DNA from: Albidovulum litorale
GTDB taxonomy: Bacteria > Pseudomonadota > Alphaproteobacteria > Rhodobacterales > Rhodobacteraceae
DNA length: 64,000 nucleotides
Reading direction: 5' to 3'
Assembly (NCBI RefSeq): GCF_025751495.1
Contig: NZ_JAOWKZ010000005.1
Span: 1-64,000 of the forward strand
Below are positions 1 through 64,000 of this stretch, piece by piece (the first letter of the stretch is position 1; the number at the start of each line of letters is the position of its first letter). Made by a program: the position numbers and the translations under genes. The notes below the pieces were generated by a model that saw nothing but the letters and a program-made list of their open reading frames with translations, did not search any database and had not been told where the DNA came from.

Positions 1-273
1 GCTTTGGAAAGCTGGCGCCCTGAAAACTACGCTTTCAGTTTCAACCCGGACGAGGTCGGCGCACCATTCTCTGCCCCATCGCTGATACTCGGGGGCAAGC
101 AAGATACTATTGCTGGATATCGTGACGCGTGGATGTCTGTTGAGCGTTTTCCCAGAGCGACGTTCGCCGTGCTCGATGGCTGTGGACACTTCATCGCTCC
201 AGCCAAAAGAGATTTATTCCGATCGCTGATCATCGACTGGCTGGACCGCATGGAGCTTGACAGCGTCGAGTAG
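1..273 (+). CDS. Alpha/beta hydrolase, C-terminal fragment (cut by window start)
   Basis: The reading frame is open from the window edge and ends at TAG 271-273, giving about 90 C-terminal residues. The pattern of a buried strand (SLILGGKQDT) followed by an Asp-containing turn and then GCGHFIAPAKRD matches the Asp and His ends of the alpha/beta hydrolase catalytic triad, with the His in CGHF. The nucleophile lies outside the window, so the substrate cannot be guessed. It is followed by an insertion-sequence-rich gap, so it is probably the last gene of its unit. Confidence 0.6.
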   Translation, partial: ALESWRPENYAFSFNPDEVGAPFSAPSLILGGKQDTIAGYRDAWMSVERFPRATFAVLDGCGHFIAPAKRDLFRSLIIDWLDRMELDSVE

Positions 274-364
274 CGTCCGCTCCGGGCTCAAAGCCGACCT
301 TGGAAAAAAGAGAAAGCGAAACCTCCCCGGCGAAGACCACGAAGGTCCCCGCCGAGGAAAAGTG

Positions 365-541
365 TCATAGCCTGCCCGTGAGCAGGTAGTCGGCCAGCAC
401 CTGCCGGTAGTGGGTCGCATCCCTAAAACCCTGCACTTGAGCCGCTTGGTCTTCTGCCTGCTTCCGGCTCATGCCAGCTTCGTACTGCAAGATGGCCGCG
501 CGCTCTTCGAAGGCGTCGATATCGGGAACCGGTGTGGCCAT
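365..541 (-). CDS. Small hypothetical protein, 58 aa
   Basis: A 58-codon minus-strand frame runs from ATG (541-539) to TGA (367-365). The product is acidic and helical and begins MATPVPDIDAFEERAAI. Its start overlaps by one base the stop of a gene fragment upstream (TGATG), the usual sign of translational coupling in an operon. It resembles small unnamed proteins that I associate with integrative elements of Rhodobacteraceae, but I cannot name a family. Support comes from the coupling and composition, not from a recognised domain. Confidence 0.5.
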   Translation of the reverse strand: MATPVPDIDAFEERAAILQYEAGMSRKQAEDQAAQVQGFRDATHYRQVLADYLLTGRL

Positions 542-615
542 CAGAGCCCCTCCGGCACCGGGATCGCGTCTACGATTGCCCGTTTCTGCTCGTCGGAGAT
601 ACCCGTCCGACCATG
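541..615 (-). pseudogene. 3' stump of an unknown gene, cut off at the IS110 remnant
   Basis: Immediately upstream of the 58-aa gene the minus strand is open for about 25 codons and ends in ...AIVDAIPVPEGL and TGA 543-541. It reads as a sensible C-terminus (helix with GISDEQKRAIVDAI) but has no start, because IS110-type transposase sequence begins near 610. I infer that the insertion removed the rest of the gene. No function can be assigned. Confidence 0.35.
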
Positions 616-1320
616 CGCTTTGTCGCGATTAAGACGGTTGAGCAACAAGCCTTGCTGTCCCTTCATCGTGCTCGCGATCTCTTGGTCAGGCAACGGACGC
701 AGCTCGTCAACGGCCTTCGAGGACTGGTCGCCGAGTTCGGTATTTGCATTCCAAGAGGCCTGGCTCGTGTGATTGGTTTTGCTGAAGACATCACCCTCGG
801 CGAAGTTCTCGACCTACCTGATATTGCCAACGAGGTGATCCGCAACCTGTCTGAACAGCTCATGGCCCTCCACAATAGAATCCGTTGGTATGAAGAGCGT
901 TTGAAGTAGGTCGCCAAGGAAGACGAACGGGTGCGGTTGTTGCGAACCATCCCTGGCGTTGGGGCGGTAACAGCCTCTGCCATCATCGCCAGCATTGGAG
1001 ACGGGCACCAGTTCAGAAATGGCCGGGAGTTTGCTGCTTGGCTTGGCTTGACGCCTGCGAACAAATCCAGCGGTGGAAAAGAGAAGCTGGGACGGATCAC
1101 CAAGATGGGCGATCAATACTTAAGATCATTGCTTGTCGTCGGGATGACATCGCTGGTCAGGCAAACCCGATCACATCCGGAGCGCGCCAGCAAATGGCTG
1201 ACGTCACTACTCGAACGCAAACCTGCCCGCCTGGCTACAGTCGCTATGGCGAACAAGACAGCTCGGATCGTCTGGGCCGTTCTAACCCGAAACGCACCCT
1301 ACAACCCACATATGGCCTGA
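610..1320 (+). pseudogene. IS110-family transposase remnant (N-terminus lost, in-frame stop)
   Basis: From about 613 the frame encodes the middle and C-terminal parts of an IS110/IS1111-type transposase: the RFVAIKTVEQQ and RQRTQLVNGLRG stretch, then LRTIPGVGAVTAS and GREFAAWLGLTPANKSSGGK, the Transposase_20 region. The N-terminal DEDD catalytic part, about half of a usual protein of some 340 residues, is absent. TAG at 907-909 interrupts the frame between RLK and VAKEDERV, probably CAG to TAG. Sequence to about 1,560 looks like the 3' non-coding tail of the element. It cannot make an active transposase. Confidence 0.85.
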
Positions 1321-1950
1321 GGAGAAAGAACCACGAGTTAGCAAGACCTGCGAAATGATGGTGCATCAGTCAGCCGCCAAAACCAGGACACCCCGTCGAA
1401 GGTCCCGGGCGTTACAGCCCGCAAAGCCGTAAAGGACTTGGTTTGCGGAACCCATCAGGGCCAGCGGTCAAAACCGCGCAAACAGGCCGGACACACGACT
1501 GCTTCTGACAAATGCACGAAATCAACTCAAAAAGGGCTTGCTATGCAGGAGCCATCCACACACGACTTTCGCCGCAGGCGCGATATGATTAGGCGCCGTC
1601 GACGAAACCGGACATTCACACGAGTACCTCGCACTTCCGCCTCCGAACCGACGAGTTGGCGGCAAAGCGAAACTTCGCCGCAGTTGCGAAGGCTCCACTA
1701 GGCGCTGGCAAAAGCGGACGTCCAACGGCCCACCTGTTTTCGCTTGCGAGTCCAACATGGCGGGCAGAATGTGGCTTTCTCCGCAGGTGCAAAGTCGCCG
1801 TGAGGGATTTCGAAAGCCGAAAGCGGGCGTTCCGAAAACGGCGGGGTTCAGTCTTTTTGCCATCGCAGCAGGAAAACGCCCTTCAGTCGCCGATCGCTTA
1901 GACTGGCGAACCTTCTCCTGAAGACCGGGGTGGCAAGTCCTGCACTTGTA
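1321..1950. other. Gene-free stretch: IS110 tail and mosaic intergenic sequence
   Basis: No convincing coding frame is seen. The first about 240 bases look like the 3' tail of the IS110 element. From about 1,600 to 1,900 the sequence is rich in short GC-balanced words around gcgaaacttcgc, gcaaaagcggacgtcc and gaaagcgggcgttcc. This style returns at 42,840-43,003, and I take it to be a dispersed non-coding repeat of this lineage. The left end of the ABC importer operon lies beyond it. Confidence 0.4.
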
Positions 1951-3465
1951 TCAAGCGGCCCTATCGGAACCGCCTATTCCCGATATGGCTTGGATCAGGT
2001 TGTCCTCAGTCACCTCTTCTGCGGTAAAGGTCCGTGTGATCTGACCGGAATACATGGCGATGATGCGATCACTGACATGCAGCACCTCAGGCATTTCAGA
2101 CGAGATGACGATCACCGCGTAGCCTTGCGCTGCGAGGTCGCGGATCAGGTTGTGGATCTCGGACTTGGAGCCTACGTCGATGCCGCGGGTCGGTTCGTCC
2201 ACGATCAATACGTTGGGGTGCATCGACAGCCATTTGCCGATGACGATCTTCTGCTGATTGCCGCCCGAGAGGTTGCCCACGATCTGTTTCCAACCCGGTG
2301 TACGGATGTCGAGCTTGTCGCGATACTGGTCGAAGATGGCGATTTCCGAACCTTCGGCGACGAAGGGACCGGCCTTGAGGTCATCGACCTGGGGCAGGGT
2401 CATGTTGTCCCGGCAGTTCATGCCCAACACCAGCCCCTGGCCCTTGCGATCCTCCGGCACCAGCGAAATGCCTTTTGCGATCGCGTCGGCGGGCGAATGG
2501 ATGCGAACCTCCTCGCCGTTTAAGAGGATTGTCCCGGCACTCGGGTCTCTCAGGCCGAACAGAGTTTCGGCGATCTCGGTCCGTCCGGCACCGACCAGCC
2601 CGTAGAAGCCGACAACCTCACCGCTGCGGACCTCAAAACTAACATCCCGGAAGAGCTCGCCGCAGGAGAGATCGCGCACTTCGAGTGCCACCCGGCCCAG
2701 TTCGTGGTGTCTGACATTGCGCGACAGGTCGAGCTTGCGCCCGATCATCAGCTGAGTGACCTCTTCTTCGTTGGTCTCGGCGGTCTTGAGCGTGCCACGG
2801 TACTGGCCGTCACGCAGCACGCTGATCCGGTCGGTGATCTTGAAGATCTCTTCCATCCGATGGGAGATATAGATGATCCCGACGCCCGCCTTTTGTAGAT
2901 CGGCAATTACGTCGAACAGCACCACCTTTTCGGCATCTGTGAGCGAGGCGGTGGGTTCGTCGAAGATCACCGCCTTTGAATCGACGGTGAGGGCGCGGGC
3001 GATCTCAACCATCTGCTGGTTGGCGATGGACAAATCGCCGACACGCGTCTTGGCGTCAAAACCGACCTTCAGCCTGGCGAGGATCTCGTTGGTCTGTGCC
3101 TCCAGCTTCGTCCAGTCAACTAAACCGAAGCGCTTGCGTGGCAATTCGCCCAGATAGATGTTCTCCGCCACGGACAATTCCTCGGCGAGGCTGAGTTCCT
3201 GGTGGATGAAGACGATCCCCTTGGCCTTGGCTTCGAGAGGCGAGGTCATTACGGCGGGCATCTTGTTGACGATGATCCGCCCATCATCGGGCTGATAGAT
3301 ACCACCGAGAACCTTCATGAGGGTGGACTTGCCAGCGCCGTTTTCGCCCATGAGAGCGTGGACTTCGCCAGGCAGGACGCTGAATGACACGCCGTCAAGC
3401 GCACGAACGCCAGGGAAGGTCTTGACGATGCCTTCGAGGCGCAGGGCAGGGATCTGTTCCGTCAT
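1951..3465 (-). CDS. Sugar ABC importer, double ATP-binding protein (RbsA/XylG type)
   Basis: This 504-residue protein has two ABC modules in tandem, as usual for ribose/xylose-type importers. Module 1 has Walker A GENGAGKST and the region ending FDEPTAS. Module 2 has the degenerate loop GLVGAGRTE and a canonical LSGGNQQK signature with VDEPTRGID. I start it at ATG 3465-3463 (MTEQIPALRL), preceded by AAGGAGG. The ATG overlaps the upstream permease stop as ATGA. An open frame continues upstream but would overlap the permease. It energises uptake through the two permeases just upstream and is the last gene of the leftward unit. Confidence 0.95.
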   Translation of the reverse strand: MTEQIPALRLEGIVKTFPGVRALDGVSFSVLPGEVHALMGENGAGKSTLMKVLGGIYQPDDGRIIVNKMPAVMTSPLEAKAKGIVFIHQELSLAEELSVAENIYLGELPRKRFGLVDWTKLEAQTNEILARLKVGFDAKTRVGDLSIANQQMVEIARALTVDSKAVIFDEPTASLTDAEKVVLFDVIADLQKAGVGIIYISHRMEEIFKITDRISVLRDGQYRGTLKTAETNEEEVTQLMIGRKLDLSRNVRHHELGRVALEVRDLSCGELFRDVSFEVRSGEVVGFYGLVGAGRTEIAETLFGLRDPSAGTILLNGEEVRIHSPADAIAKGISLVPEDRKGQGLVLGMNCRDNMTLPQVDDLKAGPFVAEGSEIAIFDQYRDKLDIRTPGWKQIVGNLSGGNQQKIVIGKWLSMHPNVLIVDEPTRGIDVGSKSEIHNLIRDLAAQGYAVIVISSEMPEVLHVSDRIIAMYSGQITRTFTAEEVTEDNLIQAISGIGGSDRAA

Positions 3466-4463
3466 ATCTTCAACTCCTCCTTGCCCTTGATGTTCAGTTG
3501 CCGGTCGAGGAACAGAACCGCGATCAGGATCAGGCCAATCACGAGGTTTACCGTCTCTGTATCCGCGCCGATATGGGCCAGACCCTTGCGCAGAAGTTGG
3601 ATTGCCAGGACGCCGCCGAACGTAGACAGGATTGACCCTGCGCCGCCGGTCAACTTTGTGCCGCCGAGGACTACCGCAGTGATAACCCAAAGCTCATAAA
3701 GTGAGCCGTCATTCGGGTTGACGGAGCCCGACTCCGAATAAAACACGACCGCCGACAGCGCCGCCAGAAAGCCGATGATCATAAAATTGATCATCATGTG
3801 CGGTCCAACCCGGATACCGGCATTGACCGCCGCTTCACGGTTATCACCGATGGCATAGGCGTTACGGCCATGTACCGTGCGGTTCATCAGGAACGAGATC
3901 GCCGCCGTGACCACGAGCAGGAACCATGTCGCGGTGTGCAATCCAAGGAACTGCGCCTCGGCGAAATCCACGAGCGTCCAGTTGAGGTGGCTCGTCGGTT
4001 GTTCGCCGTTATACATGAAGACCAGACCGCGATAGCCGAGCATAGAGCCCAGCGTCACGATGAAGGCGTCGACCCCCGTCTTCCAGACGATGAGTCCGTT
4101 CAGTGCCCCCAGCACGACCCCGGTCAGGAGTGCGAGCGCCCAGGAGACAGGGATCACCCAATCCCCGAGACTGCCGAAGATCGGCCAGGTCAGGCTGTCG
4201 AGCAGGACGATTGCGCTGATCGCGTAAGTGGCACCGACCGAAAGGTCGATGTTGCCGTTGATCATTATGATCGTCATACCCATGGCGATGATGCCGATCG
4301 GAGCGGACTGCTTGAATAGAAGCAGCATGTTGTCGACATCCATGAAGGCCTTGTCACTCAGCGACAGGAACTCTCCCGCCACGGTGAAAAAGATCAGTTC
4401 AAGCAGGATGAAGCCCCAGATGGCACCACGCTTGAGGAAGGAGCTGAGCGTTCCCGGTTGCAT
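3462..4463 (-). CDS. Sugar ABC importer permease (RbsC-like), second subunit
   Basis: The protein has 333 residues with about nine hydrophobic segments. It carries the BPD_transp_2 hallmarks: MGMTIIMINGNIDLSVG in the first third and VVLGGTKLTGGAGS in the last. The start chosen is ATG 4463-4461 (MQPGTLSSFL) behind GGGAGGAAAG. A longer open frame upstream would run into the preceding permease gene. It forms the inner-membrane channel together with the other permease, and its stop overlaps the ATPase start. Its partner is a paralogue, so the importer probably uses a heterodimer. Confidence 0.93.
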   Translation of the reverse strand: MQPGTLSSFLKRGAIWGFILLELIFFTVAGEFLSLSDKAFMDVDNMLLLFKQSAPIGIIAMGMTIIMINGNIDLSVGATYAISAIVLLDSLTWPIFGSLGDWVIPVSWALALLTGVVLGALNGLIVWKTGVDAFIVTLGSMLGYRGLVFMYNGEQPTSHLNWTLVDFAEAQFLGLHTATWFLLVVTAAISFLMNRTVHGRNAYAIGDNREAAVNAGIRVGPHMMINFMIIGFLAALSAVVFYSESGSVNPNDGSLYELWVITAVVLGGTKLTGGAGSILSTFGGVLAIQLLRKGLAHIGADTETVNLVIGLILIAVLFLDRQLNIKGKEELKI

Positions 4464-4474
4464 GTCTTTCCTCC

Positions 4475-5503
4475 CTACGCGATCGGGGACCAGAGCTTGC
4501 CGCGCTTGGCTGCGATATCGAGCCACACAGCAAGGATTATTATGATCCAAGTCACCACATACTGGACATAGAATTGCAGGCCGACGAGCAGAAGGCCGTT
4601 CTGGATGAAGCCGAGGATAAGGACCCCAATCACCGTCTTGAAGATCGTCCCCGATCCGCCAAGCAGCGAGGCGCCTCCAAGGATGACCGCCGCGAGGACC
4701 TCAAGTTCAAGCCCTTGGCCCACGGTGTTCTGCGAGCCGAGACTGCGGCTGGCCTGAATAAGCCCGGCGGTCGCGACGCAGAAGGCCGAGATCAGGTAAC
4801 AGGAGAATACGACCCGCGCCCGGCGGATGCCCGAAAAGGTCGCCGCTGTGCCGTTGCCGCCCACGGCGTAGACCTTGCGTCCGAAGGGGGTCTTGGACAA
4901 CATCATGCCGAGGATCGCTGCCAAGAGCGCGAACAGCAGGATCGGCACCGGAATGCCGACGATATTGCCTTGGCCGAAAACCCCGAACCAGGTGTTGGCC
5001 TTGTCGGCGATGTCCATGTTCTGGCCGCCGGAGTACGTCAGCGTGAGGCCGTGGATCGCCGAAAGCATGCCCAGGGTCACGATCAGCGAATTGAGCTTTA
5101 GGTAGCCGACCAGAAAGCCAATGAACGCGCCGAGGCAGAGCGTCATGGCGAACATTGCCGGGATGGCCAGTGTCGGACCGATCTTGTCATGCAGGTCGAG
5201 CACCACAATGGTGGAAAATGACATCATCGAGCCCACCGAGAGGTCGAGATTGCCGCTGATCACCACGAAGGTCACGCCAAGCGCCATCACGCCGAGAATG
5301 GCAGAGGAGCGGATAACGCCCATGACGTTATCTGGATCGAGAAAGCGCTGGTTCGCCAGCGTGAAGCCGATCATGAACAGAGCGAAGGCCACCAATATTC
5401 CCTGACGGGCCAGAAAGCCTCCGATCCGTTGTTTCGTTGAGCCTGACATCCGATCCTCCCGCCGCTCTTGTGAGCGCCCTTCCGTGATTGCGTCTTGCGC
5501 CAT
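4475..5503 (-). CDS. Sugar ABC importer permease (RbsC-like), first subunit
   Basis: An inner-membrane BPD_transp_2 permease of about 342 residues. It shows LGVTFVVISGNLDLSVGS, the glycine-rich AVILGGASLLGGSG loop and a C-terminal hydrophobic helix. Two starts are possible. ATG 5503 (MAQDAITEG) has GAGGGGA upstream and a 25-base gap to the SDR gene. ATG 5449 (MSGSTKQRI) has a perfect GGGAGGA. I list the longer one because of the tight spacing, but the shorter is nearly as likely. It lies 11 bases upstream of the second permease. Confidence 0.92.
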   Translation of the reverse strand: MAQDAITEGRSQERREDRMSGSTKQRIGGFLARQGILVAFALFMIGFTLANQRFLDPDNVMGVIRSSAILGVMALGVTFVVISGNLDLSVGSMMSFSTIVVLDLHDKIGPTLAIPAMFAMTLCLGAFIGFLVGYLKLNSLIVTLGMLSAIHGLTLTYSGGQNMDIADKANTWFGVFGQGNIVGIPVPILLFALLAAILGMMLSKTPFGRKVYAVGGNGTAATFSGIRRARVVFSCYLISAFCVATAGLIQASRSLGSQNTVGQGLELEVLAAVILGGASLLGGSGTIFKTVIGVLILGFIQNGLLLVGLQFYVQYVVTWIIIILAVWLDIAAKRGKLWSPIA

Positions 5504-5528
5504 CGGTTCCCCTCGGCCTGTCACCGCG

Positions 5529-6326
5529 TCACACCAACGTCATGCCTCCGTCGATCATGACGATCTGGCCGGTCATGTAGTCGCTGTCCTTCGATGCCAG
5601 GAACGTCGTTGTCCCGGTGATATCCGCCGGTGTGGCAACGCGTCCTTTGAGAATCTCGGCCGAAAACTCCTCCATTGCCTGACCCGGCCTCTGGGCGGCG
5701 CCGATTTCCATGAGATCGCGGTCGACCTCTTCCCACATTTCGGTCGCCACGACGCCGGGTGCGAAGCCCGTCACCGTAATATCATGCTTCGCGAGGTCCC
5801 GCGCGCCGGATTGCGTCAGTGATACGACGCCCCATTTGCTGGCGCAGTAGGGTGCCACGTTGTCGAAACCCTGGCGGCTGGCGACCGAGGCGGTGTTGAC
5901 GATCTTGCCCGGGGTTTTCTGCCGGATGAACTGCTTGGCCGCCTCTTGCATGCCGATCAGGCAACCAAGGCCATTGATCCGCATGATGAAGTTCCAATTC
6001 TCCTCGGTCACGTCGAGGAAGTTCATCGGCTTGTTCACGCCGGCGTTGTTGAACTTCACGTCTAGCTTGCCGAACGCGGCCACCGTCTTGTCGATCATGG
6101 CGCGCACCTGGTCGCGGTTGGCCACATCGACGGCGGCCCAGATCACCTTGCCCCCGGCCTTGGCCGCACGTTCGGCATTGGCGGCAGCGACCTGCTCGAC
6201 CAAAGGTCCGTTTATATCAGCGAAGCAGACATCAGCCCCCTCGTCCAGAAGTGCCTCGCCGATGGCGCGGCCAATGCCCCGCGCCGCGCCGGTCACGATG
6301 CAGGAACGGTCCGAAACACGGCCCAT
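5529..6326 (-). CDS. SDR-family NAD(P)-dependent dehydrogenase (polyol or diol type)
   Basis: A 265-residue classical short-chain dehydrogenase. The cofactor motif TGAARGIG is at residues 12-19, NNAGV near 93, and the catalytic Tyr and Lys are in YCASK. The C-terminus DYMTGQIVMIDGGM is typical of the family. It is close to butanediol, sorbitol and acetoin dehydrogenase-like SDRs, but the exact substrate cannot be read from sequence. Its place between the importer's binding protein and permeases argues that it oxidises the imported compound. A second SDR (9,424-10,233) lies on the other side of the regulatory gap. Confidence 0.9.
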   Translation of the reverse strand: MGRVSDRSCIVTGAARGIGRAIGEALLDEGADVCFADINGPLVEQVAAANAERAAKAGGKVIWAAVDVANRDQVRAMIDKTVAAFGKLDVKFNNAGVNKPMNFLDVTEENWNFIMRINGLGCLIGMQEAAKQFIRQKTPGKIVNTASVASRQGFDNVAPYCASKWGVVSLTQSGARDLAKHDITVTGFAPGVVATEMWEEVDRDLMEIGAAQRPGQAMEEFSAEILKGRVATPADITGTTTFLASKDSDYMTGQIVMIDGGMTLV

Positions 6327-6363
6327 TTACGCCTCCCGGGTAATCTAAGTGATCTGGTCGGAG

Positions 6364-6390
6364 CCGGGCGCGGCGGTATTCCGCGCCCGG
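6364..6390 (-). promoter_or_regulatory. Intercistronic GC hairpin downstream of the binding-protein gene
   Basis: The ten-base arms CCGGGCGCGG and CCGCGCCCGG pair perfectly around a seven-base loop, 17 bases after the binding-protein stop and before the SDR gene. There is no T run on the minus strand. I infer a 3' mRNA-stabilising or partial-termination element that lets the binding protein be made in excess of the membrane parts, a common arrangement in such operons. Confidence 0.6.
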
Positions 6391-6406
6391 TTGCAAGCCT
6401 CGGGTC

Positions 6407-7357
6407 TCAGAAGACCGGCTTGGTGAAGTCGCCCATGTTGTCTTGGGTGATCTTCGGCGTGTCGAAGTAGTTCAGGAACGGCACGTCCTTGCCGTCTAGC
6501 ACGTCGATCGCGGTCTGCAGCGCGGCCTCGGCGTCGTCCACCGGAGACTGGTAGATCGAACCCCAGTATTCGCCGCGTTCCATGGCCTCGTAGCCGACCG
6601 CAAAGTTCGTCGCGCCCACAAAGATGATGCCTTCGCGGCCAGCCGCTTTGGCGGCGTTGAGCGCGCCGACGCCCATGTTGTCGTCGCCGGCATAGACTCC
6701 GTCGATGTCGTCATACTTCACGAGAAAGGCTTCCATCACCTTTTGCGACTTTTCGCGGTTCCAGTCGCCCGGTTGCGTTTCCATCAGCGTGACGTTCGGA
6801 CAAACTTCGGGCAGACGGTCCTCGAAGCCCTTGGCGCGCTCAATGGCGGTTGTGTAGCCCGGCTGGCCCGAAATCTGCACGATCTGGGCCTCATCCTGGA
6901 TACCCATTTCCGTGAACTTCTCGCACATGATCTCAGCCGAGCGGGCGCCCTGGGTGATGTTGTCCGGACCCGAGAACGAGGCCACGAAATCGAACCCCTG
7001 TTCGGCGATGTTCGAGTTAGTGACGATAACCGGGATACCAGCCTGCTGCGCCTTGCGCACGGCCGGGATGACGGCTTCGCCATTGGTCGGCCAGATGATG
7101 ATGGCATCGACTTCCTGCTGGATCAGGTCTTCCATCTGGGCGATCTGGCGAGCGACATCACCGCCGGCGTCAAGAACCACGGTTTCCACATTGGCATTGG
7201 CTTCGGCAGCCGCAATGAACGCTTTCTCGTACGTGGTCTGGTAGCTGTCGACGCCCACGTTGTTCTGTGTAATGCCGATCTTGTAGGTTTCGGCGGTCGC
7301 GGCACCGGACAGAGCAGCAGTGGCTACTGTCACGGCGAGAGCGGTACGAAGTTTCAT
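6407..7357 (-). CDS. Periplasmic sugar-binding protein of the ABC importer (RbsB-like)
   Basis: This 316-residue protein starts at ATG 7357-7355 behind GGGAGGAG and opens with a clear signal peptide (KLRTALAVTVATAALSGAATA, cleavage near residue 22). The mature part has the periplasmic binding protein type 4 pattern: YKIGITQNNVGVDSY at the start, DAIIIWPTNGEAVIP for the first hinge half, and YAGDDNMGVGALNAAKAAG for the second lobe. It delivers the substrate to the two permeases. As the first gene of the leftward unit, it directly faces the regulator gene across a 217-base gap. Confidence 0.93.
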   Translation of the reverse strand: MKLRTALAVTVATAALSGAATAETYKIGITQNNVGVDSYQTTYEKAFIAAAEANANVETVVLDAGGDVARQIAQMEDLIQQEVDAIIIWPTNGEAVIPAVRKAQQAGIPVIVTNSNIAEQGFDFVASFSGPDNITQGARSAEIMCEKFTEMGIQDEAQIVQISGQPGYTTAIERAKGFEDRLPEVCPNVTLMETQPGDWNREKSQKVMEAFLVKYDDIDGVYAGDDNMGVGALNAAKAAGREGIIFVGATNFAVGYEAMERGEYWGSIYQSPVDDAEAALQTAIDVLDGKDVPFLNYFDTPKITQDNMGDFTKPVF

Positions 7358-7574
7358 CAGGGTCTCCTCCCGGACTGTCTTTATCAAAATCTAATCCCCT
7401 CCTCCGATCGGGGAATCATCATCCGGAGTGCCGGACGACTGTGGCGACCTTGAGCGTTTTGCTCAGCTCAAAATGCAGCTAAAATATTCATTTTGGATAA
7501 AAAGAAATCCATATTGGATTTTTTTGCGATATTGTCGACCTTTCAATCTGAACATTCTCAAGGGGAGCGAAGTG
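7358..7574. promoter_or_regulatory. Divergent control region with palindromic and 20-bp-spaced repeats
   Basis: This 217-base gap must hold both promoters of the importer and catabolic units. It is markedly AT-rich from 7,480 to 7,560, unlike its surroundings. TTGGAT occurs at 7494-7499 and 7514-7519, exactly 20 bases (two helical turns) apart. The second copy is half of the palindrome ATCCA-TAT-TGGAT (7507-7519). A separate inverted repeat, TGAGC-gtttt-GCTCA, lies at 7452-7466. I infer these are operators for the adjacent regulator. No experiment is implied. Confidence 0.55.
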
Positions 7575-9410
7575 ATGGGAAATCCGGATTCGTTCAATGT
7601 GAATAATCCTGCGGCGAGGCGGCCGCGCAAGGACAGGAAGGCGCAGGCCCCGGACATGAATGCCATGGATTCACATACGGAAAACCGGATGCGGTCCCGC
7701 CTGGCAGTTGGCGAGATGCTGCACATCCTGTCCTATCTAGAGGAATGCAGCAACGAGCTCGACGACGCAATCGAGCTGAACGCGCCGAGCCCGGTGTTCC
7801 GGATGGCCTTGCATGTCATCAAGGGGCATTTCGAGGCAAAGGCCGTGACGCCGACCTCGTTGATCGCTGCTAGCAACGTGCCCTATGCGACCGCCAACCG
7901 GCGGCTGAAGGAGATGATCGACGCGGGACTGATCGACCAGCGCCCCCGTACGAAGTCGGGCAAGAGCTTTTCAATGCATCCCAGCGAGAAGCTGCTGGCG
8001 CAATGGACACGGATATCGGACCGGGTGCGCCGTCTGACCGAGACCTATTTTGACACCCAGCACGGCAGGGGAGACGTTCGCGACTATTACTTTGGCGGTT
8101 CATATATGGCGGCGCAGTCAATTCCGCCGATCCAGGTCCTTCCAGAGCCGCTGAAAGTTGCCGGCGGCATCCGTGTGCTGGTGCATGGCGATCCGACCTT
8201 CATGGTCATGGAAAACCTCAAGCGTCAGTTCGAGCAGGTCGTCGGCACCCAGATCCACCAGCGCGCGTTTTCCATCGACCGGTTGCGCGAAGAGGGGCTG
8301 CGCAATGCCGAACGCAACGCAAGCCGCTACGACATCATCGCGCTTGACCTGCCCTGGGTCGGCGAATTCGCCGACAAGGGTATCCTCATGCCGCTCGACG
8401 AGATCATGGATGTCGAGCGGCTTGATCCTGCGGATTTTCACACGGCCGGCTGGAAGGCGGCGCATTGGGGCGGGCGGCCCTATGGCGTGCCGGCCCAGAC
8501 CACGCCGGAACTGCTGTTCTATCGCAAGGATCTGTTTGCCGGGGCCGGGTTGGAGCCGCCCACGACGACGGATCAGTTGCTTGATGCCGCCCGTCGGATG
8601 CACGAACCACAACGGGGCAGGTACGGTATCGCCTGGAATGCGGCGCGGGGTACGGCGCTCGGGCATACCTTTCTGATGGCGCTCGCGGATTTCGGCCAGC
8701 CCGTTTTCGACCTTGGCGAAGTTGCCGGCGGCTTCGACACCGACCGCCTTCACGAACGTGGCTACCGGGTCACGATTGACACGGAGAAGGGGAAGCAGGC
8801 AGCGGAATTCCTGATGGAACTGCTGAGTTATTCGCCGCCCGACATCCTGTCGATGTCCTGGTACGAGCGCGTGCGGCCCTATGCGGCAGGCAAGATCGCC
8901 ATGGCCTATGGTTACACGCTTTTGGCGCCCTATTTCGAACTCGACCCCACCTCGCCCGCCAGCGGTCAGACCGGCTATCTGCCGCACCCGCACGGGCCGG
9001 GCGCACGCAACGTGGCGCCGGTCGGTGGCTACGTGATGGGCATTCCCGCGAACCTCGCGCCCGAACGGATACCGGCGGCGGTGGAGGCCCTGCGCGTCTT
9101 CACCAGCGCCGAGGCGCAAAAGCTGTATGTCCAGAACGGCAGCCGCACCAACCCGCGCTATTCCGTCGCCGCCGACGCCGAGGTGCGTCGCGCCTCGCCG
9201 ATCTTCGAGGCGGTCGACGCCATGTCCTGGCGCGACGAACTGCAGTTCTGGCCGCGCCCGCCGGTGCCGGAAATCACTGGCATAATCCAGATCTGCGGCG
9301 AAGAATTCCACGAAATGCTGCGCGGGATCGTGACACCGAGAGAGGCCTTGCGCCGCGCCCAGCAACGCGCCGAGGCGCTGATTGAAAACAACCGGGACGA
9401 AAAGACCTGA
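7575..9410 (+). CDS. Predicted transcription regulator: winged helix fused to a solute-binding-protein fold
   Basis: The protein has 611 residues and no signal peptide. Residues about 40-190 form a basic, helical N-terminal part with a MarR/GntR-like helix-turn-helix (TPTSLIAASNVPYATANRRL, about 92-111, then EMIDAGLIDQRP as the wing lead-in). From about 195 (IRVLVHGDPTFMVMENL) to the end it reads as a family 1 extracellular solute-binding fold (AHWGGRPYGVPAQTTPELLFYRKDLF, shown in parts; APVGGYVMGIP later). Start ATG 7575 follows AAGGGGAGC. I infer a cytosolic ligand-sensing regulator of this locus, using a captured binding-protein domain as sensor. The alternative, a misannotated periplasmic protein, is unlikely without an export signal. 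Confidence 0.8.
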   Translation: MGNPDSFNVNNPAARRPRKDRKAQAPDMNAMDSHTENRMRSRLAVGEMLHILSYLEECSNELDDAIELNAPSPVFRMALHVIKGHFEAKAVTPTSLIAASNVPYATANRRLKEMIDAGLIDQRPRTKSGKSFSMHPSEKLLAQWTRISDRVRRLTETYFDTQHGRGDVRDYYFGGSYMAAQSIPPIQVLPEPLKVAGGIRVLVHGDPTFMVMENLKRQFEQVVGTQIHQRAFSIDRLREEGLRNAERNASRYDIIALDLPWVGEFADKGILMPLDEIMDVERLDPADFHTAGWKAAHWGGRPYGVPAQTTPELLFYRKDLFAGAGLEPPTTTDQLLDAARRMHEPQRGRYGIAWNAARGTALGHTFLMALADFGQPVFDLGEVAGGFDTDRLHERGYRVTIDTEKGKQAAEFLMELLSYSPPDILSMSWYERVRPYAAGKIAMAYGYTLLAPYFELDPTSPASGQTGYLPHPHGPGARNVAPVGGYVMGIPANLAPERIPAAVEALRVFTSAEAQKLYVQNGSRTNPRYSVAADAEVRRASPIFEAVDAMSWRDELQFWPRPPVPEITGIIQICGEEFHEMLRGIVTPREALRRAQQRAEALIENNRDEKT

Positions 9411-9423
9411 GGAGGAGAGACCC

Positions 9424-10233
9424 ATGGACCCCAACCGCCTGAAAGGCAAGAACATCCTGATAACCGGGGCCGCCCGCGGCATGGGCGCGGCGAATGCCGA
9501 AAGCTTTGCCGCGCAGGGTGGAAATGTCTGCATCGGAGATCTCGATATCGACGAGGCGCGCAAGGTGGCCGACCGCATCAACGCGGCGGGCAACGGCAAG
9601 GCGATTGCGGTCAAGATGGACGTGACCAAGCGCGAGGACAACGCGGCGGCAGTGGCCGCCACTGTCGAGGCTTTCGGCTCGATCAATGTAGGCCTTTTCA
9701 ATGCCGGCCTGAACAAGCCCCGGTTCTTCATGGATATCGATGAAGACAACTGGGACATGATCATGAACGTCAACACCAAGGCGATGTGGCTCGGCATGCA
9801 AGAGACAGCCCGTCAGATGATCGCGCAGGGACCGATGGCGGATCACCCCTACAAGATCATAAATGTCGGCTCGATCGCCTCGCGCAAGCCGCTGGTGGAC
9901 GTCACCGTCTATTGCACGTCGAAATACGGCTGTCTCGCGCTGACCCATTGCGGCGCGGTGGCGCTGGCTGAACACAACATCACCGTGAACGGCTATGCGC
10001 CGGGCGTGGTGGTCACGCCGCTCTGGGAGCAGCTCGACAAGGATCTTGTCGATATCGGCTTCAAGCAGAAGGAAGGTCAGGCCTACGAGGACATCGTCCG
10101 CGATGCGCTGCAGATCAAGCGTGTGTCCTATCCCGACGACATCGTCGGCACCGCGTCATTCCTCGCCAGTGACGACAGCGACTACATGACCGGACAGATG
10201 ATCCACATCGATGGCGGCTGGTGCATCCAGTAA
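9424..10233 (+). CDS. SDR-family NAD(P)-dependent dehydrogenase, second copy in the locus
   Basis: A 269-residue classical SDR. TGAARGMG sits near residue 14-21, FNAGLNKP near 96, and YCTSK holds the catalytic Tyr and Lys. The C-terminus is DYMTGQMIHIDGGW. It is clearly related to the SDR at 5,529-6,326 (shared NKP after the NAG motif, NITVNGYAPGVV like DITVTGFAPGVV), so the pair probably arose by duplication and may act on successive or stereoisomeric hydroxyl groups. Start ATG 9424 follows GAGGAGGAGA, 13 bases after the regulator, so the two are co-transcribed. Confidence 0.9.
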   Translation: MDPNRLKGKNILITGAARGMGAANAESFAAQGGNVCIGDLDIDEARKVADRINAAGNGKAIAVKMDVTKREDNAAAVAATVEAFGSINVGLFNAGLNKPRFFMDIDEDNWDMIMNVNTKAMWLGMQETARQMIAQGPMADHPYKIINVGSIASRKPLVDVTVYCTSKYGCLALTHCGAVALAEHNITVNGYAPGVVVTPLWEQLDKDLVDIGFKQKEGQAYEDIVRDALQIKRVSYPDDIVGTASFLASDDSDYMTGQMIHIDGGWCIQ

Positions 10234-10296
10234 CGCACTGAACCCCACAGTTTCACCCTTTCACCGGGCCGCTATCGCGACCCGAAGGAGACACTC

Positions 10297-11595
10297 ATGT
10301 CACGCGCACTGTTACCGAACCTGCTTACCCCCCAAGACCTCGAACCGAACTGGGAGTGGCGCGACCGCCTTCCTGCCTGGGGTCACACTTCTGTCGATTT
10401 CGAACGCCGGATCGACCATGACCGCCTGCGCCGCTACCGTCTTGCCCGGACGCGTCAGGCCCTGAAGAACTCCAATGCGGGCACGCTGCTTCTCTTCGAC
10501 GTGAACAACATCCGTTATGTCAGCGCCACGAAGATTGGCGAATGGGAACGGGACAAGATGTGCCGGTTCTGCCTGCTGACCGGCGATGACAGCCCCTACG
10601 TTTGGGATTTCGGCTCTGCCGCGAAGCACCACAAGCGCTATTCCGACTGGCTGGAACCGGATCACTGCCTCGCTGGCGTCGTCGGGATGCGCGGCACCAT
10701 CCCACCCGAATTCGGCCTGATGAAGAAATATGCCCACCAGATCGCGCAGTTGATCAAAGAGGCGGGCATGGCCGATATGCCGGTGGGCGTGGACTATGCC
10801 GAGACCGCGATGTTCCACGCGCTTCAGGAAGAAGGCCTGCACGTCGTCGATGGCCAGCAGATCATGCTGGCGGCGCGCGAGATCAAGAACTGGGACGAGA
10901 TCCAGTTGCTGACCCAGGCGGCCAGCATGGTCGATGGTGTCTATCACATGATCTATGAAGAGCTGAAGCCGGGCATCCGCGAAAACGATATCGTCGCGCT
11001 GTCGAACAAGATGCTCTACGAGATGGGCTCGGACGACGTTGAGGCGATCAACGCCATTTCGGGCGAACGCTGCAACCCGCATCCGCACAACTTCACGGAT
11101 CGATATTTCCGCCCCGGCGATCAGGCGTTCTTCGACATTCTTCAGTCTTACCAGGGCTACCGCACCTGTTACTACAGGACGTTCAACATCGGCCGCGCGA
11201 CGCCTGCGCAGAACGATGCCTATGTGAAGGCACGCGAATGGATCGACGCGTCGATCCAGGCGATCAAGCCGGGTGTGACCACCGACAACGTCGCCAAGCT
11301 CTGGCCGAAGGCGGAGGAGTTCGGCTTTCCGAACGAGGATGCGGCCTTTGGCCTGCAATTCGGTCATGGCCTGGGCCTGGCGTTGCATGAGCGTCCGATC
11401 ATCAGCCGCGCGGTCAGCCTCGACCATCCGATGGAGATCCAGACGGGCATGGTATTCGCGCTTGAGACCTACTGCCCTGCGGCAGATGGCTATTCGGCGG
11501 CGCGGATCGAGGAAGAGGTCGTGGTGACCGAGACGGGCTGCGAGGTGATCTCGCTCTTCCCGGCCGAGGAACTGCCGATCGCCAACCGCTACTAA
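10297..11595 (+). CDS. M24-family (creatinase/aminopeptidase P-fold) hydrolase with altered metal site
   Basis: This 432-residue protein has an N-terminal creatinase-like domain (to about 190) and a pita-bread M24 domain. Of the five usual metal ligands I can align Asp280 (FFDIL), His357 (FGHGLGL), Glu390 (ALETY) and Glu405 or 406 (RIEEE). The second Asp, normally in a D-x-T-R-T-F motif, is Cys291 here (CYYRTF). The group includes peptidases, creatinase, ectoine hydrolase and the DMSP lyase DddP. The operon context suggests action on the catabolised compound rather than on peptides. Start ATG 10297 follows AAGGAG. Confidence 0.85.
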   Translation: MSRALLPNLLTPQDLEPNWEWRDRLPAWGHTSVDFERRIDHDRLRRYRLARTRQALKNSNAGTLLLFDVNNIRYVSATKIGEWERDKMCRFCLLTGDDSPYVWDFGSAAKHHKRYSDWLEPDHCLAGVVGMRGTIPPEFGLMKKYAHQIAQLIKEAGMADMPVGVDYAETAMFHALQEEGLHVVDGQQIMLAAREIKNWDEIQLLTQAASMVDGVYHMIYEELKPGIRENDIVALSNKMLYEMGSDDVEAINAISGERCNPHPHNFTDRYFRPGDQAFFDILQSYQGYRTCYYRTFNIGRATPAQNDAYVKAREWIDASIQAIKPGVTTDNVAKLWPKAEEFGFPNEDAAFGLQFGHGLGLALHERPIISRAVSLDHPMEIQTGMVFALETYCPAADGYSAARIEEEVVVTETGCEVISLFPAEELPIANRY

Positions 11596-11608
11596 CCTAC
11601 CTGAAACT

Positions 11609-11636
11609 GCCCGGTCCGTCGGGACCGGGCTCTTTT
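11609..11636 (+). terminator. Rho-independent terminator inside the catabolic unit
   Basis: A perfect nine-base stem, GCCCGGTCC with GGACCGGGC, closes a four-base loop and is followed by TCTTTT. It lies 14 bases after the M24 gene and 16 bases before the E1-alpha gene. It would end or attenuate transcription from the regulator promoter before the dehydrogenase genes. No clear separate promoter is seen in the 15 bases that remain, so partial read-through is the likelier use. Confidence 0.8.
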
Positions 11637-11651
11637 CGACGAGAGCCAGAC

Positions 11652-12653
11652 ATGAGCGCCGCCAAGAAGAAGTCCAATACCGAAGATTACCTGCGCATGT
11701 ACCGCCAGATGGTCCGCATCCGCACGTTCGAGGACAACGCGAACCAGCTTTACCTCTCGGCCAAGATGCCGGGCCTTACCCATATGTATTCCGGCGAGGA
11801 GGCGGTGGCCGTCGGTATCTGCGAAGCGCTGAAGGTGACGGACAAGATCACCTCGACCCATCGCGGCCACGGCCATTGCGTGGCCAAGGGTGCGGAGTTC
11901 AAGGAAATGTTCTGCGAACTTCTGGGCAAGGAAGAGGGCTATTGCCGCGGCAAGGGCGGATCGATGCATATCGCCGATCAGTCGAACGGCAATCTAGGGG
12001 CCAATGCGATCGTCGGCGGTTCCATGGGGATCGCGACCGGCGCGGCCTTCACCGCAAAGCTGCTCGGCACCGGCGATGTCACGGTCTGCTTCTTCGGGGA
12101 CGGCGCCACCGCGCAGGGGCTGATGTACGAGGTCATGAACATGGCCGCGCTCTGGAAGCTGCCGGTCATCTATGCCTGCGAGAACAATGGCTATTCCGAA
12201 TATACCAAGACTGAGGAAATCGCAGCCGGTTCGATCACCGCGCGCGCCGAGGCCTTCGGGATCGAAGCCCATCAGGTGGACGGGCAGGACGTTCTGGCGG
12301 TGAACACGCTTGCGCAGAAACTCGTCGATCGCTGCCGCAAGGGCGAGGGGCCGTTCTTCGTCGAACTGATGACCTACCGCTATCACGGGCACCATGTCGG
12401 CGACATCAACCGCGAATACTACCGCTCCAAGGAAGAGGAGCAGGACTGGAAGCAGAACCGCGACCCGATCGTCCGGTTCCGGTCCTGGCTGGTGAGCGAA
12501 GGCATCGCCAACGAGGAAGAGATCGAGGCGATGAACGCCGCGATCAAGGATGACGCGGCCGCCGCCGTCGAATACGCGCTGAACGCGAAATACCCGGATG
12601 TCTCGGAAGTGGACATGCACGTTTTCACCGACGTCGAACACGCCCTGGCCTGA
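11652..12653 (+). CDS. TPP-dependent dehydrogenase E1 component, alpha subunit (acetoin/pyruvate type)
   Basis: A 333-residue E1-alpha. The TPP and Mg site GDGATAQG starts at 149 and closes with ENNG at 177-180. HRGHGHCVAKG near 70-80 and KGGSMHIAD near 101-109 are strongly conserved in acetoin dehydrogenase and PDH E1-alpha proteins. It decarboxylates a 2-oxo acid, or cleaves an acyloin, and passes the acyl group to lipoyl-E2. The combination with an aldehyde dehydrogenase and SDRs favours acyloin cleavage, but pyruvate-type activity cannot be excluded. It is followed 12 bases later by the beta subunit. Confidence 0.92.
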   Translation: MSAAKKKSNTEDYLRMYRQMVRIRTFEDNANQLYLSAKMPGLTHMYSGEEAVAVGICEALKVTDKITSTHRGHGHCVAKGAEFKEMFCELLGKEEGYCRGKGGSMHIADQSNGNLGANAIVGGSMGIATGAAFTAKLLGTGDVTVCFFGDGATAQGLMYEVMNMAALWKLPVIYACENNGYSEYTKTEEIAAGSITARAEAFGIEAHQVDGQDVLAVNTLAQKLVDRCRKGEGPFFVELMTYRYHGHHVGDINREYYRSKEEEQDWKQNRDPIVRFRSWLVSEGIANEEEIEAMNAAIKDDAAAAVEYALNAKYPDVSEVDMHVFTDVEHALA

Positions 12654-12665
12654 GGAGAAACCGCA

Positions 12666-13661
12666 ATGCGAAATATTACCCTGTCCCAGGCCGTGAACGA
12701 AGCACTGGCCGAGGAAATGCGCCGCGACGAGCGGGTTTTCATCATCGGCGAGGATGTGGCGGAAGCAGGCACACCCTTCAAGGTGCTCTCAGGTCTGGTC
12801 GAGGAGTTCGGCACCTCGCGCGTGGTCGACACGCCGATTGCCGAGCCGGGATTCATGGGCATCGCCGTAGGGGCCGCGATGACCGGCAGCCGCCCGGTTG
12901 TCGACTTGATGTTCGGCGATTTCATCTATCTGATCATGGATCAGCTCTGCAATCAGGCGGCCAAGACCCATTACATGTCGGGCGGCAAGCTCAACGTGCC
13001 TTTGGTTCTGCGCACGAACCTCGGCGCCACCCGCCGTTCAGCCGCGCAGCACTCGCAGTCGCTGCATGCCCTTGTCGCGCATATTCCGGGGCTGAAGGTG
13101 GCGCTGCCCTCGTCGGCCTACGAGGCCAAGGGGCTGATGAAAACCGCGATCCGCGACAACAACCCGGTCGTCATTTTCGAAGACAAGCTGATGTACAACG
13201 ACAAGGCCCCGGTGCCGGAGGAGGAATACCTGATCCCCTTCGGCAAGGCCAACGTGAAGCGCAGCGGCAGCGACATCACCCTCATCGGCACCTCGTCGAT
13301 GGTTCAGGTCTGCGAAAAGGCCGCCGAAATACTGGCTTCCGAAGGGATCGACGCCGAAGTGATTGACCCGCGCACCATCGTTCCGCTGGACGAGGAGGCA
13401 TTGCTGAAGTCTGCGAAAAAGACGTCCCGCGTGATCGTGGTCGATGAAGGCCACCAGAGCTTCGGCATTACCGGCGAGATCGCCAGCCGGATCAATGAAA
13501 AGGCCTTCTATCACCTCGACGCGCCGGTCCTGCGCATGGGGGCGATGGATGTGCCGGTGCCGTTCAGCCCGGCGCTGGAGGATATCACCGTGCCGACGCC
13601 GGAAGGCGTGGCCGAGAGTGCGCGCAGGCTGGTGGCGGGGGAGATGATCCATGCCGCATGA
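12666..13661 (+). CDS. TPP-dependent dehydrogenase E1 component, beta subunit
   Basis: A 331-residue E1-beta with the transketolase pyrimidine-binding domain (VFIIGEDVAEAGTPFKV, DTPIAEPGFMGIAVGAAMTG, DFIYLIMDQLCNQAAK) and a transketolase C-terminal domain (DITLIGTSSMVQVC, EVIDPRTIVPLDEE). It forms the alpha2-beta2 heterotetramer with the preceding gene. Start ATG 12666 follows GAGGAGAAA. Its last 11 bases overlap the start of the lipoyl-protein gene, indicating coupled translation. Confidence 0.93.
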   Translation: MRNITLSQAVNEALAEEMRRDERVFIIGEDVAEAGTPFKVLSGLVEEFGTSRVVDTPIAEPGFMGIAVGAAMTGSRPVVDLMFGDFIYLIMDQLCNQAAKTHYMSGGKLNVPLVLRTNLGATRRSAAQHSQSLHALVAHIPGLKVALPSSAYEAKGLMKTAIRDNNPVVIFEDKLMYNDKAPVPEEEYLIPFGKANVKRSGSDITLIGTSSMVQVCEKAAEILASEGIDAEVIDPRTIVPLDEEALLKSAKKTSRVIVVDEGHQSFGITGEIASRINEKAFYHLDAPVLRMGAMDVPVPFSPALEDITVPTPEGVAESARRLVAGEMIHAA

Positions 13662-14952
13662 GGTGATCATGCCAGCCCTTGGCATGGCGCAGGATACCGG
13701 GCTGATTGTCGCGTGGCATAAAAGCCCGGGCGATGCGGTTGCCGCCGATGATGTGCTGTTCGAGGTGGAGACCGACAAGGCCACCATGGAGGTGCCCGCC
13801 GGCGCCGACGGGTTCGTCACCCAGATCCGTGCCCAAGCCGGCAGCGAGGTTCCGGTAGGGGACGTGATTGCGCTGATCGGCGAAAGCCGCGAGGCGGTGC
13901 CTGCGGACGAAAAACCCGCCGACGACGCCACGCCCGCGGCAGCCGATCTGCCTGCGGGGAACAACGTCATCCTGCCCGCGCTGGGCATGGCGCAGGACAC
14001 TGGGCTGATCGTCGCCTGGCACAAGGCGCCGGGCGACGCGGTCGCTGCGGGCGACATCCTCTTCGAGGTGGAGACCGACAAGTCGACGATGGAGGTCGAG
14101 GCCGGATTTGACGGCTTCGTCGCGGCCTTGCTGGCGGAAGCAGGCGAAGAGGCCCCGGTGGGCGAAACCATCGCCGTGATTACCGCCACAAAACCCGAAA
14201 AACCGGTAAAGGCAAGCCGCGCCGGTGCGCCGGCGGTGGCGCCGGCATCCGCTCCGCAGGCCTCTGCGCCCGCCGCCAAACCGTCTGCACCCAAGCTGGC
14301 GAAAGCCGCGACATCCGCCCCTAAAGCGGCTGCGCCTGCTGCTGCGGGCGGCCGGATCCTTGCCTCGCCAAAAGCCCGGCGCATCGCGCTGCAACAGGGG
14401 CTGGACCTGAACCGGCTGGCCGAGGCCGGGCATCCGCAGCCCTATCATGTCGCCGATCTTGAGGCGCTGAAATCGCTGCCTGAAAAGGCGCCGCAAATTG
14501 CGCAGGCGGCGTCGCGACGGTTGACGGCGGATCTTCCGTCGGAGGGCTTTGCGGAATTCGCGGCTTGGGCGGCGGAAGCTGGTGGCCTGAAGGATGCGGT
14601 CGCGCTTCTGGCCGGTTTTGCCGGGGCGAGCCTTGGCCGCGATGCGATTGTCGTGGTCGAGAGCCTTGGCGTGACGCGGGCTTTTTCCGTCCCTATGGGA
14701 ACCTTCGGAAACATCGCGCCGGCTGATCCTGCCAGCGCACCCGATTTGATCCTGCGCGATCTTCGGATGAGCCGGATCAACACCGTCACCCTTGGGGCCG
14801 AAGGCGCGCCTTCGCTGACGCTGACGCAGGCAGGCGAGGGACTTGCCATCACGCTGGAATGCGCCAGCCATCACCTGACCGCCACAGAGGCCGTGTCCCT
14901 TCTGTCCAATTTCGCAGGCCGGATGGAGCAACCGCTCCGCCACCTGCTCTAA
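13651..14952 (+). CDS. Di-lipoyl E2-like protein with degenerate catalytic domain (E3BP-like)
   Basis: The protein has 433 residues. Two lipoyl domains carry lysines at Lys43 (ETDKATMEV) and Lys144 (ETDKSTMEV). An Ala/Pro-rich swinging linker spans about 180-232, a peripheral subunit-binding domain about 235-273 (ILASPKARRIALQQGLDLN), and a C-terminal part resembles an E2 acyltransferase core. That last part lacks the catalytic HRxxxG motif: the equivalent place reads CASHHLTATEA. It therefore looks like a structural, lipoyl-carrying partner similar in logic to eukaryotic E3-binding protein. Catalysis would come from the separate E2 gene at 16,408. Confidence 0.85.
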   Translation: MPHEVIMPALGMAQDTGLIVAWHKSPGDAVAADDVLFEVETDKATMEVPAGADGFVTQIRAQAGSEVPVGDVIALIGESREAVPADEKPADDATPAAADLPAGNNVILPALGMAQDTGLIVAWHKAPGDAVAAGDILFEVETDKSTMEVEAGFDGFVAALLAEAGEEAPVGETIAVITATKPEKPVKASRAGAPAVAPASAPQASAPAAKPSAPKLAKAATSAPKAAAPAAAGGRILASPKARRIALQQGLDLNRLAEAGHPQPYHVADLEALKSLPEKAPQIAQAASRRLTADLPSEGFAEFAAWAAEAGGLKDAVALLAGFAGASLGRDAIVVVESLGVTRAFSVPMGTFGNIAPADPASAPDLILRDLRMSRINTVTLGAEGAPSLTLTQAGEGLAITLECASHHLTATEAVSLLSNFAGRMEQPLRHLL

Positions 14953-14967
14953 GCCATGGAGCACATC

Positions 14968-16398
14968 ATGGAATTCACTGATCTCTACATCAACGGCAAA
15001 TGGGTGCCGGGTGCCGCCAAGGAAAGGTTCGACGTCATCAATCCTGCCACCGAAGAGGTGCTTGCCTCTGTCGCGTCGGCCGACATCGCCGATGCCGATG
15101 CTGCACTCGACGCAGCCGAGGCCGCGATGAAGGACTGGGCCGCTCGCACGCCCCGCACGCGTTCGGAGGTGCTGCGCAAGGCATGGGAACTGATGACGGC
15201 GCGGCTTGAGGATTTCGCCCGGCTGATCACGCTGGAAAACGGCAAGGCGCGGGCCGACGCCATGGGTGAGGCGGCTTATGCCGCCGAATTCTTCCGCTGG
15301 TTCGCCGAGGAAGCGGTGCGCGCGGACGGGATAATCACCCATGCGCCGGCCTCCGGCGCCCGCATCGTGGTGCAGCACAAGCCCGCCGGATTGGCCGTGC
15401 TGGTCACGCCCTGGAACTATCCCGCCGCCATGGGCACGCGCAAGATCGCCCCGGCGCTGGCCGCAGGCTGTGCGGTAATCATCAAACCCGCCTCGGAAAC
15501 CCCGCTGACCATGCTGGCGCTGATGCCGCTGCTGGAAGAGGCCGGCGTGCCGCCCGGCCTTGTGAACGTGCTGCCGTCGCGCAAGACCGGGGCGCTGGTC
15601 GATCACATGCTGCACGATCCGCGCGTGCGGGTGGTCAGCTTCACCGGCTCTACCGGCGTCGGCCGCAAGCTTTTGAAATCCGCCGCCGATCAGGTCGTCA
15701 AACCGGCGATGGAACTCGGTGGCAACGCGCCCTGTATCGTGCTGGAAGATGCCGACATGGACACCGCCATCGAAGGCACGATGCTGGCCAAGATGCGCAA
15801 TCTGGGCGAGGCCTGCACCGCCGCCAACCGCATCTATGTACATGAAACCATCGCGGGCGAATTCACGAAACGGCTGAGAGAACGCATGACCGCGCTCAAG
15901 GTGGGCGATGGCACCGATCCCTCGGTTGATGTCGGCCCGCTCGTGAATGCCGACACGCGCGACAAGGTGGCCGCCTTCGTAGCGGACGCGGTCGCGAAGG
16001 GGGCGAGGATCGAATGCGGCGGCGTCAAGCCCAACGGTCCGGGTTACTTCTATCCGCCGACTGTTCTGTCGAACGTGCCTGAGACAGCGGACTGCGTGCA
16101 TGACGAAATCTTCGGCCCGGTCGCGGCTATCCAGACCTTCACCGATCAGGAGGACGTGATCTGCCGCGCCAACGACACGGAATACGGCCTTGTCGCCTAT
16201 GTCTTCTCGGAAAACTTCAAACGCGCGATGCAGGTCTGCGAGCGGCTTGAATACGGCATGGTCGGGCTCAACCGGGGGCTGGTCTCCGACCCGGCGGCGC
16301 CATTCGGCGGCGTGAAGCAATCTGGTCTGGGCCGCGAGGGCGGGCACGAGGGTATGCTGGAATTCATGGAAACCCAGTATATCTCGGCCAGTTGGTAG
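14968..16398 (+). CDS. NAD(P)-dependent aldehyde dehydrogenase
   Basis: A 476-residue ALDH of the succinate-semialdehyde/lactaldehyde-like class. VTPWNYPAAM lies at the cofactor fold, FTGSTGVGR at the glycine loop, catalytic Glu249 in MELGG and nucleophile Cys283 in GEACTAANR. I choose ATG 14968 (MEFTDLYING) because GGAG lies six bases upstream. The in-frame ATG 14956 has no ribosome-binding site. It interrupts the E2 genes and probably oxidises the aldehyde released by acyloin cleavage. Confidence 0.9.
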   Translation: MEFTDLYINGKWVPGAAKERFDVINPATEEVLASVASADIADADAALDAAEAAMKDWAARTPRTRSEVLRKAWELMTARLEDFARLITLENGKARADAMGEAAYAAEFFRWFAEEAVRADGIITHAPASGARIVVQHKPAGLAVLVTPWNYPAAMGTRKIAPALAAGCAVIIKPASETPLTMLALMPLLEEAGVPPGLVNVLPSRKTGALVDHMLHDPRVRVVSFTGSTGVGRKLLKSAADQVVKPAMELGGNAPCIVLEDADMDTAIEGTMLAKMRNLGEACTAANRIYVHETIAGEFTKRLRERMTALKVGDGTDPSVDVGPLVNADTRDKVAAFVADAVAKGARIECGGVKPNGPGYFYPPTVLSNVPETADCVHDEIFGPVAAIQTFTDQEDVICRANDTEYGLVAYVFSENFKRAMQVCERLEYGMVGLNRGLVSDPAAPFGGVKQSGLGREGGHEGMLEFMETQYISASW

Positions 16399-16407
16399 GG
16401 GGTGGAT

Positions 16408-17286
16408 ATGACGGATGTAGTTGCAGCTCCCTCAGTCCGGGCGCTGGCACGGGAAAAGGGCGTAGACATGGAGAAGCTGGCCCGGGATACCGGACGCACC
16501 ACCATAGCGCGGGAGGACCTCGACGGCGCCACGCCTGCTGCCACCAAGGCTGGCGACACCTCGTACTGGGATGTGGACCATTCAGCCTTCGGGCCGGTGA
16601 CCGAGGAACCGTTGAGCCGCTTCGCACAGGTGGCCGCGGCCAATCTTTCGGCCGCCAACGCGCTGATCCCTCAGGTGACCCATCACGACCGGGCGGATAT
16701 TTCAAAAATCGAGGCGTTCCGCACGGAGTTGAAAGACGAGACCCGGGCGAGGGGCGTCAAGCTCACCGCCCTGGCCTTTTACGTCAAGGCGCTGGCCAAA
16801 GCTTTGCGCGATTTTCCGCGGTTCAACGCTTCGCTGAGCCTGAATGGCAAGACCTTGATCCTTAAGGACTATGTCCATATCGGCATCGCAGTGGATACGA
16901 CCCACGGGCTGATGGTGCCCGTGATCCGAGATGCCGATCGCAAGGGGCTCTGGCAAATTGCCACGGAAATCGCTGACCTCGCGAGGCGGGCTCAGGAGCG
17001 CAAGGTCAGTCCGGACGAGATGGGCGGCGCCTCCATGACCATCTCGTCGCTGGGCGGTATCGGCGGCACCGCCTTCACCCCGATCGTCAACCCTCCGGAA
17101 GTGGCGATCCTCGGCATTACGCGGACCGAGATAGCGACGTTCTGGGACGGCGACACGCCGCGCCCGGTGCCGATGCTGCCGCTTGATCTGAGCTATGACC
17201 ACCGGGTTGTTAACGGCGCCGATGCAGCACGGTTCATGTCCTATCTGGCTGGCCTCTTGACGGACCCGCGCCGGATCATGATCTGA
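16408..17286 (+). CDS. E2 acyltransferase catalytic protein lacking lipoyl domains
   Basis: This 292-residue protein begins with a peripheral subunit-binding domain (about 7-39, SVRALAREKGVDMEKLARDTG) and then a full 2-oxoacid dehydrogenase acyltransferase core. The catalytic His265 sits in SYDHRVVNGADAARF. Asn at 269 replaces the more usual Asp, as also known in some bacterial PDH E2 proteins. No lipoyl domain is present, so it must use lipoyl groups carried by the protein at 13,651-14,952. I choose ATG 16408 over GTG 16402 because of its position behind a G-rich stretch. It is the last gene of the rightward unit. Confidence 0.88.
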   Translation: MTDVVAAPSVRALAREKGVDMEKLARDTGRTTIAREDLDGATPAATKAGDTSYWDVDHSAFGPVTEEPLSRFAQVAAANLSAANALIPQVTHHDRADISKIEAFRTELKDETRARGVKLTALAFYVKALAKALRDFPRFNASLSLNGKTLILKDYVHIGIAVDTTHGLMVPVIRDADRKGLWQIATEIADLARRAQERKVSPDEMGGASMTISSLGGIGGTAFTPIVNPPEVAILGITRTEIATFWDGDTPRPVPMLPLDLSYDHRVVNGADAARFMSYLAGLLTDPRRIMI

Positions 17287-17880
17287 AGGAAAGGGTTGCG
17301 CCCTTGAGGCATACCCAGCTCATCGTGCAGGCGCAGTTCCCTACGGCTATTTCGTTGAATTCCGCGCCACAGAGCGGTGGCGCAGAGAGCCAGTGGTCTG
17401 TTTCCGGGCCATATTGGCAATCAAATGTCTGAGCACGGGCTAAACCGCAACATTGTCCCGCAATTTGTTCGACCATCGTCAGAACTCGCAAGGATTACGA
17501 ACGGCGACTATGCGGGCTGCTATCGCAGAAGGCGCGTAGGAAATTCAGTGACCGCTATGGGCCGTCTCGTGGATCAGGGGGCTGAGCCGATCAGTGCTCT
17601 TCTGCACCGCAGCAGGTCTGGACTCAGCTCAACCCGCAAAAAGACGACGCATTCTCTGCGGGACTGGTTTGAGCATTCCCAAGCGATCAATCGGCGTTCA
17701 AGCTCCGTAGTCATGGAATTCTCCACTACACCTAGAAACTGACCACATACCCCACCAAAGGAGCTCGACTTAGTCAGGAAAGGTAATGTCGAGTCATGTA
17801 TTTTCCGCTGCTAAGTCTTTTGGAGTTCAGTACTGAACGTCATGCGGCGGCGCGGTCTCGGCCCGACAACGTCGATGAGA
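17287..17880. other. Gene-free stretch after the catabolic operon
   Basis: No coding frame here has believable composition or motifs on either strand. No Rho-independent terminator is evident directly after the E2 gene. Fragments such as the stretch around 17,300-17,400 look like decayed mobile-element sequence, but I cannot name a family. Confidence 0.3.
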
Positions 17881-18558
17881 TCAGAACATCCGCTTGATTG
17901 CTTCGTTCACTTCCGTATGCAGTATCCTGTTTCCAGGATCCTCCTCTTTTTGCCGAGCACCACGGAATCCAAGAAACGAGGCCCCTTCGAGGTCAAACTC
18001 CGACACGCCCGCAGCCGTCGCCACGGAGAGGTAGTTGGCGATCAATAGCCCTGCCGCTGCGAACGATCGATTGGCTGACGCCGGTGACTTGTAGCCGGCC
18101 GCATCTGCCAACTGCATGTCTGTCAGCCCCTCATGTCCGGCACGCGATAATGCCAGCAGCATCGCGCGTTGCGGGTGCGACAAAGCGACTTGGCCGATTG
18201 CCTCGACATATTCTTTGGTGCTCGGAACGACCGAGCCTGTTTGCGCGTCGATTCTGCGGTCTTCGATCCTACGGGTTTCCCGTGCGTTGATGACATTGCG
18301 CAGAGCAGCGATAGCGGCCTCCTCGCTTGCGCCTTTTGCTTCTGCGATCAGGCCGCGAGCGTTTGTCGGTGGCTTCGGAAAGGCGCGGGCGACGTATTCC
18401 CCCGCGAGGCGGCCGGACTTGATCTGGTACCTGCCGTGCTCGCCCGTGAGGACAGTGGACGGCGTGTCTTGCGGTCCGTCCTTGGTTTTCCTTTTCGGCT
18501 TGTCCTTGAAGGTTTCACGACGCGTAGTTGTTCGACCTGCTGTACCGAAAAGTGCCAT
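17881..18558 (-). CDS. Hypothetical protein with a predicted C-terminal helix-turn-helix
   Basis: A 225-residue protein starting at ATG 18558-18556 behind AAGGGGA. The N-terminus is Lys/Arg/Thr-rich and probably disordered (to about 40). The middle contains EAKGASEEAAIAALRNVINARE. The C-terminal half has a possible HTH (LTDMQLADAAGYKSPASANR) after QRAMLLALSRAGHEG. I do not recognise a family. A DNA-binding or accessory role in a mobile setting is only a guess. It lies 47 bases downstream of the desaturase on the same strand. Confidence 0.6.
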   Translation of the reverse strand: MALFGTAGRTTTRRETFKDKPKRKTKDGPQDTPSTVLTGEHGRYQIKSGRLAGEYVARAFPKPPTNARGLIAEAKGASEEAAIAALRNVINARETRRIEDRRIDAQTGSVVPSTKEYVEAIGQVALSHPQRAMLLALSRAGHEGLTDMQLADAAGYKSPASANRSFAAAGLLIANYLSVATAAGVSEFDLEGASFLGFRGARQKEEDPGNRILHTEVNEAIKRMF

Positions 18559-18605
18559 GTGGGTCCCCTTCTGGAGTATGTATGACAAGGTATTGCCTGC
18601 CGGGA

Positions 18606-19640
18606 TCATCCCGGCAAATGGCGTGCCTCCGCGAATGAAACGAGCCGCCGTCCGGTTTCGTCCCAGAGTGCGAGGCGAGCGCAGCCAATGCTGTCGCGGA
18701 GTGTAATGCAACGTGCACTGGCGAGTTCGGGATAGTCGCTAAGTACTTCGGGCAGGCGGTAAAACGGAATCCGGCTTGCCAGATGATGGACATGGTGCAC
18801 GCCGATGTTCGCCGTGAACCACTTCAGTACGGGCGGCAGGACATAGTGGGAGGACCCATGAAATGCCGCTTCCTGCACCGACCAGTCGGCCTCGCTATAC
18901 CAGGCAGTATCCTCGAACTGATGCTGAACGAAAAACAGCCACATCCCGATGGAGGCGGCAAGCAACATCATCGGTAGGTAGACAAACAGCAGGACCGGCA
19001 CACCGCCCAGCATGTAGAGCATCGCTAGCATGGCGAGGATCGCGGCATCGGTGCCAAGCGCGCTTGCCCAATATCGCCAGCCGGATCGGACGAGCCCCGC
19101 GGGGATCCGGTTCCGCAGAAAGAAACTGTAGAACGGAATGATCCCGAAAAGCATTATTGGGTGCCGCACAAATCTGTAAAGCACCCGTCCATGCAGCGGC
19201 TTCGCACGGTACTCAGCAACGGTCAGTGTCGGGATATCTCCGGTACCGCGGCGGGCGAGATTACCTGTCGTGGCGTGATGGATGGCATGGGTCCGCCGCC
19301 ACACTTCATATGGTGTCAATGTCAACAGGCCGATCAGCCGGCCGGTCCAATCGTTCCAGTGCCTTGCTCCAAAGAAGGCACCGTGACCGCAGTCATGCTG
19401 AATCATAAAGAGACGGAGAACAAAGGCTGCGTTCGCCAGCGACAACGCGACCGAAACCCAAAGGCTGATCGATAGGGACGCCCAAGACAGTGAAAAAATC
19501 GCCGCGAATGGGATGATCGTTATGGCGAGTTCTTTGCGACTTCGCGCGGGAACTGGACTTCGGTATTTTGCAAGTTTCCGTACCAATGCAATGGGCGAAT
19601 CGAGTTCGGTGACCGGATCGATTTCCGCGGAATGAGACAT
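18606..19640 (-). CDS. Membrane fatty acid desaturase
   Basis: A 344-residue integral membrane desaturase. The three histidine boxes that bind the di-iron centre are clear: HDCGH at 82-86, HAIHH at 118-122 and HHVHH in the last third. Paired hydrophobic segments lie around 40-80, 190-250. It introduces a double bond into acyl chains and so fluidises the membrane. Start ATG 19640-19638 (MSHSAEIDPV) follows GAGAG. A longer frame would overlap the cold-shock gene. It is downstream of cspA on the same strand, consistent with cold induction. Confidence 0.9.
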   Translation of the reverse strand: MSHSAEIDPVTELDSPIALVRKLAKYRSPVPARSRKELAITIIPFAAIFSLSWASLSISLWVSVALSLANAAFVLRLFMIQHDCGHGAFFGARHWNDWTGRLIGLLTLTPYEVWRRTHAIHHATTGNLARRGTGDIPTLTVAEYRAKPLHGRVLYRFVRHPIMLFGIIPFYSFFLRNRIPAGLVRSGWRYWASALGTDAAILAMLAMLYMLGGVPVLLFVYLPMMLLAASIGMWLFFVQHQFEDTAWYSEADWSVQEAAFHGSSHYVLPPVLKWFTANIGVHHVHHLASRIPFYRLPEVLSDYPELASARCITLRDSIGCARLALWDETGRRLVSFAEARHLPG

Positions 19641-19662
19641 TGGCTCTCGTGGCGTGATGTGG

Positions 19663-19688
19663 GCCAGGCGCCCGTCGAGGCGCCCGGC
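19663..19688 (-). promoter_or_regulatory. GC hairpin between the cold-shock gene and the desaturase gene
   Basis: GCCAGGCGCC pairs with GGCGCCCGGC around a six-base loop, with one G-T wobble. It lies 11 bases after the cspA stop codon and before the desaturase start. No T run follows on the minus strand. It may separate the abundant small cspA mRNA from a weaker read-through transcript. Confidence 0.45.
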
Positions 19689-19698
19689 GGAAAGTGAA

Positions 19699-19905
19699 TC
19701 AAGCGAGCGCGAGATTGGTCGCGCTTTCGCGGCCGTCACGGCCGGATTCGACATCGAAGGTCACCTTCTGAGCATCCGAAAGGCCGGTCAGGCCGGCGCG
19801 TTCGACCGCGGAGATGTGGACGAAGACGTCCTTACCGCCCGTATCGGTTTCGATGAAGCCGAAGCCTTTTTGGGTATTGAAAAACTTCACGGTGCCATTG
19901 GCCAT
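19699..19905 (-). CDS. Cold-shock protein (CspA family)
   Basis: A complete 68-residue cold-shock domain. GTVKFFNTQKGFGFI contains RNP1 (KGFGFI), and DVFVHI is RNP2. It binds single-stranded nucleic acid as an RNA chaperone. Start ATG 19905-19903 lies behind AGGAGA. The 456-base gap upstream leaves room for the long structured 5' leader typical of cold-shock mRNAs, although I cannot prove one. Its neighbours, a desaturase and a DEAD-box helicase, fit a cold-response group. Confidence 0.96.
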   Translation of the reverse strand: MANGTVKFFNTQKGFGFIETDTGGKDVFVHISAVERAGLTGLSDAQKVTFDVESGRDGRESATNLALA

Positions 19906-20361
19906 ATCCGTGGTCTCCTGTTCAGGTGCTGCCCACAGGACGCGGCAGCCCGGCAAAGTCAGACTGAGAGATCAACTGAAGCCGGATGAACGGAAGCAGA
20001 AGGTCGCAGAGAAAAACGATCACTCGATACACATGCGCCTTCCGAGCGCAACATACAAGGGTTGCCTTGCCACGTCTCGAAATTCGTCCTTTGGCTGCAG
20101 TTGCTGACGGCGTGTCATTGACAAGTGGCCGACGGATCCCCATTTCAAGGTAGCGTTATCGATCTGCCGCGTGAGCAGGCGGGTTCACTTCCGCCCACGG
20201 TCGTGACGCACCGTTTTCCCACATCACGAAGGGGGGACGCCGCCCAAGGCGGCTCCGGTCACAATGCGGTGCCGGAGTGTTCGCCCCGGGTGCACCCCGA
20301 CCGACCGTGCGCAATTGCGTTCGTCGGTTACGCCGGACGCAAGATCCGGTCAAGGATTGAC
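19906..20361. promoter_or_regulatory. Divergent gap between cspA and the DEAD-box helicase
   Basis: These 456 bases hold no convincing gene. They must carry both divergent promoters and probably a long cspA 5' leader. An open frame continuing upstream of the helicase from 20,125 encodes low-complexity, unconserved-looking sequence, and I consider it non-coding. Confidence 0.4.
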
Positions 20362-21567
20362 ATGATTTTCAAGGAACTCGGGCTCAATGCCCGCCTAGTC
20401 TCGCGGCTCGATGCCCTGGGGCTCACTCAACCGACGCCTATTCAGGAACAGGCGATCCCACAGGCGTTGCAAGGCCGCGACATTCTCGGGATCGCGCAGA
20501 CCGGAACCGGCAAGACCGCCGCCTTTTGCATCCCACTGATCGTGGACCTGTCGAAGCGGCAGGACCGGCCCGCGCCGCGTTCAGCCCGCGGCCTGGTGCT
20601 GGCACCGACCCGGGAACTCGCAGGCCAGATCGTTCAGACCCTTCAGGGGTTGACAACCGATCTCCGCATCACGCTCGTCGTCGGCGGCAAGTCGATCAAC
20701 ACGCAATCCGAGAGGCTCGCCCGCGGCACGGACATCCTCGTAGCGACACCGGGTCGGCTGATCGATCTGATGGATCGCCGGGCCATCGGTCTGGGCCAGA
20801 CACGGTTCCTCGTTCTCGACGAGGCCGATCAGATGCTCGACATCGGCTTCATTCATGCGTTGCGACGCATCGCGTCGATGCTCGGCACCGACCGCCAGAC
20901 CATGATGTTCTCGGCCACGATGCCGAAGGCGATGGCAGACCTGTCCCGCCAGTATCTGGACAAGCCTATCCGCGTCGAGGTGTCGCCTCCGGGCAAGGTC
21001 GCGGATAAGGTCACCCATTCAGTGCATTTCGTAGCGAAGGACCAGAAGCAGGATCTGCTGATCGAACTTCTGGGCGGGCATCGGGACGAGCGGGCGTTGG
21101 TGTTCTCGCGGACAAAGCATGGTGCGGAGCGGCTGATGAAGCACTTGGATCGCGCCGGATTCGCGGCCACGTCGATCCACGGCAACAAGAGCCAGGGACA
21201 ACGGGACCGGGCCATCGCCGCGTTCAAGGCGGGATCGGTGCGCGTGCTCGTGGCGACGGATGTCGCGGCCCGCGGGATCGACATCCCCGGCGTCGGCCAT
21301 GTCTACAACTACGACCTGCCGAACGTGCCCGAGAACTACGTGCACCGGATCGGACGGACGGCCCGGGCCGGCCAAAGCGGCCGCGCGATTGCGTTCTGCG
21401 CCGCCGAGGAAGTCACCGAACTCAAGGCGATTGAAAAGGTGCTCGGCACCCGCGTCGAGATCGCCGGCGGCCGTCCCTGGGATGCTATGACCTGCGCGAC
21501 GAAATCGCAGAAAAATAGATGCACGCATCGGCGTTCGACGGAACGTTCTGATCGAATGGCTGCGTGA
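20362..21567 (+). CDS. DEAD-box ATP-dependent RNA helicase (RhlE-like)
   Basis: A 401-residue helicase with all core motifs: Q-motif near TQPTPIQEQ, Walker A AQTGTGKT at 45-52, PTRELA at 82-87, DEAD at 153-156, SAT at 184-186, and HRIGRTARAG in the second RecA domain. The C-terminal tail after the core is short and basic, so it is a minimal RhlE-type protein rather than a long DeaD. It unwinds RNA duplexes in ribosome assembly or mRNA turnover. Start ATG 20362 (MIFKELGL) follows AAGGA. The divergent cold-shock gene supports a cold-related role. Confidence 0.93.
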   Translation: MIFKELGLNARLVSRLDALGLTQPTPIQEQAIPQALQGRDILGIAQTGTGKTAAFCIPLIVDLSKRQDRPAPRSARGLVLAPTRELAGQIVQTLQGLTTDLRITLVVGGKSINTQSERLARGTDILVATPGRLIDLMDRRAIGLGQTRFLVLDEADQMLDIGFIHALRRIASMLGTDRQTMMFSATMPKAMADLSRQYLDKPIRVEVSPPGKVADKVTHSVHFVAKDQKQDLLIELLGGHRDERALVFSRTKHGAERLMKHLDRAGFAATSIHGNKSQGQRDRAIAAFKAGSVRVLVATDVAARGIDIPGVGHVYNYDLPNVPENYVHRIGRTARAGQSGRAIAFCAAEEVTELKAIEKVLGTRVEIAGGRPWDAMTCATKSQKNRCTHRRSTERSDRMAA

Positions 21568-21683
21568 CTTAAGGTCATTCCTCCCAAACCCACAGCACCG
21601 AAACCGCGCTGAACCGGCAGCTGGCTGCGACCCGGACAAGCTTTCACAGCGAGGCGGCGCTTTCTCCGCAGGCGGATCACGAG

Positions 21684-22478
21684 ATGAACAACATTCCCGA
21701 ACGGAAGCGGCCTAGCCTGAGTAGGACGTTGATCGCAGCGGCTGGTATGATTGCGTTTCTGGCGTTTCCCGTCCTTGCGCAAGACCGCACCGAGCCGGTG
21801 CCGGAAAACGCAGAAGCAAGTAGTTACGGCGGTGGCTGGACCTGCGTTCTCGGATACCGTGTCGACGGTGCAGAGTGTGTGGCCATTGGGATCCCCTCAA
21901 ACGCCTATGCAACTGGGAGATCATACGGGCAGGGCTGGGCGTGTCGGCGCGGTTACGAAGAAGTAGAAGGAACGTCTTGCAAAGCGATCCCGGTACCCGA
22001 AAATGCATTCCTTCGATCCTCCGGCTACGACTGGCAGTGCGACCGCGGATACCGGCAGGATCGCGAGACCTGTGTTCCCATCGTCCTGCCAGAAAACGCC
22101 TATCTAAGCGACGACACCTCAGGTTCCGGATGGACCTGTGAGCGCGGTTTCACGGCCAGTTCCAGCACCTGTGTGGCGATTGCGGTTCCCGATAACGGTT
22201 ATCTCACCAATGCGGACTACGGCGACGAATGGGCCTGCGAGCGGGGCTTCTTCGAAATCGAAGGCCGCTGTGATCCCGTGGCACTTCCATCGAACGCCTT
22301 TCTGGACCCGGCTTCCTATGGGCCGGGTTGGCGCTGCGAGCGAGGATTTGAGCAAACGGACAACTCGTGCGTCCCGATAGACCTTCCGTCGAACGCGCAT
22401 CTCGATCGGTCCGGAAACCGCTGGAGCTGCGATCGCAGCTTTCAACTCGCGGATGGGGAGTGCGTTCTTGGACGATAG
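21684..22478 (+). CDS. Secreted protein made of seven Cys-paired repeats
   Basis: A 264-residue protein with a signal peptide (TLIAAAGMIAFLAFPVLAQ, cleavage near 33). The rest is about seven tandem units of 30-35 residues with the pattern P-x-N-A-(8-12)-W-x-C-x-x-G-(Y/F)-(6-7)-C-x-x-(I/V), for example PSNAYATGRSYGQGWACRRG. Each unit has two cysteines, suggesting one disulfide per repeat in the periplasm or outside. I do not know a named family. The layout recalls EGF-like or adhesive repeat modules. The following gene, a transglutaminase-like protein, begins 40 bases after its stop. Confidence 0.75.
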   Translation: MNNIPERKRPSLSRTLIAAAGMIAFLAFPVLAQDRTEPVPENAEASSYGGGWTCVLGYRVDGAECVAIGIPSNAYATGRSYGQGWACRRGYEEVEGTSCKAIPVPENAFLRSSGYDWQCDRGYRQDRETCVPIVLPENAYLSDDTSGSGWTCERGFTASSSTCVAIAVPDNGYLTNADYGDEWACERGFFEIEGRCDPVALPSNAFLDPASYGPGWRCERGFEQTDNSCVPIDLPSNAHLDRSGNRWSCDRSFQLADGECVLGR

Positions 22479-22518
22479 AGCGCCACGATCGGACCACGAC
22501 GACACGCCCGGCATCCGG

Positions 22519-23355
22519 ATGCGGATCGGGTGCCGCCTGAAGTACCGGCTTACACAACCAACGCCACTCATCGCCATGCTGAACGTGCACTACTCGCGCT
22601 TCGGCGATCTGGAGCGCGCCGACTATCTCGTCACCGCCCCCAGCGTGCCGCTGGAAAGCTATCGCGACGGGTTTGGAAACTGGTGCACACGGATGATAGC
22701 GCCATCCGGCGACTTCACGTTGTCTACCGATGGGATATTCCGCGATTGCGGATTGCCCGATCCGATCGCGCCCGACGCCACGCAGCAGGCCGTGCAAGAT
22801 CTGCCCTTCGAGACACTGGTCTACCTTCTTGGCAGTCGCTACTGCGACACGGATCTTCTGTCCAAAGAGGCGTGGCGCCTCTTCGAGAGCACGCCGCCAG
22901 GCTGGGCGCGCGTGCAGGCGATCTGCGATTTCGTACATTCCGCAGTCTCGTTCGACTACATGCAGGCCAGCGCAACGCGCACGGCGTCTGAAACACTGGC
23001 CGGACGGCACGGGGTCTACCGAGACTTTGCCCATCTCGCGATCGCCTTCTGCCGCTGCATGAACATTCCCGCCCGCTACTGCACCGGCTTTCTGAGCGAA
23101 TTCGGCGAACCCGTGCCTCACGCGCCCGACGATTTCGCAGCCTGGATGGAGGTCTATCTCGACGGCCGCTGGTGGATCTTCGATCCGCGAAACAACTCAA
23201 GACGCATGGGACGTATCCTGATCGCTCGCGGCCGGGATGCAGCCGATGTGCCGCCAACCCAGACTTTCGGGCCGAGCACCCTGACGCAATTCGACGTCTG
23301 GACCTGGGACGCAAGACACGACCCAGCCGAGGCGTCGCTTGGTTCACGCAATTAG
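22519..23355 (+). CDS. Transglutaminase-like family protein lacking the catalytic Cys
   Basis: A 278-residue protein of the bacterial transglutaminase-like superfamily. The N-terminal beta domain has PTPLIAMLNVHYSRFGDL, then the core HGVYRDFAHLAIAFCRCMN and the WWIFDPRNN and GRILIARGRDAADV block. In relatives I recall, the core reads GVCRDFAHL. Here the Cys position is Tyr167 (codon TAC, 23017-23019). The later position that is His in classical enzymes is Ala (FAAWMEVY), a change I believe is common in this subfamily. It may be a non-catalytic scaffold. Start ATG 22519 is chosen by family fit; its ribosome site is weak. Confidence 0.8.
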   Translation: MRIGCRLKYRLTQPTPLIAMLNVHYSRFGDLERADYLVTAPSVPLESYRDGFGNWCTRMIAPSGDFTLSTDGIFRDCGLPDPIAPDATQQAVQDLPFETLVYLLGSRYCDTDLLSKEAWRLFESTPPGWARVQAICDFVHSAVSFDYMQASATRTASETLAGRHGVYRDFAHLAIAFCRCMNIPARYCTGFLSEFGEPVPHAPDDFAAWMEVYLDGRWWIFDPRNNSRRMGRILIARGRDAADVPPTQTFGPSTLTQFDVWTWDARHDPAEASLGSRN

Positions 23356-23473
23356 TCGGTAACGTCCCATTGCAGGACGGATGTGTTCGTTCGTCGTCGG
23401 TCCGCAGGGCCGATCGCCCTGCCGGTATTCCTTTCATGGCATCCCAAGTCACCAATTATCCTGGAGAACCGAA

Positions 23474-23965
23474 ATGACCACTTCGATCAAGACAACTGCC
23501 GTGTTTATGCGACCGTTCCGACTTCAGAGCTTCAACGAGACCCTCCCGCCCGGCGAATATGAAATCGAGACCCAGCTGCTGGAGCCTGTGGACTGGATCG
23601 AACCGGGCACATGGACGTCGTCCGTGCTCGTCCGGCTGCATCCGCGTGCCTCGCATCCCGGGCTCAGCCGCACACTCACCGTGCCACTCGCCGAGCTGGA
23701 GCATGCGGTCGCCAGGGACAAGCTCACCGGGAAGGCTCTGACCGATTTCTTCCTCGAAGAGATGCTGGCCGACCCGATGATCCGTCTCGTCATGCAGGCG
23801 GACGGTGTGGGCGAAAAGGACCTGCGCGATCTCTATTCGCCCCAGTCGAACCTAAAGCAGACAGTGCAAAACGACCCTTCCAAGACGGACGGACCCACTC
23901 GTGGGTTGGATACAAGTGATAAGGGGCCACGATCCGGAAGTGCGCGCCCGGGCATCGGAGAATGA
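23474..23965 (+). CDS. Hypothetical protein, 163 aa
   Basis: Start ATG 23474 follows CTGGAGAACC. The first 110 residues look folded (TLPPGEYEIETQLLEP, then a long helical part with FFLEEMLADPMIRLVM). The last 45 are polar and probably disordered. I do not recognise a family. The residues PPGEYEIE recall small beta-domain proteins of unknown function in Rhodobacteraceae. It follows the transglutaminase-like gene by 118 bases on the same strand. Confidence 0.6.
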   Translation: MTTSIKTTAVFMRPFRLQSFNETLPPGEYEIETQLLEPVDWIEPGTWTSSVLVRLHPRASHPGLSRTLTVPLAELEHAVARDKLTGKALTDFFLEEMLADPMIRLVMQADGVGEKDLRDLYSPQSNLKQTVQNDPSKTDGPTRGLDTSDKGPRSGSARPGIGE

Positions 23966-24257
23966 CACCGGTGTCGGGCAAGTCGTTTCCGTCTCACCTT
24001 CACTCCTTGACGGTTCAGATGAGCCAGAAAACTTCTGTTATGCAAATCCCCTAATCAGGTCCACAAGTGCTGTTGTCGGACAGTGCCGGTTCTGCATCGC
24101 GAGAATCTCCCTGTCGTTGCGAAAGGATCGTGGCGTTGTGCTAGTTCGATCAACTTCCCAAAACTTTCAGAAAATGCTCTATGCTGGGCTGATCGAAAGC
24201 AGTCCGTGCGCCGATTTCCCACTTATTGTCCCGCCCGCCGGGGAGGCGCCATTGAGC

Positions 24258-24515
24258 ATGATCCAAGACAGCCCATTAACCCGGAAGCTTTCCGCCTTTG
24301 TCGCCCTTTCGGAGCCAGAGCTTGCGGTGCTGGAACGTCTGCACCAAAGGCGCAGGTCTTTCGTCGCGGGGCGCGACCTCGTGCATCAGGGGCAATCCGA
24401 TAAACCGTTTTTATCGCGCACGGACAAGCTGCACGAATGCTTCTTTTTAAGCAGTCCAGATGGCCAAGCACACGATCCGAGCCTTAGCTGGTCTAAAATG
24501 CTGCATCGCGCATGA
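24258..24515 (+). pseudogene. Truncated Crp/Fnr-family regulator (N-terminal fragment)
   Basis: ATG 24258 opens with residues typical of the start of Crp/Fnr proteins (SPLTRKLSAFVALSEPELAVLERL, in parts), reaching the first strands of the cyclic-nucleotide-binding domain (FVAGRDLVHQGQSDKP). From about 24,408 the frame continues only into unrelated sequence and stops at 24,515. The rest of the sensor domain and the whole HTH are missing. Truncation falls about 180 bases before the first recombinase module and probably reflects its arrival. Confidence 0.65.
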
Positions 24516-24727
24516 ATGTCCGGTCAGGGGACGCCGGAATAGCAGAACTTCGGCGCTTCGAATGGCGGCTGTGGGCCGTTCTTGTCGAATTGACTGGACT
24601 TCGCGCGGCGCCAGAGCGGTAGTGACACCAGGCCCGATCGAAAGGGTCACAGCTCCGCCCGGGTGCCCCCGGGCTCATGTCAGTAGCAGGGGCTGGGTGC
24701 TCCTGTGACCTAGGACAGGAGATGACC

Positions 24728-25045
24728 ATGACCACCGATATCACCAATGCCAAGCCCCGGCGGCGTAAGGCGCCCGCAAAACGTGCAACCAAGAAAGATC
24801 AGCTGACCAGGATACTCCGCAGCGCTACGGGCGCCGATGTCGCTGCGATCCGCGCGAAGCTTGGCTGGCAGGCCCACACGGTGCGGGCGGCGCTGACCGG
24901 CTTGCGCAAGGCGGGCCACGAGCTAGTCGCGGAGAAGCCGGGGCAGGGGAAGCCAACCCGCTACCGGATCGTCGGAACGCCAGCCGCCACGGTGTCACCG
25001 GACCCCGCAGCCACGGATGCCCGCGAGACCACCGATGCCCGGTAA
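24728..25045 (+). CDS. DUF3489 protein, copy 1 (predicted small DNA-binding protein)
   Basis: A 105-residue protein with a basic Lys/Arg-rich N-terminal tail and a compact helical domain (KKDQLTRILRSATGADVAAI, then WQAHTVRAALTGLRKAGHEL) that reads as a winged helix. The end is KPTRYRIVG followed by a flexible Pro/Ala tail. ATG 24728 is preferred over ATG 24722 because GGAG is six bases upstream of it. DUF3489 proteins are regularly found with DUF2924 and large recombinases. A regulatory or DNA-targeting role is inferred. Confidence 0.8.
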   Translation: MTTDITNAKPRRRKAPAKRATKKDQLTRILRSATGADVAAIRAKLGWQAHTVRAALTGLRKAGHELVAEKPGQGKPTRYRIVGTPAATVSPDPAATDARETTDAR

Positions 25046-25445
25046 GGCCGATCCGGATCGCTCGGGTCTCCAGCAGGACTGGGAGGAGGCTTTCGGGTCT
25101 CCTCCGCCCGCCTATGCTTCGGTCGCCTTCCTGCGTAAGGCGCTCGCCTATGAGGCGCAGGTGAAACGTCATGGCGGACTGCCTGCCGCCACCCGGCGCG
25201 CGCTCAGCCAGATTGCGTCGGGCAAGCCGGTCGAAGAGGCGGCGCGGAGACGGTTGCGGCCCGGCGCGCATCTGGTGCGGGACTGGAACGGGCGGAGCTA
25301 CCAGGTCGAGGTGCAGGAGAAAGGCTTCCGGCTTGATGGCAGGACCTGGCCCTCGCTCTCGGCCATCGCGCGGCACATCACCGGCACTAGCTGGTCGGGA
25401 CCGCGCTTCTTCGGACTCAATGATCGAACCGGAGGCAAGGGATGA
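25035..25445 (+). CDS. DUF2924 protein, copy 1
   Basis: A 136-residue protein matching DUF2924: WEEAFGSPPPAYASVAFLRKA and YEAQVKRHGGLP near the start, then GAHLVRDWNGRSYQVEV and the C-terminal FRLDGRTWPSLSAIARHITG and WSGPRFFGL. ATG 25035 is chosen; ATG 25017 is an in-frame alternative. It overlaps the end of the DUF3489 gene, and its stop overlaps the recombinase start as ATGA, so the three are translationally coupled. Its biochemical role is unknown. The strict linkage suggests an accessory factor for recombination. Confidence 0.85.
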   Translation: MPGKADPDRSGLQQDWEEAFGSPPPAYASVAFLRKALAYEAQVKRHGGLPAATRRALSQIASGKPVEEAARRRLRPGAHLVRDWNGRSYQVEVQEKGFRLDGRTWPSLSAIARHITGTSWSGPRFFGLNDRTGGKG

Positions 25446-27079
25446 AGAAGATCCGCTGCGCCATCTATACGCGGAAGAGCTCTGAAGAGGGACTCGAGCA
25501 GGAGTTCAACTCGCTCCATGCCCAGCGGGAAGCCTGTGCTTCCTACATCGCCAGTCAGAAAGCCGAGGGCTGGGCATTGCTGCCGACGCAGTACGATGAT
25601 GGCGGGATCTCGGGCGGCACGCTGGAGCGCGCGGCGATGCAGCAGCTCTTGGCCGATGTCGATGCCGGCCTTGTTGACCAGATCGTGGTCTACAAGATCG
25701 ATCGGTTAACCAGGTCGCTCGCCGACTTCGCGAAGATCGTCGAGCGGCTGGATGCAGCGGGGGCCTCCTTCGTCTCGGTGACGCAGAGTTTCAACACCGC
25801 AACCAGCATGGGGCGGCTCACGCTCAACATGCTCCTCAGCTTCGCCCAGTTCGAGCGCGAAGTGACGGCCGAGCGGATCCGCGACAAGATCGCGGCTTCG
25901 AAGCGCAAGGGGCTCTGGATGGGCGGCTATGTGCCTCTGGGTTACGACGCGGATGGACGGACGCTGCGGATCAACGAGACCGAGGCGAAGACGGTCAGGA
26001 CGCTTTACAATCTCTATCGCGACTACGGTACGGTTCGTGACGTCAAGGAGGCGGCAGCGGTGCATGGCCTTCGGTCGAAACGCAGGACCGTTGCGGATGG
26101 TCGCATGCGGGGCGGGATACCTTTGGATCGCGGTCACATCCATCACATCCTGACGAACCCGCTCTATGCCGGGAGGATCCGCCACAAGGGGCAGGTTCAT
26201 GAGGGTCAGCACCCGTCGATTATCGCTCCGGATATCTGGGAAAGAGTGCAGGAACAACTGACCGCCGAGGCCAGAAAGCCCCGCGCCCGGAAGGCATCGT
26301 CCACCCGCTCGCTACTCTGCGGCAAGATCTATGATGAAACCGGCGACCGGCTCACGCCCTCGCATTCGAGGACCCGGGCCGGTGCACGGTTACGCTATTA
26401 CATCTCGCACCGTTTGGCGGCGCGCAGCGGCGAGGCGGGTGTCTCCGGATGGCGGCTGCCAGCGGAAGAACTGGAGGCTCGGGTTGAGGCGGTCGTTCGC
26501 GGGATGTTGTCTGACGTCACGCTGGCCGGACGCTTGATGACCGCGCCGGGCGCGGATGAGATCGCGCGGCTGCGGTCCGGGTTGGAAGGTCTGGCCGATG
26601 CGGGGAGAGCCGATCTTCTGAACCTGGTCGGGCGCGTCGACATTGCGCCAGGGCACTTGATGCTCGAACTCGATGCAGCTGCGCTCGCCGGGCATCTGGC
26701 GCTGGACGTGGACCGACTGGATGCAGATGCACTCGCGAAGTCCGTGCCGTTCCAGCTGCGCAAGCGGGGAGTGGAGACAAAGCTGGTGCTGGCCGATGCC
26801 CCCGCCGGGCGCGATGACCTCCTGATCCACAACATCGCCCGTGCGCATCACTGGTTCAGTGAGATAGTGGCGGGACGCAGCTTCGACGCGATCGCCACGG
26901 CCGAAGGCATCTCGAAGCGCCGCATCCAGCAGATGATCGATCTCGCCTTCCTTGCCCCGGACATCATCCGCGATGTCCTCGACGGCAAGCAGCCGCACGG
27001 ATTTACGTCCGATTGGTGCCTGCGGCACCCGCTCCCGTCGGACTGGTCAGAACAACGAACGCTGCTCGCTTCGCCCTGA
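25442..27079 (+). CDS. Large serine recombinase, copy 1
   Basis: A 545-residue resolvase/invertase-fold recombinase. The catalytic Ser lies in the AIYTRKSSEEG segment (about 7-17). Conserved Arg residues are in KIDRLTRS and the E-helix start FAQFEREVTAERIRDKI. The Recombinase domain follows (HIHHILTNPLYAGRIRHKG), then a zinc-ribbon region that looks degenerate because only one Cys is visible near SLLCGKIYD, and a C-terminal HTH-like part (GISKRRIQQMIDLAFLAP). It should catalyse site-specific integration and excision between att sites. It is highly similar to the copy at 43,870-45,510. Confidence 0.93.
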   Translation: MKKIRCAIYTRKSSEEGLEQEFNSLHAQREACASYIASQKAEGWALLPTQYDDGGISGGTLERAAMQQLLADVDAGLVDQIVVYKIDRLTRSLADFAKIVERLDAAGASFVSVTQSFNTATSMGRLTLNMLLSFAQFEREVTAERIRDKIAASKRKGLWMGGYVPLGYDADGRTLRINETEAKTVRTLYNLYRDYGTVRDVKEAAAVHGLRSKRRTVADGRMRGGIPLDRGHIHHILTNPLYAGRIRHKGQVHEGQHPSIIAPDIWERVQEQLTAEARKPRARKASSTRSLLCGKIYDETGDRLTPSHSRTRAGARLRYYISHRLAARSGEAGVSGWRLPAEELEARVEAVVRGMLSDVTLAGRLMTAPGADEIARLRSGLEGLADAGRADLLNLVGRVDIAPGHLMLELDAAALAGHLALDVDRLDADALAKSVPFQLRKRGVETKLVLADAPAGRDDLLIHNIARAHHWFSEIVAGRSFDAIATAEGISKRRIQQMIDLAFLAPDIIRDVLDGKQPHGFTSDWCLRHPLPSDWSEQRTLLASP

Positions 27080-27293
27080 TCGCCCCCTCTTACACCTCGC
27101 ATCGCGAAAAGGCCGGACGCAGACTTTGGCTGATTTGCTCGCTCACACTCGGCGCCCTGGCGGTCTGCGAAAGCGACCGCGCCGCGCAAGCCGCGGAGAA
27201 CGCGCGACTATTAGAGGTGCACCTCGCACCGTCTCGATGTCAGGAAGTGGGTGGCTGTGCTGGCAGTCCCGGGCTAGCTGGTCTCTGCCTTCG

Positions 27294-27444
27294 AAATCCC
27301 TGTTTACAGGGAATTAACAGGGAAATCGGCGCGCTTTGGGGTCTTTGGGGCAAATTCCGCGTTGATTAATGGCGTCTTTTCAATAGTTTGGCAGCGATTT
27401 CCCTGCGCGTGACAACAGGGAATTCGAAATCCCTGATCAGGGAA
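27294..27444. repeat. Cluster of CAGGGA/TCCCTG palindromes
   Basis: The words TCCCTG and CAGGGA occur repeatedly as inverted pairs: CCCTGTTTACAGGG (27298-27311), CAGGG (27318-27322), TCCCTG...CAGGGAATT (27400-27424) and TCCCTGATCAGGGA (27430-27443). They can form short stems separated by AT-rich spacers. I recall similar non-coding repeats near mobile elements in Rhodobacteraceae. They lie just past the right end of recombinase copy 1 and before the IS3 element. Confidence 0.6.
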
Positions 27445-27673
27445 GTTCGCAGGCAAAAACAGGAAACGGATCAGGCGGAACAGGGATCACTCGTCGCCGG
27501 TTGGGCTACGTTACGTTACCTGAGACCATTCCGGGCACAGAATTAGTTGACCGATCGCATGTTCATGATATGTTCTAACGTGATCGATTGTCTGACGTCA
27601 GCGCCAATGGGACAGTTTAGGGTGATTTGATAAGAGAGGGTTTCTGGCACATCGTAACCACCAAGGAGTGGAG

Positions 27674-28048
27674 ATGAGACAGAAACCCGGAACCAAGCAG
27701 AGCCACGGCGAGAAAGTCGTCAAGGACATCCGTCGAGCGACCCGCAAACAGTATTCGGCCGAAGAGAAGATCAGGATCGTGCTGGACGGCCTGAAGGGCG
27801 AGGACAGCATTGCCGAGCTGTGTCGCCGCGAGGGTATTGCCCAGAGCCTGTATTACAGCTGGTCCAAGGATTTCCTCGAGGCCGGCAAGAAGCGTCTGGC
27901 GGGCGATACGGCCCGCGCGGCGACATCTACCGAAGTTAAGGATCTGCGCCGTGAGGCCCGCGATCTGAAGGAAGTCGTTGCCGAGCAGGCACTGGAGCTG
28001 CGGCTGCTCAAAAAAAGCATGATCGCGGATGGGGAAGACGACGAATGA
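27674..28048 (+). CDS. IS3-family transposase OrfA (HTH protein)
   Basis: A 124-residue protein. It has a HTH_Tnp_1 domain (YSAEEKIRIVLDGLKGEDSI, AELCRREGIAQSLYYSWSKD) followed by a coiled-coil with the repeating DLRREARDLKEVVAEQALEL pattern. It recognises the inverted repeats and multimerises with the integrase part. ATG 27674 follows AAGGAG. The stop overlaps the orfB start. Confidence 0.93.
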   Translation: MRQKPGTKQSHGEKVVKDIRRATRKQYSAEEKIRIVLDGLKGEDSIAELCRREGIAQSLYYSWSKDFLEAGKKRLAGDTARAATSTEVKDLRREARDLKEVVAEQALELRLLKKSMIADGEDDE

Positions 28049-29025
28049 GGTATCCCGCATCCGAGAAGCTTGAGGTCATCCGCTTGGTCGAAGGATCTCA
28101 TCTGCCTACCAAGCGCACGCTGGACAAGCTCGGCATCCCCAGAACGACCTTCTACCGCTGGTATGATCGGTATCTGTCGGGCGGCCCCGAAGCCTTGGAA
28201 GATCGCAGCCCCAGGCCGTCGCGGGTCTGGAATCGTATCCCGGAACCTGTTCGCGAGAAGGTCAAGGACCTGGCCCTGCAGGAAAGTGAGCTGTCACCGC
28301 GCGAGCTGGCCGTGCGCTTCACCGACACAGAAAAGTATTTTGTGTCAGAAGCCTCCGTGTATCGTATCCTCAAATCCTACGACCTGATCACCAGCCCGGC
28401 CTACGTGGTTCTGTCAGCGGCTGACGAGTTCCGGGACAAGACCACACGGCCGAACCAGCTTTGGCAGACCGACTTCACATACCTGAAGGTCATCGGTTGG
28501 GGCTGGTTCTATCTCTCGACGATCCTCGACGACTACAGCCGCTACATCATTGCATGGAAGCTCTGCACGACGATGAGGGCTGGCGACGTGACCGACACGC
28601 TGGACCTGGCACTGCAGGCTTCAGGCTGCGATCAGGCGACGGTCCTGCACAAGCCGCGGCTGCTCTCGGACAACGGCGCCAGTTACATCTCGGGCGAACT
28701 GGCCGACTGGCTGGAAGACCGGCAGATGGGTCATGTCCGCGGTGCCCCGTATCACCCGCAGACCCAGGGCAAGATCGAACGATGGCACCAGACCCTGAAG
28801 AACCGCATCCTGCTGGAAAACTACTACCTGCCTGGCGATCTCAGCCAACAGATCGACGCCTTCGTCGAAAACTACAACCACCGACGCTATCACGAGAGCC
28901 TGCAGAACCTCACACCGGCCGACGTCTACTTCGGACGCGGTCAGACCATCCTGCAAAAACGAGAAAGGATCAAACGGAAGACCATCGAAACCCGGCGCTT
29001 GCTTCACCGCAAACCCGCCGCATAA
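28045..29025 (+). CDS. IS3-family transposase OrfB (DDE integrase)
   Basis: A 326-residue rve-type integrase. It starts with a helix-turn-helix (LPTKRTLDKLGIPRTTFYRW), then the catalytic core: LWQTDFTYLKV (first Asp), LSDNGASYISGEL (second Asp) and QGKIERWHQTLK (Glu). Coupling is by an ATGA overlap with orfA rather than an obvious frameshift heptamer. The gene looks intact, so the element may still be active. Confidence 0.94.
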   Translation: MRYPASEKLEVIRLVEGSHLPTKRTLDKLGIPRTTFYRWYDRYLSGGPEALEDRSPRPSRVWNRIPEPVREKVKDLALQESELSPRELAVRFTDTEKYFVSEASVYRILKSYDLITSPAYVVLSAADEFRDKTTRPNQLWQTDFTYLKVIGWGWFYLSTILDDYSRYIIAWKLCTTMRAGDVTDTLDLALQASGCDQATVLHKPRLLSDNGASYISGELADWLEDRQMGHVRGAPYHPQTQGKIERWHQTLKNRILLENYYLPGDLSQQIDAFVENYNHRRYHESLQNLTPADVYFGRGQTILQKRERIKRKTIETRRLLHRKPAA

Positions 29026-29060
29026 TCAAACCAACCAGATGCGCCAGACCCTCTCCTAGA

Positions 29061-29576
29061 TCAGGCCGCTAACTGGCCCAAAAACTCTGACGACGGACAC
29101 TGCTTGCACGTATCACGCGCCGAAATACCAGCTTCCGGCGAATAAAAGTCGGTAGAAACCACGGGAACGGTCTGCCTGAGTGCCTCCGCCATGCGGCAGC
29201 CAGTGCCGACATACGCCTCCTCCAACGACGCGCGGAGCAGTTTCTTGCTGTCTGCTGTCGGCGCCGAGAGACGAACGAAAAGCAGGTCGTTGTTTTCCTC
29301 ATCGTGGATCGTGTCTATGCGTTGCCCGATACGATCAAGATCGGTCACGATCGCTGCATCCGCCTCTCGGATCACATGCACGTGGCGATCACGTTTATCC
29401 AACCCAAGGAGGGTAAGGATCTCGGTCTTCCTCGCTTCTGGGAAGCCTGCTTCCTCTGATAGAATGACATAGACGGGCATAAGGTCGGACGCACTGAAAA
29501 TGGCGCGGTATCCGACCAAGACAATCAAAAGAACCGTCAGGATCACCAGACTCGGTCGGGTGAGGCCGCTCCACAT
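29061..29576 (-). pseudogene. Membrane-anchored hypothetical protein, 3' end replaced by the IS3 element
   Basis: ATG 29576-29574 (MWSGLTRPSL) starts a protein with one N-terminal membrane helix (LVILTVLLIVLVGYRAIF, about 9-27) and an alpha/beta-looking soluble part with VYVILSEEAGFPEARK and RHVHVIREADAAIVTDL. The last codons before TAG fall inside the IS right end (29,099), so the natural C-terminus is missing. No family is recognised. Confidence 0.55.
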
Positions 29577-29606
29577 TTCAAAGCCCTGTTTGGCGCAGAA
29601 GCGCAA

Positions 29607-30002
29607 ATGTCCGATGTGGTTTAGTCAAACCCGATCCAACGGTTGAGAAAAGCTACCCGATCAGCATATTCGGATGCTACAGGCACTACAACGAAGACAG
29701 AGCCCGGGAATGAAACCGGGCGCAGCAATGCCGGGACGCGGCAGCAAGGGATCGAGCCGCCGATCTTCGCACTGCAGCAGACGAATACGCTCCGGGCTGT
29801 GCCTGGCCTGAGAGGCCGGCCCTGAGCCGACCTTGAGCCAATCTGCGACGAAGGTCCGGAGGGAGCCCTTCTCAGACATTGGGGTCAGGCGCAGCATTCG
29901 TCCTGCATGACGGCAACAAGACACTTGCCGCGTTTTGACCGAAGGTCCGCCCTGCGACTGGCCGGGCCTCCGATCAGCAAGAGCGCTACGCCCTCTGCAG
30001 CG
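29607..30002. other. Gene-free stretch with a short hairpin
   Basis: There is no credible gene. A small inverted repeat, GCCCGG (29702-29707) with CCGGGC (29716-29721), is present. Words such as gcaacaagacacttgccgcgttttgaccgaaggtccgcc (29,913 onward, in part) have the mosaic style seen at 1,600-1,900 and 42,840-43,003. Confidence 0.3.
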
Positions 30003-31679
30003 TCACTGGCAGCACGGGATGACGCGCGGGTCGTAGACCGGTTGCGAGTTCGGCACGCCACCCCCGAAATCCTGCGGAACGGTGTAGAAGGCCTGTGTCC
30101 ATGCATGGACGTCCAGTGGTTCGAACAAGCTTTCCTGCGGCTCGTTGCGGATCGGCTGGCCTGGGTTCACGCCGCGCAGCACCTCGCCGCCATCGACCAC
30201 CACCACGCCGTTGACGATCACGAAGGGGATGCCGGAGGACGGCAGATTGCCCTGCGCGTAGGTGGCGTTGTCGGTCACTGTCTCCGGGTCGAAAATCGTG
30301 ATGTCGGCGATCATGCCCTCCTGCATCCGCCCGCGCTCCTGCATCGCTTTCAGCCCCGTAAGACCGAGCGGGCGCGCCGAGTTCCAGCTGAGCTGGGCGA
30401 CGCTCTGCATCAGGGGGATGCCGTTCTCGCGCCCCATGCGCAACGTCCGCGCGCAGCTGCCGGCCCCGCGTGGGTGACTGTTGGGCAGATCCTCGAAGGG
30501 CGTATCCCATGTGATGCTGTCGTCGAGGATCGGCATCCCGTCTGACGCGATCGCCACGTCAGGCAGCCGCAGCCAGTCGACAATGGCGTTCTCAGGCATC
30601 TTGTAGGCCAGCACCAGCCGCGCGGGCTCGCGCGCCATCATCTCCGTGCGGCTCTCCTGCGTGTACCATTCCCCGGTCAGCGCATCCTGGATGGTCTCCT
30701 CGTACTTGTAGCCGAGCTGATCTACCCAGATCTCCGGTTCGAGGAAGACGGCGTTCAGCGCCGTCGAGCCCGCCGCGTAGGGGTAAAGCTCGCCCCACAT
30801 GTTGTGGCCTTGCGCGCGCATCCGCACCAGCAGCTCGTGCACGAGGTTGTACCCGGGGTTGTTAAAGTGACAGGCGATGGCGGGCGCGCCGAGCGCGGCG
30901 GCGTTCGCAAGCATCTCTTGGATACCGTTCGCTTCGCTCGTGTCCGTGCCGGGCGTGTAGCGGAAGTGGAAGGCGCAGGGTCTTCCATAAGCTGCGGCGA
31001 TGCGCTGGATCTCGAAGACCTCGCGTGCCGATGCGCCGTCGCGCATGTAGCCGAGCGTCGAGCCGATGCCGACTGCGCCCGCGGCGAGGCCCGTATCGAG
31101 CACGCGCAGGATCTCGTTGCCCTTGTCGAGGTCCGGGCGGGTATGGGACCAGCCAGACTTGTCCGAGCCGCGATGGTTCATGGCCTCAGGCGCATCGATC
31201 GTCGTGATGCCGTCGAGCACCAAGGTACGCGCGAATTCGTGGCAGCTGGCGCAGCCGTAGTTGATCTGGTTGGTCCCGGTGCGCTCTGCGTACCAGTCAT
31301 CCACCAGCGTTCCGAGCGTCCCGATCTCGAGGTCCATAACCGTCGTTCGCCCGTCGAGCAGTGCGAGCTTGTTGCCCATGGGCCGGGGCCAGTGAAAATG
31401 CGTGTCGATGAAGCCGGGCGCGACGACATGGCCGCTGGCGTCGATCTGGCGGCCGCCCTCGAGCGGTTCGACTGTGATAGCGGCTATCCGACCCGCGCGC
31501 ACGCCGACATTTGCGACCTGGTCAAACCCGGTCTCGGGGTCCATCACCCGCCCGCCAATGATCACGAGGTCGAATGGCTCCCTCGTCTGCGCCAAGGCTC
31601 TACCCGCGGACCCAATGGCGGCCGCACCCGCGACAACACCAAGGTTGAACTCCCTGCGGGAGATCTCGTTCTCGCTCAT
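30003..31679 (-). CDS. Exported amidohydrolase, D-aminoacylase (N-acyl-D-amino-acid deacylase) type
   Basis: A 558-residue protein with a twin-arginine signal (ISRREFNLGVVAGAAAIGS, Ala-rich cleavage region near 30). It then follows the urease-like amidohydrolase plan: FDLVIIGGRVMDPETG, GHVVAPGFIDTHFHWP with metal ligands His94 and His96, and ADITIFDPETVTD at the C-terminus. The spacing fits amidohydrolase family 3/D-aminoacylase. ATG 31679-31677 lies behind GGAGAG. It is the third of three exported hydrolase genes on this strand, after two penicillin-recognising-fold enzymes, suggesting joint action on D-amino-acid-containing or lactam compounds. Confidence 0.85.
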   Translation of the reverse strand: MSENEISRREFNLGVVAGAAAIGSAGRALAQTREPFDLVIIGGRVMDPETGFDQVANVGVRAGRIAAITVEPLEGGRQIDASGHVVAPGFIDTHFHWPRPMGNKLALLDGRTTVMDLEIGTLGTLVDDWYAERTGTNQINYGCASCHEFARTLVLDGITTIDAPEAMNHRGSDKSGWSHTRPDLDKGNEILRVLDTGLAAGAVGIGSTLGYMRDGASAREVFEIQRIAAAYGRPCAFHFRYTPGTDTSEANGIQEMLANAAALGAPAIACHFNNPGYNLVHELLVRMRAQGHNMWGELYPYAAGSTALNAVFLEPEIWVDQLGYKYEETIQDALTGEWYTQESRTEMMAREPARLVLAYKMPENAIVDWLRLPDVAIASDGMPILDDSITWDTPFEDLPNSHPRGAGSCARTLRMGRENGIPLMQSVAQLSWNSARPLGLTGLKAMQERGRMQEGMIADITIFDPETVTDNATYAQGNLPSSGIPFVIVNGVVVVDGGEVLRGVNPGQPIRNEPQESLFEPLDVHAWTQAFYTVPQDFGGGVPNSQPVYDPRVIPCCQ

Positions 31680-31866
31680 GTTGTTCTCTCCTCTCCATTT
31701 CGGTTGGGCGATGCCGACGGCGACGGCACGCGCCGCAGTCAGGTTCTTTGGGTTTGGTTCCTGCATTGAGCGTCTCATGTCGTCGATGCAGGGCGTTCGG
31801 TGGAGAGTTCGATCTGCGCTGTGCAGGATCGCCTCTCCACCTGATCCGTGGCTCTTGTCGCCCCGG

Positions 31867-33342
31867 TTATTGGAAGACAGTACCGGAGAGGTCGAAGTCG
31901 TCGACCGCCCCGTCGCCCCGAATGAAGATCCGGTGGTTGAATCGCACGTAGTTGAGTTCGCCAGACGGATCTTCGAGCAATTCGCCAAGGGCTCCCTCGT
32001 TCGGGCCTTCGGTGATGATAAAATAGCCATCAGCCGTATTGGCCACATTGGCCGGCGCGGGATCCGATCCGCTGGTCAATGCGGAGAACTGCACAAACAC
32101 ATATTTGTCGCCCTCTTTGCGGATCTCGATGTTTTGGGAATTCCCCTTGAAGACGCCGACGAAGGGATCGAGCACAGCCGGATCAACGCCCGCTGCGACC
32201 GGAGAGTCGGCCTCGATGCCCGTGAAGGCTTTGACCATTGAGTTCGCAATTTTTTTATAGGCCTCGGCTCCGCGATCGCTGTGGACCAAAACCACCACGG
32301 CAAAGTCGCGATCCGGGATCAGCTGCAGAAAAGACCGCGTGCCGGGCCAGTTCCCCCCGTGGCTGGGGCTGGTGACCCCGTCGTAGTCATGGACGAACCA
32401 TGTCAGCCCGGTAAAGTCGCCGGCCTCAGCCTCGACTGCCGGAGCGTGGGCATAGTCCAGTGCTTCTTCGGACAGCAGCTGGTTCCCGGCGGCGTCCTTG
32501 CCGTCCAGCTGAAAGCGGGCGTATTTCAGCATGTCGCTAACCGTAGACCGGAGCGCGCCGGAGGCTGCGGACTCTCTGATCAACGGAATGTAGTACGGCT
32601 TGAGATCATTGATGTTGCCTTCGCCGTAGATCGGCGGATGACCCCATGCGTAGTTTTCAGCCGGCGGAGTGGGGTCGTAGTTAAAGGATGACGAATCCAT
32701 GCCGAGAGGAGTCAACAGGTTCTCTTCGATCAGGTTCTCGATCGGCTTTCCGCCGGCATGCGACACCACATGGGTCGCGAAGGTGATGCTGGTGTTGTTG
32801 TACATCCAGGTTTGATCGAACGGATAGAGCTGCTCGACGTAAGCCGCCTGGAGCATGACCTTCTCGCTGATCGACCCGCCCGGAGGAACACGAAGGAACC
32901 CATGGTCGCCATACCAACCAGCGCGATGGTGGAACAGGTCAACGACCCGCGCTTTCGACGTTGCGTCGGGATCCGCGACCCTCCACCACGGTAGGAGGTC
33001 GACGACACGCGCGTTCAAATCCAGCTCGCCCCGTTCGGACAGCTGCAGGGCCACTGTCGACAGGAAGGTTTTGGTCACAGAGCCAATTTGAAATTGCGTA
33101 TCAGGGGTAACGGCCTCGTCGGTGCCTACCTTCGTGATGCCGAGGCCGGCGCTGTAGGTGTTGGGCCCATGGATGACCCCGACACCAAGCCCCGGGATGT
33201 TCATTTCCTTGATCAGTTCAGCAGTTTCGGCGAGGACCGCATCAAAGGTCGCCTGGCCCTCTTCCTGTGTCATGGCCTGCTGTGCGAGTGCCGGTGTGAC
33301 GCACAGTAGCGACGAAACAAGCAGGGCAGGTAGTGGTTTCAT
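31867..33342 (-). CDS. Exported serine beta-lactamase-like hydrolase (class C/PBP-like fold)
   Basis: A 491-residue protein with a signal peptide (LPALLVSSLLCVTPALA, cleavage near 20). Catalytic Ser88 and Lys91 lie in GSVTK, Tyr181 in MYNNTS, and the third motif reads SHGGNWPG. A C-terminal beta-domain of about 110 residues follows (DPFVGVFKGNSQNIEI). Such proteins act as D-aminopeptidases, esterases or penicillin-binding hydrolases rather than true resistance enzymes in many cases. ATG 33342 gives a good signal peptide; ATG 33372 is an alternative. It lies between the amidohydrolase and the class A beta-lactamase. Confidence 0.85.
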   Translation of the reverse strand: MKPLPALLVSSLLCVTPALAQQAMTQEEGQATFDAVLAETAELIKEMNIPGLGVGVIHGPNTYSAGLGITKVGTDEAVTPDTQFQIGSVTKTFLSTVALQLSERGELDLNARVVDLLPWWRVADPDATSKARVVDLFHHRAGWYGDHGFLRVPPGGSISEKVMLQAAYVEQLYPFDQTWMYNNTSITFATHVVSHAGGKPIENLIEENLLTPLGMDSSSFNYDPTPPAENYAWGHPPIYGEGNINDLKPYYIPLIRESAASGALRSTVSDMLKYARFQLDGKDAAGNQLLSEEALDYAHAPAVEAEAGDFTGLTWFVHDYDGVTSPSHGGNWPGTRSFLQLIPDRDFAVVVLVHSDRGAEAYKKIANSMVKAFTGIEADSPVAAGVDPAVLDPFVGVFKGNSQNIEIRKEGDKYVFVQFSALTSGSDPAPANVANTADGYFIITEGPNEGALGELLEDPSGELNYVRFNHRIFIRGDGAVDDFDLSGTVFQ

Positions 33343-33484
33343 TCGGTTCTTCACTGAGTTTTTCCTTTGCATTGGAGTCTTCACTGGAGTTTTCCTCGCG
33401 GGATAACGATGGCTTTTGGCGGAGAGTTCGGTCTTCGCCGGGCAGGAGCGCACTGGCAGGGTCTGCAAGGCGAAGTTTCACCGT

Positions 33485-34519
33485 TTACTGCTTCGCCATC
33501 TGCCCGACGTGGAAGTAGTCGAACAGCGACCGGGCGACCTCGGCAATTGCCCGATCCCTGTCCGTCTCGGATGTCTCGCTGCTCTTGGTGAACACGGCGA
33601 TTGCAAACCGACGACCGTCGGGGAGCGTGATATAGCCGACGTCGTTGGCCACTCCCCCGATGGTTCCGGTCTTGTTCGCCACGGGCGTTCCCTTGGGCAG
33701 CAGCCCCTTGAGCCGACCAGCGCCGGTGCGCGTGCGCGACATGACGTCAATCAGGAAGTCGCGGCTCTCGTCGCTCGTCGCCGTGCTATTGTCGATGGCA
33801 AGCAGGAGTTGCAGCATCGCAAGGGGCGTTGCTTGGTCGCGGGGATCCGCCTCGAAGTCCAGATTGCGGTCACCCATGATCGTCAGGAGCTCCGGCCGGG
33901 TCACAAAGGCCTCCGCGGCGACTTTCATCGTGGCTGGTCCCGGCAGGCCATAGAATTCCCCGATGATCTCTCCAGTCGTCCGATCGACCCTGAAATCGGT
34001 GATCCCGAGCCTGCGCAGATATTCGGTTACTGCCGCGGGTCCGCCGGCCAGTCCCATCGAGATGTCGGTCGCCGTGTTGTCGCTCTCCGTGATCATGATC
34101 TCGATCAGGTTCGCCACCGAAAGCTGGAGCCCGGGGTGCACGAATGTGTCGCTCAGCGCCGCGTCCCCGATCATCATCATGTCGGGTGTGACCTCGACCA
34201 TCTGGTCGAGGCTGAGTTCGCCTTTGTCGACGCGATCCAAGACCGCAGCGGTAATCGCAACCTTGTAGGTGCTGGCCATGACGAAGGTTTCATCGCCATT
34301 GAACGCGATGACGTCGTCGCCACCGATTTCCTGCGCCGCGAAGCCGATGCGCCCGGCAAGTTTCGTCGCGACCCGCTCGATCGCGGCTCCAACGGACTGT
34401 CCGTCCGCTGTCTGGGCGTATGCCGGGCCGAAGGTCGCCGCCGAAACTGTCATCAGCCCGGCAATAAGCATTGCTGCCAAAAGGGATTTTTTGGCTTTTA
34501 CGGTGTTTTTCTTCGACAT
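33485..34519 (-). CDS. Class A beta-lactamase with an enlarged omega-loop region
   Basis: A 344-residue protein with a basic then hydrophobic export signal (cleavage near 36). The class A motifs are present: Ser83-Thr-Tyr-Lys86, Ser146-Asp-Asn148 and Lys283-Thr-Gly285. The segment between Arg180 and the DQATP motif (228-232) is about 50 residues, far longer than the TEM-type omega loop, and the deacylating Glu is not obvious (candidates in GEIIGE, 183-188). It could be an inactive or narrow-specificity lactamase. The divergent AraC-type regulator 239 bases away may control it. Confidence 0.88.
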   Translation of the reverse strand: MSKKNTVKAKKSLLAAMLIAGLMTVSAATFGPAYAQTADGQSVGAAIERVATKLAGRIGFAAQEIGGDDVIAFNGDETFVMASTYKVAITAAVLDRVDKGELSLDQMVEVTPDMMMIGDAALSDTFVHPGLQLSVANLIEIMITESDNTATDISMGLAGGPAAVTEYLRRLGITDFRVDRTTGEIIGEFYGLPGPATMKVAAEAFVTRPELLTIMGDRNLDFEADPRDQATPLAMLQLLLAIDNSTATSDESRDFLIDVMSRTRTGAGRLKGLLPKGTPVANKTGTIGGVANDVGYITLPDGRRFAIAVFTKSSETSETDRDRAIAEVARSLFDYFHVGQMAKQ

Positions 34520-34633
34520 TTCCTGGCTCCAATGCTTTCCGAGATCGCCAAGGCCGTGCGGCCATCGCCCGGGTCTCATGGTCTACGGCTTGTTGATTAA
34601 CATGCCAGGGGCGCACCCTGTTTGCGGCTCATG

Positions 34634-34761
34634 CCACCAGTGCCATATACATGTCCTAGAAGGTTAACCTGACGGCATTGAGGGAGCAGCACGCATGCCA
34701 CTTGTGTCATAAACATGTCCCACAAGGTTAACCTCAGGGCGTTGAGGGAGCAGCAAGAATG
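34634..34761 (+). repeat. Tandem duplication of a 64-bp leader unit in front of the AraC gene
   Basis: Units 34634-34697 and 34698-34761 are imperfect direct copies. Both contain AACATGTCC or TACATGTCC, AAGGTTAACCT, then GAGGGAGCAGCA and end in ATG. The second unit supplies the ribosome site and start codon of the regulator. The first supplies an ATG that opens a five-codon frame (M-P-L-V-S, stop TAA). The gap also holds the beta-lactamase promoter. Confidence 0.8.
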
Positions 34762-35778
34762 AGCAAGAAATCTGGCCCGAGGTTCACGCGCGGGATGTTG
34801 ATTCTGTCACCGTTCGCAAAGGCCTTCACCTCGCGGGGCGGCGATATTGAAGCGATCCTGGCCCGAAACGGCATTCCCGTCGGTGCGCTGACCGACCCTG
34901 CGATGCTAGTTGACGCGTCCGCCTGTTATTCCGCCATGGAGGATATGGCGGAAACTCTTGGCGATCCGTATTTTGGCGCAAAGGTGGCAATAGAAGTAGC
35001 GAGGAAAGGAACGCCTGCGTTCCGGGATTCGGCGACCCATGCTCTCAACTTGGGAGATTTTCTGTCCCGGCTGGTGGTGGAAGTCTCAAAGCAGGTTGAT
35101 AATGTGTGGTACTCCGTTTCCATCAAACCCGGCATTGTAACCTTCGACATTCACCGCACCGTCAAGGTCATTAAGCGGTCGACACAGTTGGATGCAGTCG
35201 GCGTCGCACTTTATGTGACTTTGATAAAGAAAGGGATCGGAGAAACCTTCAACCCAAAAGACATCCTGATCACTGTACCGACCACCCAGGGGCTTCTGCC
35301 GGGTTTTCTTCCGAAACATGCGCTCGTCACATCGCAGATCGACGGAATGCGGATTTCATTTCCGACGCACTGGCTTTGGGCACCATTCTCGCTGGACTGG
35401 GAATTGGTGAAAGTGTCACGAGGGGAGTTTGCCGCAGATGGCGCCAGCGAAGCGACCCTTTCCTATCTTCGCGGCATGCTGATGGACAACATCGCTTATC
35501 AGGATCTGACACTGAACAACTTTTCCTCGATCTGCAGCATGCATCCACGCCGCATCCAGCGCATCCTGTGGGCACACGGCACCTCCTACAGTCAGATGAA
35601 GGACGACGTGCGCCAGAGCGTCACCGAAGACCTCTTGTCGAACACGACCCTGCCCGTTGCGCAAATTGCCCTTCAGGTAGGTCTCTCCGGCCCAGCCGCC
35701 CTTGACCGTGCATTCAGGCGATGGACCGGTAGGACTCCGACACAATTCAGGGCAGACTCGAAGCCGAAACAGGGATAA
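34759..35778 (+). CDS. AraC-family transcriptional regulator
   Basis: A 339-residue protein with an N-terminal arabinose-binding-type domain of the OruR/ArgR-like class (PF12625 style, to about 235) and a C-terminal double HTH (CSMHPRRIQRILWAHGTSYS, then LPVAQIALQVGLSGPAALDR, AFRRWTGRTPTQFR). Start ATG 34759 follows GAGGGAG. It is divergent from the class A beta-lactamase and the two further hydrolase genes, so control of that group by an unknown effector is inferred. Confidence 0.88.
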   Translation: MSKKSGPRFTRGMLILSPFAKAFTSRGGDIEAILARNGIPVGALTDPAMLVDASACYSAMEDMAETLGDPYFGAKVAIEVARKGTPAFRDSATHALNLGDFLSRLVVEVSKQVDNVWYSVSIKPGIVTFDIHRTVKVIKRSTQLDAVGVALYVTLIKKGIGETFNPKDILITVPTTQGLLPGFLPKHALVTSQIDGMRISFPTHWLWAPFSLDWELVKVSRGEFAADGASEATLSYLRGMLMDNIAYQDLTLNNFSSICSMHPRRIQRILWAHGTSYSQMKDDVRQSVTEDLLSNTTLPVAQIALQVGLSGPAALDRAFRRWTGRTPTQFRADSKPKQG

Positions 35779-35846
35779 CCCGCCCCGCGCGAAAGCCCTC
35801 ACGGTGATGTAGGGTAGGTGCGTGCCGATCCTAAAGGAGCAGACGA

Positions 35847-36041
35847 ATGCGGAAAAGCCGTTTCTGGCGTTACGACTACAACACGGTCAAACCGCAATCA
35901 TCGCTGGGCAACCAGACACCGCTGCAAGTGTGCTTGCGCAAGACGGGCAACCCGAATACCCAGTCCAACCTGCAGATTCTCATTTTGACTGAGGGACCAG
36001 CGGAGGGCAGGTCACGTCGCGTGTTTACGCTCAACCTATGA
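35847..36041 (+). pseudogene. C-terminal fragment of an IS3-type transposase
   Basis: Residues 8-25 of this short frame (RYDYNTVKPQSSLGNQTP) match the conserved C-terminal end of rve-type integrases. The catalytic core is absent, and the remaining about 35 residues do not match. It is a leftover of a second IS3-family insertion, different from the element at 27,589. Confidence 0.6.
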
Positions 36042-36042
36042 A

Positions 36043-37194
36043 ATGGCGAGATCTCTTCCGATGTTCTTTGGCGTAGATAAGGTGAGGTTCAAGGCTTGTG
36101 TTCTATTGCTTGTCACAAGTCTTGCAATTGTAGGCTGCGGTCCGGCGGAACGCGGGATGATCGGCCTGGTAGCCGAACCTCAGAATGGTGATGCGGCCAA
36201 AAATCTCAGAAAACACGAGATCTTCATCCTGACCTCGCGTGCTCCGGACAGTGATCCAACCATTTTGTTCTCGGGAAAGCGATCGTCCGAAATTGGGTTG
36301 GCGAAACTGACGGTCAGTGTGCCCCCGAACCACACCCCCGGCAAGATAGAGAGCCCCCAGTCCGGCATCCCCCGTCCAGCGGAGCATTTCACCGCAACCG
36401 ATCCAGCAATCTTTTCGTCCGAAAGCGATTTCGTCTCCGACTTGCAGGCGGAATTGAACCGGCGCTCTGTCCAAAACCGGAACGTTTTGATTTTTGTGCA
36501 TGGCTACAACACAACCTTTTCAGAAGCAGTTCTTCGGATGGGTCAATTCGTTGAGGATTCCGGCTATGAGGGCGTTCCAGTTTTATTCAGCTGGGCTTCC
36601 GGCGGCCATTTGTTGGACTACGTTTATGACATGAACAGCGTCCTGGTCGCGCGGGACGACCTGTTGCTCGGTGCTAATCTTATCTCGAAAACCAATGCAA
36701 AAGCCGTAGATGTCCTATCGCATTCCATGGGCAATCTGCTGACGGTCGAAGCAATGCGACAGGCAAAACTTAACGGCACCTTGAACCGGACAGGTCGGCT
36801 TCGCCATGTCATTTTGGCGGCACCCGACATTGACGCCGATCTGTTCCGGCAGCAACTGGCACCGTTTGCCGACAATGAACGGCAGTTCTACATTCTTATC
36901 TCTCACGACGACCGGGCTTTGAGTTTTTCCCGGCTTCTTGCGCGGGGAGTGCCGCGGGTCGGTAATGAGGACGTTGAAGATCTGGCAGGACTTGGCGTGA
37001 CAGTCTTAGATCTGTCTGAGATCGACGTGAATGGTTCAAACCACTCAAAATTCGCAGACTCGCCCGAGATAGTGCAGTTGATTGGCAAGAGACTAAGCGT
37101 CGATGGAGTGGGGACGAGGAACGGTTCGGATCCACTCCTCTCGTCGGTGCTGATGCTGCCAATTACAGTCACCGCAGCGACGTTGGCCCGGTGA
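36043..37194 (+). CDS. Lipoprotein-anchored alpha/beta hydrolase (DUF900 type)
   Basis: A 383-residue protein. A lipobox-like AIVGC places the lipidated Cys near residue 32. The hydrolase core shows VLIFVHGYNTTFSEAVLR, PVLFSWASGG, then the nucleophile elbow VLSHSMGN and an Asp-containing strand VILAAPDID. This is the DUF900 family of secreted esterase-like proteins. ATG 36061 is a second possible start. A related but broken gene lies at 38,348-39,403 on the other strand, so the island carried two DUF900 members. Confidence 0.8.
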   Translation: MARSLPMFFGVDKVRFKACVLLLVTSLAIVGCGPAERGMIGLVAEPQNGDAAKNLRKHEIFILTSRAPDSDPTILFSGKRSSEIGLAKLTVSVPPNHTPGKIESPQSGIPRPAEHFTATDPAIFSSESDFVSDLQAELNRRSVQNRNVLIFVHGYNTTFSEAVLRMGQFVEDSGYEGVPVLFSWASGGHLLDYVYDMNSVLVARDDLLLGANLISKTNAKAVDVLSHSMGNLLTVEAMRQAKLNGTLNRTGRLRHVILAAPDIDADLFRQQLAPFADNERQFYILISHDDRALSFSRLLARGVPRVGNEDVEDLAGLGVTVLDLSEIDVNGSNHSKFADSPEIVQLIGKRLSVDGVGTRNGSDPLLSSVLMLPITVTAATLAR

Positions 37195-37355
37195 CTGCCG
37201 CAACGTCTGAGCATCAACGAGCGAACTCCGGGTCATATCTTAAACGTAAACGCAATGGTTGCGTTAAAGGACCCCGCAACGAAGGCGTTTGACCTCTTGC
37301 CGGTCAAACCATCGGACATCATCACGGATCATGCAACTAAGACAACAGAGCGGTT

Positions 37356-37832
37356 TCAATCGCCAGCTTTCACCATCATGGCGTCGCTGATTTCGAACAA
37401 GCGCGTGTTGCCACAGATCACGATGATGGAGCGCAGGCGGGAGGCTGGCGCAACTGCTGTCATTGAAACTGTCTGGGTATCCAGCACCTGTGCAACCATT
37501 CCGTCCGGCGGTGTCGTGGAAATCACCGCGAAGACCGATGGCACTGCAGAACGATCTGCCTTTCCAATTTTCAGGCCGACAGTATATCCTGGTGTTGGCA
37601 GCGTGAGATCGCCGCTCACGAAAAGGAGGGGGGATGCCCCATCATGCGGAGCCGGGGTGAGTTTTCCGACCCAGTTGCTGCTTTCGATCACAGGGCAATC
37701 ATCGGATGGCGTCGAGGAAGACATTTCGCGCTCGCTCTGGGCTTGATCCGACTGGTTTTGCGCGTTGCACGCAGTTGTAGGAAGCATCGGTAAAACCGCC
37801 AGACAGAGTACCAAGGCTTTCGATTGTGTCAT
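37356..37832 (-). CDS. Putative small lipoprotein, 158 aa
   Basis: ATG 37832 follows AGGAGGATC. The N-terminus (KALVLCLAVLPMLPTTAC) ends in a plausible lipobox Cys near 22, followed by a polar Gln/Ser-rich linker and a folded domain of about 110 residues with two cysteines (DDCPVIESSNWVGKLTP; VICGNTRLFEI). The C-terminal end VGKLTP...RSIIVICGNTRLFEI recalls proteinase-inhibitor-like (I78-type) proteins, which I suggest only tentatively. Confidence 0.65.
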   Translation of the reverse strand: MTQSKALVLCLAVLPMLPTTACNAQNQSDQAQSEREMSSSTPSDDCPVIESSNWVGKLTPAPHDGASPLLFVSGDLTLPTPGYTVGLKIGKADRSAVPSVFAVISTTPPDGMVAQVLDTQTVSMTAVAPASRLRSIIVICGNTRLFEISDAMMVKAGD

Positions 37833-38347
37833 GACTGGATCCTCCTGAAGTTAAACCCGTTTCAACGCCGCTTTTGCGTCGCGCGACATCAAGAGCTGCT
37901 GAATCGCAGCAGCCTAAGACGTCCTTGTAGTACGGTTTTGTTCACACCACGCCCCCCGAATGCCTTAGGCACGGCAAAGAACGTATAGATCCGAGCCACG
38001 ACTAACAGCGGCTAACAGACAATAGTAGGCAGAAATTTGACGCGCTGCAGCCGGGAAATAAGATCAAATTCCGGACGAATGCAGGACCGGATGTTGAACC
38101 AGAGCCTCGACTTCCTTGGTTGCCTTCTGCCCTTTTTCTGGCCGCATGGCAGGATCAGACAGGAGCCGAAGCGGCTCTGGCGCTGTCTCAGATCTTGTGC
38201 TTGAACTTGCTGCCAGTCCCCGGTGCCAGAGCGGGTTGGGTTCTGGACCACAGTGTATTCCCGGCGATCCTCGGGACCGCTTTCGCGGGCGGGATCGACA
38301 TGCTGCTGTCGATTATCAAATACGTCATACACTGACCTGCTGCGCGG
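37833..38347. other. Gap without a supported gene
   Basis: A plus-strand frame ending at 38,335 is open for over 90 codons and partly hydrophobic (QILCLNLLPVPGARAG), but it has no good start, no ribosome site and no recognised family. A minus-strand frame overlaps it. I regard the stretch as non-coding or decayed. Confidence 0.3.
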
Positions 38348-39403
38348 CTATTCATTCATCGCAGGTCGAAGGCGCCAAAGGTTTTCACCCTGCGCGACGA
38401 GGCCTTGCCGCGCGTCGGCGCGTTCGCCCGCATGCAGCAGTCGGCGCAGATCTTCGCCGACGGCTCGACTGTAGATGTGATAAAGATGACCCGTCGGTCC
38501 TTCGCTGGGAAGGTCGCTGAGGTCGATCACCTCGACGCCCGCAAGTTGGGAGAAATCGTTTCCCGTCTCCCCAAGCCGAGGGTAGCCATGCAATTGCGCC
38601 GAAAGCGCTAGAGGTCTGTCGCCGCTCGTCACGTAGACTGTGATGCTCTTCGCGATGAGGCGGAACCGGGGAAGCATGCGCTCGAAGATCGCAAAATCCA
38701 TGTCCGGCGCCAGAAGCACGACATGGCCAAGCTGGATATCCGGATGCCGATTGGCCACTTCGGCCAGCGCCAGAACGACACCCCGAGCACCAAGGCTGTG
38801 CCCGATGACATCCACGTTCCCGGCGCCGAAGCGCCGCTCCAACTCAATGATCGTGTCCGTAATGTCCGGCAGGCTCCAGTAAAGATCGGCTTCGTCATGG
38901 GTGTAGTAGGCCGGAGCACCGTCCGAGGGCTAACTGAACCACAGGAACCGCCCCACAAGGTCGGCGTTCTGCTGCAGCAACGCGGCGCGGCGGCAGCCTT
39001 TCTCGAAGCTGATATAGTATCCGTGGACATAGAGCGCCCGACCACGTGCGCCGGCCGTTCCTTCTAGCCGATCCAGGATGGCGCCCGGGTCCGCTTCCTC
39101 CACCGTCTGAACGCGGAGGAGTTCCTCGCGCAAGAAATTCGGAGCCATGTCGGCAAGGGGCGCCAGAACGCCAAGGTCGAGCTCTTCGACGCGGCATGCA
39201 CCCGCTTTCAGATCGCTGCGTTCTCCTCCATAAAAGTCAGCTGGATCATCCGATCCTGTCCTGTTGCGAAGCGTGAAATAGGGGAATTCCAAGGCCTGGA
39301 TCTCCGTCTGGGCCTTCGACGGCACGGGGAAGGCGCATGACAAGGCGCCGAGGCAGAGCATGACGCCCATCAGGCGGGCGAAGGATGGTGCGCACATTTT
39401 CAT
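38348..39403 (-). pseudogene. DUF900-type alpha/beta hydrolase broken by one nonsense codon
   Basis: ATG 39403-39401 opens a signal-peptide-like N-terminus (LMGVMLCLGALSCAFPVPSKA). The frame then shows LYVHGYYISFEKG and FLWFS, followed by TAG (38932-38930), and continues in the same frame with PSDGAPAYYTHDEADLYWS, IGHSLGARG (nucleophile elbow) and VVLLAPDMD to 38,348. The conserved family reading is FSWPSDG, so a single TGG-to-TAG change explains the break. Everything else looks intact, which points to recent inactivation. Confidence 0.85.
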
Positions 39404-39633
39404 ACCCGATATGTACCTCAGCCGCGCTTGCCGAAAAAAGGACCCTGGCGTTTGCACCATGCACTTTCACCATGAAGGCACAGGCTCTCGCACATGCGGT
39501 GCACCACATTGGCATTTTCGAATATAGCAGTGGGAAAATAAATGATTGCGTCGCTTCGCAAGTCTTTTGCGCGTCGGGCGGCCTCGTGACAAGGTCGGAA
39601 CCGAGACGTCGAACCCAGGGTAAAAGAGGCAAC

Positions 39634-41310
39634 ATGAACAACGGGGAAATAGCCAGGATCATCGGCAAGGTCTCGGTGCCGTGCTTGCTTCTCGGGCTGC
39701 TCTTCTTTGCGGCCTCGCTGACCCCGTCGCTCATCCCGCGCGGACCGGCTGTGCAAGGACTCCTCGGCGGGCTTGTCATGGCGATCGGCTATTTGATCGG
39801 CCAGATCGGTGCGTTGCTCTGGCGGGCGGCCGATCTTCCGCAGTTGTCCGGGCGGCCGGCAAACGTCCTGACAACGGTGATCGCGCTTCCACTCCTGGCG
39901 GTCTTTCTTTGGGTACTTGGATCCAGTCTGCGGTGGCAGAACGACATCCGCGAAAAGGTGGGCATGGAAGACGCGGATGCGCTTCAACTCACCACAATCC
40001 TGTTGATCGCGTTTGCGACCTTTGCCATCGCTTTCGCCCTTGGACGCGCTGTCGCCTCACTGTTTCGCCTGATCCGATCAAGGTTCTATCGCATTATGCC
40101 ACCGCGGCGCGCCAATGTGCTGGGGCTCATCGCGGTCGTGCTGATTTTGTTCGTGGTTACGCGCGATGGCATCGTCGATGAGGTCGTAACGGGCCTCGAC
40201 GAAAGCTACGAAGCCGCCCAGGAGCTCTTCGAGAATGCCCCGCCTCCCCCCGGCGACCCACGCATGACCGGCAGCGCAGAGTCCCTGATCGATTGGGCAT
40301 CCATGGGCAAGCCCGGGCGGGACTTCATCACCTCCGGCCCAACATCCGAGGATATCTCGGCCTTCACTGGTCGGCCCGCGCTTGATCCGATCCGCGTCTA
40401 TGTCGGGCGCGCCAATGGCGAGACGCCCGAGGCGCGGGCCGAACTGGCGCTTGCCGAACTGATCCGGCAGGGTGCGTTCGACCGCGACGTTCTGATCGTG
40501 GCAAGCCCCACCGGAACCGGCTGGATGGACCCGGGATCCCACGATCCGGTCGAATACATGCATGGCGGCGATATCGCCACCGTCGCCGCACAGTATTCCT
40601 ACCTGCAATCGCCGCTGGCTTTAATCCTGGAGACAAACACCGGGCTGGAACAGGCGACCGCGCTTCAGGATGTGGTGCATGGGTACTGGAAGACGTTGCC
40701 CGTCGATACGCGGCCCCGTCTATACGTTCACGGGCTGAGCCTGGGCGCCTGGTCGTCGATGCATGCCACGAACATGTTCCGACTGCTCGACGATCCCATC
40801 GACGGCGCCTTCTGGGCCGGTCCGCCCTTTCCCTCTGCCTTCTGGAAACACGTCCAGAACCAGCGCAATCCGGGCACACCCTGGGTCCTGCCGGAGATCG
40901 GGGACGGGTCACTGATCCGCTATGCGTCCCACACGGCGGATGCGTCCGAGGCCGCGGCGGAATGGGGGGACATGCGCATCGTCTTCCTGCAATATTCAAG
41001 CGACCCGGTCGTATTCTACGACCCCCGGTCGCTCTGGCGGGCGCCGCCCTGGATGCGGGATCCGTCGGCCGAGGACATGACGGAGCACTTCATCTTCATG
41101 CCCGTCGTGACGCAGTTCCAGCTGGCGCTCGACATGGCCCTGTCCTTTGGCGCGCCGCCCGGACACGGCCATGCCTACTTCGCGGAGGACTATATAGGGC
41201 CCTGGGTTCAGGTCACGGCACCCTCGGATTGGACACCCGAAGAAACACAACGGCTGAAGGCGCATTGCGATGTCGGCTACCAGCTCGGGTGCGCCAACCG
41301 GCAACCGTGA
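39634..41310 (+). CDS. Multi-pass membrane alpha/beta hydrolase (Abhydrolase_9 type)
   Basis: A 558-residue protein. Four or five membrane helices occupy about 10-195 (for example LLLGLLFFAASLTPSLIP, VLGLIAVVLILFVVTRDG). The C-terminal hydrolase domain has RVYVGRANGETPEARAEL, the nucleophile motif HGLSLGAWSS and a late His in the GHGHAYF region. This matches the PF15420/PF10081 architecture of unknown substrate, perhaps lipid or cell-envelope esters. ATG 39634 follows AAAGAGG. It stands alone on the plus strand. Confidence 0.85.
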   Translation: MNNGEIARIIGKVSVPCLLLGLLFFAASLTPSLIPRGPAVQGLLGGLVMAIGYLIGQIGALLWRAADLPQLSGRPANVLTTVIALPLLAVFLWVLGSSLRWQNDIREKVGMEDADALQLTTILLIAFATFAIAFALGRAVASLFRLIRSRFYRIMPPRRANVLGLIAVVLILFVVTRDGIVDEVVTGLDESYEAAQELFENAPPPPGDPRMTGSAESLIDWASMGKPGRDFITSGPTSEDISAFTGRPALDPIRVYVGRANGETPEARAELALAELIRQGAFDRDVLIVASPTGTGWMDPGSHDPVEYMHGGDIATVAAQYSYLQSPLALILETNTGLEQATALQDVVHGYWKTLPVDTRPRLYVHGLSLGAWSSMHATNMFRLLDDPIDGAFWAGPPFPSAFWKHVQNQRNPGTPWVLPEIGDGSLIRYASHTADASEAAAEWGDMRIVFLQYSSDPVVFYDPRSLWRAPPWMRDPSAEDMTEHFIFMPVVTQFQLALDMALSFGAPPGHGHAYFAEDYIGPWVQVTAPSDWTPEETQRLKAHCDVGYQLGCANRQP

Positions 41311-41369
41311 TCTGGCGCGTCATGGCGCAGGTGCCCGGCTCTCGCGACGCCTGAAAACGGCCACGGCTG

Positions 41370-42116
41370 TCATTCGGGGGTTTCGACAAAATGCAAGACG
41401 GTGCGCCCGTCGAAATCCGTCATCACAAGACCCGCACCATAGCGCACGTAATCCGAAACCTGCGCGAGCGCCGCGAGGAAACGCCGCTCCTGCGCCTCTA
41501 TCTCATAGGGGCAGGCCATCATGGTCCCGGCTATGTTTTCGAGAAAGGCAAGCCCGAGGCCGGATGGCTGCATCTGTCCCCGGAACCGATTGCAGCCTCC
41601 AAAGGCTGAGACATTCATCTCGTCGTCGATCATGAGCGTGGCCGGATCATCGTTGGGCCATGCTTGGCCAAAGACCTCCGTCACGGTCCAAGCCACACCC
41701 GAGATGCGGCGCGGCACCGCGACGTTCGTACCCGTGTCGGTCACCATTGTGAGCACGATATTGAACGCTGGTTGATCCGGCCCGGCCGGGAGCTCAAGCG
41801 TCTTGGTTGCACGGAACTGCTGCCGTCCATCCGGTGACAGGATACCCGGACTCACCGTCGACGCCCCGCGGGTCATAGCTCAGGGAAACGGTCATCGGGA
41901 CTTCGGTCATCTCGAAACCCTGCGAAGCTATGGCACCGACGTGCCCGTCGGCGTTCACGACCTCAAGGAGCCGCACGTCGAGTTGCGCTACGGGGGAAAC
42001 GCAATGCGTTCCCGAAAGGAAACCATCACCGAGAGCGTTTTCATCTGCGCCTCGGCGAATGTTGGGGCTGCCAAGAGCCACGAGAACAGTGACAGAACGC
42101 CGGAAAGCCCTCGCAT
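41370..42116 (-). pseudogene. META-domain envelope protein with two frameshifts
   Basis: Reading from ATG 42116 (MRGLSGVLSLFSWLLAAPTFA, a signal peptide) the protein reaches FRERIAFPP and TAG. A second frame carries on as VAQLDVRLLEVVNADG to LSYDPRGVDGESG. A third frame supplies ILSPDGRQQFRATKTLELP and the META domain (DEMNVSAFGGCNRFRGQ, FLENIAGTMMACP, YVRYGAGLVMTDFDGR). Together they reconstruct one protein of the YbaY-plus-META type of Rhodobacteraceae. The shifts lie near 41,985 and 41,845. It cannot be expressed as one protein. Confidence 0.8.
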
Positions 42117-42199
42117 GTTCTACATCCTTGCCCAAGCAACCCAGATTTTCGGAAACCGTTTCATTGTCCGCATATTCAAGTCTACGAGACTCATTTCGA

Positions 42200-42530
42200 G
42201 ATGGGTAGCTTACTCGCGCCCGTTTTGGTTTCACGCAATACCGCATGCTGTAGCAAAAGCACAAAGGAAGGAGTTGCTCGCATGTTTGCGCCTGCGGCCG
42301 CATCACGGCGTAGTCGCTCAGTATCTCCTCGATCGCCGATCCCTCGGGCAGCAGAGCCAATTGCTGAGCCGCCCGCGCCTGGAACTCCCTGCTGTGTTCG
42401 ACGACAGGCGTAAAGGCCCAGAGATTGCCAAGGTCGGAAGCGCCCGTTGCACAGTCGGTCAGCGAGATCGTCGCGAGAACGAGGACGACGCGCCGCCGCC
42501 TCGAGCATCCGTCGTCTTATGGACACCGCT
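42200..42530 (-). pseudogene. Decayed small lipoprotein gene
   Basis: One minus-strand frame reads VVLVLATISLTDCATGASDL (lipobox Cys in LTDC), then FTPVVEHSREFQARAAQQLA and LLPEGSAIEEILSDYAVM. This is a coherent small lipoprotein of a type I recall from Rhodobacteraceae. No ATG, GTG or TTG precedes the hydrophobic part before a stop. At its 3' side the frame runs on into the neighbouring pseudogene. It is scored as a remnant. Confidence 0.5.
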
Positions 42531-43003
42531 CAAATCGACCTCCTTCTTTCCGACATCAATGTGTGGCCGTTCAGCGCTAAGGCGAGATCAATTCACTGGC
42601 CTGTTGACCATATGATCGTCAGGGAACTCGCATACGAAGGTTGATTGCTAAAGAGCGCGACGGGACGCGAAATCACGCGATCGAAACATGAACATATTTT
42701 GCACACGACTTTCCGCAAGCTCTTGAAATCCTGTCAAAATCGTTACCATCCATCACCGGACAAATTTTACTGCGGTCCGATAGCAGCTCTTTGGCCAAGT
42801 TCAGACCTCGTAGTTAGAGCAAAGATCGGCTGTTTCGAGAGCCGACCTGCGGCAGCGCAGAATAGAACACGGTTCTGGCTCCGCCGCGGTGTCCGCTTTT
42901 TGAACGTCGGCCCGACAGTCTCGCGACCGCAGCGAAAGTCGGCTTTCCCGAATTCCGAACGCTATTTTGCGGGCGCGGCGAACTTCCGGTTTCCGCCCTT
43001 CCG
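42531..43003. other. Gene-free stretch with mosaic repeat sequence
   Basis: No supported gene. The last about 160 bases (42,840-43,003) are dense in words like cgcagcgaaagtcggctttccc and gcggcgaacttccgg (parts shown), the same flavour as 1,600-1,900. They run directly into the left end of recombinase copy 2, which begins at 43,004. Confidence 0.4.
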
Positions 43004-43146
43004 GTCGAATTGACTGGACTTCGTGCTGCGCCAGAGCGGTAGTGATACAGGCCCGATCGAAAGGGCCACGTCTCCGCCCGGGGTTGTCCGGGCTCATGTC
43101 AGTAGCAGGGGCAGGGCGCTCCTGTGACCTAAGACAGGAGATGACC

Positions 43147-43473
43147 ATGACCACAGTGACCACCAACGCAAGACCCCGGCGCAAGGCTCTCGCGAAGCCA
43201 CCCGCCGAACGTATCACCAAGAAGGGCCAATTGATCCGTATGCTCGGCAGCGCGGCGGGCGCCGATGTCGCTGCGATCAGCGCGAAGCTTGGCTGGCAGG
43301 CCCACACGGTCCGGGCGGCGCTGACCGGGCTGCGCAACGCCGGCCATGATGTCGTTGCCGAGAAGCCGGGGCAGGGGAAGCCAACCCGCTACCGGATCGT
43401 AGGAACGCCAGCCGCCACGGTGTCACCGGACCCCGCAGCCACGGATGCCCACGAGACCGCCGATGCCCGGTAA
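43147..43473 (+). CDS. DUF3489 protein, copy 2
   Basis: A 108-residue version of the protein at 24,728, with a more diverged basic N-terminus (RPRRKALAKPPAERITKKGQ) and an almost identical winged-helix core (WQAHTVRAALTGLRNAGHD) and tail. ATG 43147 has GGAG six bases upstream. It is the first gene of the coupled trio. Confidence 0.8.
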   Translation: MTTVTTNARPRRKALAKPPAERITKKGQLIRMLGSAAGADVAAISAKLGWQAHTVRAALTGLRNAGHDVVAEKPGQGKPTRYRIVGTPAATVSPDPAATDAHETADAR

Positions 43474-43873
43474 GGCCGATCCGGATCGCGCCAGGCTGCG
43501 GCAGGACTGGGAGGAGGCTTTCGGGTCTCCTCCGCCCGCCTATGCTTCGGTCGCCTTCCTGCGTAAGGCCATCGCCTATGAGGCGCAGGTGAAACGTCAT
43601 GGCGGACTGCCTGCCGCCACCCGGCGCGCGCTCAGCCAGATTGCGTCGGGCAAGCCGGTCGAAGAGGCGGCGCGGAGACGGTTGCGGCCCGGCGCGCATC
43701 TGGTGCGGGACTGGAACGGGCGGAGCTACCAGGTCGAGGTGCAGGAGAAAGGCTTCCGGCTTGATGGCAGGACCTGGCCCTCGCTCTCGGCCATCGCGCG
43801 GCACATCACCGGCACTAGCTGGTCGGGACCGCGCTTCTTCGGACTCAATGATCGAACCGGAGGCAAGGGATGA
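43463..43873 (+). CDS. DUF2924 protein, copy 2
   Basis: A 136-residue protein that differs from copy 1 at only a handful of positions, all in the first about 30 residues (ARLRQD for SGLQQD; RKAI for RKAL). From YEAQVKRHGG to the end the two are identical. Its stop overlaps the recombinase start. The abrupt change from diverged to identical sequence marks the edge of a conversion tract. Confidence 0.85.
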   Translation: MPGKADPDRARLRQDWEEAFGSPPPAYASVAFLRKAIAYEAQVKRHGGLPAATRRALSQIASGKPVEEAARRRLRPGAHLVRDWNGRSYQVEVQEKGFRLDGRTWPSLSAIARHITGTSWSGPRFFGLNDRTGGKG

Positions 43874-45510
43874 AGAAGATCCGCTGCGCCATCTATACGC
43901 GGAAGAGCTCGGAAGAGGGGTTGGAGCAGGAATTCAACTCGCTCCATGCGCAGCGGGAAGCCTGTGCCGCCTATGTCGCCAGCCAGAAGGCGGAAGGCTG
44001 GGTGCTGCTGCCAACGCAATACGACGACGGCGGGATTTCGGGCGGCACGCTGGAGCGCCCGGCCATGCAGCAGCTTCTCGCCGATATCGATGGCGGGTTG
44101 GTCGATCAGATCGTGGTCTACAAGATCGACCGGCTCACCAGGTCGCTCGCCGACTTCGCGAAGATCGTCGAGCGGCTGGATGCAGCGGGGGCCTCCTTCG
44201 TCTCGGTGACGCAGAGCTTCAACACGGCAACCAGCATGGGGCGGCTGACGCTCAACATGCTCCTCAGCTTCGCGCAGTTCGAGCGCGAGGTGACGGCCGA
44301 GCGGATCAGGGACAAGATCGCGGCCTCCAAAAGGAAGGGGCTGTGGATGGGCGGCTATGTGCCTCTGGGTTACGACGCCGACGGGCGGACGCTCAAGATC
44401 AATCCCGAAGAGGCGAAGGCGGTGCGGACACTTTACGATCTCTACCGCGACTACGGCACGATCCGGGAGGTCAAAGTGGCTGCAGCGGTGCTGAGCCTTC
44501 GGTCCAAAAGCAGGACAAACGCGGGTGGCCGCATGCAGGGCGGGATCCCCTTTGATCGCGGTCACATCCATCACATCCTGACGAACCCGCTCTATGCCGG
44601 GAAGATCCGCCACAAGGGACAGGTCCATGATGGTCAGCACCCGGCCATCATCGACCCGGATGTTTGGAGGGCGGTGCAGGCGCAACTGACCGTCGAGGCA
44701 AGGAAACCCCGCGCCCGGAAGGCATCGTCCACTCGTTCGCTACTCTGCGGCAAGATTTATGATGAAACCGGCGACCGGTTCACGCCCTCGCATTCCCGGA
44801 CCCGGGCCGGTGCACGGTTACGCTATTACATCTCTCACCGTTTGGCGGCGCGCAGCGGCGAGGCGGGTGTCTCCGGATGGCGGCTGCCAGCGGAAGAGCT
44901 GGAGGCTCGGGTCGAATCCATAGTCCGGGATCTGCTTGCTGATGCTTCCGTGCCTGCACGCCTCGTGACCGCGCCGGACACCGATGAGATCGCGACGCTG
45001 AGGTCCAGGCTGGTGGAGTTGAGCGGCGAGGCCGGTCGAGCGGATCTTCTGAACCTCATTGGCCGCATCGACATTGTGCCAGGGCACTTGATGCTCGAAC
45101 TCGATGCAGCTGCGCTGGCCGGGCATCTGGCGCTGGACGTGGATCGGTTGGACGCAGATGCACTCGCGAAGTCAGTGCCGTTCCAGCTGCGCAAGCGGGG
45201 AGTGGAGACAAAGCTGGTGCTGGCCGATGCCCCCGCCGGGCGCGATGACACCCTGGTCCGCAACATCGCCCGCGCGCATCACTGGTTCGGGCAACTCCGG
45301 GCCGGGCGCAGCTTCGACGAGATCGCGGAGTCCGAGGGCACATCCAGGCGTCGCGTTCAGCAGATGATCGATCTCGCCTTCCTTGCCCCGGACATCATCC
45401 GCGATGTGCTCGACGGCAAGCAGCCGATCGGGTTTACCTCCGACTGGTGCCTGCGGCACGAGCTTCCGTCCGACTGGTCAGAGCAACGAACGCTGCTCGC
45501 TTCGCTCTGA
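43870..45510 (+). CDS. Large serine recombinase, copy 2
   Basis: A 546-residue paralogue of the recombinase at 25,442. The catalytic N-terminal domain (AIYTRKSSEEG; KIDRLTRS; FAQFEREVTAERIRDKI) is nearly identical. The DNA-binding middle and the segment after EELEARVE differ more, for example SIVRDLLADASVPARL against AVVRGMLSDVTLAGRL. Both copies look intact. Differences in the DNA-binding region could give them different att-site preference. This copy lies 173 bases from the tRNA-Gln gene. Confidence 0.93.
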   Translation: MKKIRCAIYTRKSSEEGLEQEFNSLHAQREACAAYVASQKAEGWVLLPTQYDDGGISGGTLERPAMQQLLADIDGGLVDQIVVYKIDRLTRSLADFAKIVERLDAAGASFVSVTQSFNTATSMGRLTLNMLLSFAQFEREVTAERIRDKIAASKRKGLWMGGYVPLGYDADGRTLKINPEEAKAVRTLYDLYRDYGTIREVKVAAAVLSLRSKSRTNAGGRMQGGIPFDRGHIHHILTNPLYAGKIRHKGQVHDGQHPAIIDPDVWRAVQAQLTVEARKPRARKASSTRSLLCGKIYDETGDRFTPSHSRTRAGARLRYYISHRLAARSGEAGVSGWRLPAEELEARVESIVRDLLADASVPARLVTAPDTDEIATLRSRLVELSGEAGRADLLNLIGRIDIVPGHLMLELDAAALAGHLALDVDRLDADALAKSVPFQLRKRGVETKLVLADAPAGRDDTLVRNIARAHHWFGQLRAGRSFDEIAESEGTSRRRVQQMIDLAFLAPDIIRDVLDGKQPIGFTSDWCLRHELPSDWSEQRTLLASL

Positions 45511-45682
45511 TTGTACCCTCTCACACCTCGTATCGCGAAAAGGCCGGACGCAGACTTTGGCCAATTTGAGCGTCCGTTCTCGCTGCCCTGGCGGTCTGTG
45601 CAAACGCCCCTGCCGCGCAAGTCGCGGAAAACGCGCGACTATCCGGGGTCAACCTCGCACCGTCTCGAATTGCGGAACTGGG

Positions 45683-45757
45683 TGGCTGGGGCGGTAGGAT
45701 TCGAACCTACGGTGCGCGGTACCAAAAACCGGTGCCTTACCACTTGGCTACGCCCCA
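45683..45757 (-). tRNA. tRNA-Gln (anticodon TTG), CCA encoded
   Basis: Read on the minus strand it begins TGGGGCGTAGCCAAGTGGTA and ends with CGCCCCA, G, CCA. The acceptor arms TGGGGCG and CGCCCCA pair fully. The anticodon loop TTTTGGT gives TTG. The T-loop is TTCGAAT between GTAGG and CCTAC. The outermost anticodon-stem pair looks mismatched (C opposite C). The 75 bases include the 3' CCA. Its 3' end is shared with the right end of recombinase module copy 2, as expected for an attachment site in a tRNA gene. Confidence 0.95.
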
Positions 45758-45854
45758 ACGGTGCGGGTTCTTACCCAAGGCGGCTCTGCCCTGCAAGACC
45801 AAATTCGTCGAATTGTGCCGTTGTGCCTCGGGGTTTTCCGGTATACCGGCCCGC

Positions 45855-47030
45855 ATGGAAACGACAGACGTCATAATCATCGGGGCCGGCGCTGCCGGAA
45901 TGATGTGCGCGGTGGAGGCTGGGCGTCGTGGGCGGCGGGTGGTTGTTCTGGACCATGCCCGAAATCCGGGCGAGAAGATCCGGATTTCGGGCGGCGGCCG
46001 CTGCAATTTCACGAATCTGGAGGCTCCGCCTGAGCGGTTTCTTTCCGGCAATCCCCGGTTCGCGATCTCGGCCCTCAAACGCTTCACGCCTGCTGATTTC
46101 ATATCCCGCGTCGATGCGGCGGGAATCGCCTGGCATGAAAAGACGCTCGGCCAGCTTTTCTGCGATGGCAGTGCGCGACAGATCGTCGATCTGCTGGTGC
46201 GCGACATGGTGGCGGCTGGCGTGGATCTGAGATTAGGGACCGGGATTTCGGCGGTTTCCCGCGATGGCGGGTTTCTGGTCGAAACCTCAGGCGGCACGAT
46301 CCGGGCCGAAAGCCTTGTGCTGGCCACGGGGGGCAAGTCGATACCGAAGATGGGTGCAACGGGTTTTGCCTACAGGATCGCCGAACAGTTCGGGCTTGCC
46401 GTCACCGAAACCCGCCCGGCTTTGGTACCCTTGACGTTCGCGGAGCAAGATCTTGAGAAACTGCGCCCCCTTGCCGGGGTGTCGGTCGAGGCGCGCGTGA
46501 CGCTTGGCCGGACCGCCTTCGAGGAGGGGCTTCTGTTCACCCATCGCGGTCTTTCTGGCCCGTCGATTCTTCAGATCAGTTCCTACTGGCGCGAGGGGGA
46601 CAGCCTGACGGTCGATCTGGCGCGGGGCTGCGATGTTGCCGGCGCGTTGAAGGCGCAGCGGGGTGCGGGCGGGCGCATTGCGGTTCTGACAGCGCTTGGC
46701 CGGTATGTGCCTGAGAAGGTCGGCGACATGGTCCTTGAGGCGGCCGGGATTTCCGGGCGGCTTGCAGATCAGTCGAATTCCGTGCTCGATCGGATCGGCG
46801 ATGCGGTGAACCGCTGGCAGGTCAAGCCGGTTGGGTCAGAGGGGTATCGCACCGCCGAGGTAACGCTGGGTGGGATCGATACGGGAGGGCTCGACGCGCG
46901 GACGATGGAGGCCCGCACCGTTCCGGGGCTCTATTTCATCGGCGAGGCGGTGGATGTGACCGGCTGGCTTGGTGGCTATAATTTTCAATGGGCCTGGTCG
47001 TCAGGATGGGCGGCGGGGCAGGCGGTGTAA
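45855..47030 (+). CDS. YhiN-type (HI0933-like) FAD-dependent oxidoreductase
   Basis: A 391-residue flavoprotein. The dinucleotide fold DVIIIGAGAAGMMCAVEAG is at the N-terminus, followed by the family mark GEKIRISGGGRCNFTNL, then LVLATGGKSIPKMGATG and the C-terminal GLYFIGEAVDVTGWLGGYN and QWAWSSGWAAG. Members of this family bind FAD, but their substrate is unresolved. ATG 45855 follows the tRNA by about 100 bases. An open frame extends upstream into the tRNA but is non-coding. Confidence 0.92.
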   Translation: METTDVIIIGAGAAGMMCAVEAGRRGRRVVVLDHARNPGEKIRISGGGRCNFTNLEAPPERFLSGNPRFAISALKRFTPADFISRVDAAGIAWHEKTLGQLFCDGSARQIVDLLVRDMVAAGVDLRLGTGISAVSRDGGFLVETSGGTIRAESLVLATGGKSIPKMGATGFAYRIAEQFGLAVTETRPALVPLTFAEQDLEKLRPLAGVSVEARVTLGRTAFEEGLLFTHRGLSGPSILQISSYWREGDSLTVDLARGCDVAGALKAQRGAGGRIAVLTALGRYVPEKVGDMVLEAAGISGRLADQSNSVLDRIGDAVNRWQVKPVGSEGYRTAEVTLGGIDTGGLDARTMEARTVPGLYFIGEAVDVTGWLGGYNFQWAWSSGWAAGQAV

Positions 47031-47047
47031 TCAGTCTGTCGGTGGCA

Positions 47048-47890
47048 CTACACCCGCACTGGATCAGCCTTCGCAATCCGGTCGAGTGCCATCAGCGTGT
47101 CGATGAGTTTCGGCATCTGGTCGAGCGGGATCATGTTCGGCCCATCGGAAGGCGCGGTGTCGGGCGCTTCATGTGTCTCGATGAAAACCCCCGCGATGCC
47201 GAGGCTGACCGCGCAACGGGCCATGGCGGGGGCGTATTCGCGCTGGCCGCCGCTGGAACCGCCCTGACCGCCCGGTTGCTGCACCGAATGGGTTGCATCC
47301 ATGATCACCGGGTAGCCGGTCTTGGCCATCCTCGGCAGCGAGCGCATGTCGGCGACCAGCGTATTGTAGCCGAAACTCGCGCCGCGTTCGGTCAGGAGGA
47401 TGTTTTCATTGCCCGTGCTCGCGACCTTGGCCGCGACATTGTCCATGTCCCATGGTGCAAGAAACTGGCCCTTCTTGATGTTGATGACGCAGCCGGTTTC
47501 ACCCGCCGCAAGCAGCAGGTCGGTCTGACGGCAGAGAAAGGCCGGGATCTGGATTACATCGACGACTTCGGCTGCGATACGCGCCTGTTCGGCATCATGG
47601 ATATCGGTCAGGACCGGCATGCCGAGCGCCGTGCGCACGCCTTCGAGCACTTTAAGCCCCGCATCCATCCCGATTCCGCGCTTGCCTTTCAACGACGTGC
47701 GGTTCGCCTTGTCGTAGCTGGCCTTGAAGATGTACTGCGCCCCGGCCTTTGCGCAGGCCTCGGCCATCGTGCCGGCGATCATCTGCGCGTGATCGGCGCT
47801 TTCCAACTGGCAGGGACCCGCGATCACGGTCAGCACCCGGTCGTTGCCGACGGTCAGCCCGCCGACGGCCACTTCCTTCATCTCGGTCAT
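47048..47890 (-). CDS. kdsA: 3-deoxy-8-phosphooctulonate (KDO-8-P) synthase
   Basis: A 280-residue protein that condenses phosphoenolpyruvate with arabinose 5-phosphate to give KDO 8-phosphate, the precursor of KDO for lipid A core and capsule linkers. Diagnostic segments are VIAGPCQLES, FKASYDKANRTSLKGKRGIG, DIHDAEQ, IQIPAFLCRQTDLL and DATHSVQQPGGQGGSSGGQR. ATG 47890 follows GGAG. It lies 10 bases after kpsE on the same strand, an operon in line with KDO use in capsule anchoring. Confidence 0.96.
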   Translation of the reverse strand: MTEMKEVAVGGLTVGNDRVLTVIAGPCQLESADHAQMIAGTMAEACAKAGAQYIFKASYDKANRTSLKGKRGIGMDAGLKVLEGVRTALGMPVLTDIHDAEQARIAAEVVDVIQIPAFLCRQTDLLLAAGETGCVINIKKGQFLAPWDMDNVAAKVASTGNENILLTERGASFGYNTLVADMRSLPRMAKTGYPVIMDATHSVQQPGGQGGSSGGQREYAPAMARCAVSLGIAGVFIETHEAPDTAPSDGPNMIPLDQMPKLIDTLMALDRIAKADPVRV

Positions 47891-47900
47891 CTCCGGCTCC

Positions 47901-49463
47901 TTACGAGGTCGCCTGTTCCCGCAGGATCGAGGCGGTCAGTGACATCACGAGGTAAATGCCACCGAAGATCAGAAAGGCCAAGACCGTGTTTTCGAAAGCG
48001 CGGGGATAGGTCGCCTCGTCCGGGGCGACCGGCCGGACGCTGGGTTCAAGATAGCGGACCTGACGATTGGCCTCGATCCGGGCGGTTTCAAGTTGTTGCA
48101 ACGCCTGCGCCAGCATGAGTTGGCGGGTCTGCAGATCGGCCTCGGCGATCCTCAGCTTGCCGGTCACCTGCGCAAGTGAGACGCCGCCAGCGCCGCCTTC
48201 GGTCAATTGCGCCCGCAAGCCCGCGATCAGCTGTTCAAGCCGTTGAACATCGCCTTCCACACCCTTCACACGGGCCTGGTTGGGGCGGGCATTGTCCAAA
48301 AGCTGCTGCAGTTCCAGCCGCTTTTTTTGCAATTCAATTTCGAACCCGTTGATCTGGGTCATCACCGAACCGCTTTCGGTCGCCGGGTCGAGGATGCCCA
48401 ATTCCTCCTGCAAGGCCAGCACGCGCTGCTGCGCTTCGCTTACCTTGCGTTCGGCATCGTCATAGCTGTCGCGTGCGCCCTGCATCTGATCCTCGCGCAG
48501 ACGGGACGAAAGCTGGTCCACCTGCTCTTCGGCATAGCCGATCAGCGCCTCGGAGAAGGTCTGGCTGACATGGGGATCGGCGGCGATGATCTCCATCTTG
48601 ATGATGCCTTCGGTCGGGTCGTAGCCGATCTTGACGTTGCGCTTGTAGAGTTTGTAAGCGGCCTCGTTCGTGGCGTCCGCGTCCAGCCGCTGCAGCGGGT
48701 CGATGGATGGCTGACTGAAATGCGCCTTGAAGCCATGGTCCTGATCGAGACGGAGCATGGCATCCCGCGATTGCAGATAGCCTTGGACGTTGATCGAATC
48801 CTGCGATGTGGCGAACTGTGTTCCCCGGAACATCGAGCCGATATTCGCAGCCTGCCCTTCGCTCTGCTGGATGATGAATTCGCTGTAGGTCGCGTAGAGG
48901 GGCGTCGCCAACTTGAAGTAGTACCAGCCGACGACGATCGTCGGTACCAGCACGAATGCGGCAAGCCGGGCAAGCAGCATCCTGAAGTTGCGGCGGCGGC
49001 GGCGGACGATATCGCGCTGAATCTGCTGGATCGCCGATGCGCGATCATCCTGCTCAAGGGGGCGGCCAGGAACGCCGGGCGGTTCGGGCAGGGTCTGCGG
49101 CAACTGAATGCGCCCTGCCTGATCCGGACCCGGCCGGTCGCCTTCGATGAGTTGCATGACCTGCGAAGGCTGGAACGGGTCGATCCCGCGTTTCCGCAAC
49201 AATCGTACAGCGTCGAAATCGTCGGCCGCTTCGATGCCGTTTTTCTGGGCAACGCGCCGGGCGGTTCTGAGCTGGCGGCCGGTCAGCCCCTCGGCGCGAA
49301 TTGCGGCCAGATCCTCAGCGGTACTTTTCGGTGCCGCGGGTTGTTCGGCCGTTGGAAACTTCTGATCGCCAAAACCGTCATCGGGCGGCGCGAGCGGTTC
49401 GGAAGCCGGTGTCGCCGGCGGCCGGTCACTGGGGCGAATACGAAACCTTTGGGCCTTAAGCAT
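47901..49463 (-). CDS. kpsE: Capsule polysaccharide export inner-membrane protein (KpsE/BexC type)
   Basis: A 520-residue polysaccharide co-polymerase-like protein. The N-terminal about 170 residues are Pro/Gln/Arg-rich and cytosolic. A first membrane helix follows (LARLAAFVLVPTIVVGWYY), then a large periplasmic coiled-coil region (SEAQQRVLALQEELGI; LEIELQKKRLELQQLL-like), and a C-terminal helix (TVLAFLIFGGIYLVMSLTAS). It spans the periplasm and links the ABC transporter to the outer-membrane exporter. The long cytosolic extension is larger than in E. coli KpsE. It overlaps the ATPase gene by eight bases. Confidence 0.85.
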   Translation of the reverse strand: MLKAQRFRIRPSDRPPATPASEPLAPPDDGFGDQKFPTAEQPAAPKSTAEDLAAIRAEGLTGRQLRTARRVAQKNGIEAADDFDAVRLLRKRGIDPFQPSQVMQLIEGDRPGPDQAGRIQLPQTLPEPPGVPGRPLEQDDRASAIQQIQRDIVRRRRRNFRMLLARLAAFVLVPTIVVGWYYFKLATPLYATYSEFIIQQSEGQAANIGSMFRGTQFATSQDSINVQGYLQSRDAMLRLDQDHGFKAHFSQPSIDPLQRLDADATNEAAYKLYKRNVKIGYDPTEGIIKMEIIAADPHVSQTFSEALIGYAEEQVDQLSSRLREDQMQGARDSYDDAERKVSEAQQRVLALQEELGILDPATESGSVMTQINGFEIELQKKRLELQQLLDNARPNQARVKGVEGDVQRLEQLIAGLRAQLTEGGAGGVSLAQVTGKLRIAEADLQTRQLMLAQALQQLETARIEANRQVRYLEPSVRPVAPDEATYPRAFENTVLAFLIFGGIYLVMSLTASILREQATS

Positions 49464-50106
49464 AGTCGTACATCCGTTTCGCTTCTTCCAGCGTGTCGAA
49501 CATGTGCAGCCGACCGTGCCGCAATACAGCGGCGCTGCGGCAGAATTTTTCCAGCGTCCCGGCCTGATGCGACACGACGATCACCGTTGCGGTCTTGAGC
49601 CGGTCACGCAGTACCGTGCCCGCCTTGCGGTTAAATTCCACGTCCGTGGTGCCGGGCATGCCTTCATCGATCAGGTAGATATCAAATTCCATCGCGAGGA
49701 GAAGCGAGAACGTGAACCGCTGCTTCATCCCGGAACTGAATGTTCCGACCGGCATGTCGAAGTACTCCTCGATCCCGCAGAGCCAACGGCTGAACGCCTC
49801 CACATAGTCGGGGTCGAGCCCGTAGAGACGGGCAATGAACCGCGCGTTTTCGCGGGCGGTGTGCTTGCCGACAACGCCGCCCATGAAGCCAAGCGGGAAG
49901 GAAACGCGGCAGGATTTGCGAACGGTCCCCTCATCGGGTTTTTCCAGCCCTGCCATCATGTTGATGATCGTGGTCTTGCCCGCGCCGTTCTCGGCAAGGA
50001 TGCCCAAAGAATTGCCTAGTTCAACGCGGAAGGACGCCTGATCAAGAATGACCTTGCGCTGTTTTCCGGTCCAGAAGGACTTGCTGACATTCTCGAATTC
50101 GAGCAT
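49456..50106 (-). CDS. kpsT: Capsule polysaccharide export ABC ATPase (KpsT type)
   Basis: A 216-residue ATPase. Walker A GILAENGAGKTT is at 35-46, a divergent signature FSSGMKQR at 123-130 and Walker B IYLIDE at 143-148, followed by VIVVSHQAGTLEKFC. These fit the polysaccharide exporter subfamily. It would pair with a KpsM permease, which is not in this window. It begins the kpsT-kpsE-kdsA unit. Confidence 0.92.
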   Translation of the reverse strand: MLEFENVSKSFWTGKQRKVILDQASFRVELGNSLGILAENGAGKTTIINMMAGLEKPDEGTVRKSCRVSFPLGFMGGVVGKHTARENARFIARLYGLDPDYVEAFSRWLCGIEEYFDMPVGTFSSGMKQRFTFSLLLAMEFDIYLIDEGMPGTTDVEFNRKAGTVLRDRLKTATVIVVSHQAGTLEKFCRSAAVLRHGRLHMFDTLEEAKRMYDYA

Positions 50107-50195
50107 CCGTTGGCCCTGGCGCTGCTCTGCCTGCCTGTATCGTTAGGCGATGATCGTTAACATAGCAGCTACAATCACATCTTGCCCGGATTATG

Positions 50196-50231
50196 GCGGC
50201 ACAGGCGCATTTTAAAGGGCGCCCGTGCCGC
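50196..50231 (-). terminator. Long GC hairpin after nhaA
   Basis: The thirteen-base arms GCGGCACAGGCGC and GCGCCCGTGCCGC pair with a single mismatch around a loop of about ten AT-rich bases. It starts six bases after the nhaA stop on the minus strand. A T run is missing, so it may act as an mRNA 3' barrier or a Rho-assisted terminator that separates nhaA from kpsT. Confidence 0.6.
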
Positions 50232-50236
50232 AAATG

Positions 50237-51490
50237 TCAGCCGTTGACCTTCTCGACCCGGAAGGCCTTACCCGCAATGATGGACAGGACCGCCGCGCCG
50301 AAGGAGAAGAGCGCACCCATCTTGGCGGCATCCTGAACCGGTCCGGCCGGGAAGGCGACCGAGGCGACAAAGAGCGCAACGGTGAAGCCGATGGCGGCGA
50401 CGAAACCGATTACGACGAGGTCGACCGACCGCATGCCCTGCGGCAGGCCGAGTTTCATCGGATAGGCGGCGAACCAGCCGAACAGGAAGATACCGACAGG
50501 CTTGCCGATGATCAGCCCCAGGAGCACCAGCCACGTCGGCTCGGCAATCGCCGAGAACTCCACGCCCGCGTTCAGAAGGCCGAAGAAGAACAGGACAAAC
50601 TCCACCGGGTATTTCAGATGATGCTCGATCCAGTTCAAAAGGTCGGTGAGGTACTGTTCGGCCTCGGCGAAGATACCGAAGGCGCGATCAGCATGCGGGA
50701 TCGCCGGCACGATGGGCAGAAGGCCAAGCGCGGGGTGGATGCCCGATTCCTGAAAACCGTACCAGCTCAGGCAGCCGGCGATGAGATAGGGCCAGAACGA
50801 CAGCTTCTGCCGAACCCAGGTGGAGTTCGGGCGCAACTGGTTGCCCCGGTCAAGGCGACGCGGCAGCCAGTTGGCCAGCACGAAGACGGCAAAGGCCGCG
50901 CCGAAGGACAGGATCAGCCATTCCGGTGCAAGATCACCAGATGGATAGAAGATCGCCAGAATAATCAGTCCCGCCGCATCGTCGGCAATAGCCAGCAGCA
51001 GCAGGAAGCGGATCGCCGGGTGCCCGGCGCCAAAGACCATGCGGCCGACAAGGTAGGAAAACGCGATATCGGTGGCGGTGGGGATCGCCCAGCCACGGCT
51101 CACCGTCTCATAGACACCCAGAACGGCGGCAAGGCCAAGATACACGGCGATCGGGCCGAACATGCCGCCTGCGGTCGCGATCAGGGGCGTCATCGCCTTC
51201 TTGCCGCGAAGCGAGCCGTTTTCGAGGATGATCGCCTCCCACACTTCCTTCGCCGCGATGGCGAAGAAGAAGGCCATGCCGATGTCGTTGACGAGGTAGT
51301 GCAGCGTCAGCGTCCGGGTGATCTGGCCGCCTTCCTCATGCGCATGGCCGATGAAGAAGTGATCGACGATCACGAAGTCGACGAAGTGGTGGTAACTCGA
51401 CGCGTCGATATTGGCCCATATGAGCGCGATCAGGGCCCCGGCGATCAACAGCAGAGAATAGTTGGTGACGTAATTCCAGACGCGATACAT
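50237..51490 (-). CDS. nhaA: Na+/H+ antiporter NhaA
   Basis: A 417-residue membrane antiporter with about twelve helices. The ion-binding aspartates are Asp170-Asp171 in AIADDAAGL (equivalent to Asp163-Asp164 in E. coli), with Asp141 in TATDIAFS as the Asp133 equivalent. It exchanges cytosolic sodium for protons, an expected need in a marine or halotolerant bacterium. ATG 51490 is behind GGGGG. It stands as a single gene. Confidence 0.95.
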   Translation of the reverse strand: MYRVWNYVTNYSLLLIAGALIALIWANIDASSYHHFVDFVIVDHFFIGHAHEEGGQITRTLTLHYLVNDIGMAFFFAIAAKEVWEAIILENGSLRGKKAMTPLIATAGGMFGPIAVYLGLAAVLGVYETVSRGWAIPTATDIAFSYLVGRMVFGAGHPAIRFLLLLAIADDAAGLIILAIFYPSGDLAPEWLILSFGAAFAVFVLANWLPRRLDRGNQLRPNSTWVRQKLSFWPYLIAGCLSWYGFQESGIHPALGLLPIVPAIPHADRAFGIFAEAEQYLTDLLNWIEHHLKYPVEFVLFFFGLLNAGVEFSAIAEPTWLVLLGLIIGKPVGIFLFGWFAAYPMKLGLPQGMRSVDLVVIGFVAAIGFTVALFVASVAFPAGPVQDAAKMGALFSFGAAVLSIIAGKAFRVEKVNG

Positions 51491-51569
51491 GCGCGTGCCC
51501 CCTCCCGCTTTGGCCCTGTTTTCCCGGACTTATCGGAAAACAGGTCTAGGAGCAACGGTTTGGAAGGCG

Positions 51570-52610
51570 TCAGGCGATGGCCTGCCAGACCAGCCCGGCG
51601 ATGATGGAACCCACGAAGGCATAGCCGAGATAGGCGGCGAATATGCGGGGTTTCACCAGCGCCCAGACGGCGATAGCGGCGGGGATGCAGCTGACGCCGC
51701 CGGCCAGCATGAAACTCATCGCGGCCCCTTTCGACATGCCCTGTTCCAAAAGTGCGTCAACCAGTGGCACGGCGGCATAGCCGTTGAGATAGGCGGGTGC
51801 GCCGACCAGTGCGCCAAGCACGATGGGGCCGATCCCGCTGCCGCCAAGTACGCCCGCGATCCAGTCGGCGGGGATGTAGCGGATCATCACGGCCTCGACG
51901 GCATAGGCGAGCGTCAGCCATTTTAGAAGGAAAACGGCGTTTTCGGTGGCGGCCGAGCGGAATGTGTCGCGTCGGTCCGGATCACTCCAGAACCGCCAAA
52001 CCGGCTTGCCCGACATGGGCTTTTCCGTGCCGCAGCAAGAGCTTCCGCAGGCCGGTGCCGGTTTCTTGCGAAGGGGATCGCGGAAGACCGGTGTTGCGGC
52101 AAAGGCCATCGTGCCGAACCCGCCCAACAGCCCAAGCCCGATCGCTGCGGCGGTTTTGGCGGCGGCGAAACCGAACCCGAGTGTGCCCGCCGTGATCGCG
52201 AACATCGCAGGATCCATCAATGGGGACGCCAGCCAGAAAGCCATAACAGCGCTCAGGGGCGCGCCGAGCGCGAGGAGGGCGGCGATGAAGGGGATGACCT
52301 CACAGGAACAGAAGGGCGCAAGCCCGCCCATCATCGCCGCCAGAACGATCATCCGCGTCTTACGGCCCTCGAAGGCGCGGGCGACAAGAGTCTCGGCCCC
52401 GGTCGCCTTCAGGTAGCCGATGGCAAGGACGGCGAAGGCGATGAATGGCGCGGTCGAAACAATCGCGCCACCAGTGAAGCGGATGGTTGGCCAAAGGGCA
52501 TAAAGGTCGAAGAGCGCGACCGTGGCCAGCAGGACCGACAGTGCTATCCATGCGCCGTCGACGGGCAGGCGCGAATGGCTGTGGTCGTGCGAATGGGTGG
52601 TTTCAGCCAT
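51570..52610 (-). CDS. Permease of the PF03773 (DUF318/SO_0444-like) family, probable metal or arsenical efflux
   Basis: A 346-residue membrane protein. A His-rich N-terminus (HSHDHSHS) precedes helices containing the family hallmark PFCSCEVIP near 99-107. A mid-loop has CGSSCCG, a likely metal or metalloid site. The second half repeats a GAPAYLNGYAAVPL motif. PF03773 members export organoarsenicals, copper or zinc. The ArsR-family gene directly upstream supports a metal/metalloid-responsive role. It overlaps that gene by eight bases. Confidence 0.85.
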   Translation of the reverse strand: MAETTHSHDHSHSRLPVDGAWIALSVLLATVALFDLYALWPTIRFTGGAIVSTAPFIAFAVLAIGYLKATGAETLVARAFEGRKTRMIVLAAMMGGLAPFCSCEVIPFIAALLALGAPLSAVMAFWLASPLMDPAMFAITAGTLGFGFAAAKTAAAIGLGLLGGFGTMAFAATPVFRDPLRKKPAPACGSSCCGTEKPMSGKPVWRFWSDPDRRDTFRSAATENAVFLLKWLTLAYAVEAVMIRYIPADWIAGVLGGSGIGPIVLGALVGAPAYLNGYAAVPLVDALLEQGMSKGAAMSFMLAGGVSCIPAAIAVWALVKPRIFAAYLGYAFVGSIIAGLVWQAIA

Positions 52611-52941
52611 GGCGATGCCCCGGTTGGTTGCTGTCGGCGCAGCATTCGTTCAGAAGGAATTTCGACAGGGCCCGGACCTGTTCATAGGCCACTGCGGCGC
52701 AGATGATCGACCGTCCCTGTTTCGTCTGCGTCACCAAGCCGGCCTGAGCGAGGATCTTCATGTGATGGGTCAATGTCGATCCAGTCACACCCGCCCGTTC
52801 GCCCAGCGTGCCGATGGTCAGCCCGTCCGGCCCCGCGCGCACCAATGTACGCAGGACGGCGAGCCGTTGTTCGGAACCAAGCGCCGCGAAGGTCGAGGCG
52901 GCGATTTCGACGGAGAGGTCATCGGTGGTCACATGTTTCAT
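52603..52941 (-). CDS. ArsR/SmtB-family repressor
   Basis: A 112-residue winged-helix protein. It has FAALGSEQRLAVLRTLVRAG, then LGERAGVTGSTLTHHMKILA as the recognition HTH and LVTQTKQGRSIICAAV as the wing. The C-terminus NECCADSN plus a His-rich end could bind metal. ATG 52941 is chosen because it follows the operator region. A palindrome just upstream (52982-53001) is the likely binding site, giving autoregulation together with the downstream permease. Confidence 0.9.
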   Translation of the reverse strand: MKHVTTDDLSVEIAASTFAALGSEQRLAVLRTLVRAGPDGLTIGTLGERAGVTGSTLTHHMKILAQAGLVTQTKQGRSIICAAVAYEQVRALSKFLLNECCADSNQPGHRHG

Positions 52942-52950
52942 GTTTCTAGA

Positions 52951-53001
52951 ATTATCGAAATGACTGAGTCGCGCAAGGAAAATTTCGATGATTATCGAAA
53001 T
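52951..53001 (-). promoter_or_regulatory. ArsR-type operator: 8-4-8 palindrome plus an extra half site
   Basis: ATTTCGAT-gatt-ATCGAAAT (52982-53001) is a perfect inverted repeat. The half-site ATTATCGAAATG recurs at 52951-52962, about three turns away. Both lie between the repressor start and the divergent glycosylase gene. The AT-rich 12-2-12-like form is usual for ArsR/SmtB operators. Confidence 0.7.
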
Positions 53002-53051
53002 GATGTGATTGCGCCTTTTCCTCACCGGGTCGTCGCGGCAGAGTGCGGGCC

Positions 53052-53648
53052 ATGGCTCTGACCGACGACATATCCGCCTGCCGCCTCTGCGCCGAGGATT
53101 TCGCGCGGACCGCAACGGCGCATGTACCGCGCCCGGTGGTCTGGTTCCGCCCTTCAGCGCGGGTCCTGATCGCCGGGCAAGCACCCGGCGCGCGGGTGCA
53201 TGAGAGCGGTCGGCCTTTCACCGATCCGTCAGGCGACCGGCTGCGCGACTGGCTGGGGCTCGATCCGCAGGGCTTTTATGACCGCGAGACGGTGGCCATC
53301 GTGCCCATGGCCTTCTGCTTTCCGGGCTATGACGCCAAGGGGTCGGACCTGCCGCCGCCGAAACGCTGCGCCGCGCACTGGCATGCGCGGGTGATGGCAG
53401 GCCTGCCGAATGTCCGGATCCTCTTCCTTGTCGGGGGTTATGCCCATCGCTGGCATCTCGGCGCATCGGCCGTAAAAGGTGGCGTGACCGAGACCGTGAA
53501 ACGCTGGCGCGACCATGCGCCGCGCGTCTTTCCCTTGCCTCACCCGTCCTGGCGCAATACCGGCTGGCTGAAACGCAACCCGTGGTTCGAGGCAGAGCTT
53601 CTGCCAGAGGCCCGCGCACGGCTGGCCGAGGTGCTGACCAGTGACTGA
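53052..53648 (+). CDS. Uracil-DNA glycosylase family protein
   Basis: A 198-residue protein. It shows GQAPGARVHESGRPFTDPSG, the active-site region of the family 4/5-like UDG superfamily, then IVPMAFCFPGYD, FLVGGYAHRWHL and the late PLPHPSWRNTGWL, which holds the conserved His-Pro-Ser. Two Cys residues near the N-terminus (SACRLCAEDF) recall the Fe-S ligands of family 4 enzymes, but no complete four-Cys set is evident. DNA repair is likely; the exact lesion is unknown. ATG 53052 is chosen over GTG 53043. Confidence 0.88.
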   Translation: MALTDDISACRLCAEDFARTATAHVPRPVVWFRPSARVLIAGQAPGARVHESGRPFTDPSGDRLRDWLGLDPQGFYDRETVAIVPMAFCFPGYDAKGSDLPPPKRCAAHWHARVMAGLPNVRILFLVGGYAHRWHLGASAVKGGVTETVKRWRDHAPRVFPLPHPSWRNTGWLKRNPWFEAELLPEARARLAEVLTSD

Positions 53649-54435
53649 AACGATGCTTGACCGTGCCCATCGGGCGATGGAGGCCGCGCCAGGGGACGAT
53701 GCGGCGCGGCTGAGATTCTATGAGCGGCTGGCCGATGCCGAGCTTTTCCTGCTGCTGGAAGCCGAACCCAAGGGCGAAACCGTCGCCCCGCAGGTCTTTC
53801 CCCTTGACGAGGGGCGGTTCGCGCTGGCCTTCGACACCGAGGAACGGCTGGCCGAATTCACCGGCGCGCCCGCGCCTTATGCCGCGCTGCCGGGCCGGGT
53901 GATCGCGCGGGCGCTGGCGGGGCAGGGTGTGGGGCTTGGCCTCAATCTCGGGGTTGCACCTTCAGCTTATCTGATGCCGACGGAGGCGCTCGGCTGGCTT
54001 GCGGGAACCCTCGATCACACACCCGATCAGGCCGAAGGTTGGATCGCCTCCGTCTCGGCCCCGCAGGGACTGCCCGAGGCGGTAGTGGCCGCACTGGATG
54101 CGAAACTCGCGGGGCTCGCCGGGCTCGCCCGCGCCGCGCATCTGGTCGCCGTCGGGTATGGCGACGCGCGGCGCGGCCATCTTCTGGCGTTCGAGGGCGC
54201 TGTGGAAGGGGCAGAGGCCGCGCTCGCCAAGGCGGTTTCGGAGGCTTTGGTCTTTTCGGGGATCGAGGCGGGCGAGATCGACGTGGCTTTCCCGGGCGCG
54301 GAAGACCCTCTCACCTTACGCATTGCCCGGGTTTCGTTACGGTTCGACTTGCCGGTGCCTGAGGCTGAGACCGTGCAGGTTGTCACTCCCGCCGCACCGG
54401 GCATGAATCCGGCACGTCCACCCAAACTCAAATAG
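53641..54435 (+). CDS. SseB-family protein
   Basis: A 264-residue protein starting at GTG 53641, overlapping the glycosylase stop by eight bases. ATG 53653 is an alternative. The N-terminal SseB domain shows FYERLADAELFLLLEAEP, PQVFPLDEGRFALAFDTEER and the turn AYLMPTEALGWLAG. An alpha/beta C-terminal domain follows. SseB-like proteins are widespread and of uncertain function. The gene ends 15 bases before the convergent reductase. Confidence 0.8.
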   Translation: MTETMLDRAHRAMEAAPGDDAARLRFYERLADAELFLLLEAEPKGETVAPQVFPLDEGRFALAFDTEERLAEFTGAPAPYAALPGRVIARALAGQGVGLGLNLGVAPSAYLMPTEALGWLAGTLDHTPDQAEGWIASVSAPQGLPEAVVAALDAKLAGLAGLARAAHLVAVGYGDARRGHLLAFEGAVEGAEAALAKAVSEALVFSGIEAGEIDVAFPGAEDPLTLRIARVSLRFDLPVPEAETVQVVTPAAPGMNPARPPKLK

Positions 54436-54450
54436 GCCGGTCTGGCCGCT

Positions 54451-55389
54451 TTAATACCCGCGCGACCTGTCCACGAGGTGCAGGAATGGTTCGTCCGCCT
54501 CACCGCGCCGGATGTTCTCGGCAATGACTTGAGACGAACTCGAGGGCCGCGTGTCAGCGGCGATGTGCGGGGTCACGGTGACCTTCGGATGCGCCCAGAA
54601 CGGATGGTCCGCCGGCAAGGGCTCGGTCCGGAAAACGTCGAGCGTGGCATGGCCAATCTGACCCGCATCAAGGGCAGCAAGCAGCGCGTTATCGTCGATC
54701 AGGGGCCCGCGCCCGGGATTTATGATCACCGCCCCTTTCGGCATCATCGCCAACCGCTCTGCATTTATCAGGTCGCGGGTCTCGTCCGTCAGCGGCAAAA
54801 GAAGAACAGCGATTTCGGCGCGTGAGAGGACATGTTTTAGCCCTGCCTCCTCCGAATGGCATTCGATACTGTCAATGGTCTTGGGGCTGCGGCTCCAGCC
54901 CATGACAGGGAAATTCAGAGCGGTCAGCGCCCGCGCCGAGGCCTGCCCCAGCTCACCAAGCCCCAGCATGGCAACCGGACGCTCGCGGGCCAAAGGCGGC
55001 AGTACCGAATTGCGCCAGACGCCATCCTGTCCATGGATATGGGCATCCATCCCCAGATGATGGCGCAGGACATGGCCAACCACGTATTCCACCATGCCTT
55101 CGGTCAGGCCCCAGTCGACCATGCGCGCAAGGGGCTGGGTCAGGGTCGGGTTGGTCACTAGACGCTCCACCCCCGCCCAGAGGTTCAGAACCGCCTTGCA
55201 GTTCACGTAAGGCCCGAAATCCTCGATGATCCCCCCCGGCGCGAAAACGATATAGTCGACCGAAAGAGGGTTATCGGCCCGGTCGGACATCGCGACGTCC
55301 AGCCCGGCTTCCGCAAAGGCGGTGTTCAGGGGATCTCGGTACTCTTCCCAGTTGGCGGGACCGGCGGCGAAGAAGACGGTTACGGGCAT
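54451..55389 (-). CDS. ghrA: Glyoxylate/hydroxypyruvate reductase A (D-2-hydroxyacid dehydrogenase)
   Basis: A 312-residue NAD(P)-dependent 2-hydroxyacid dehydrogenase. The Rossmann motif is GLGELGQAS, the Arg-Glu-His triad parts appear in NPGRGPLIDDNALL, DVFRTEPLP and TPHIAADTRP, and the order matches GhrA. It reduces glyoxylate and hydroxypyruvate. ATG 55389 (MPVTVFFAAG) begins one base after the rodA stop, so it appears to ride on the cell-shape operon. Confidence 0.88.
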   Translation of the reverse strand: MPVTVFFAAGPANWEEYRDPLNTAFAEAGLDVAMSDRADNPLSVDYIVFAPGGIIEDFGPYVNCKAVLNLWAGVERLVTNPTLTQPLARMVDWGLTEGMVEYVVGHVLRHHLGMDAHIHGQDGVWRNSVLPPLARERPVAMLGLGELGQASARALTALNFPVMGWSRSPKTIDSIECHSEEAGLKHVLSRAEIAVLLLPLTDETRDLINAERLAMMPKGAVIINPGRGPLIDDNALLAALDAGQIGHATLDVFRTEPLPADHPFWAHPKVTVTPHIAADTRPSSSSQVIAENIRRGEADEPFLHLVDRSRGY

Positions 55390-55390
55390 G

Positions 55391-56530
55391 TTACCTCGGA
55401 CGGTGGATATGGGCGCTTTGCACAAGGCCGAACCCGGCCAGAAGGATGATCATCGCGGTTCCGCCATAAGAGACAAGCGGCAGGGGCACGCCGACGACCG
55501 GCATCAGCCCCGTCACCATCGACATGTTTACCATGAAGAACAGAAAGAAGGTGCTGCTGACCCCCAGTGTCAGAAGCGCCGAGAACCTGTCGCGGTTCGC
55601 CAGCGCCGACTGGATACAGAAGACAAGGATCAGCACGTAGAGCATGAGGAGCGAGAAGGCGCCGATAAAGCCGAATTCCTCTGCAAGCGTGGTGAAGATG
55701 AAGTCGGTGTGCTTTTCCGGCAGGAAGTTCAGCCGCGACTGGGTTCCCTGCATGAACCCTTTGCCCGCCCAGCCGCCAGAACCAAGCGCGATCTGCGCCT
55801 GCGTGATGTTGTAGCCCGCGCCGAGCGGATCGGCTGACGGGTCAAGGAAGGTGTCGATCCGGCGGAACTGGTAGTCCTTGATCAGTTGCCAGTCGGTGCC
55901 GCGGCTTTCGATCACGGTAAAGATCAGCGCCACGCCAAGCGCAATGACGGTGCCGAAATACCAAAGGCTGACGCCCGCGAGGAACATCACGATGCCCCCC
56001 CCGGCCAGAAGCAGGATTGCGGTGCCGAGATCGGGTTGCTTCAGGACGAGGAAGGTGGGCACAAGGATGATTGCGACGGGGATAATCACCCAAAGCGGAT
56101 GCGACACCTTCTTGACGTCGAGCCAGTCGTAATACGCGGCCAGAAACATGACGAGCGCGATCTTCATTAGTTCCGAGGGTTGCAGGCGCAAGGGGCCGAT
56201 TTCCAACCAGCGCTGTGCCCCCATGCCGATATCGCCGAAAAACTCCACCGCCACGAGCAGCAGTAGCGAACCGAGATAGGCGACGGCGGACACGTTGCGC
56301 CAGAACCAGATCGGTACGAATCCAATCATCAGCATGCCGACGATCCCGATCGCGAAACGCTTCATCTGCGGTTCGGCCCAGACCTCGATCCGGCCGCCAG
56401 CCACCGAATAAAGCATGAGAAAGCCGACCGAGGCGACAGCCGCCAGCAGCAGGACCAGAGGCCAGTTGACATGCAGGACCTTCCGCAGGCCCGACGGCAC
56501 CGTCTTGACGTTGTACTCCAGATAACTCAT
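55391..56530 (-). CDS. rodA: Rod-shape determining peptidoglycan glycosyltransferase RodA
   Basis: A 379-residue SEDS-family protein with ten membrane helices. SEDS hallmarks are WLEIGPLRLQPSELMK, LKQPDLGTA (catalytic Asp region), QIALGSGGWAGKGF and FLPEKHTDFIFTTLAEEFG, and near the end GVPLPLVSYGGTAMI. It polymerises glycan strands in the elongasome together with PBP2. ATG 56530 overlaps the mrdA stop as ATGA. Confidence 0.96.
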   Translation of the reverse strand: MSYLEYNVKTVPSGLRKVLHVNWPLVLLLAAVASVGFLMLYSVAGGRIEVWAEPQMKRFAIGIVGMLMIGFVPIWFWRNVSAVAYLGSLLLLVAVEFFGDIGMGAQRWLEIGPLRLQPSELMKIALVMFLAAYYDWLDVKKVSHPLWVIIPVAIILVPTFLVLKQPDLGTAILLLAGGGIVMFLAGVSLWYFGTVIALGVALIFTVIESRGTDWQLIKDYQFRRIDTFLDPSADPLGAGYNITQAQIALGSGGWAGKGFMQGTQSRLNFLPEKHTDFIFTTLAEEFGFIGAFSLLMLYVLILVFCIQSALANRDRFSALLTLGVSSTFFLFFMVNMSMVTGLMPVVGVPLPLVSYGGTAMIILLAGFGLVQSAHIHRPR

Positions 56531-58467
56531 GCGCGCGACCGCCCACCGCTGGGGCCTTCTGGGTCGAGAAGCTGCAGTTTCTCGCGCTCCGCCTCGATCC
56601 GGTTGCGCTGGTCGGCGGGATAGGCTGCAAGGGGGGGTGTCCCGCCATGAAGCGCCTGAAGCACGATATCGCGGGCGATGGGTGCCGCCGCCGTTGACCC
56701 GCCGCCGCCATGCTCGACCACGACCGAAACCGCGACCTTTGGCGCATCAAACGGCGCGTAGCAGACGTAAAGTGCGTGGTCGCGGCGTTCCCAGGGCAGG
56801 TCTTCATTGCGGAAAACCCCGCGCGCCCGTTCGGCAGCAGTGATGTTGCGGACCTGGCTGGTGCCGGTCTTGCCGGCCATCCGCATCGTATCGTCGACGA
56901 TACGAGAGCGATAGGCGGTGCCGCTCTGCGAATTGGAGACGTCGAACAGGCCCTGGCGGACAGCGCGCAAAGCTGCATCACTGAGGCCCAGCGGCGGGGC
57001 CTCCGCCAGCGGCACGTCGACCCCATCGACGGCCCGAACCAGACGCGGTTCGATCGCGCGGCCGCTGGCCACCCTTGCCGTCATCACGGCAAGTTGCAGC
57101 GGAGAGGCCAGCACATAGCCCTGACCGATGCCGGAATTGAGCGTATCGCCGACAAGCCAGGACTTGCCATATTTCGCTAGTTTCCAGTTTTTGTCCGGTG
57201 CGAGCCCTTCGGAAATCGCCGACATCGGCAGATCGAAGCGGGTGCCGATCCCGAGTCGCCTAGCCATCTCGGCCATTTTGTCGATGCCAACGCGCTGGGC
57301 GACTTCGTAGTAATAGACGTCGCAGGACTTCTCCAGGCTCTCGGTCATGGCAACATAACCGTGGCCGCCACGTTTCCAGCAATGGAACCGGCGGTTGCCA
57401 AGCTGGGTATAGCCCGGGCAATAGACGGTTTCGCTGGGGCTGATGACACCCGCTTCCATTGCGGCCAGCGCGGTCACGATCTTGAAGGTTGAACCGGGCG
57501 GGTAGGCGCCCTGCACGGTCTTGTCAGCCAGCGGGCGGTGATCGTTTTCCGTCAGCGCCCGGTAATCGGGGCCGGAAATGCCGCGCACGAACAGGTTCGG
57601 GTCGAAGCTGGGCGAGGAGTTGATCGCGAGGATGTCGCCGTTCTGCACATCAATGACGACGGCGGCGGCACTTTCCGCGCCCAGACGGGCTTGTGCGTAG
57701 TTTTGCAGGCGGTGGTCGATCGTCATGCGGACATTTGCGCCGGGGTCGCCTTCCTGTCGCCCCAGTTCCCGCATGACCCGGCCCGAGGAGTTGACCTCAA
57801 TCCGTCGCGAACCGGCCTTGCCGCGCAGGTCGGCCTCCAGCTTGGCCTCAACTCCGATCTTGCCAATCTGGAACCGCGGGATCTTCAGCAGTGGGTCCGG
57901 GTCCTCGATCTTCGACAGGTCGTAATCGCTGACCGGGCCGACATAGCCGAGGACATGGGCGAAATCGCCACCTTGCGGATAGAACCGTGAAAGTCCGACC
58001 TCGGTTGTGATCCCGGGAAGGGCAGGGGCGTTGACGGCAACGCGGGAAAACTCCTCCCAGCTCAGTCGGTCGGCGATGGTGATCGGCAGGGTGGGCGTGC
58101 GTGCGGCTTCTTTCAGCGTTCGCTCCCGGTCGTCATCAGTTAGCGGGATAAGCTGGGCCAGTTCGTCGAGAACCGCCGAGGTATCCCCCGCATCTTCCTG
58201 AATAACGGTGATGCGGTAGTTCTGCTCGTTGCCGGCGATCACCGTCCCGTTACGGTCCTGAATCAATCCCCTGGCGGGTGGCAGGAGGCGGACCTTGATC
58301 GAATTTTCCTCGGCAAGAAGCAGAAACTCGTCAGCTTGGTCGACCTGGAGGTACCGCATTCGGAAGGCCAGCGTGCCGACAAAGACCGCCTGAAGCGACC
58401 CGAGCAGCATCGCGCGTCGGCCAATGCGGCGGTGGCTTTCCTGTGCGTCGCGCGGAGAACGTCTCAT
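56527..58467 (-). CDS. mrdA: Penicillin-binding protein 2 (elongasome transpeptidase)
   Basis: A 646-residue bitopic membrane protein. An N-terminal helix (AMLLGSLQAVFVGTLAF), the pedestal/dimerisation domain and the transpeptidase domain follow in order. Motifs are Ser326-Thr-Phe-Lys329 (PPGSTFK), Ser381-Cys-Asp and Lys533-Thr-Gly (AGKTGTSQ). It cross-links lateral-wall peptidoglycan with RodA. It overlaps mreD upstream and rodA downstream, both by four bases, so the operon is tightly coupled. Confidence 0.96.
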   Translation of the reverse strand: MRRSPRDAQESHRRIGRRAMLLGSLQAVFVGTLAFRMRYLQVDQADEFLLLAEENSIKVRLLPPARGLIQDRNGTVIAGNEQNYRITVIQEDAGDTSAVLDELAQLIPLTDDDRERTLKEAARTPTLPITIADRLSWEEFSRVAVNAPALPGITTEVGLSRFYPQGGDFAHVLGYVGPVSDYDLSKIEDPDPLLKIPRFQIGKIGVEAKLEADLRGKAGSRRIEVNSSGRVMRELGRQEGDPGANVRMTIDHRLQNYAQARLGAESAAAVVIDVQNGDILAINSSPSFDPNLFVRGISGPDYRALTENDHRPLADKTVQGAYPPGSTFKIVTALAAMEAGVISPSETVYCPGYTQLGNRRFHCWKRGGHGYVAMTESLEKSCDVYYYEVAQRVGIDKMAEMARRLGIGTRFDLPMSAISEGLAPDKNWKLAKYGKSWLVGDTLNSGIGQGYVLASPLQLAVMTARVASGRAIEPRLVRAVDGVDVPLAEAPPLGLSDAALRAVRQGLFDVSNSQSGTAYRSRIVDDTMRMAGKTGTSQVRNITAAERARGVFRNEDLPWERRDHALYVCYAPFDAPKVAVSVVVEHGGGGSTAAAPIARDIVLQALHGGTPPLAAYPADQRNRIEAEREKLQLLDPEGPSGGRSRA

Positions 58468-59003
58468 ATCCGGCGCCCCAAAGTATCGACCTCACCCGTT
58501 GCCGTCCTGCGGACCCCAAGGACGAAGAGAGTGGCCAGAACGATGAACGGATAGGCGACGATTGTGGTAATCACCTGAAGAATGACCGGTCCGAATTCTG
58601 CCTGCGGCACGAGGAACAGCGCAAGTATGAGCCAGTTCACGATTGCCATGGCCAGGATCAGGGCGCCGGTCACAGCCCATTCGACAACGAAGGGAAGATC
58701 ACGCAACAGTGCCTCGCGGGATCGCAGGAATTCCGTGCCCAGAAGCACGATCAGCGCCCAGAGGCCCGGTGGCCGCATCGCGAGGATGTCTTCGATCAGA
58801 AAGACGATCACAATCAGCAGCGCAGGCGCATAGTCGGGGCGCCGATGAACCCAGGCCAGCGCGAGACACAAGATTAGATCGGGCCCCGGAAACCTCGCGG
58901 GCAGGGCGCTCAGCGGCAGGAGCCGCACGAAAAGGACCGCTGCGGCAAGGGCAAGGAACAGGCTGCGATAGCTGAACCTGGAGGCGGCGGCCGGATCAAC
59001 CAT
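58464..59003 (-). CDS. mreD: Rod-shape determining protein MreD
   Basis: A 179-residue membrane protein of five or six helices (LFLALAAAVLFVRLLPL, LLIVIVFLIEDILAM, GALILAMAIVNWLILALFLV). Sequence alone is weakly conserved, but position between mreC and mrdA and the topology make the call. ATG 59003 (MVDPAAASRF) overlaps the mreC end by eight bases. It is an elongasome scaffold subunit. Confidence 0.9.
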   Translation of the reverse strand: MVDPAAASRFSYRSLFLALAAAVLFVRLLPLSALPARFPGPDLILCLALAWVHRRPDYAPALLIVIVFLIEDILAMRPPGLWALIVLLGTEFLRSREALLRDLPFVVEWAVTGALILAMAIVNWLILALFLVPQAEFGPVILQVITTIVAYPFIVLATLFVLGVRRTATGEVDTLGRRI

Positions 59004-59913
59004 CTCCGGCCTCCGCTGGTGCCGGGGTCTCCGCAGCCTCTGTATCCGGCGCAATAGGTGGCGGGATCAGGCGGCCCGCCTCGGTAATCTGTTCGGCCGG
59101 GTGACTGCGCAGGACCCGAAGGAAGTTCAGCCGCTCGTAGTCAGCGGCAAGCGCCACGCGAAGCCGCTGGTCGGTGCCAAGCGTGACCTGCCCGACGAGC
59201 AGCCCTGCCGGAAAGACCCCGCCATCGCCCGAGGAAATCACCCGGTCGCCGGGGCGGACCTGTTCCGGCGCTTCCAGAAACTCAACCGGCGGAGAGTGGG
59301 AATTGTCCCCCACGAGCATCGCCTTCTGGCCCGAGGGCTGGATCACGACCGGGATGCGGCTCGATGCGTCGGTCAGAAGTATCACCCGAGCGGTGGTCTG
59401 GCCGACACCCGAGATGCGACCGACGAGGCCCAGCCCGTCCATGGTCGCCCAGCCATCGACGATCCCGTCGCGCGATCCGACATTCAGAAGAACAGACTGG
59501 CGGAAGGGCGACCCGGCATCGGCCAGCACGACACCCGAAACCGAGGTCAGTTTCGGGTCGAGCCGGACCTGGTTTTGCGCCAATAGCTTGGCGTTTTGCT
59601 GCTCTAGCTGAACGGCGGCTTCTTTCCAGGCCTTCATCTGCTGCAATTCGCGGCGCAGTTCCTGGTTCTGGTCATAAAGCGCGGCGTAGGACTGGAACCC
59701 GTCGACCATATCCATGAACTTGGTCACCGGCACCAGCGCCCATTCCATGTTCGGCACGACCCGGTCGATGACGGCCGCGCGGAACCGTTCAACGCGTGGG
59801 CTGTCGATGCGCCAGATCAGGAAGATGACGGCTAGCAGGAAGATAAGCGCAGAGACCAGCACCCGGCGCAGCGGGCGCTTGAATTCGGCTTCGGTGTTGC
59901 GGTCTCGTGCCAC
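58996..59913 (-). CDS. mreC: Rod-shape determining protein MreC
   Basis: A 305-residue bitopic protein starting at GTG 59913-59911. It has an N-terminal membrane helix (VLVSALIFLLAVIFLIW), a coiled coil (NQELRRELQQMKAWKEAAV) and two beta-barrel domains (GVVLADAGSPFRQSVLLNVG, GLVGRISGVGQTTARVILLTD). The C-terminus is a Pro/Ala-rich acidic tail. It connects MreB inside to PBP2 outside. It is 34 bases downstream of mreB. Confidence 0.93.
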   Translation of the reverse strand: MARDRNTEAEFKRPLRRVLVSALIFLLAVIFLIWRIDSPRVERFRAAVIDRVVPNMEWALVPVTKFMDMVDGFQSYAALYDQNQELRRELQQMKAWKEAAVQLEQQNAKLLAQNQVRLDPKLTSVSGVVLADAGSPFRQSVLLNVGSRDGIVDGWATMDGLGLVGRISGVGQTTARVILLTDASSRIPVVIQPSGQKAMLVGDNSHSPPVEFLEAPEQVRPGDRVISSGDGGVFPAGLLVGQVTLGTDQRLRVALAADYERLNFLRVLRSHPAEQITEAGRLIPPPIAPDTEAAETPAPAEAGDG

Positions 59914-59947
59914 AGTCGGCCTCGTCGTCGGGCGCTGGGGTCAGGTC

Positions 59948-61045
<1,098 letters not shown>

Positions 61046-61079
61046 TTATAGGCGTGGGCGGTAAAATGCGAAAGGGGGC

Positions 61080-61107
61080 GGCGGAATGCGTATTGCAGCA
61101 TTCCGCC
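61080..61107 (-). terminator. Hairpin downstream of leuA
   Basis: The ten-base arms GGCGGAATGC and GCATTCCGCC pair perfectly around an eight-base loop. On the minus strand the stem is followed, after a short C stretch, by TTTCGCATTTTAC. It lies 57 bases past the leuA stop and before mreB. A factor-independent terminator of moderate strength is likely. Confidence 0.65.
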
Positions 61108-61164
61108 ATGCTTCACTTATCGAACATTTTTAGCTGAATTAGCGGTTATGGCCGTACAAAATTT

Positions 61165-62724
61165 TCACGAAACCGACTTTAACTCTTCCGGCTTGGTCTT
61201 GGCCCGTCTCACGATCAGGTTGTTCAGCGCGCTGACATAGGCCTTGGCGCTGGCCACGACCGTATCGGTATCCGACGACTGGCCGGTGACGATCTTGCCG
61301 TCTTCCTCCAGCCGGACCGACACTGTCGCCTGCGCATCCGTGCCCTCCGTCACCGCATGGACCTGATAGAGCGCGAGCCGCGCGTTGTGTGGGAAGATCC
61401 GCTTGATGGCGTTGAACGTGGCGTCGACGGGGCCGTCACCCTGCGCCGTCACTTGCTGATCCTTGCCCTCGACGGTCAGGATGAGGTCGGCCGATTGCGG
61501 TGCCTCGGTGCCGCAAATCACGCGCAGGAACTTGACCTGCATATGGTCCCCGGCACCCTCGGATGCCTGATCGCTCATCAGCGCGATGATGTCCTCATCA
61601 TAGACTTCCTTCTTGCGGTCAGCGAGTGCCTTGAACCGCACGAAGACGTCGTTGAGCTGGTTGTCGGCGAGGTCATAGCCGAGATCGTTCAGTTTCGACC
61701 GCAAGGCGGCGCGGCCCGAATGCTTGCCCAGCGGCAGCGAGGTTCCGGCGAGGCCGATATCCTGCGGCCGCATGATCTCGAACGTCTCGGCGTTCTTCAG
61801 CATCCCGTCCTGATGGATGCCGCTTTCATGGGCAAAGGCGTTCTTGCCGACGATGGCCTTGTTGTACTGCACCGGAAAGCCCGAGACGGCGGCGACGCGG
61901 CGCGAGATGTTCATGATCTTCGTCGTGTCGATCTGCGTGTAAAACGGCATGATATCGTTGCGGACCTTCAGGGCCATCACGACCTCTTCCAGCGCCGTAT
62001 TACCCGCGCGTTCACCCAAGCCGTTGATCGTGCATTCGATCTGCCGCGCACCCGCCTCGACCGCGGCCAGCGCATTGGCCGTCGCCATGCCGAGGTCGTT
62101 GTGGCAATGGGTGGCGAAGACGACCTCATCGGCGCCGGGCACCTTGTCGATCAGCATGCGGATCAGGTCGGCGCTTTCGCGCGGCGCGGTATAGCCGACC
62201 GTATCGGGGATGTTGATCGTCGTGGCGCCCGCCCTGATCGCGATTTCCACCACGCGGCAGAGGTAATCGTGCTCGGTCCGCGTGGCATCCATCGGCGACC
62301 ACTGGACGTTGTCGCAGAGGTTGCGGGCATGGGTCACGGTGTCGTGGATGCGTTCGGCCATCTGGTCCATGTCCAGATTGGGGATGGCGCGGTGCAGGGG
62401 CGAGGTGCCGATGAAGGTGTGAATTCGGGGCCGTTTCGCGTGTTTCACCGCTTCCCAGCAGCGGTCGATATCCTTGAAGTTGGCGCGCGCGAGGCCGCAG
62501 ATCACGGCCTGTTTCGCCTGTCTGGCGATCGCCGTGACGGCCTCGAAATCCCCCTCCGAGGCAATCGGGAACCCGGCCTCGATGATATCAACGCCCATCT
62601 CGTCGAGCATCTCGGCAATTTCGAGTTTTTCCTCGTGTGTCATCGTCGCGCCGGGCGATTGTTCCCCGTCGCGCAGCGTCGTGTCGAAGATCACCACACG
62701 GTCTTGCTTGGTCTTTTCGGTCAT
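61165..62724 (-). CDS. leuA: 2-isopropylmalate synthase
   Basis: A 519-residue enzyme that condenses acetyl-CoA with 2-oxoisovalerate, the first committed step of leucine synthesis. The catalytic TIM barrel has FDTTLRDGEQSPGA near 13-26, ATHCHNDLGMATANALAA and GIHQDGMLK. The C-terminal LeuA dimer/regulatory domain (about 390-510) should give feedback inhibition by leucine. ATG 62724 follows AGGA. A leucine-codon-rich leader peptide and hairpin lie just upstream, so expression is probably controlled by attenuation. Confidence 0.96.
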   Translation of the reverse strand: MTEKTKQDRVVIFDTTLRDGEQSPGATMTHEEKLEIAEMLDEMGVDIIEAGFPIASEGDFEAVTAIARQAKQAVICGLARANFKDIDRCWEAVKHAKRPRIHTFIGTSPLHRAIPNLDMDQMAERIHDTVTHARNLCDNVQWSPMDATRTEHDYLCRVVEIAIRAGATTINIPDTVGYTAPRESADLIRMLIDKVPGADEVVFATHCHNDLGMATANALAAVEAGARQIECTINGLGERAGNTALEEVVMALKVRNDIMPFYTQIDTTKIMNISRRVAAVSGFPVQYNKAIVGKNAFAHESGIHQDGMLKNAETFEIMRPQDIGLAGTSLPLGKHSGRAALRSKLNDLGYDLADNQLNDVFVRFKALADRKKEVYDEDIIALMSDQASEGAGDHMQVKFLRVICGTEAPQSADLILTVEGKDQQVTAQGDGPVDATFNAIKRIFPHNARLALYQVHAVTEGTDAQATVSVRLEEDGKIVTGQSSDTDTVVASAKAYVSALNNLIVRRAKTKPEELKSVS

Positions 62725-62759
62725 TGTCCTGATCTCACTTGTCTACCTTAGCTTTGCCT

Positions 62760-62807
62760 GGCGCAGGGTCACCTCTGAGCGGTCGCGCCGGGTGGCACGC
62801 TCAGAGG
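62760..62807 (-). promoter_or_regulatory. Attenuator-like hairpins in the leuA leader
   Basis: CCTCTGAGCG (minus-strand 62807-62798, overlapping the leader-peptide stop codon) pairs perfectly with CGCTCAGAGG (62781-62772), a ten-base stem with a 16-base loop. A competing pairing, GGCGC (62789-62785) with GCGCC (62764-62760), uses the loop and downstream sequence and cannot form fully together with the first. No U run follows, so whether the switch acts on transcription or translation is open. Confidence 0.65.
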
Positions 62808-62887
62808 CGGCTAAGGAGGAGAAGGGCACGAAGTGACCGGGCGCGCGATGCACCTTGGGCGGTCGTGATATGAAAGCTCCGTGTCAT
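62801..62887 (-). CDS. LeuA leader peptide, 28 aa, ending in a leucine-codon cluster
   Basis: A minus-strand frame from ATG 62887-62885 to TGA 62803-62801 encodes 28 residues whose last ten are LRALLLLSRL: six leucines in ten codons (CTT, CTT, CTC, CTC, CTT, CTC). It lies 76 bases upstream of leuA, and its stop codon is inside the first arm of a perfect ten-base hairpin. This is the classic design of an amino-acid attenuator. No Shine-Dalgarno sequence is visible. A TATAGT box eight bases upstream of the ATG suggests a leaderless mRNA starting at or near the ATG. Confidence 0.75.
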   Translation of the reverse strand: MTRSFHITTAQGASRARSLRALLLLSRL

Positions 62888-62895
62888 GGGGCGTG

Positions 62896-62901
62896 ACTAT
62901 A
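62896..62901 (-). promoter_or_regulatory. Probable -10 box of the leuA leader transcript
   Basis: TATAGT on the minus strand ends eight bases before the leader-peptide ATG. The -35 region about 17 bases further upstream is a pyrimidine-rich TTTTCC/TTTCCG stretch, only weakly matching. Placement predicts transcription starting at the ATG itself. Confidence 0.5.
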
Positions 62902-63047
62902 GCGATGGAGGGAGAAAGGAAAAGCGGAAATTTCGGGCGGTTGGATCAAGGCTGCAAGGTGGTATTCAAACCACCCCCGCCCGGGGCAGGCATGGGTCAG
63001 CAAACCGTCGGCCAAGTGTCGGCAAAACGTATGGCAACCGCGTGCGG

Positions 63048-64000
63048 TCAGTTCGCGGTCCCGGTCGCCTCCGGCTCCGCCGCGGCGGGCTCATCGGGCG
63101 GCGGTTCGGTCGCGTCCGCGGGCGGTGCTTCCGGGGCGGGGCCGGTCAGCGCGCCACCGGTCCAGGTGCCCGAGGCGACCTCGCCCGTTGCGTAGCGGAG
63201 GACACCTTCGCCCTCGCGCTGACCGTCGACAAACGCGCCTTCATAGACATCGCCGTTCGAATAGGTCGCAACCCCCTGTCCATGCATGCGCCCCGCCTGC
63301 CAGTCGCCGGAATAGCGGAACCCGTCCGGCATCACGATTTCACCCGTGCCATGGCGCCGGTCATTCTCGAACTGGCCGGTATAGACCGCCCCGTCGGCAT
63401 AGGTCGCGGTGCCCTGACCGCTGCGCACACCCTCAGCCCAGTCGCCAGTATAGGCCTGGCCGCTGGGATAGGTCATCGTACCCTGACCATGGTATTTGCC
63501 GTCCTTGAAGCCACCTTCATAGACCCGGCCGTCGGGCAGGCGCTTGGTGCCGCTTGCGCCGATCGCGCCATTGGCCCAGGCACCGGTAAAGCTGACGCCA
63601 TCGGGGGCGGTGATCGTGCCGATCCCCTCGAAGTGATTGTCGCGGAACGCACCCTCATAGACCGTACCGTCGGGATAGGTCGCCTTGCCGTTACCCTGCT
63701 TGCGGCCTTCGACCCAGTCGCCTTCGTAGCTGTAGCCGTTCGCGTCGCGCTGCGTCCCCTTCCCGTGGAAGAGATCGTTCGCGAAACCGCCTTCGTAACT
63801 GCTGCCATTGGCATAGTTCGCCCGGCCGCTGCCGTCGCGCTTGCCGTTCACAAACCCGCCTTCATAGGATGAGCCGTCGGGACGGGTGATCTTTCCCATG
63901 CCGTTCAGCCTGCCCCCAGCCCAGTTGCCCTCATAGACGGTGCCATCCGTTCGGATAAGCTTGCCCTGTCCGGCCATCTTGCCCGCAAGCATGTCGCCCT
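63048..64000 (-). CDS. MORN-repeat protein (N-terminus beyond the window)
   Basis: At least 317 residues, open at the window edge. It consists of about twelve MORN repeats of 23 residues (pattern Y-E-G-x-(W/F)-x-x-G-x-x-x-G-x-G), for example YEGNWAGGRLNGMGKI and YTGDWAEGVRSGQGTA, then a Pro/Glu/Ala-rich tail. MORN arrays form elongated beta-hairpin rods that bind membranes or partners. The tail after the last, incomplete repeat (ASGTWTGGALTG) is disordered. It lies 160 bases upstream of the leuA leader on the same strand; the missing start prevents judging any export signal. Confidence 0.88.
   Translation of the reverse strand, partial: GDMLAGKMAGQGKLIRTDGTVYEGNWAGGRLNGMGKITRPDGSSYEGGFVNGKRDGSGRANYANGSSYEGGFANDLFHGKGTQRDANGYSYEGDWVEGRKQGNGKATYPDGTVYEGAFRDNHFEGIGTITAPDGVSFTGAWANGAIGASGTKRLPDGRVYEGGFKDGKYHGQGTMTYPSGQAYTGDWAEGVRSGQGTATYADGAVYTGQFENDRRHGTGEIVMPDGFRYSGDWQAGRMHGQGVATYSNGDVYEGAFVDGQREGEGVLRYATGEVASGTWTGGALTGPAPEAPPADATEPPPDEPAAAEPEATGTAN

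Follow-up and report, generated by a model that had tools for sequence, protein, structure and literature searches.

Which stretch of this locus is the mobile unit, and what places it where it is? The window, by which we mean the whole 64,000-nucleotide stretch of Albidovulum litorale DNA that was analysed, carries two copies of a module encoding a DUF3489 protein, a DUF2924 protein, and a serine recombinase, and an earlier note, made from the sequence alone, proposed that the two copies frame a single element. Pairwise alignment confirms that both copies lie on the + strand in direct orientation with the limits of similarity given in that note (24,584–27,257 and 43,004–45,688). The gene order and translational coupling that it described are also borne out by Pfam and by identical gene overlaps in the two copies, 29 nt between DUF3489 and DUF2924 and 4 nt between DUF2924 and the recombinase. 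Both recombinases have the architecture of large serine recombinases, a Resolvase domain followed by a Recombinase domain (Pfam). We consider it highly probable that this three-gene set is the integration module of islands that reside at the 3′ ends of tRNA genes, and that two such islands are stacked at tRNA-Gln(TTG) (Table 1).

Table 1. Features of the two modules, their junctions, and the intervening cargo (positions in the window)
Feature	Position	Strand	Evidence
Module copy 1, putative tRNA-side end of older island (island 1)	24584..27257	+	Aligned to copy 2; end arm next, no tRNA
DUF3489 copy 1, predicted winged-helix protein	24722..25045	+	PF11994 E 7e-19 on longer ORF; fold model of copy-2 homologue
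DUF2924 copy 1	25017..25445	+	PF11149 E 2e-38
Large serine recombinase copy 1, 545 aa	25442..27079	+	PF00239 + PF07508; 88% to copy 2
Recombinase-side arm of island 1, 172 bp stop-to-core	27080..27251		Matches the 172 bp of copy 2
Core TGGCTG between islands 1 and 2	27252..27257		Common to copy 2 end
Putative distal end arm of island 2 (TGCTGGCAGTCCCGGGCTA...GGTCTC...)	27258..27486		74-90% matches in G001, G003, G009, G012, G013
Transposase pair (HTH_Tnp_1 + rve)	27,668-29,025	+	Pfam
Amidohydrolase, serine beta-lactamase-family hydrolase, class A beta-lactamase-like protein (PF13354)	30003..34579	-	Pfam
AraC regulator, two DUF900 hydrolases (one fragmentary), Abhydrolase_9, META-domain protein	34759..42360		Pfam
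Module copy 2, putative tRNA-side end of island 2	43004..45688	+	Alignment with copy 1
DUF3489 copy 2	43141..43473	+	PF11994 E 3e-18
DUF2924 copy 2	43445..43873	+	PF11149 E 6e-39
Large serine recombinase copy 2, 546 aa	43870..45510	+	PF00239 + PF07508; PHROG integrase 1e-95; PDB sequence matches
Recombinase-side arm of island 2, GGAACTG-N2 ahead of tRNA end	45511..45682		Sequence comparison
Core TGGCTG, last six bases of tRNA-Gln	45683..45688		Shared with copy 1
tRNA-Gln(TTG), putative insertion target, intact	45,683-45,757	-	ARAGORN

The two copies appear to be an old and unequal pair and no fresh duplication, because dS between them is 0.40 for the recombinase and 0.35 for DUF3489, genes that are 86–87% identical at the DNA level. 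The DUF2924 genes are 98% identical, and their dS of only 0.04, against 0.35 and 0.40 for the flanking genes, suggests local gene conversion. A protein tree of nine recombinases does not recover the window copies as sisters and leaves them unresolved together with a copy from a related genome (G001).

The junctions of the two copies differ in what follows them. The 3′ end of the tRNA-Gln(TTG) gene, which was absent from the earlier reading, adjoins copy 2 and starts six bases before that copy's limit of similarity. These six bases, TGGCTG, are the last six of the tRNA and are reached by both copies after the same 172 bp from the recombinase stop codon; past them, copy 2 runs into the tRNA-Gln and copy 1 into an end arm (TGCTGGCAGTCCC...; TGCTGGCAGTCCCGGGCTAGCTGGTCTC). 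The element adjoins the 3′ end of the tRNA gene without disrupting it, the arrangement of a tRNA-inserted island. Both ends of island 2 share the core, with TGGCTG at 27,252 and 45,683, and the same holds for the island of another genome, G009. Given these matching junctions, the unit would comprise one end arm, the cargo, and one module, and most likely it is island 2 at 27,252–45,682 (18,431 bp), in which the end arm, the cargo, and copy 2 are followed by the tRNA. Copy 1 appears to belong to the next, older island (island 1) as its tRNA-side end. The proposal that the copies frame one mobile unit (24,584–45,688) fails at these junctions, copy 2 entering a tRNA and copy 1 an end arm, and the excision product expected to join 24,583 to 45,689 finds no support, the matching TGGCTG junctions being those at 27,252 and 45,683. 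The left end of island 1 was not found in pattern scans of the window and the genome, which gave no second junction beyond chance; a 20-mer across the 27,252 core has one exact place in the genome and one more at three mismatches, and a control pattern gave no fewer.

Comparison with 22 genomes of the genus (G000–G021) places the module beside the convergent 3′ end of a tRNA-Gln gene in 11 of them (G000, G001, G005, G006, G007, G009, G010, G011, G012, G013, and G016), and G020 has a module remnant at the tRNA-Gln. The distance from stop codon to tRNA, measured at 11 loci with G006 outside the set, is 172 bp in seven genomes (G000, G005, G009, G011, G012, G013, and G016), 170 bp in G007, 204 bp in G010, 553 bp for the G020 remnant, and 654 bp in G001, where a degraded core lies in between. 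G009 contains a single-module island of 22.2 kb that extends from an arm at C3:280,694 to the tRNA end at 302,889 and carries other cargo, and in G010 the 20 kb examined contain one module, with cargo partly common to the window. Arrays in G000, G001, G013, and G033 have a module, core, and arm inside and another module at the tRNA-Gln. The arm that follows copy 1 in the window also bounds the G009 island and the G013 array on their outer side. The case that the earlier note regarded as evidence against the copies acting as one unit, relatives that have a single module and keep the intervening genes, is largely what we observe, given the single modules of G009 and G010 and a module-less copy of the cargo in G001. 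Other element-like sequence occurs at the same tRNA in G015, G018, and G021, with repeated TGGGGCA/TGCCCCA seen by eye.

The outer flank of the G013 array can be aligned across TGGCTG with the 65 bp that adjoin an intact G019 tRNA-Gln; 53 of 71 columns agree, and the score of 58 compares with no more than 14 in 500 shuffles. It also aligns, at 120 of 164 columns, with another, similar G019 sequence, which breaks off shortly after TGGCTG at the end of its contig; both G019 flanks are contig ends, and they differ from each other (63/71). These alignments therefore suggest that the array sits in a formerly joined site, and the two-module G013 array most likely occupies a place that once joined this flank and the tRNA at TGGCTG. 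The same flank is found beside an intact tRNA-Gln in G018 and G003, diverged in the last ~40 bp before the core. A probe from the G009 outer flank gave, apart from itself, only short weak matches across the 22 genomes and no empty-site partner. The comparison of relatives for empty sites that the earlier note proposed thus yields an unoccupied site through G019 and the G013 array flank, and none was seen for the window's own species or island.

A single scan of 84,980 species genomes returned at least 585 confirmed relatives of the recombinase, of which we kept the best 80, a set that leans toward close relatives. Among these best 80 of at least 585, 53 loci are at a tRNA, 162–792 bp after the stop codon, and together they cover 17 anticodons for 11 amino acids. 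A full 1 kb of downstream sequence is available for 67 of the best 80; a convergent tRNA lies within it in 50 of these and a same-strand tRNA in none. No tRNA was found within 2.5 kb upstream in the 80 loci, 23 of which have less than 2.5 kb of upstream sequence. Among the 17 of 67 loci with no tRNA within 1 kb, three (L090, L115, and L140) show a core junction, and in L167 a tRNA is found at 2.8 kb; Rfam, run at its gathering threshold, detected no RNA gene in the remaining 13 or in 11 loci of relatives, 24 loci in total. Of 43 viral contig loci with 500 bp of downstream sequence, only 5 have a convergent tRNA and 1 a same-strand tRNA, a low rate that perhaps reflects contig trimming or circularity. 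Members of a 57%-identity subfamily (L291, L293, and L295–L297) are not at tRNAs, and tRNA-Arg calls in L293 and L297 fall inside DUF2924. Nine related recombinases that have DUF2924 but differ in their C-terminal part lack a tRNA within the ~0.2–1.2 kb available after the gene. Plasmid searches returned six records with DUF2924.

The arms recur beyond tRNA-Gln. Of 49 non-redundant arms, 22 have the motif [AG][CG]TG-N2 immediately ahead of the tRNA end, where 43 shifted positions gave a mean of 0.63 and a maximum of 6, and so do 15 of the 34 arms at tRNAs other than tRNA-Gln; a second conserved block lies 53–60 bp before the tRNA in the set of 49. After modules with no adjacent tRNA, the pattern TGG[CT]-NN-N6-CAGTC is present in G000, G001, G013, G033, L090, and L140 (L090 is apparently the same place as G001:C11), in L299 with one mismatch, and in L292 by eye. 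The degenerate arm pattern also matches by chance, with 16 matches, including repeats of the same place, against 5 for a reversed control, and the arm motif occurs in 7 of 53 viral contig loci, where three control patterns gave 2, 2, and 3. We considered and rejected a strong dyad symmetry at the core, the symmetry being weak in the window (7/16, against a random mean of 4.2).

Pfam annotation of the cargo covers the 14 ORFs between the copies, shorter ORFs lying outside the scan. The description of this segment as rich in IS elements and pseudogenes seems overstated: we find one transposase pair, which we take to be IS3-like, and one fragmentary DUF900 gene among the 14 ORFs. Pfam detects among the 14 island 2 ORFs no tyrosine integrase and none of the relaxase or conjugation genes that would mark a conjugative or mobilizable element. 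Positions 29,801–43,009 (13.2 kb) are 99% identical to sequence at another place in G001 (G001:C17), where a transposase flanks the block on one side, the contig ends on the other, and the 24 kb examined contain no module. The DNA beside the tRNA-Gln is 91% identical between the window genome and G001; the difference between 99% and 91% therefore points to recent transfer of the block.

DUF2924 was detected in 78 and DUF3489 in 57 of the best 80 of at least 585 loci (tblastn, E 1e-3), some of which start at contig ends. The strict linkage to the recombinase claimed for both families is thus better borne out for DUF2924 than for DUF3489. Among the 23 loci in which DUF3489 went undetected, some begin where a contig begins, and divergence may hide other copies; if neither applies, the protein is dispensable in some loci. 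A fold model of DUF3489 copy 2 (mean pLDDT 75) predicts a winged helix of three helices plus a wing, Foldseek matches it to ArsR/MarR-type proteins with a probability of about 1.0, though with a best E of 0.014, and 28 of 51 DUF3489 members match PaaX at E <= 1. On this predicted fold we infer that DUF3489 may be a directionality factor or a regulator. In the DUF2924 model the N-terminal part is helical and the C-terminal part is of beta-alpha type; neither a fold search (best E 0.35) nor a sequence search of the PDB gave a match. RAMA (PF18755) matches 24 of 59 aligned DUF2924 members at E <= 1 (best 8e-6), the window protein not being among them, and the available text of a Wolbachia paper states that RAMA partly matches DUF2924 (PMC11342252). 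Given this weak likeness, DUF2924 may be a DNA-binding cofactor.

We posit that the recombinase joins a circular island to the tRNA gene at the shared TGGCTG, with a crossover presumably inside these six bases. The island arm would supply the last bases of the tRNA, which would therefore remain whole. Island 2 (27,252–45,682) would then adjoin the tRNA with copy 1 as the tRNA-side end of island 1. If excised site-specifically, island 2 would come out as a circle of 18,431 bp, and copy 1 would then adjoin the tRNA. The convergent tRNA 3′ end, the shared core, the recurring arms, the bounded single-module relative, and the island-free tRNA-Gln flanks are read directly from the sequences compared, and the idea of an integrating element with accessory genes, in principle able to carry neighbouring DNA, is upheld.

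Other explanations have to be weighed against this stacking of islands. Were the two modules to frame the 15.7-kb segment and move it in the manner of a composite transposon, direct copies in the same orientation would be expected, and they are present; however, copy 2 reaches its end within the tRNA and copy 1 reaches its own at the end arm of an island, G009 has a bounded island with a single module, a recombinase dS of 0.40 marks the copies as old and unequal, and the tree leaves them with a G001 copy and does not pair them. On the junctions we reject this explanation, giving it next to no credence. It is improbable that the module alone is mobile and landed twice beside the tRNA, the cargo being unrelated local DNA. 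In its favor, G012:C14 has two modules ~440 bp apart, the second broken, with a tRNA-like core between them, and the C17 copy of the cargo in G001 has no module beside it; yet large islands or arrays have the arm that follows copy 1 at their far end (G009, 22.2 kb; G013; and inside G033), and some cargo is shared with the G010 island.

The insertion could also be the work of another integrase, for example of the tyrosine type at the same tRNA-Gln, with the serine module as a passenger, and the other element-like sequences with TGGGGCA/TGCCCCA repeats at this tRNA (by eye) agree with that. We regard this as very improbable in light of the module's position beside a tRNA in 53 of the best 80 of at least 585 loci, the 17 anticodons, the recurring arm motif, and the lack of a tyrosine integrase among the 14 island 2 ORFs scanned. 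Homologous recombination between the copies, rather than the recombinase, might remove the segment, given 2.7 kb of similar sequence in direct orientation and DUF2924 genes that are 98% identical, as after gene conversion. This route accounts for deletion but not for the tRNA placement, the core, or the arms, and we judge it unlikely.

Beyond this locus, we tentatively propose, as a possibility about which we have more doubt than confidence, that DUF2924-linked recombinases include a broad class of tRNA specialists with fixed arms and a core dinucleotide that follows the tRNA, in which DUF2924 and DUF3489 make tRNA 3′ ends usable and allow stacking. The arms would read ...ACTG-N2-TGGC | NN | N6-CAGTC..., and the dinucleotide is TG for Gln, GG for Ser, and AG in a core equal to the end of tRNA-Trp. 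Transfer RNA 3′ ends are the classic home of tyrosine integrases. A widespread serine-integrase lineage that shares this preference over 17 anticodons would provide a natural series for shifts of site choice between tRNA genes; two uncharacterised Pfam families (DUF2924 and DUF3489) gain a testable context, and the recurring arms may aid in calling island ends in alphaproteobacterial genomes.

Among known systems, the tyrosine-integrase islands of the Islander/TIGER kind likewise insert at tRNA 3′ ends, restore the gene, and stack at one site; their recombinase chemistry is unrelated to the serine type, and the tRNA identity is typically longer. The large serine integrases TP901-1, A118, and phiC31 share the Resolvase and Recombinase domains and are represented in the PDB sequence matches, whereas their sites are usually in protein genes or intergenic, and we know of no DUF2924 or DUF3489 partners for integrases of this kind. 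In Wolbachia phage WO, a relative of DUF2924 lies immediately upstream of a homologous recombinase; the available text on this phage reports that it inserts into a magnesium chelatase gene or between genes, and the word tRNA does not occur in the main text of the paper. Phage WO thus carries DUF2924 and uses another target, so the presence of DUF2924 is not enough for tRNA specialisation. The literature searched, which included few subscription papers and did not extend to TIGER/Islander tables, contained no description of the tRNA habit, and the breadth of that habit, the arms, and the stacking had no earlier description in it. The closest described case is the Acidithiobacillus phage AcaML1. 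One of its genes resembles DUF2924 (40.9% over 74% of the query) and overlaps a serine recombinase that is 47.5% identical to the window recombinase over 82%. Its attB is published as 'srrA' with 10-bp repeats in the available text (PMC3826726). The AcaML1 record has TAAATGGTGG at both ends, one of which lies beside sequence resembling a tmRNA T-arm (by eye). We take 'srrA' to stand for ssrA (tmRNA). AcaML1 differs in being a phage, in having a recombinase annotated as two subunits, and in encoding a separate annotated excisionase. Because AcaML1 combines the DUF2924-recombinase pair with an attB named 'srrA', the tRNA-site habit is not without precedent.

The recombinase-side arm contains a second conserved block, approximately CNCNGAAA, which lies 53 to 60 bp ahead of the tRNA end at the named loci and which is a candidate accessory site. 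At the tRNA-Gln of G015, a genome of the same genus, lies an element (L082, 2,202-9,123) with an end arm similar to that of the module islands; it is bracketed by repeats of a different arm type, and no match to the recombinase was found within it.

The two DUF2924 genes of the window are nearly identical (dS 0.04) while the rest of both modules has diverged, and on this sequence comparison gene conversion is the likely source of the near-identical copies. One subfamily of the module's recombinase is found at sites other than tRNAs (L291, L293, L295, L296, and L297), and at some of these loci the downstream DNA resembles, by eye, restriction-modification genes. Modules or remnants are stacked at a spacing of a few hundred bp in L181 (7,287-7,740) and L068 (2,700-5,850), with degraded tRNA-Gln 3' fragments located past the core; these stacks are possibly module-only elements.

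The block neighboring the beta-lactamase-like gene of island 2 (window about 31.7-34.4 kb) has a 91% copy elsewhere in the same genome (C11:26,579-29,323). Within the genus, G001 carries 13.2 kb of the window cargo (29,801-43,009) at 99% identity in a different location (L170, L171), where it is flanked by a transposase and a contig end.

Coordinates of genes discussed in the text
Feature	Position	Strand	Remarks
DUF2924 gene, module copy 1	25,017-25,445		
Class A beta-lactamase-like gene	33,488-34,579	-	PF13354; on island 2
DUF2924 gene, module copy 2	43,445-43,873

Follow-up and report, generated by a model that had tools for sequence, protein, structure and literature searches.

The window, a stretch of 64,000 nucleotides of Albidovulum litorale lying on contig C10, was aligned with itself, and we found a single strong match, in which positions 24575-27257 and 42995-45688 lie on the same strand with 87.6% identity over 2697 columns (E = 0); there was no other long self-match in the window. 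A base-by-base comparison showed that the limits of the similarity are sharp and fall at about 24584 and 43004 on the left and at 27257 and 45688 on the right. Each copy is composed of genes for a DUF3489 protein, a DUF2924 protein and a large serine recombinase, whose reading frames overlap (Table 1). The Pfam E-values in the two copies were 7.1e-19 and 2.1e-18 for DUF3489 and 1.7e-38 and 5.8e-39 for DUF2924, and the Resolvase (PF00239) and Recombinase (PF07508) domains were matched in both. A preliminary description of this DNA had reported two direct copies of the module with common gene content, overlapping frames and common limits at both sides; the self-match with its near-equal extents, the Pfam matches and the ORFs bore this out. 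The tRNA-Gln gene that overlaps the right end of copy 2 was absent from that description.

Table 1. Features of the module copies, the candidate island and its tRNA target (window coordinates)
Feature	Position	Strand	Basis or remark
Module copy 1 (DUF3489-DUF2924-serine recombinase)	24584..27257	+	Self-match, Pfam; taken to be the integrase-bearing end of an older island
DUF3489 protein, copy 1 (likely winged helix)	24722..25045	+	ORF, Pfam; fold model from copy 2
DUF2924 protein, copy 1	25017..25445	+	ORF, Pfam
Large serine recombinase, copy 1, 545 aa	25442..27079	+	S13, R88 present; no CxxC
Right half-site of the putative older island, ...AGTGGGTGGCTG	27239..27257	+	Directly before the next island's left end
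Left end of the putative younger island, TGCTGGCAGTCCCGGGCTAGCTGGTCTC and five CAGGGAA/TTCCCTG repeats	27258..27486	+	Comparison with relatives
Candidate integrative island at tRNA-Gln, 18,431 bp	27258..45688	+	Limits predicted by comparison
rve-type transposase inside the island	28045..29025	+	Pfam
Cargo: amidohydrolase-like ORF, two beta-lactamase-fold ORFs, AraC-type regulator, DUF900 and Abhydrolase_9 proteins, unknowns	30003..42615	.	Pfam
Module copy 2, putative integrase end of the younger island	43004..45688	+	Self-match, Pfam
DUF3489 protein, copy 2	43141..43473	+	ORF, Pfam
DUF2924 protein, copy 2	43445..43873	+	ORF, Pfam
Large serine recombinase, copy 2, 546 aa	43870..45510	+	ORF, Pfam
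Core TGGCTG, last six tRNA-Gln bases, common to both junction sides; predicted crossover	45683..45688	.	
tRNA-Gln(TTG), putative integration target	45683..45757	-	tRNA search

Among 11 aligned relatives of the recombinase, S13 and R88 were invariant, and none of the 11 contained the CxxC cysteine pairs of a zinc ribbon. We take S13 to be the catalytic serine, from the known motif of the family. The recombinase profile matched A118 and other integrases in the PDB. Because the Pfam zinc ribbon is missing in 10 of 42 streptococcal serine integrases, according to the accessible text of one study (PMC4701971), the ribbon is not an absolute criterion for large serine integrases.

The AlphaFold model of the DUF3489 protein of copy 2 (mean pLDDT 75.5, pTM 0.51) has three helices and two strands. 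A fold search of the PDB gave a best E of 0.016 and no match at E <= 0.001, the listed matches being mostly winged-helix proteins by title, and sequence comparison gave weak matches to MecI and to MarR-type regulators, with E no lower than 0.022. For DUF2924, whose structure model had a mean pLDDT of 81.6 and a pTM of 0.44, there was no sequence match in the PDB and no fold match at E <= 0.001. Neither family had been thought to have a known biochemical role, which is partly right for DUF2924, since a partial overlap with the RAMA DNA-binding domain is reported in the available part of one paper (PMC11342252). As far as the models go, both proteins fit DNA-binding partners of the recombinase; DUF3489, modelled as a winged helix, and DUF2924 may help the recombinase with directionality or targeting, and the CAGGGAA repeats described below are a possible place of action. 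The DUF2924 papers found in our literature search concern Wolbachia.

At its right end, copy 2 overlaps the 3' end of tRNA-Gln by six bases, and the half-site at this limit (45688) recurs at the right limit of copy 1 (27257). In copy 1 the half-site ...AGTGGGTGGCTG is followed by TGCTGGCAGTCCCGGGCTAGC, and the same order was found in two copies of Defluviimonas aestuarii (G001). We examined 32 recombinase frames in the fetched genomes of the genus and of G033, which belongs to another genus of the same family. The results showed that a tRNA gene (8 Gln, 3 Ser and 1 Tyr) lies within 1500 bp downstream of 12 of the 32 frames, with its 3' end facing the recombinase in all 12, and that the other 20 have no tRNA within 1500 bp. 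The tRNA-Gln genes lie 171-212 bp past the recombinase stop in seven loci and 655 bp past it in one; some tRNA-Gln genes have no adjoining module.

Comparison with relatives placed the left end of an island at 27258. Using a pattern without the core and allowing up to 3 mismatches, we found this left-end sequence 13 times, in 8 of the 22 genomes of the genus, and the pattern read backwards gave 0 matches in the same search. TGGCTG or TGGCAG stands directly before 12 of the 13 left ends and TAGCAG before one, which is the place that the core-free search added; an earlier search, which gave 12 places, had GGCTG in its pattern, so the preceding bases were partly built in. The tRNA piece at the left side of the island consists of six bases only. 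In locus L196 a tRNA-Trp gene ends in TGGCAG, and left ends preceded by this hexamer would fit tRNA-Trp. The flanks farther to the left vary and include older module ends, ends of other elements and other DNA. Within the island, the initial 229 bases have matches to left ends from other genomes as well. The motif CAGGGAA/TTCCCTG occurs 59 times in 12 left ends (2760 bp), one of which has none, and 11 times in the whole 64-kb window, five of them at the left end of the island. The search for empty sites in relatives that had been proposed earlier was carried out as an all-against-all comparison of left flanks from the genus; it gave no exact empty site, and no clean alignment of the flanks was obtained between the genus genomes compared. 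The older island has its left end outside the window.

Complete islands could be followed in two relatives. In G013, left ends were found at 3243188 and 3285789 and a tRNA-Gln gene at 3330051, and two islands stand in tandem, A at 3243188-3285788 (42.6 kb) and B at 3285789-3330056 (44.3 kb), both of which have a closing module of their own, the second ending at the tRNA-Gln. G009 has one island at 280700-302894. In both genomes each left end pairs with one module at the far end, and the islands are 22-44 kb long. Ten ORFs scanned in island B of G013 included Cas3, DNA methylase, transport, lyase and amidase proteins, with four of the ten giving no match at E <= 1e-10, and seven ORFs scanned in the G009 island included TetR-type, APH-family (phosphotransferase) and phage-baseplate-like proteins.

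A scan of genome contigs gave at least 590 matching stretches, and the best 80 loci were analysed; they include L170 and L193, two genus relatives already examined, as well as a near-identical pair, L229 and L236. Among these best 80 of at least 590, a tRNA gene lies 163-793 bp past the recombinase stop in 53, and in all 53 its 3' end faces the recombinase and the CCA is encoded; 17 anticodon types for eleven amino acids are represented. Eighteen loci with at least 800 bp of room had no tRNA, several of which, as we read them, would end in displaced tRNA pieces or attP-like junctions; the rest had too little room (7) or no stop (2). Within 3 kb upstream a tRNA was found in 0 of the 80 loci, 23 of which hold less than 3 kb there, and ARAGORN found 62 tRNAs in all 1,245,305 bases of the 80 loci. 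The trio had been called strictly linked, and its linkage was confirmed but not its strictness: DUF2924 stands beside the recombinase in 76 and DUF3489 in 59 of the 80 loci, some of which end early upstream.

As a control, we analysed 15 unrelated large serine recombinases; 13 had enough room, and a downstream tRNA was found at none of the 13. Five short relatives, four of them with DUF2924 beside them, likewise had no tRNA. On 80 viral contigs a tRNA lay within 800 bp in 7 (6 facing the recombinase and one in the opposite orientation), while 38 had room and no tRNA, 23 had too little room and 12 had no stop. A tree was built of 65 recombinases (53 public, copy 2 of the window and 11 from the fetched genomes). 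On this tree the tRNA amino acid changes 19 times against a mean of 34.2 for shuffled labels, and 0 of 200 shuffles, which make no correction for near copies, were as low; the core hexamer changes 14 times. The tRNA identity follows the recombinase tree, and these results suggest that the recombinase chooses the tRNA.

The shared ends, the fixed place beside tRNAs, the tandem pair of G013 and the tracking of the recombinase tree by tRNA identity are observed directly. The module very probably serves to integrate genomic islands into the 3' ends of tRNA genes, and with equally good confidence the best reading of the locus is that the recombinase of copy 2 integrated an island of 18.4 kb (27258-45688) at tRNA-Gln, next to an older island for which copy 1 is the integrase. 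The large serine recombinase would join attP, carried by the circular island, to the terminus of tRNA-Gln. Crossover would fall within the six terminal bases of the tRNA (TGGCTG in plus-strand reading), where sequence comparison points to a short core shared by attP and attB. The outermost of these six bases would come from the island, and therefore the tRNA would stay whole. The module would then lie at the tRNA-side end of the island, whose opposite end begins with TGCTGGCAGTCCCGGG. Islands are expected to stack, a later one entering between the tRNA and the older island, so that the older module remains farther out as a direct repeat; one module would serve one island, copy 1 being the integrase of the previous island at the same tRNA. 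The recombinase may act alone or with DUF2924 and DUF3489, the island may still be mobile, and the chromosome predicted after excision has 27257 joined to 45689. The earlier proposal of an integrating element holds insofar as the trio belongs to one and the DNA between the copies can be read as carried; it fails, on the present evidence, in the framing by both copies, and the limits at 24584 and 45688 with a junction of 24583 to 45689 do not agree with a left end at 27258, after copy 1.

It is unlikely that a tyrosine integrase of another element made the tRNA islands and that the serine module is a passenger of the hot spot. The place and orientation of the module beside tRNAs are steady across 17 anticodons, the 13 unrelated serine recombinases are not near tRNAs, and the tRNA identity tracks the recombinase tree. 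A broken gene for PF00589 (tyrosine integrase) does lie inside the G009 island, but no PF00589 match was found on contig C10 or in islands A and B of G013. Such a passenger would also suit the tRNA-Gln genes without a module alongside, and the junctions L114 and L115, in which a 20-base piece of the tRNA-Gln 3' end is followed by foreign DNA, as left by tyrosine islands.

The view that the 2.7-kb module is itself the mobile unit, inserted twice with unrelated DNA between the copies, is very unlikely, although several copies have a common left limit with differing left flanks. No att-like sequence was seen at the left limit of the module, whereas the conserved left end with its repeats recurs at 27258 and at 12 further places, and the islands of G013 and G009 extend over 22-44 kb from left end to module end. 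In G001 (L100) and G012:C14 (L107/L193) the module starts no more than about 0.3 kb from an older module end with a tRNA-like piece, so very small elements may exist. A composite framed by the two direct, nearly equal copies and excising as 24584-45688 is highly improbable and was rejected, since copy 1 has the right half-site of copy 2 with the left end at 27258 directly after it, and in G013 and G009 each left end goes with a single module at the opposite end of the island. Even so, a deletion of about 18.4 kb could arise by homologous recombination between the copies.

Between the copies, Pfam matched one of 15 scanned ORFs to a transposase and seven to other families, with seven giving no match, which does not agree with an earlier account of this segment as rich in IS elements and pseudogenes. 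No conjugation genes were found among the subset of ORFs scanned in the window island, island B of G013 and the G009 island. Ten window ORFs were scanned for defence genes, and only generic helicase matches were found, at 20125-21567, outside the island. Positions 29801 to about 42995 are about 99% identical to contig C17 of G001, where there is neither an adjoining tRNA-Gln nor a module; the nearest tRNA found is a tRNA-Gly about 2.4 kb off, with its 3' end pointing away. One side of the match is near the contig end and the other is at a transposase-like ORF, presumably an IS1182-type transposase, and this boundary stops some 10 bases short of the left limit of the module. Because the cargo is about 99% identical and the flank right of tRNA-Gln only 90.5% identical between the window and G001, the cargo has undergone recent movement, which was not limited to that of the present island; its presence in G001 without the module indicates that it has moved in other ways too. 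Relatives with a single module and the intervening genes still in place had been named as grounds for refuting joint movement, and on this point the result is mixed.

In other lineages, the junctions at the ends of displaced modules, for example GACTGGATGGCGGTGCTGTCAGTC (L216) and GACTGGATGGTGGATGACTCAGTC (L245), suggest the att pattern GACTG-N2-TGGN-(two central bases)-N6-CAGTC. The shorter form of this pattern was present in four viral contigs, in three of which it lies on the strand that does not encode the gene. Over the loci, ACTG-N2-TGG-N9-CAGT gave 12 matches (10 distinct) against 1.7 expected at uniform base use, three of the 12 being those from which it was derived and three others being judged chance. 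Dyad symmetry around the crossover was weak in the window taken by itself, with 9 of 20 pairs at the predicted circle junction and 8 of 20 at 27256, values reached by 6% and 13% of window positions, respectively. In 14 left arms, bases 16, 17, 19, 21 and 25-28 after the core were identical in 13 or 14; these arms were chosen manually, in several cases with patterns in which CAGT is fixed, and only positions outside the patterns are independent. GC.A.C at 16-21 bases after the core may be a mimic of the T-loop, which reads TTCGAAC at about 12-18 in the tRNAs. In attB only the tRNA side is conserved, and conservation on one side only is unusual for serine integrases. We tentatively consider that large serine recombinases lacking a zinc ribbon might form an entire clade built to use the 3' ends of tRNAs generally, with the T-loop copied by the left arm of attP, the core consisting of the CCA end and the first acceptor bases, and DUF2924 and DUF3489 being dedicated partners that ease switching between tRNAs.

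tRNA genes are a main landing place of genomic islands, and the habit of using their 3' ends is usually credited to another enzyme family, the tyrosine integrases. Islands of the Islander type resemble the candidate island in lying beside the 3' end of a tRNA or tmRNA gene, in restoring the target and in carrying the integrase, but they have tyrosine integrases, none of which was matched on contig C10. The island finder Islander looks only for tyrosine integrases at tRNA genes, and according to the accessible parts of a database paper no serine integrase is known to target a tRNA gene. We found no description of a DUF2924-linked clade that targets tRNAs in a literature search covering sources other than bioRxiv and most subscription papers. 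A serine clade with this habit could explain serine prophages and islands with sites given as "not identified", would provide att sites with which enzymes could place DNA at a conserved position while the gene stays unbroken, and would give the two DUF families a testable job.

The recombinase of Wolbachia phage WO is also a large serine recombinase (40.4% identity over 78%) with DUF2924 upstream, but it has a zinc ribbon match, whereas the window enzymes have no CxxC. The integrase of the Ralstonia filamentous phages phiRSM1 and phiRSM3 is likewise a serine recombinase acting at a tRNA 3' end, with the core TGGCGGAGAGGGT at the end of tRNA-Ser(UCG); in the accessible text of the two reports (PMC3816273, PMC4471427), however, it is termed resolvase/invertase-like, a small serine recombinase, with one target, and no mention of DUF2924 or DUF3489 was found. 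In the Acidithiobacillus phage AcaML1 a DUF2924 gene stands just before the recombinase (47.5% identity over 82% of the query), as in the window, and the attB is given as "srrA" with 10-base repeats in the available part of the report (PMC3826726), which we read as ssrA, the tmRNA gene. AcaML1 differs in that its recombinase is annotated as two genes, that it is a phage and that the target is not a plain tRNA. For the Paracoccus phage vB_PamS_Pami6, a serine-recombinase prophage is predicted at tRNA-Met, the only serine prophage of 15 or 16 with a site found, as stated in the accessible text (PMC6536676). In the sources available to us, phiRSM, AcaML1 and vB_PamS_Pami6 are the three isolated precedents found for a serine recombinase at the end of a tRNA or tmRNA gene.

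We compared the cargo of the putative island at tRNA-Gln with the Defluviimonas aestuarii genome, and found that a long cargo stretch was ~99% identical to one at a different place in that genome, whereas the chromosome to the right of the tRNA was 90.5% identical between the two, which at the sequence level indicates recent horizontal movement of this stretch. Two cargo ORFs with a beta-lactamase fold (PF00144, PF13354) lie side by side.

The two copies of the DUF3489-DUF2924-serine recombinase module were 87.8% alike overall, and copy 1 contained a 339-base run exactly matched in copy 2. Since the longest identical run in the 8 other module-copy pairs examined was 170 bases, this result suggests gene conversion between copies 1 and 2.

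Coordinates of the features described in the window and in comparison genomes (G, genome; C, contig; L, locus)
Feature	Location
Run identical in both copies	25144-25482
Stretch shared with D. aestuarii	29801-42995
Beta-lactamase-fold ORFs	31867-34579
Exceptional left end	G013:C2:2915453-2915480
L114	G000:C7:769-969
L115	G001:C23
L100	G001:C12 (tRNA-Gln locus)
L107	G012:C14
DUF2924 with a shorter recombinase	G000:C13:6031-8592; G000:C8:75804-77886

At L114 and L115, a remnant of the module right end is followed by 20 bases of tRNA-Gln and then by foreign DNA; from these sequences, a second type of element seems to use this tRNA, cutting it 20 bases in. The exceptional left end of an island is preceded by TAGCAG instead of the tRNA-like TGG end, and another module adjoins it. 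At L100 and L107, the module starts ~0.3 kb or less from the end of an older module, with a degenerate tRNA piece also within ~0.3 kb of the module start, and these loci are possibly cargo-free islands.

At two loci, the recombinase next to DUF2924 is shorter, with a C-terminal piece lying separately after it; no tRNA was found downstream of short recombinases of this type in any of 5 relatives. DUF2924-recombinase modules were also observed on viral contigs (L272, L285, and L291), where an attP-like dyad is on the opposite strand, and these are perhaps phages carrying the module at the tRNA-distal end.
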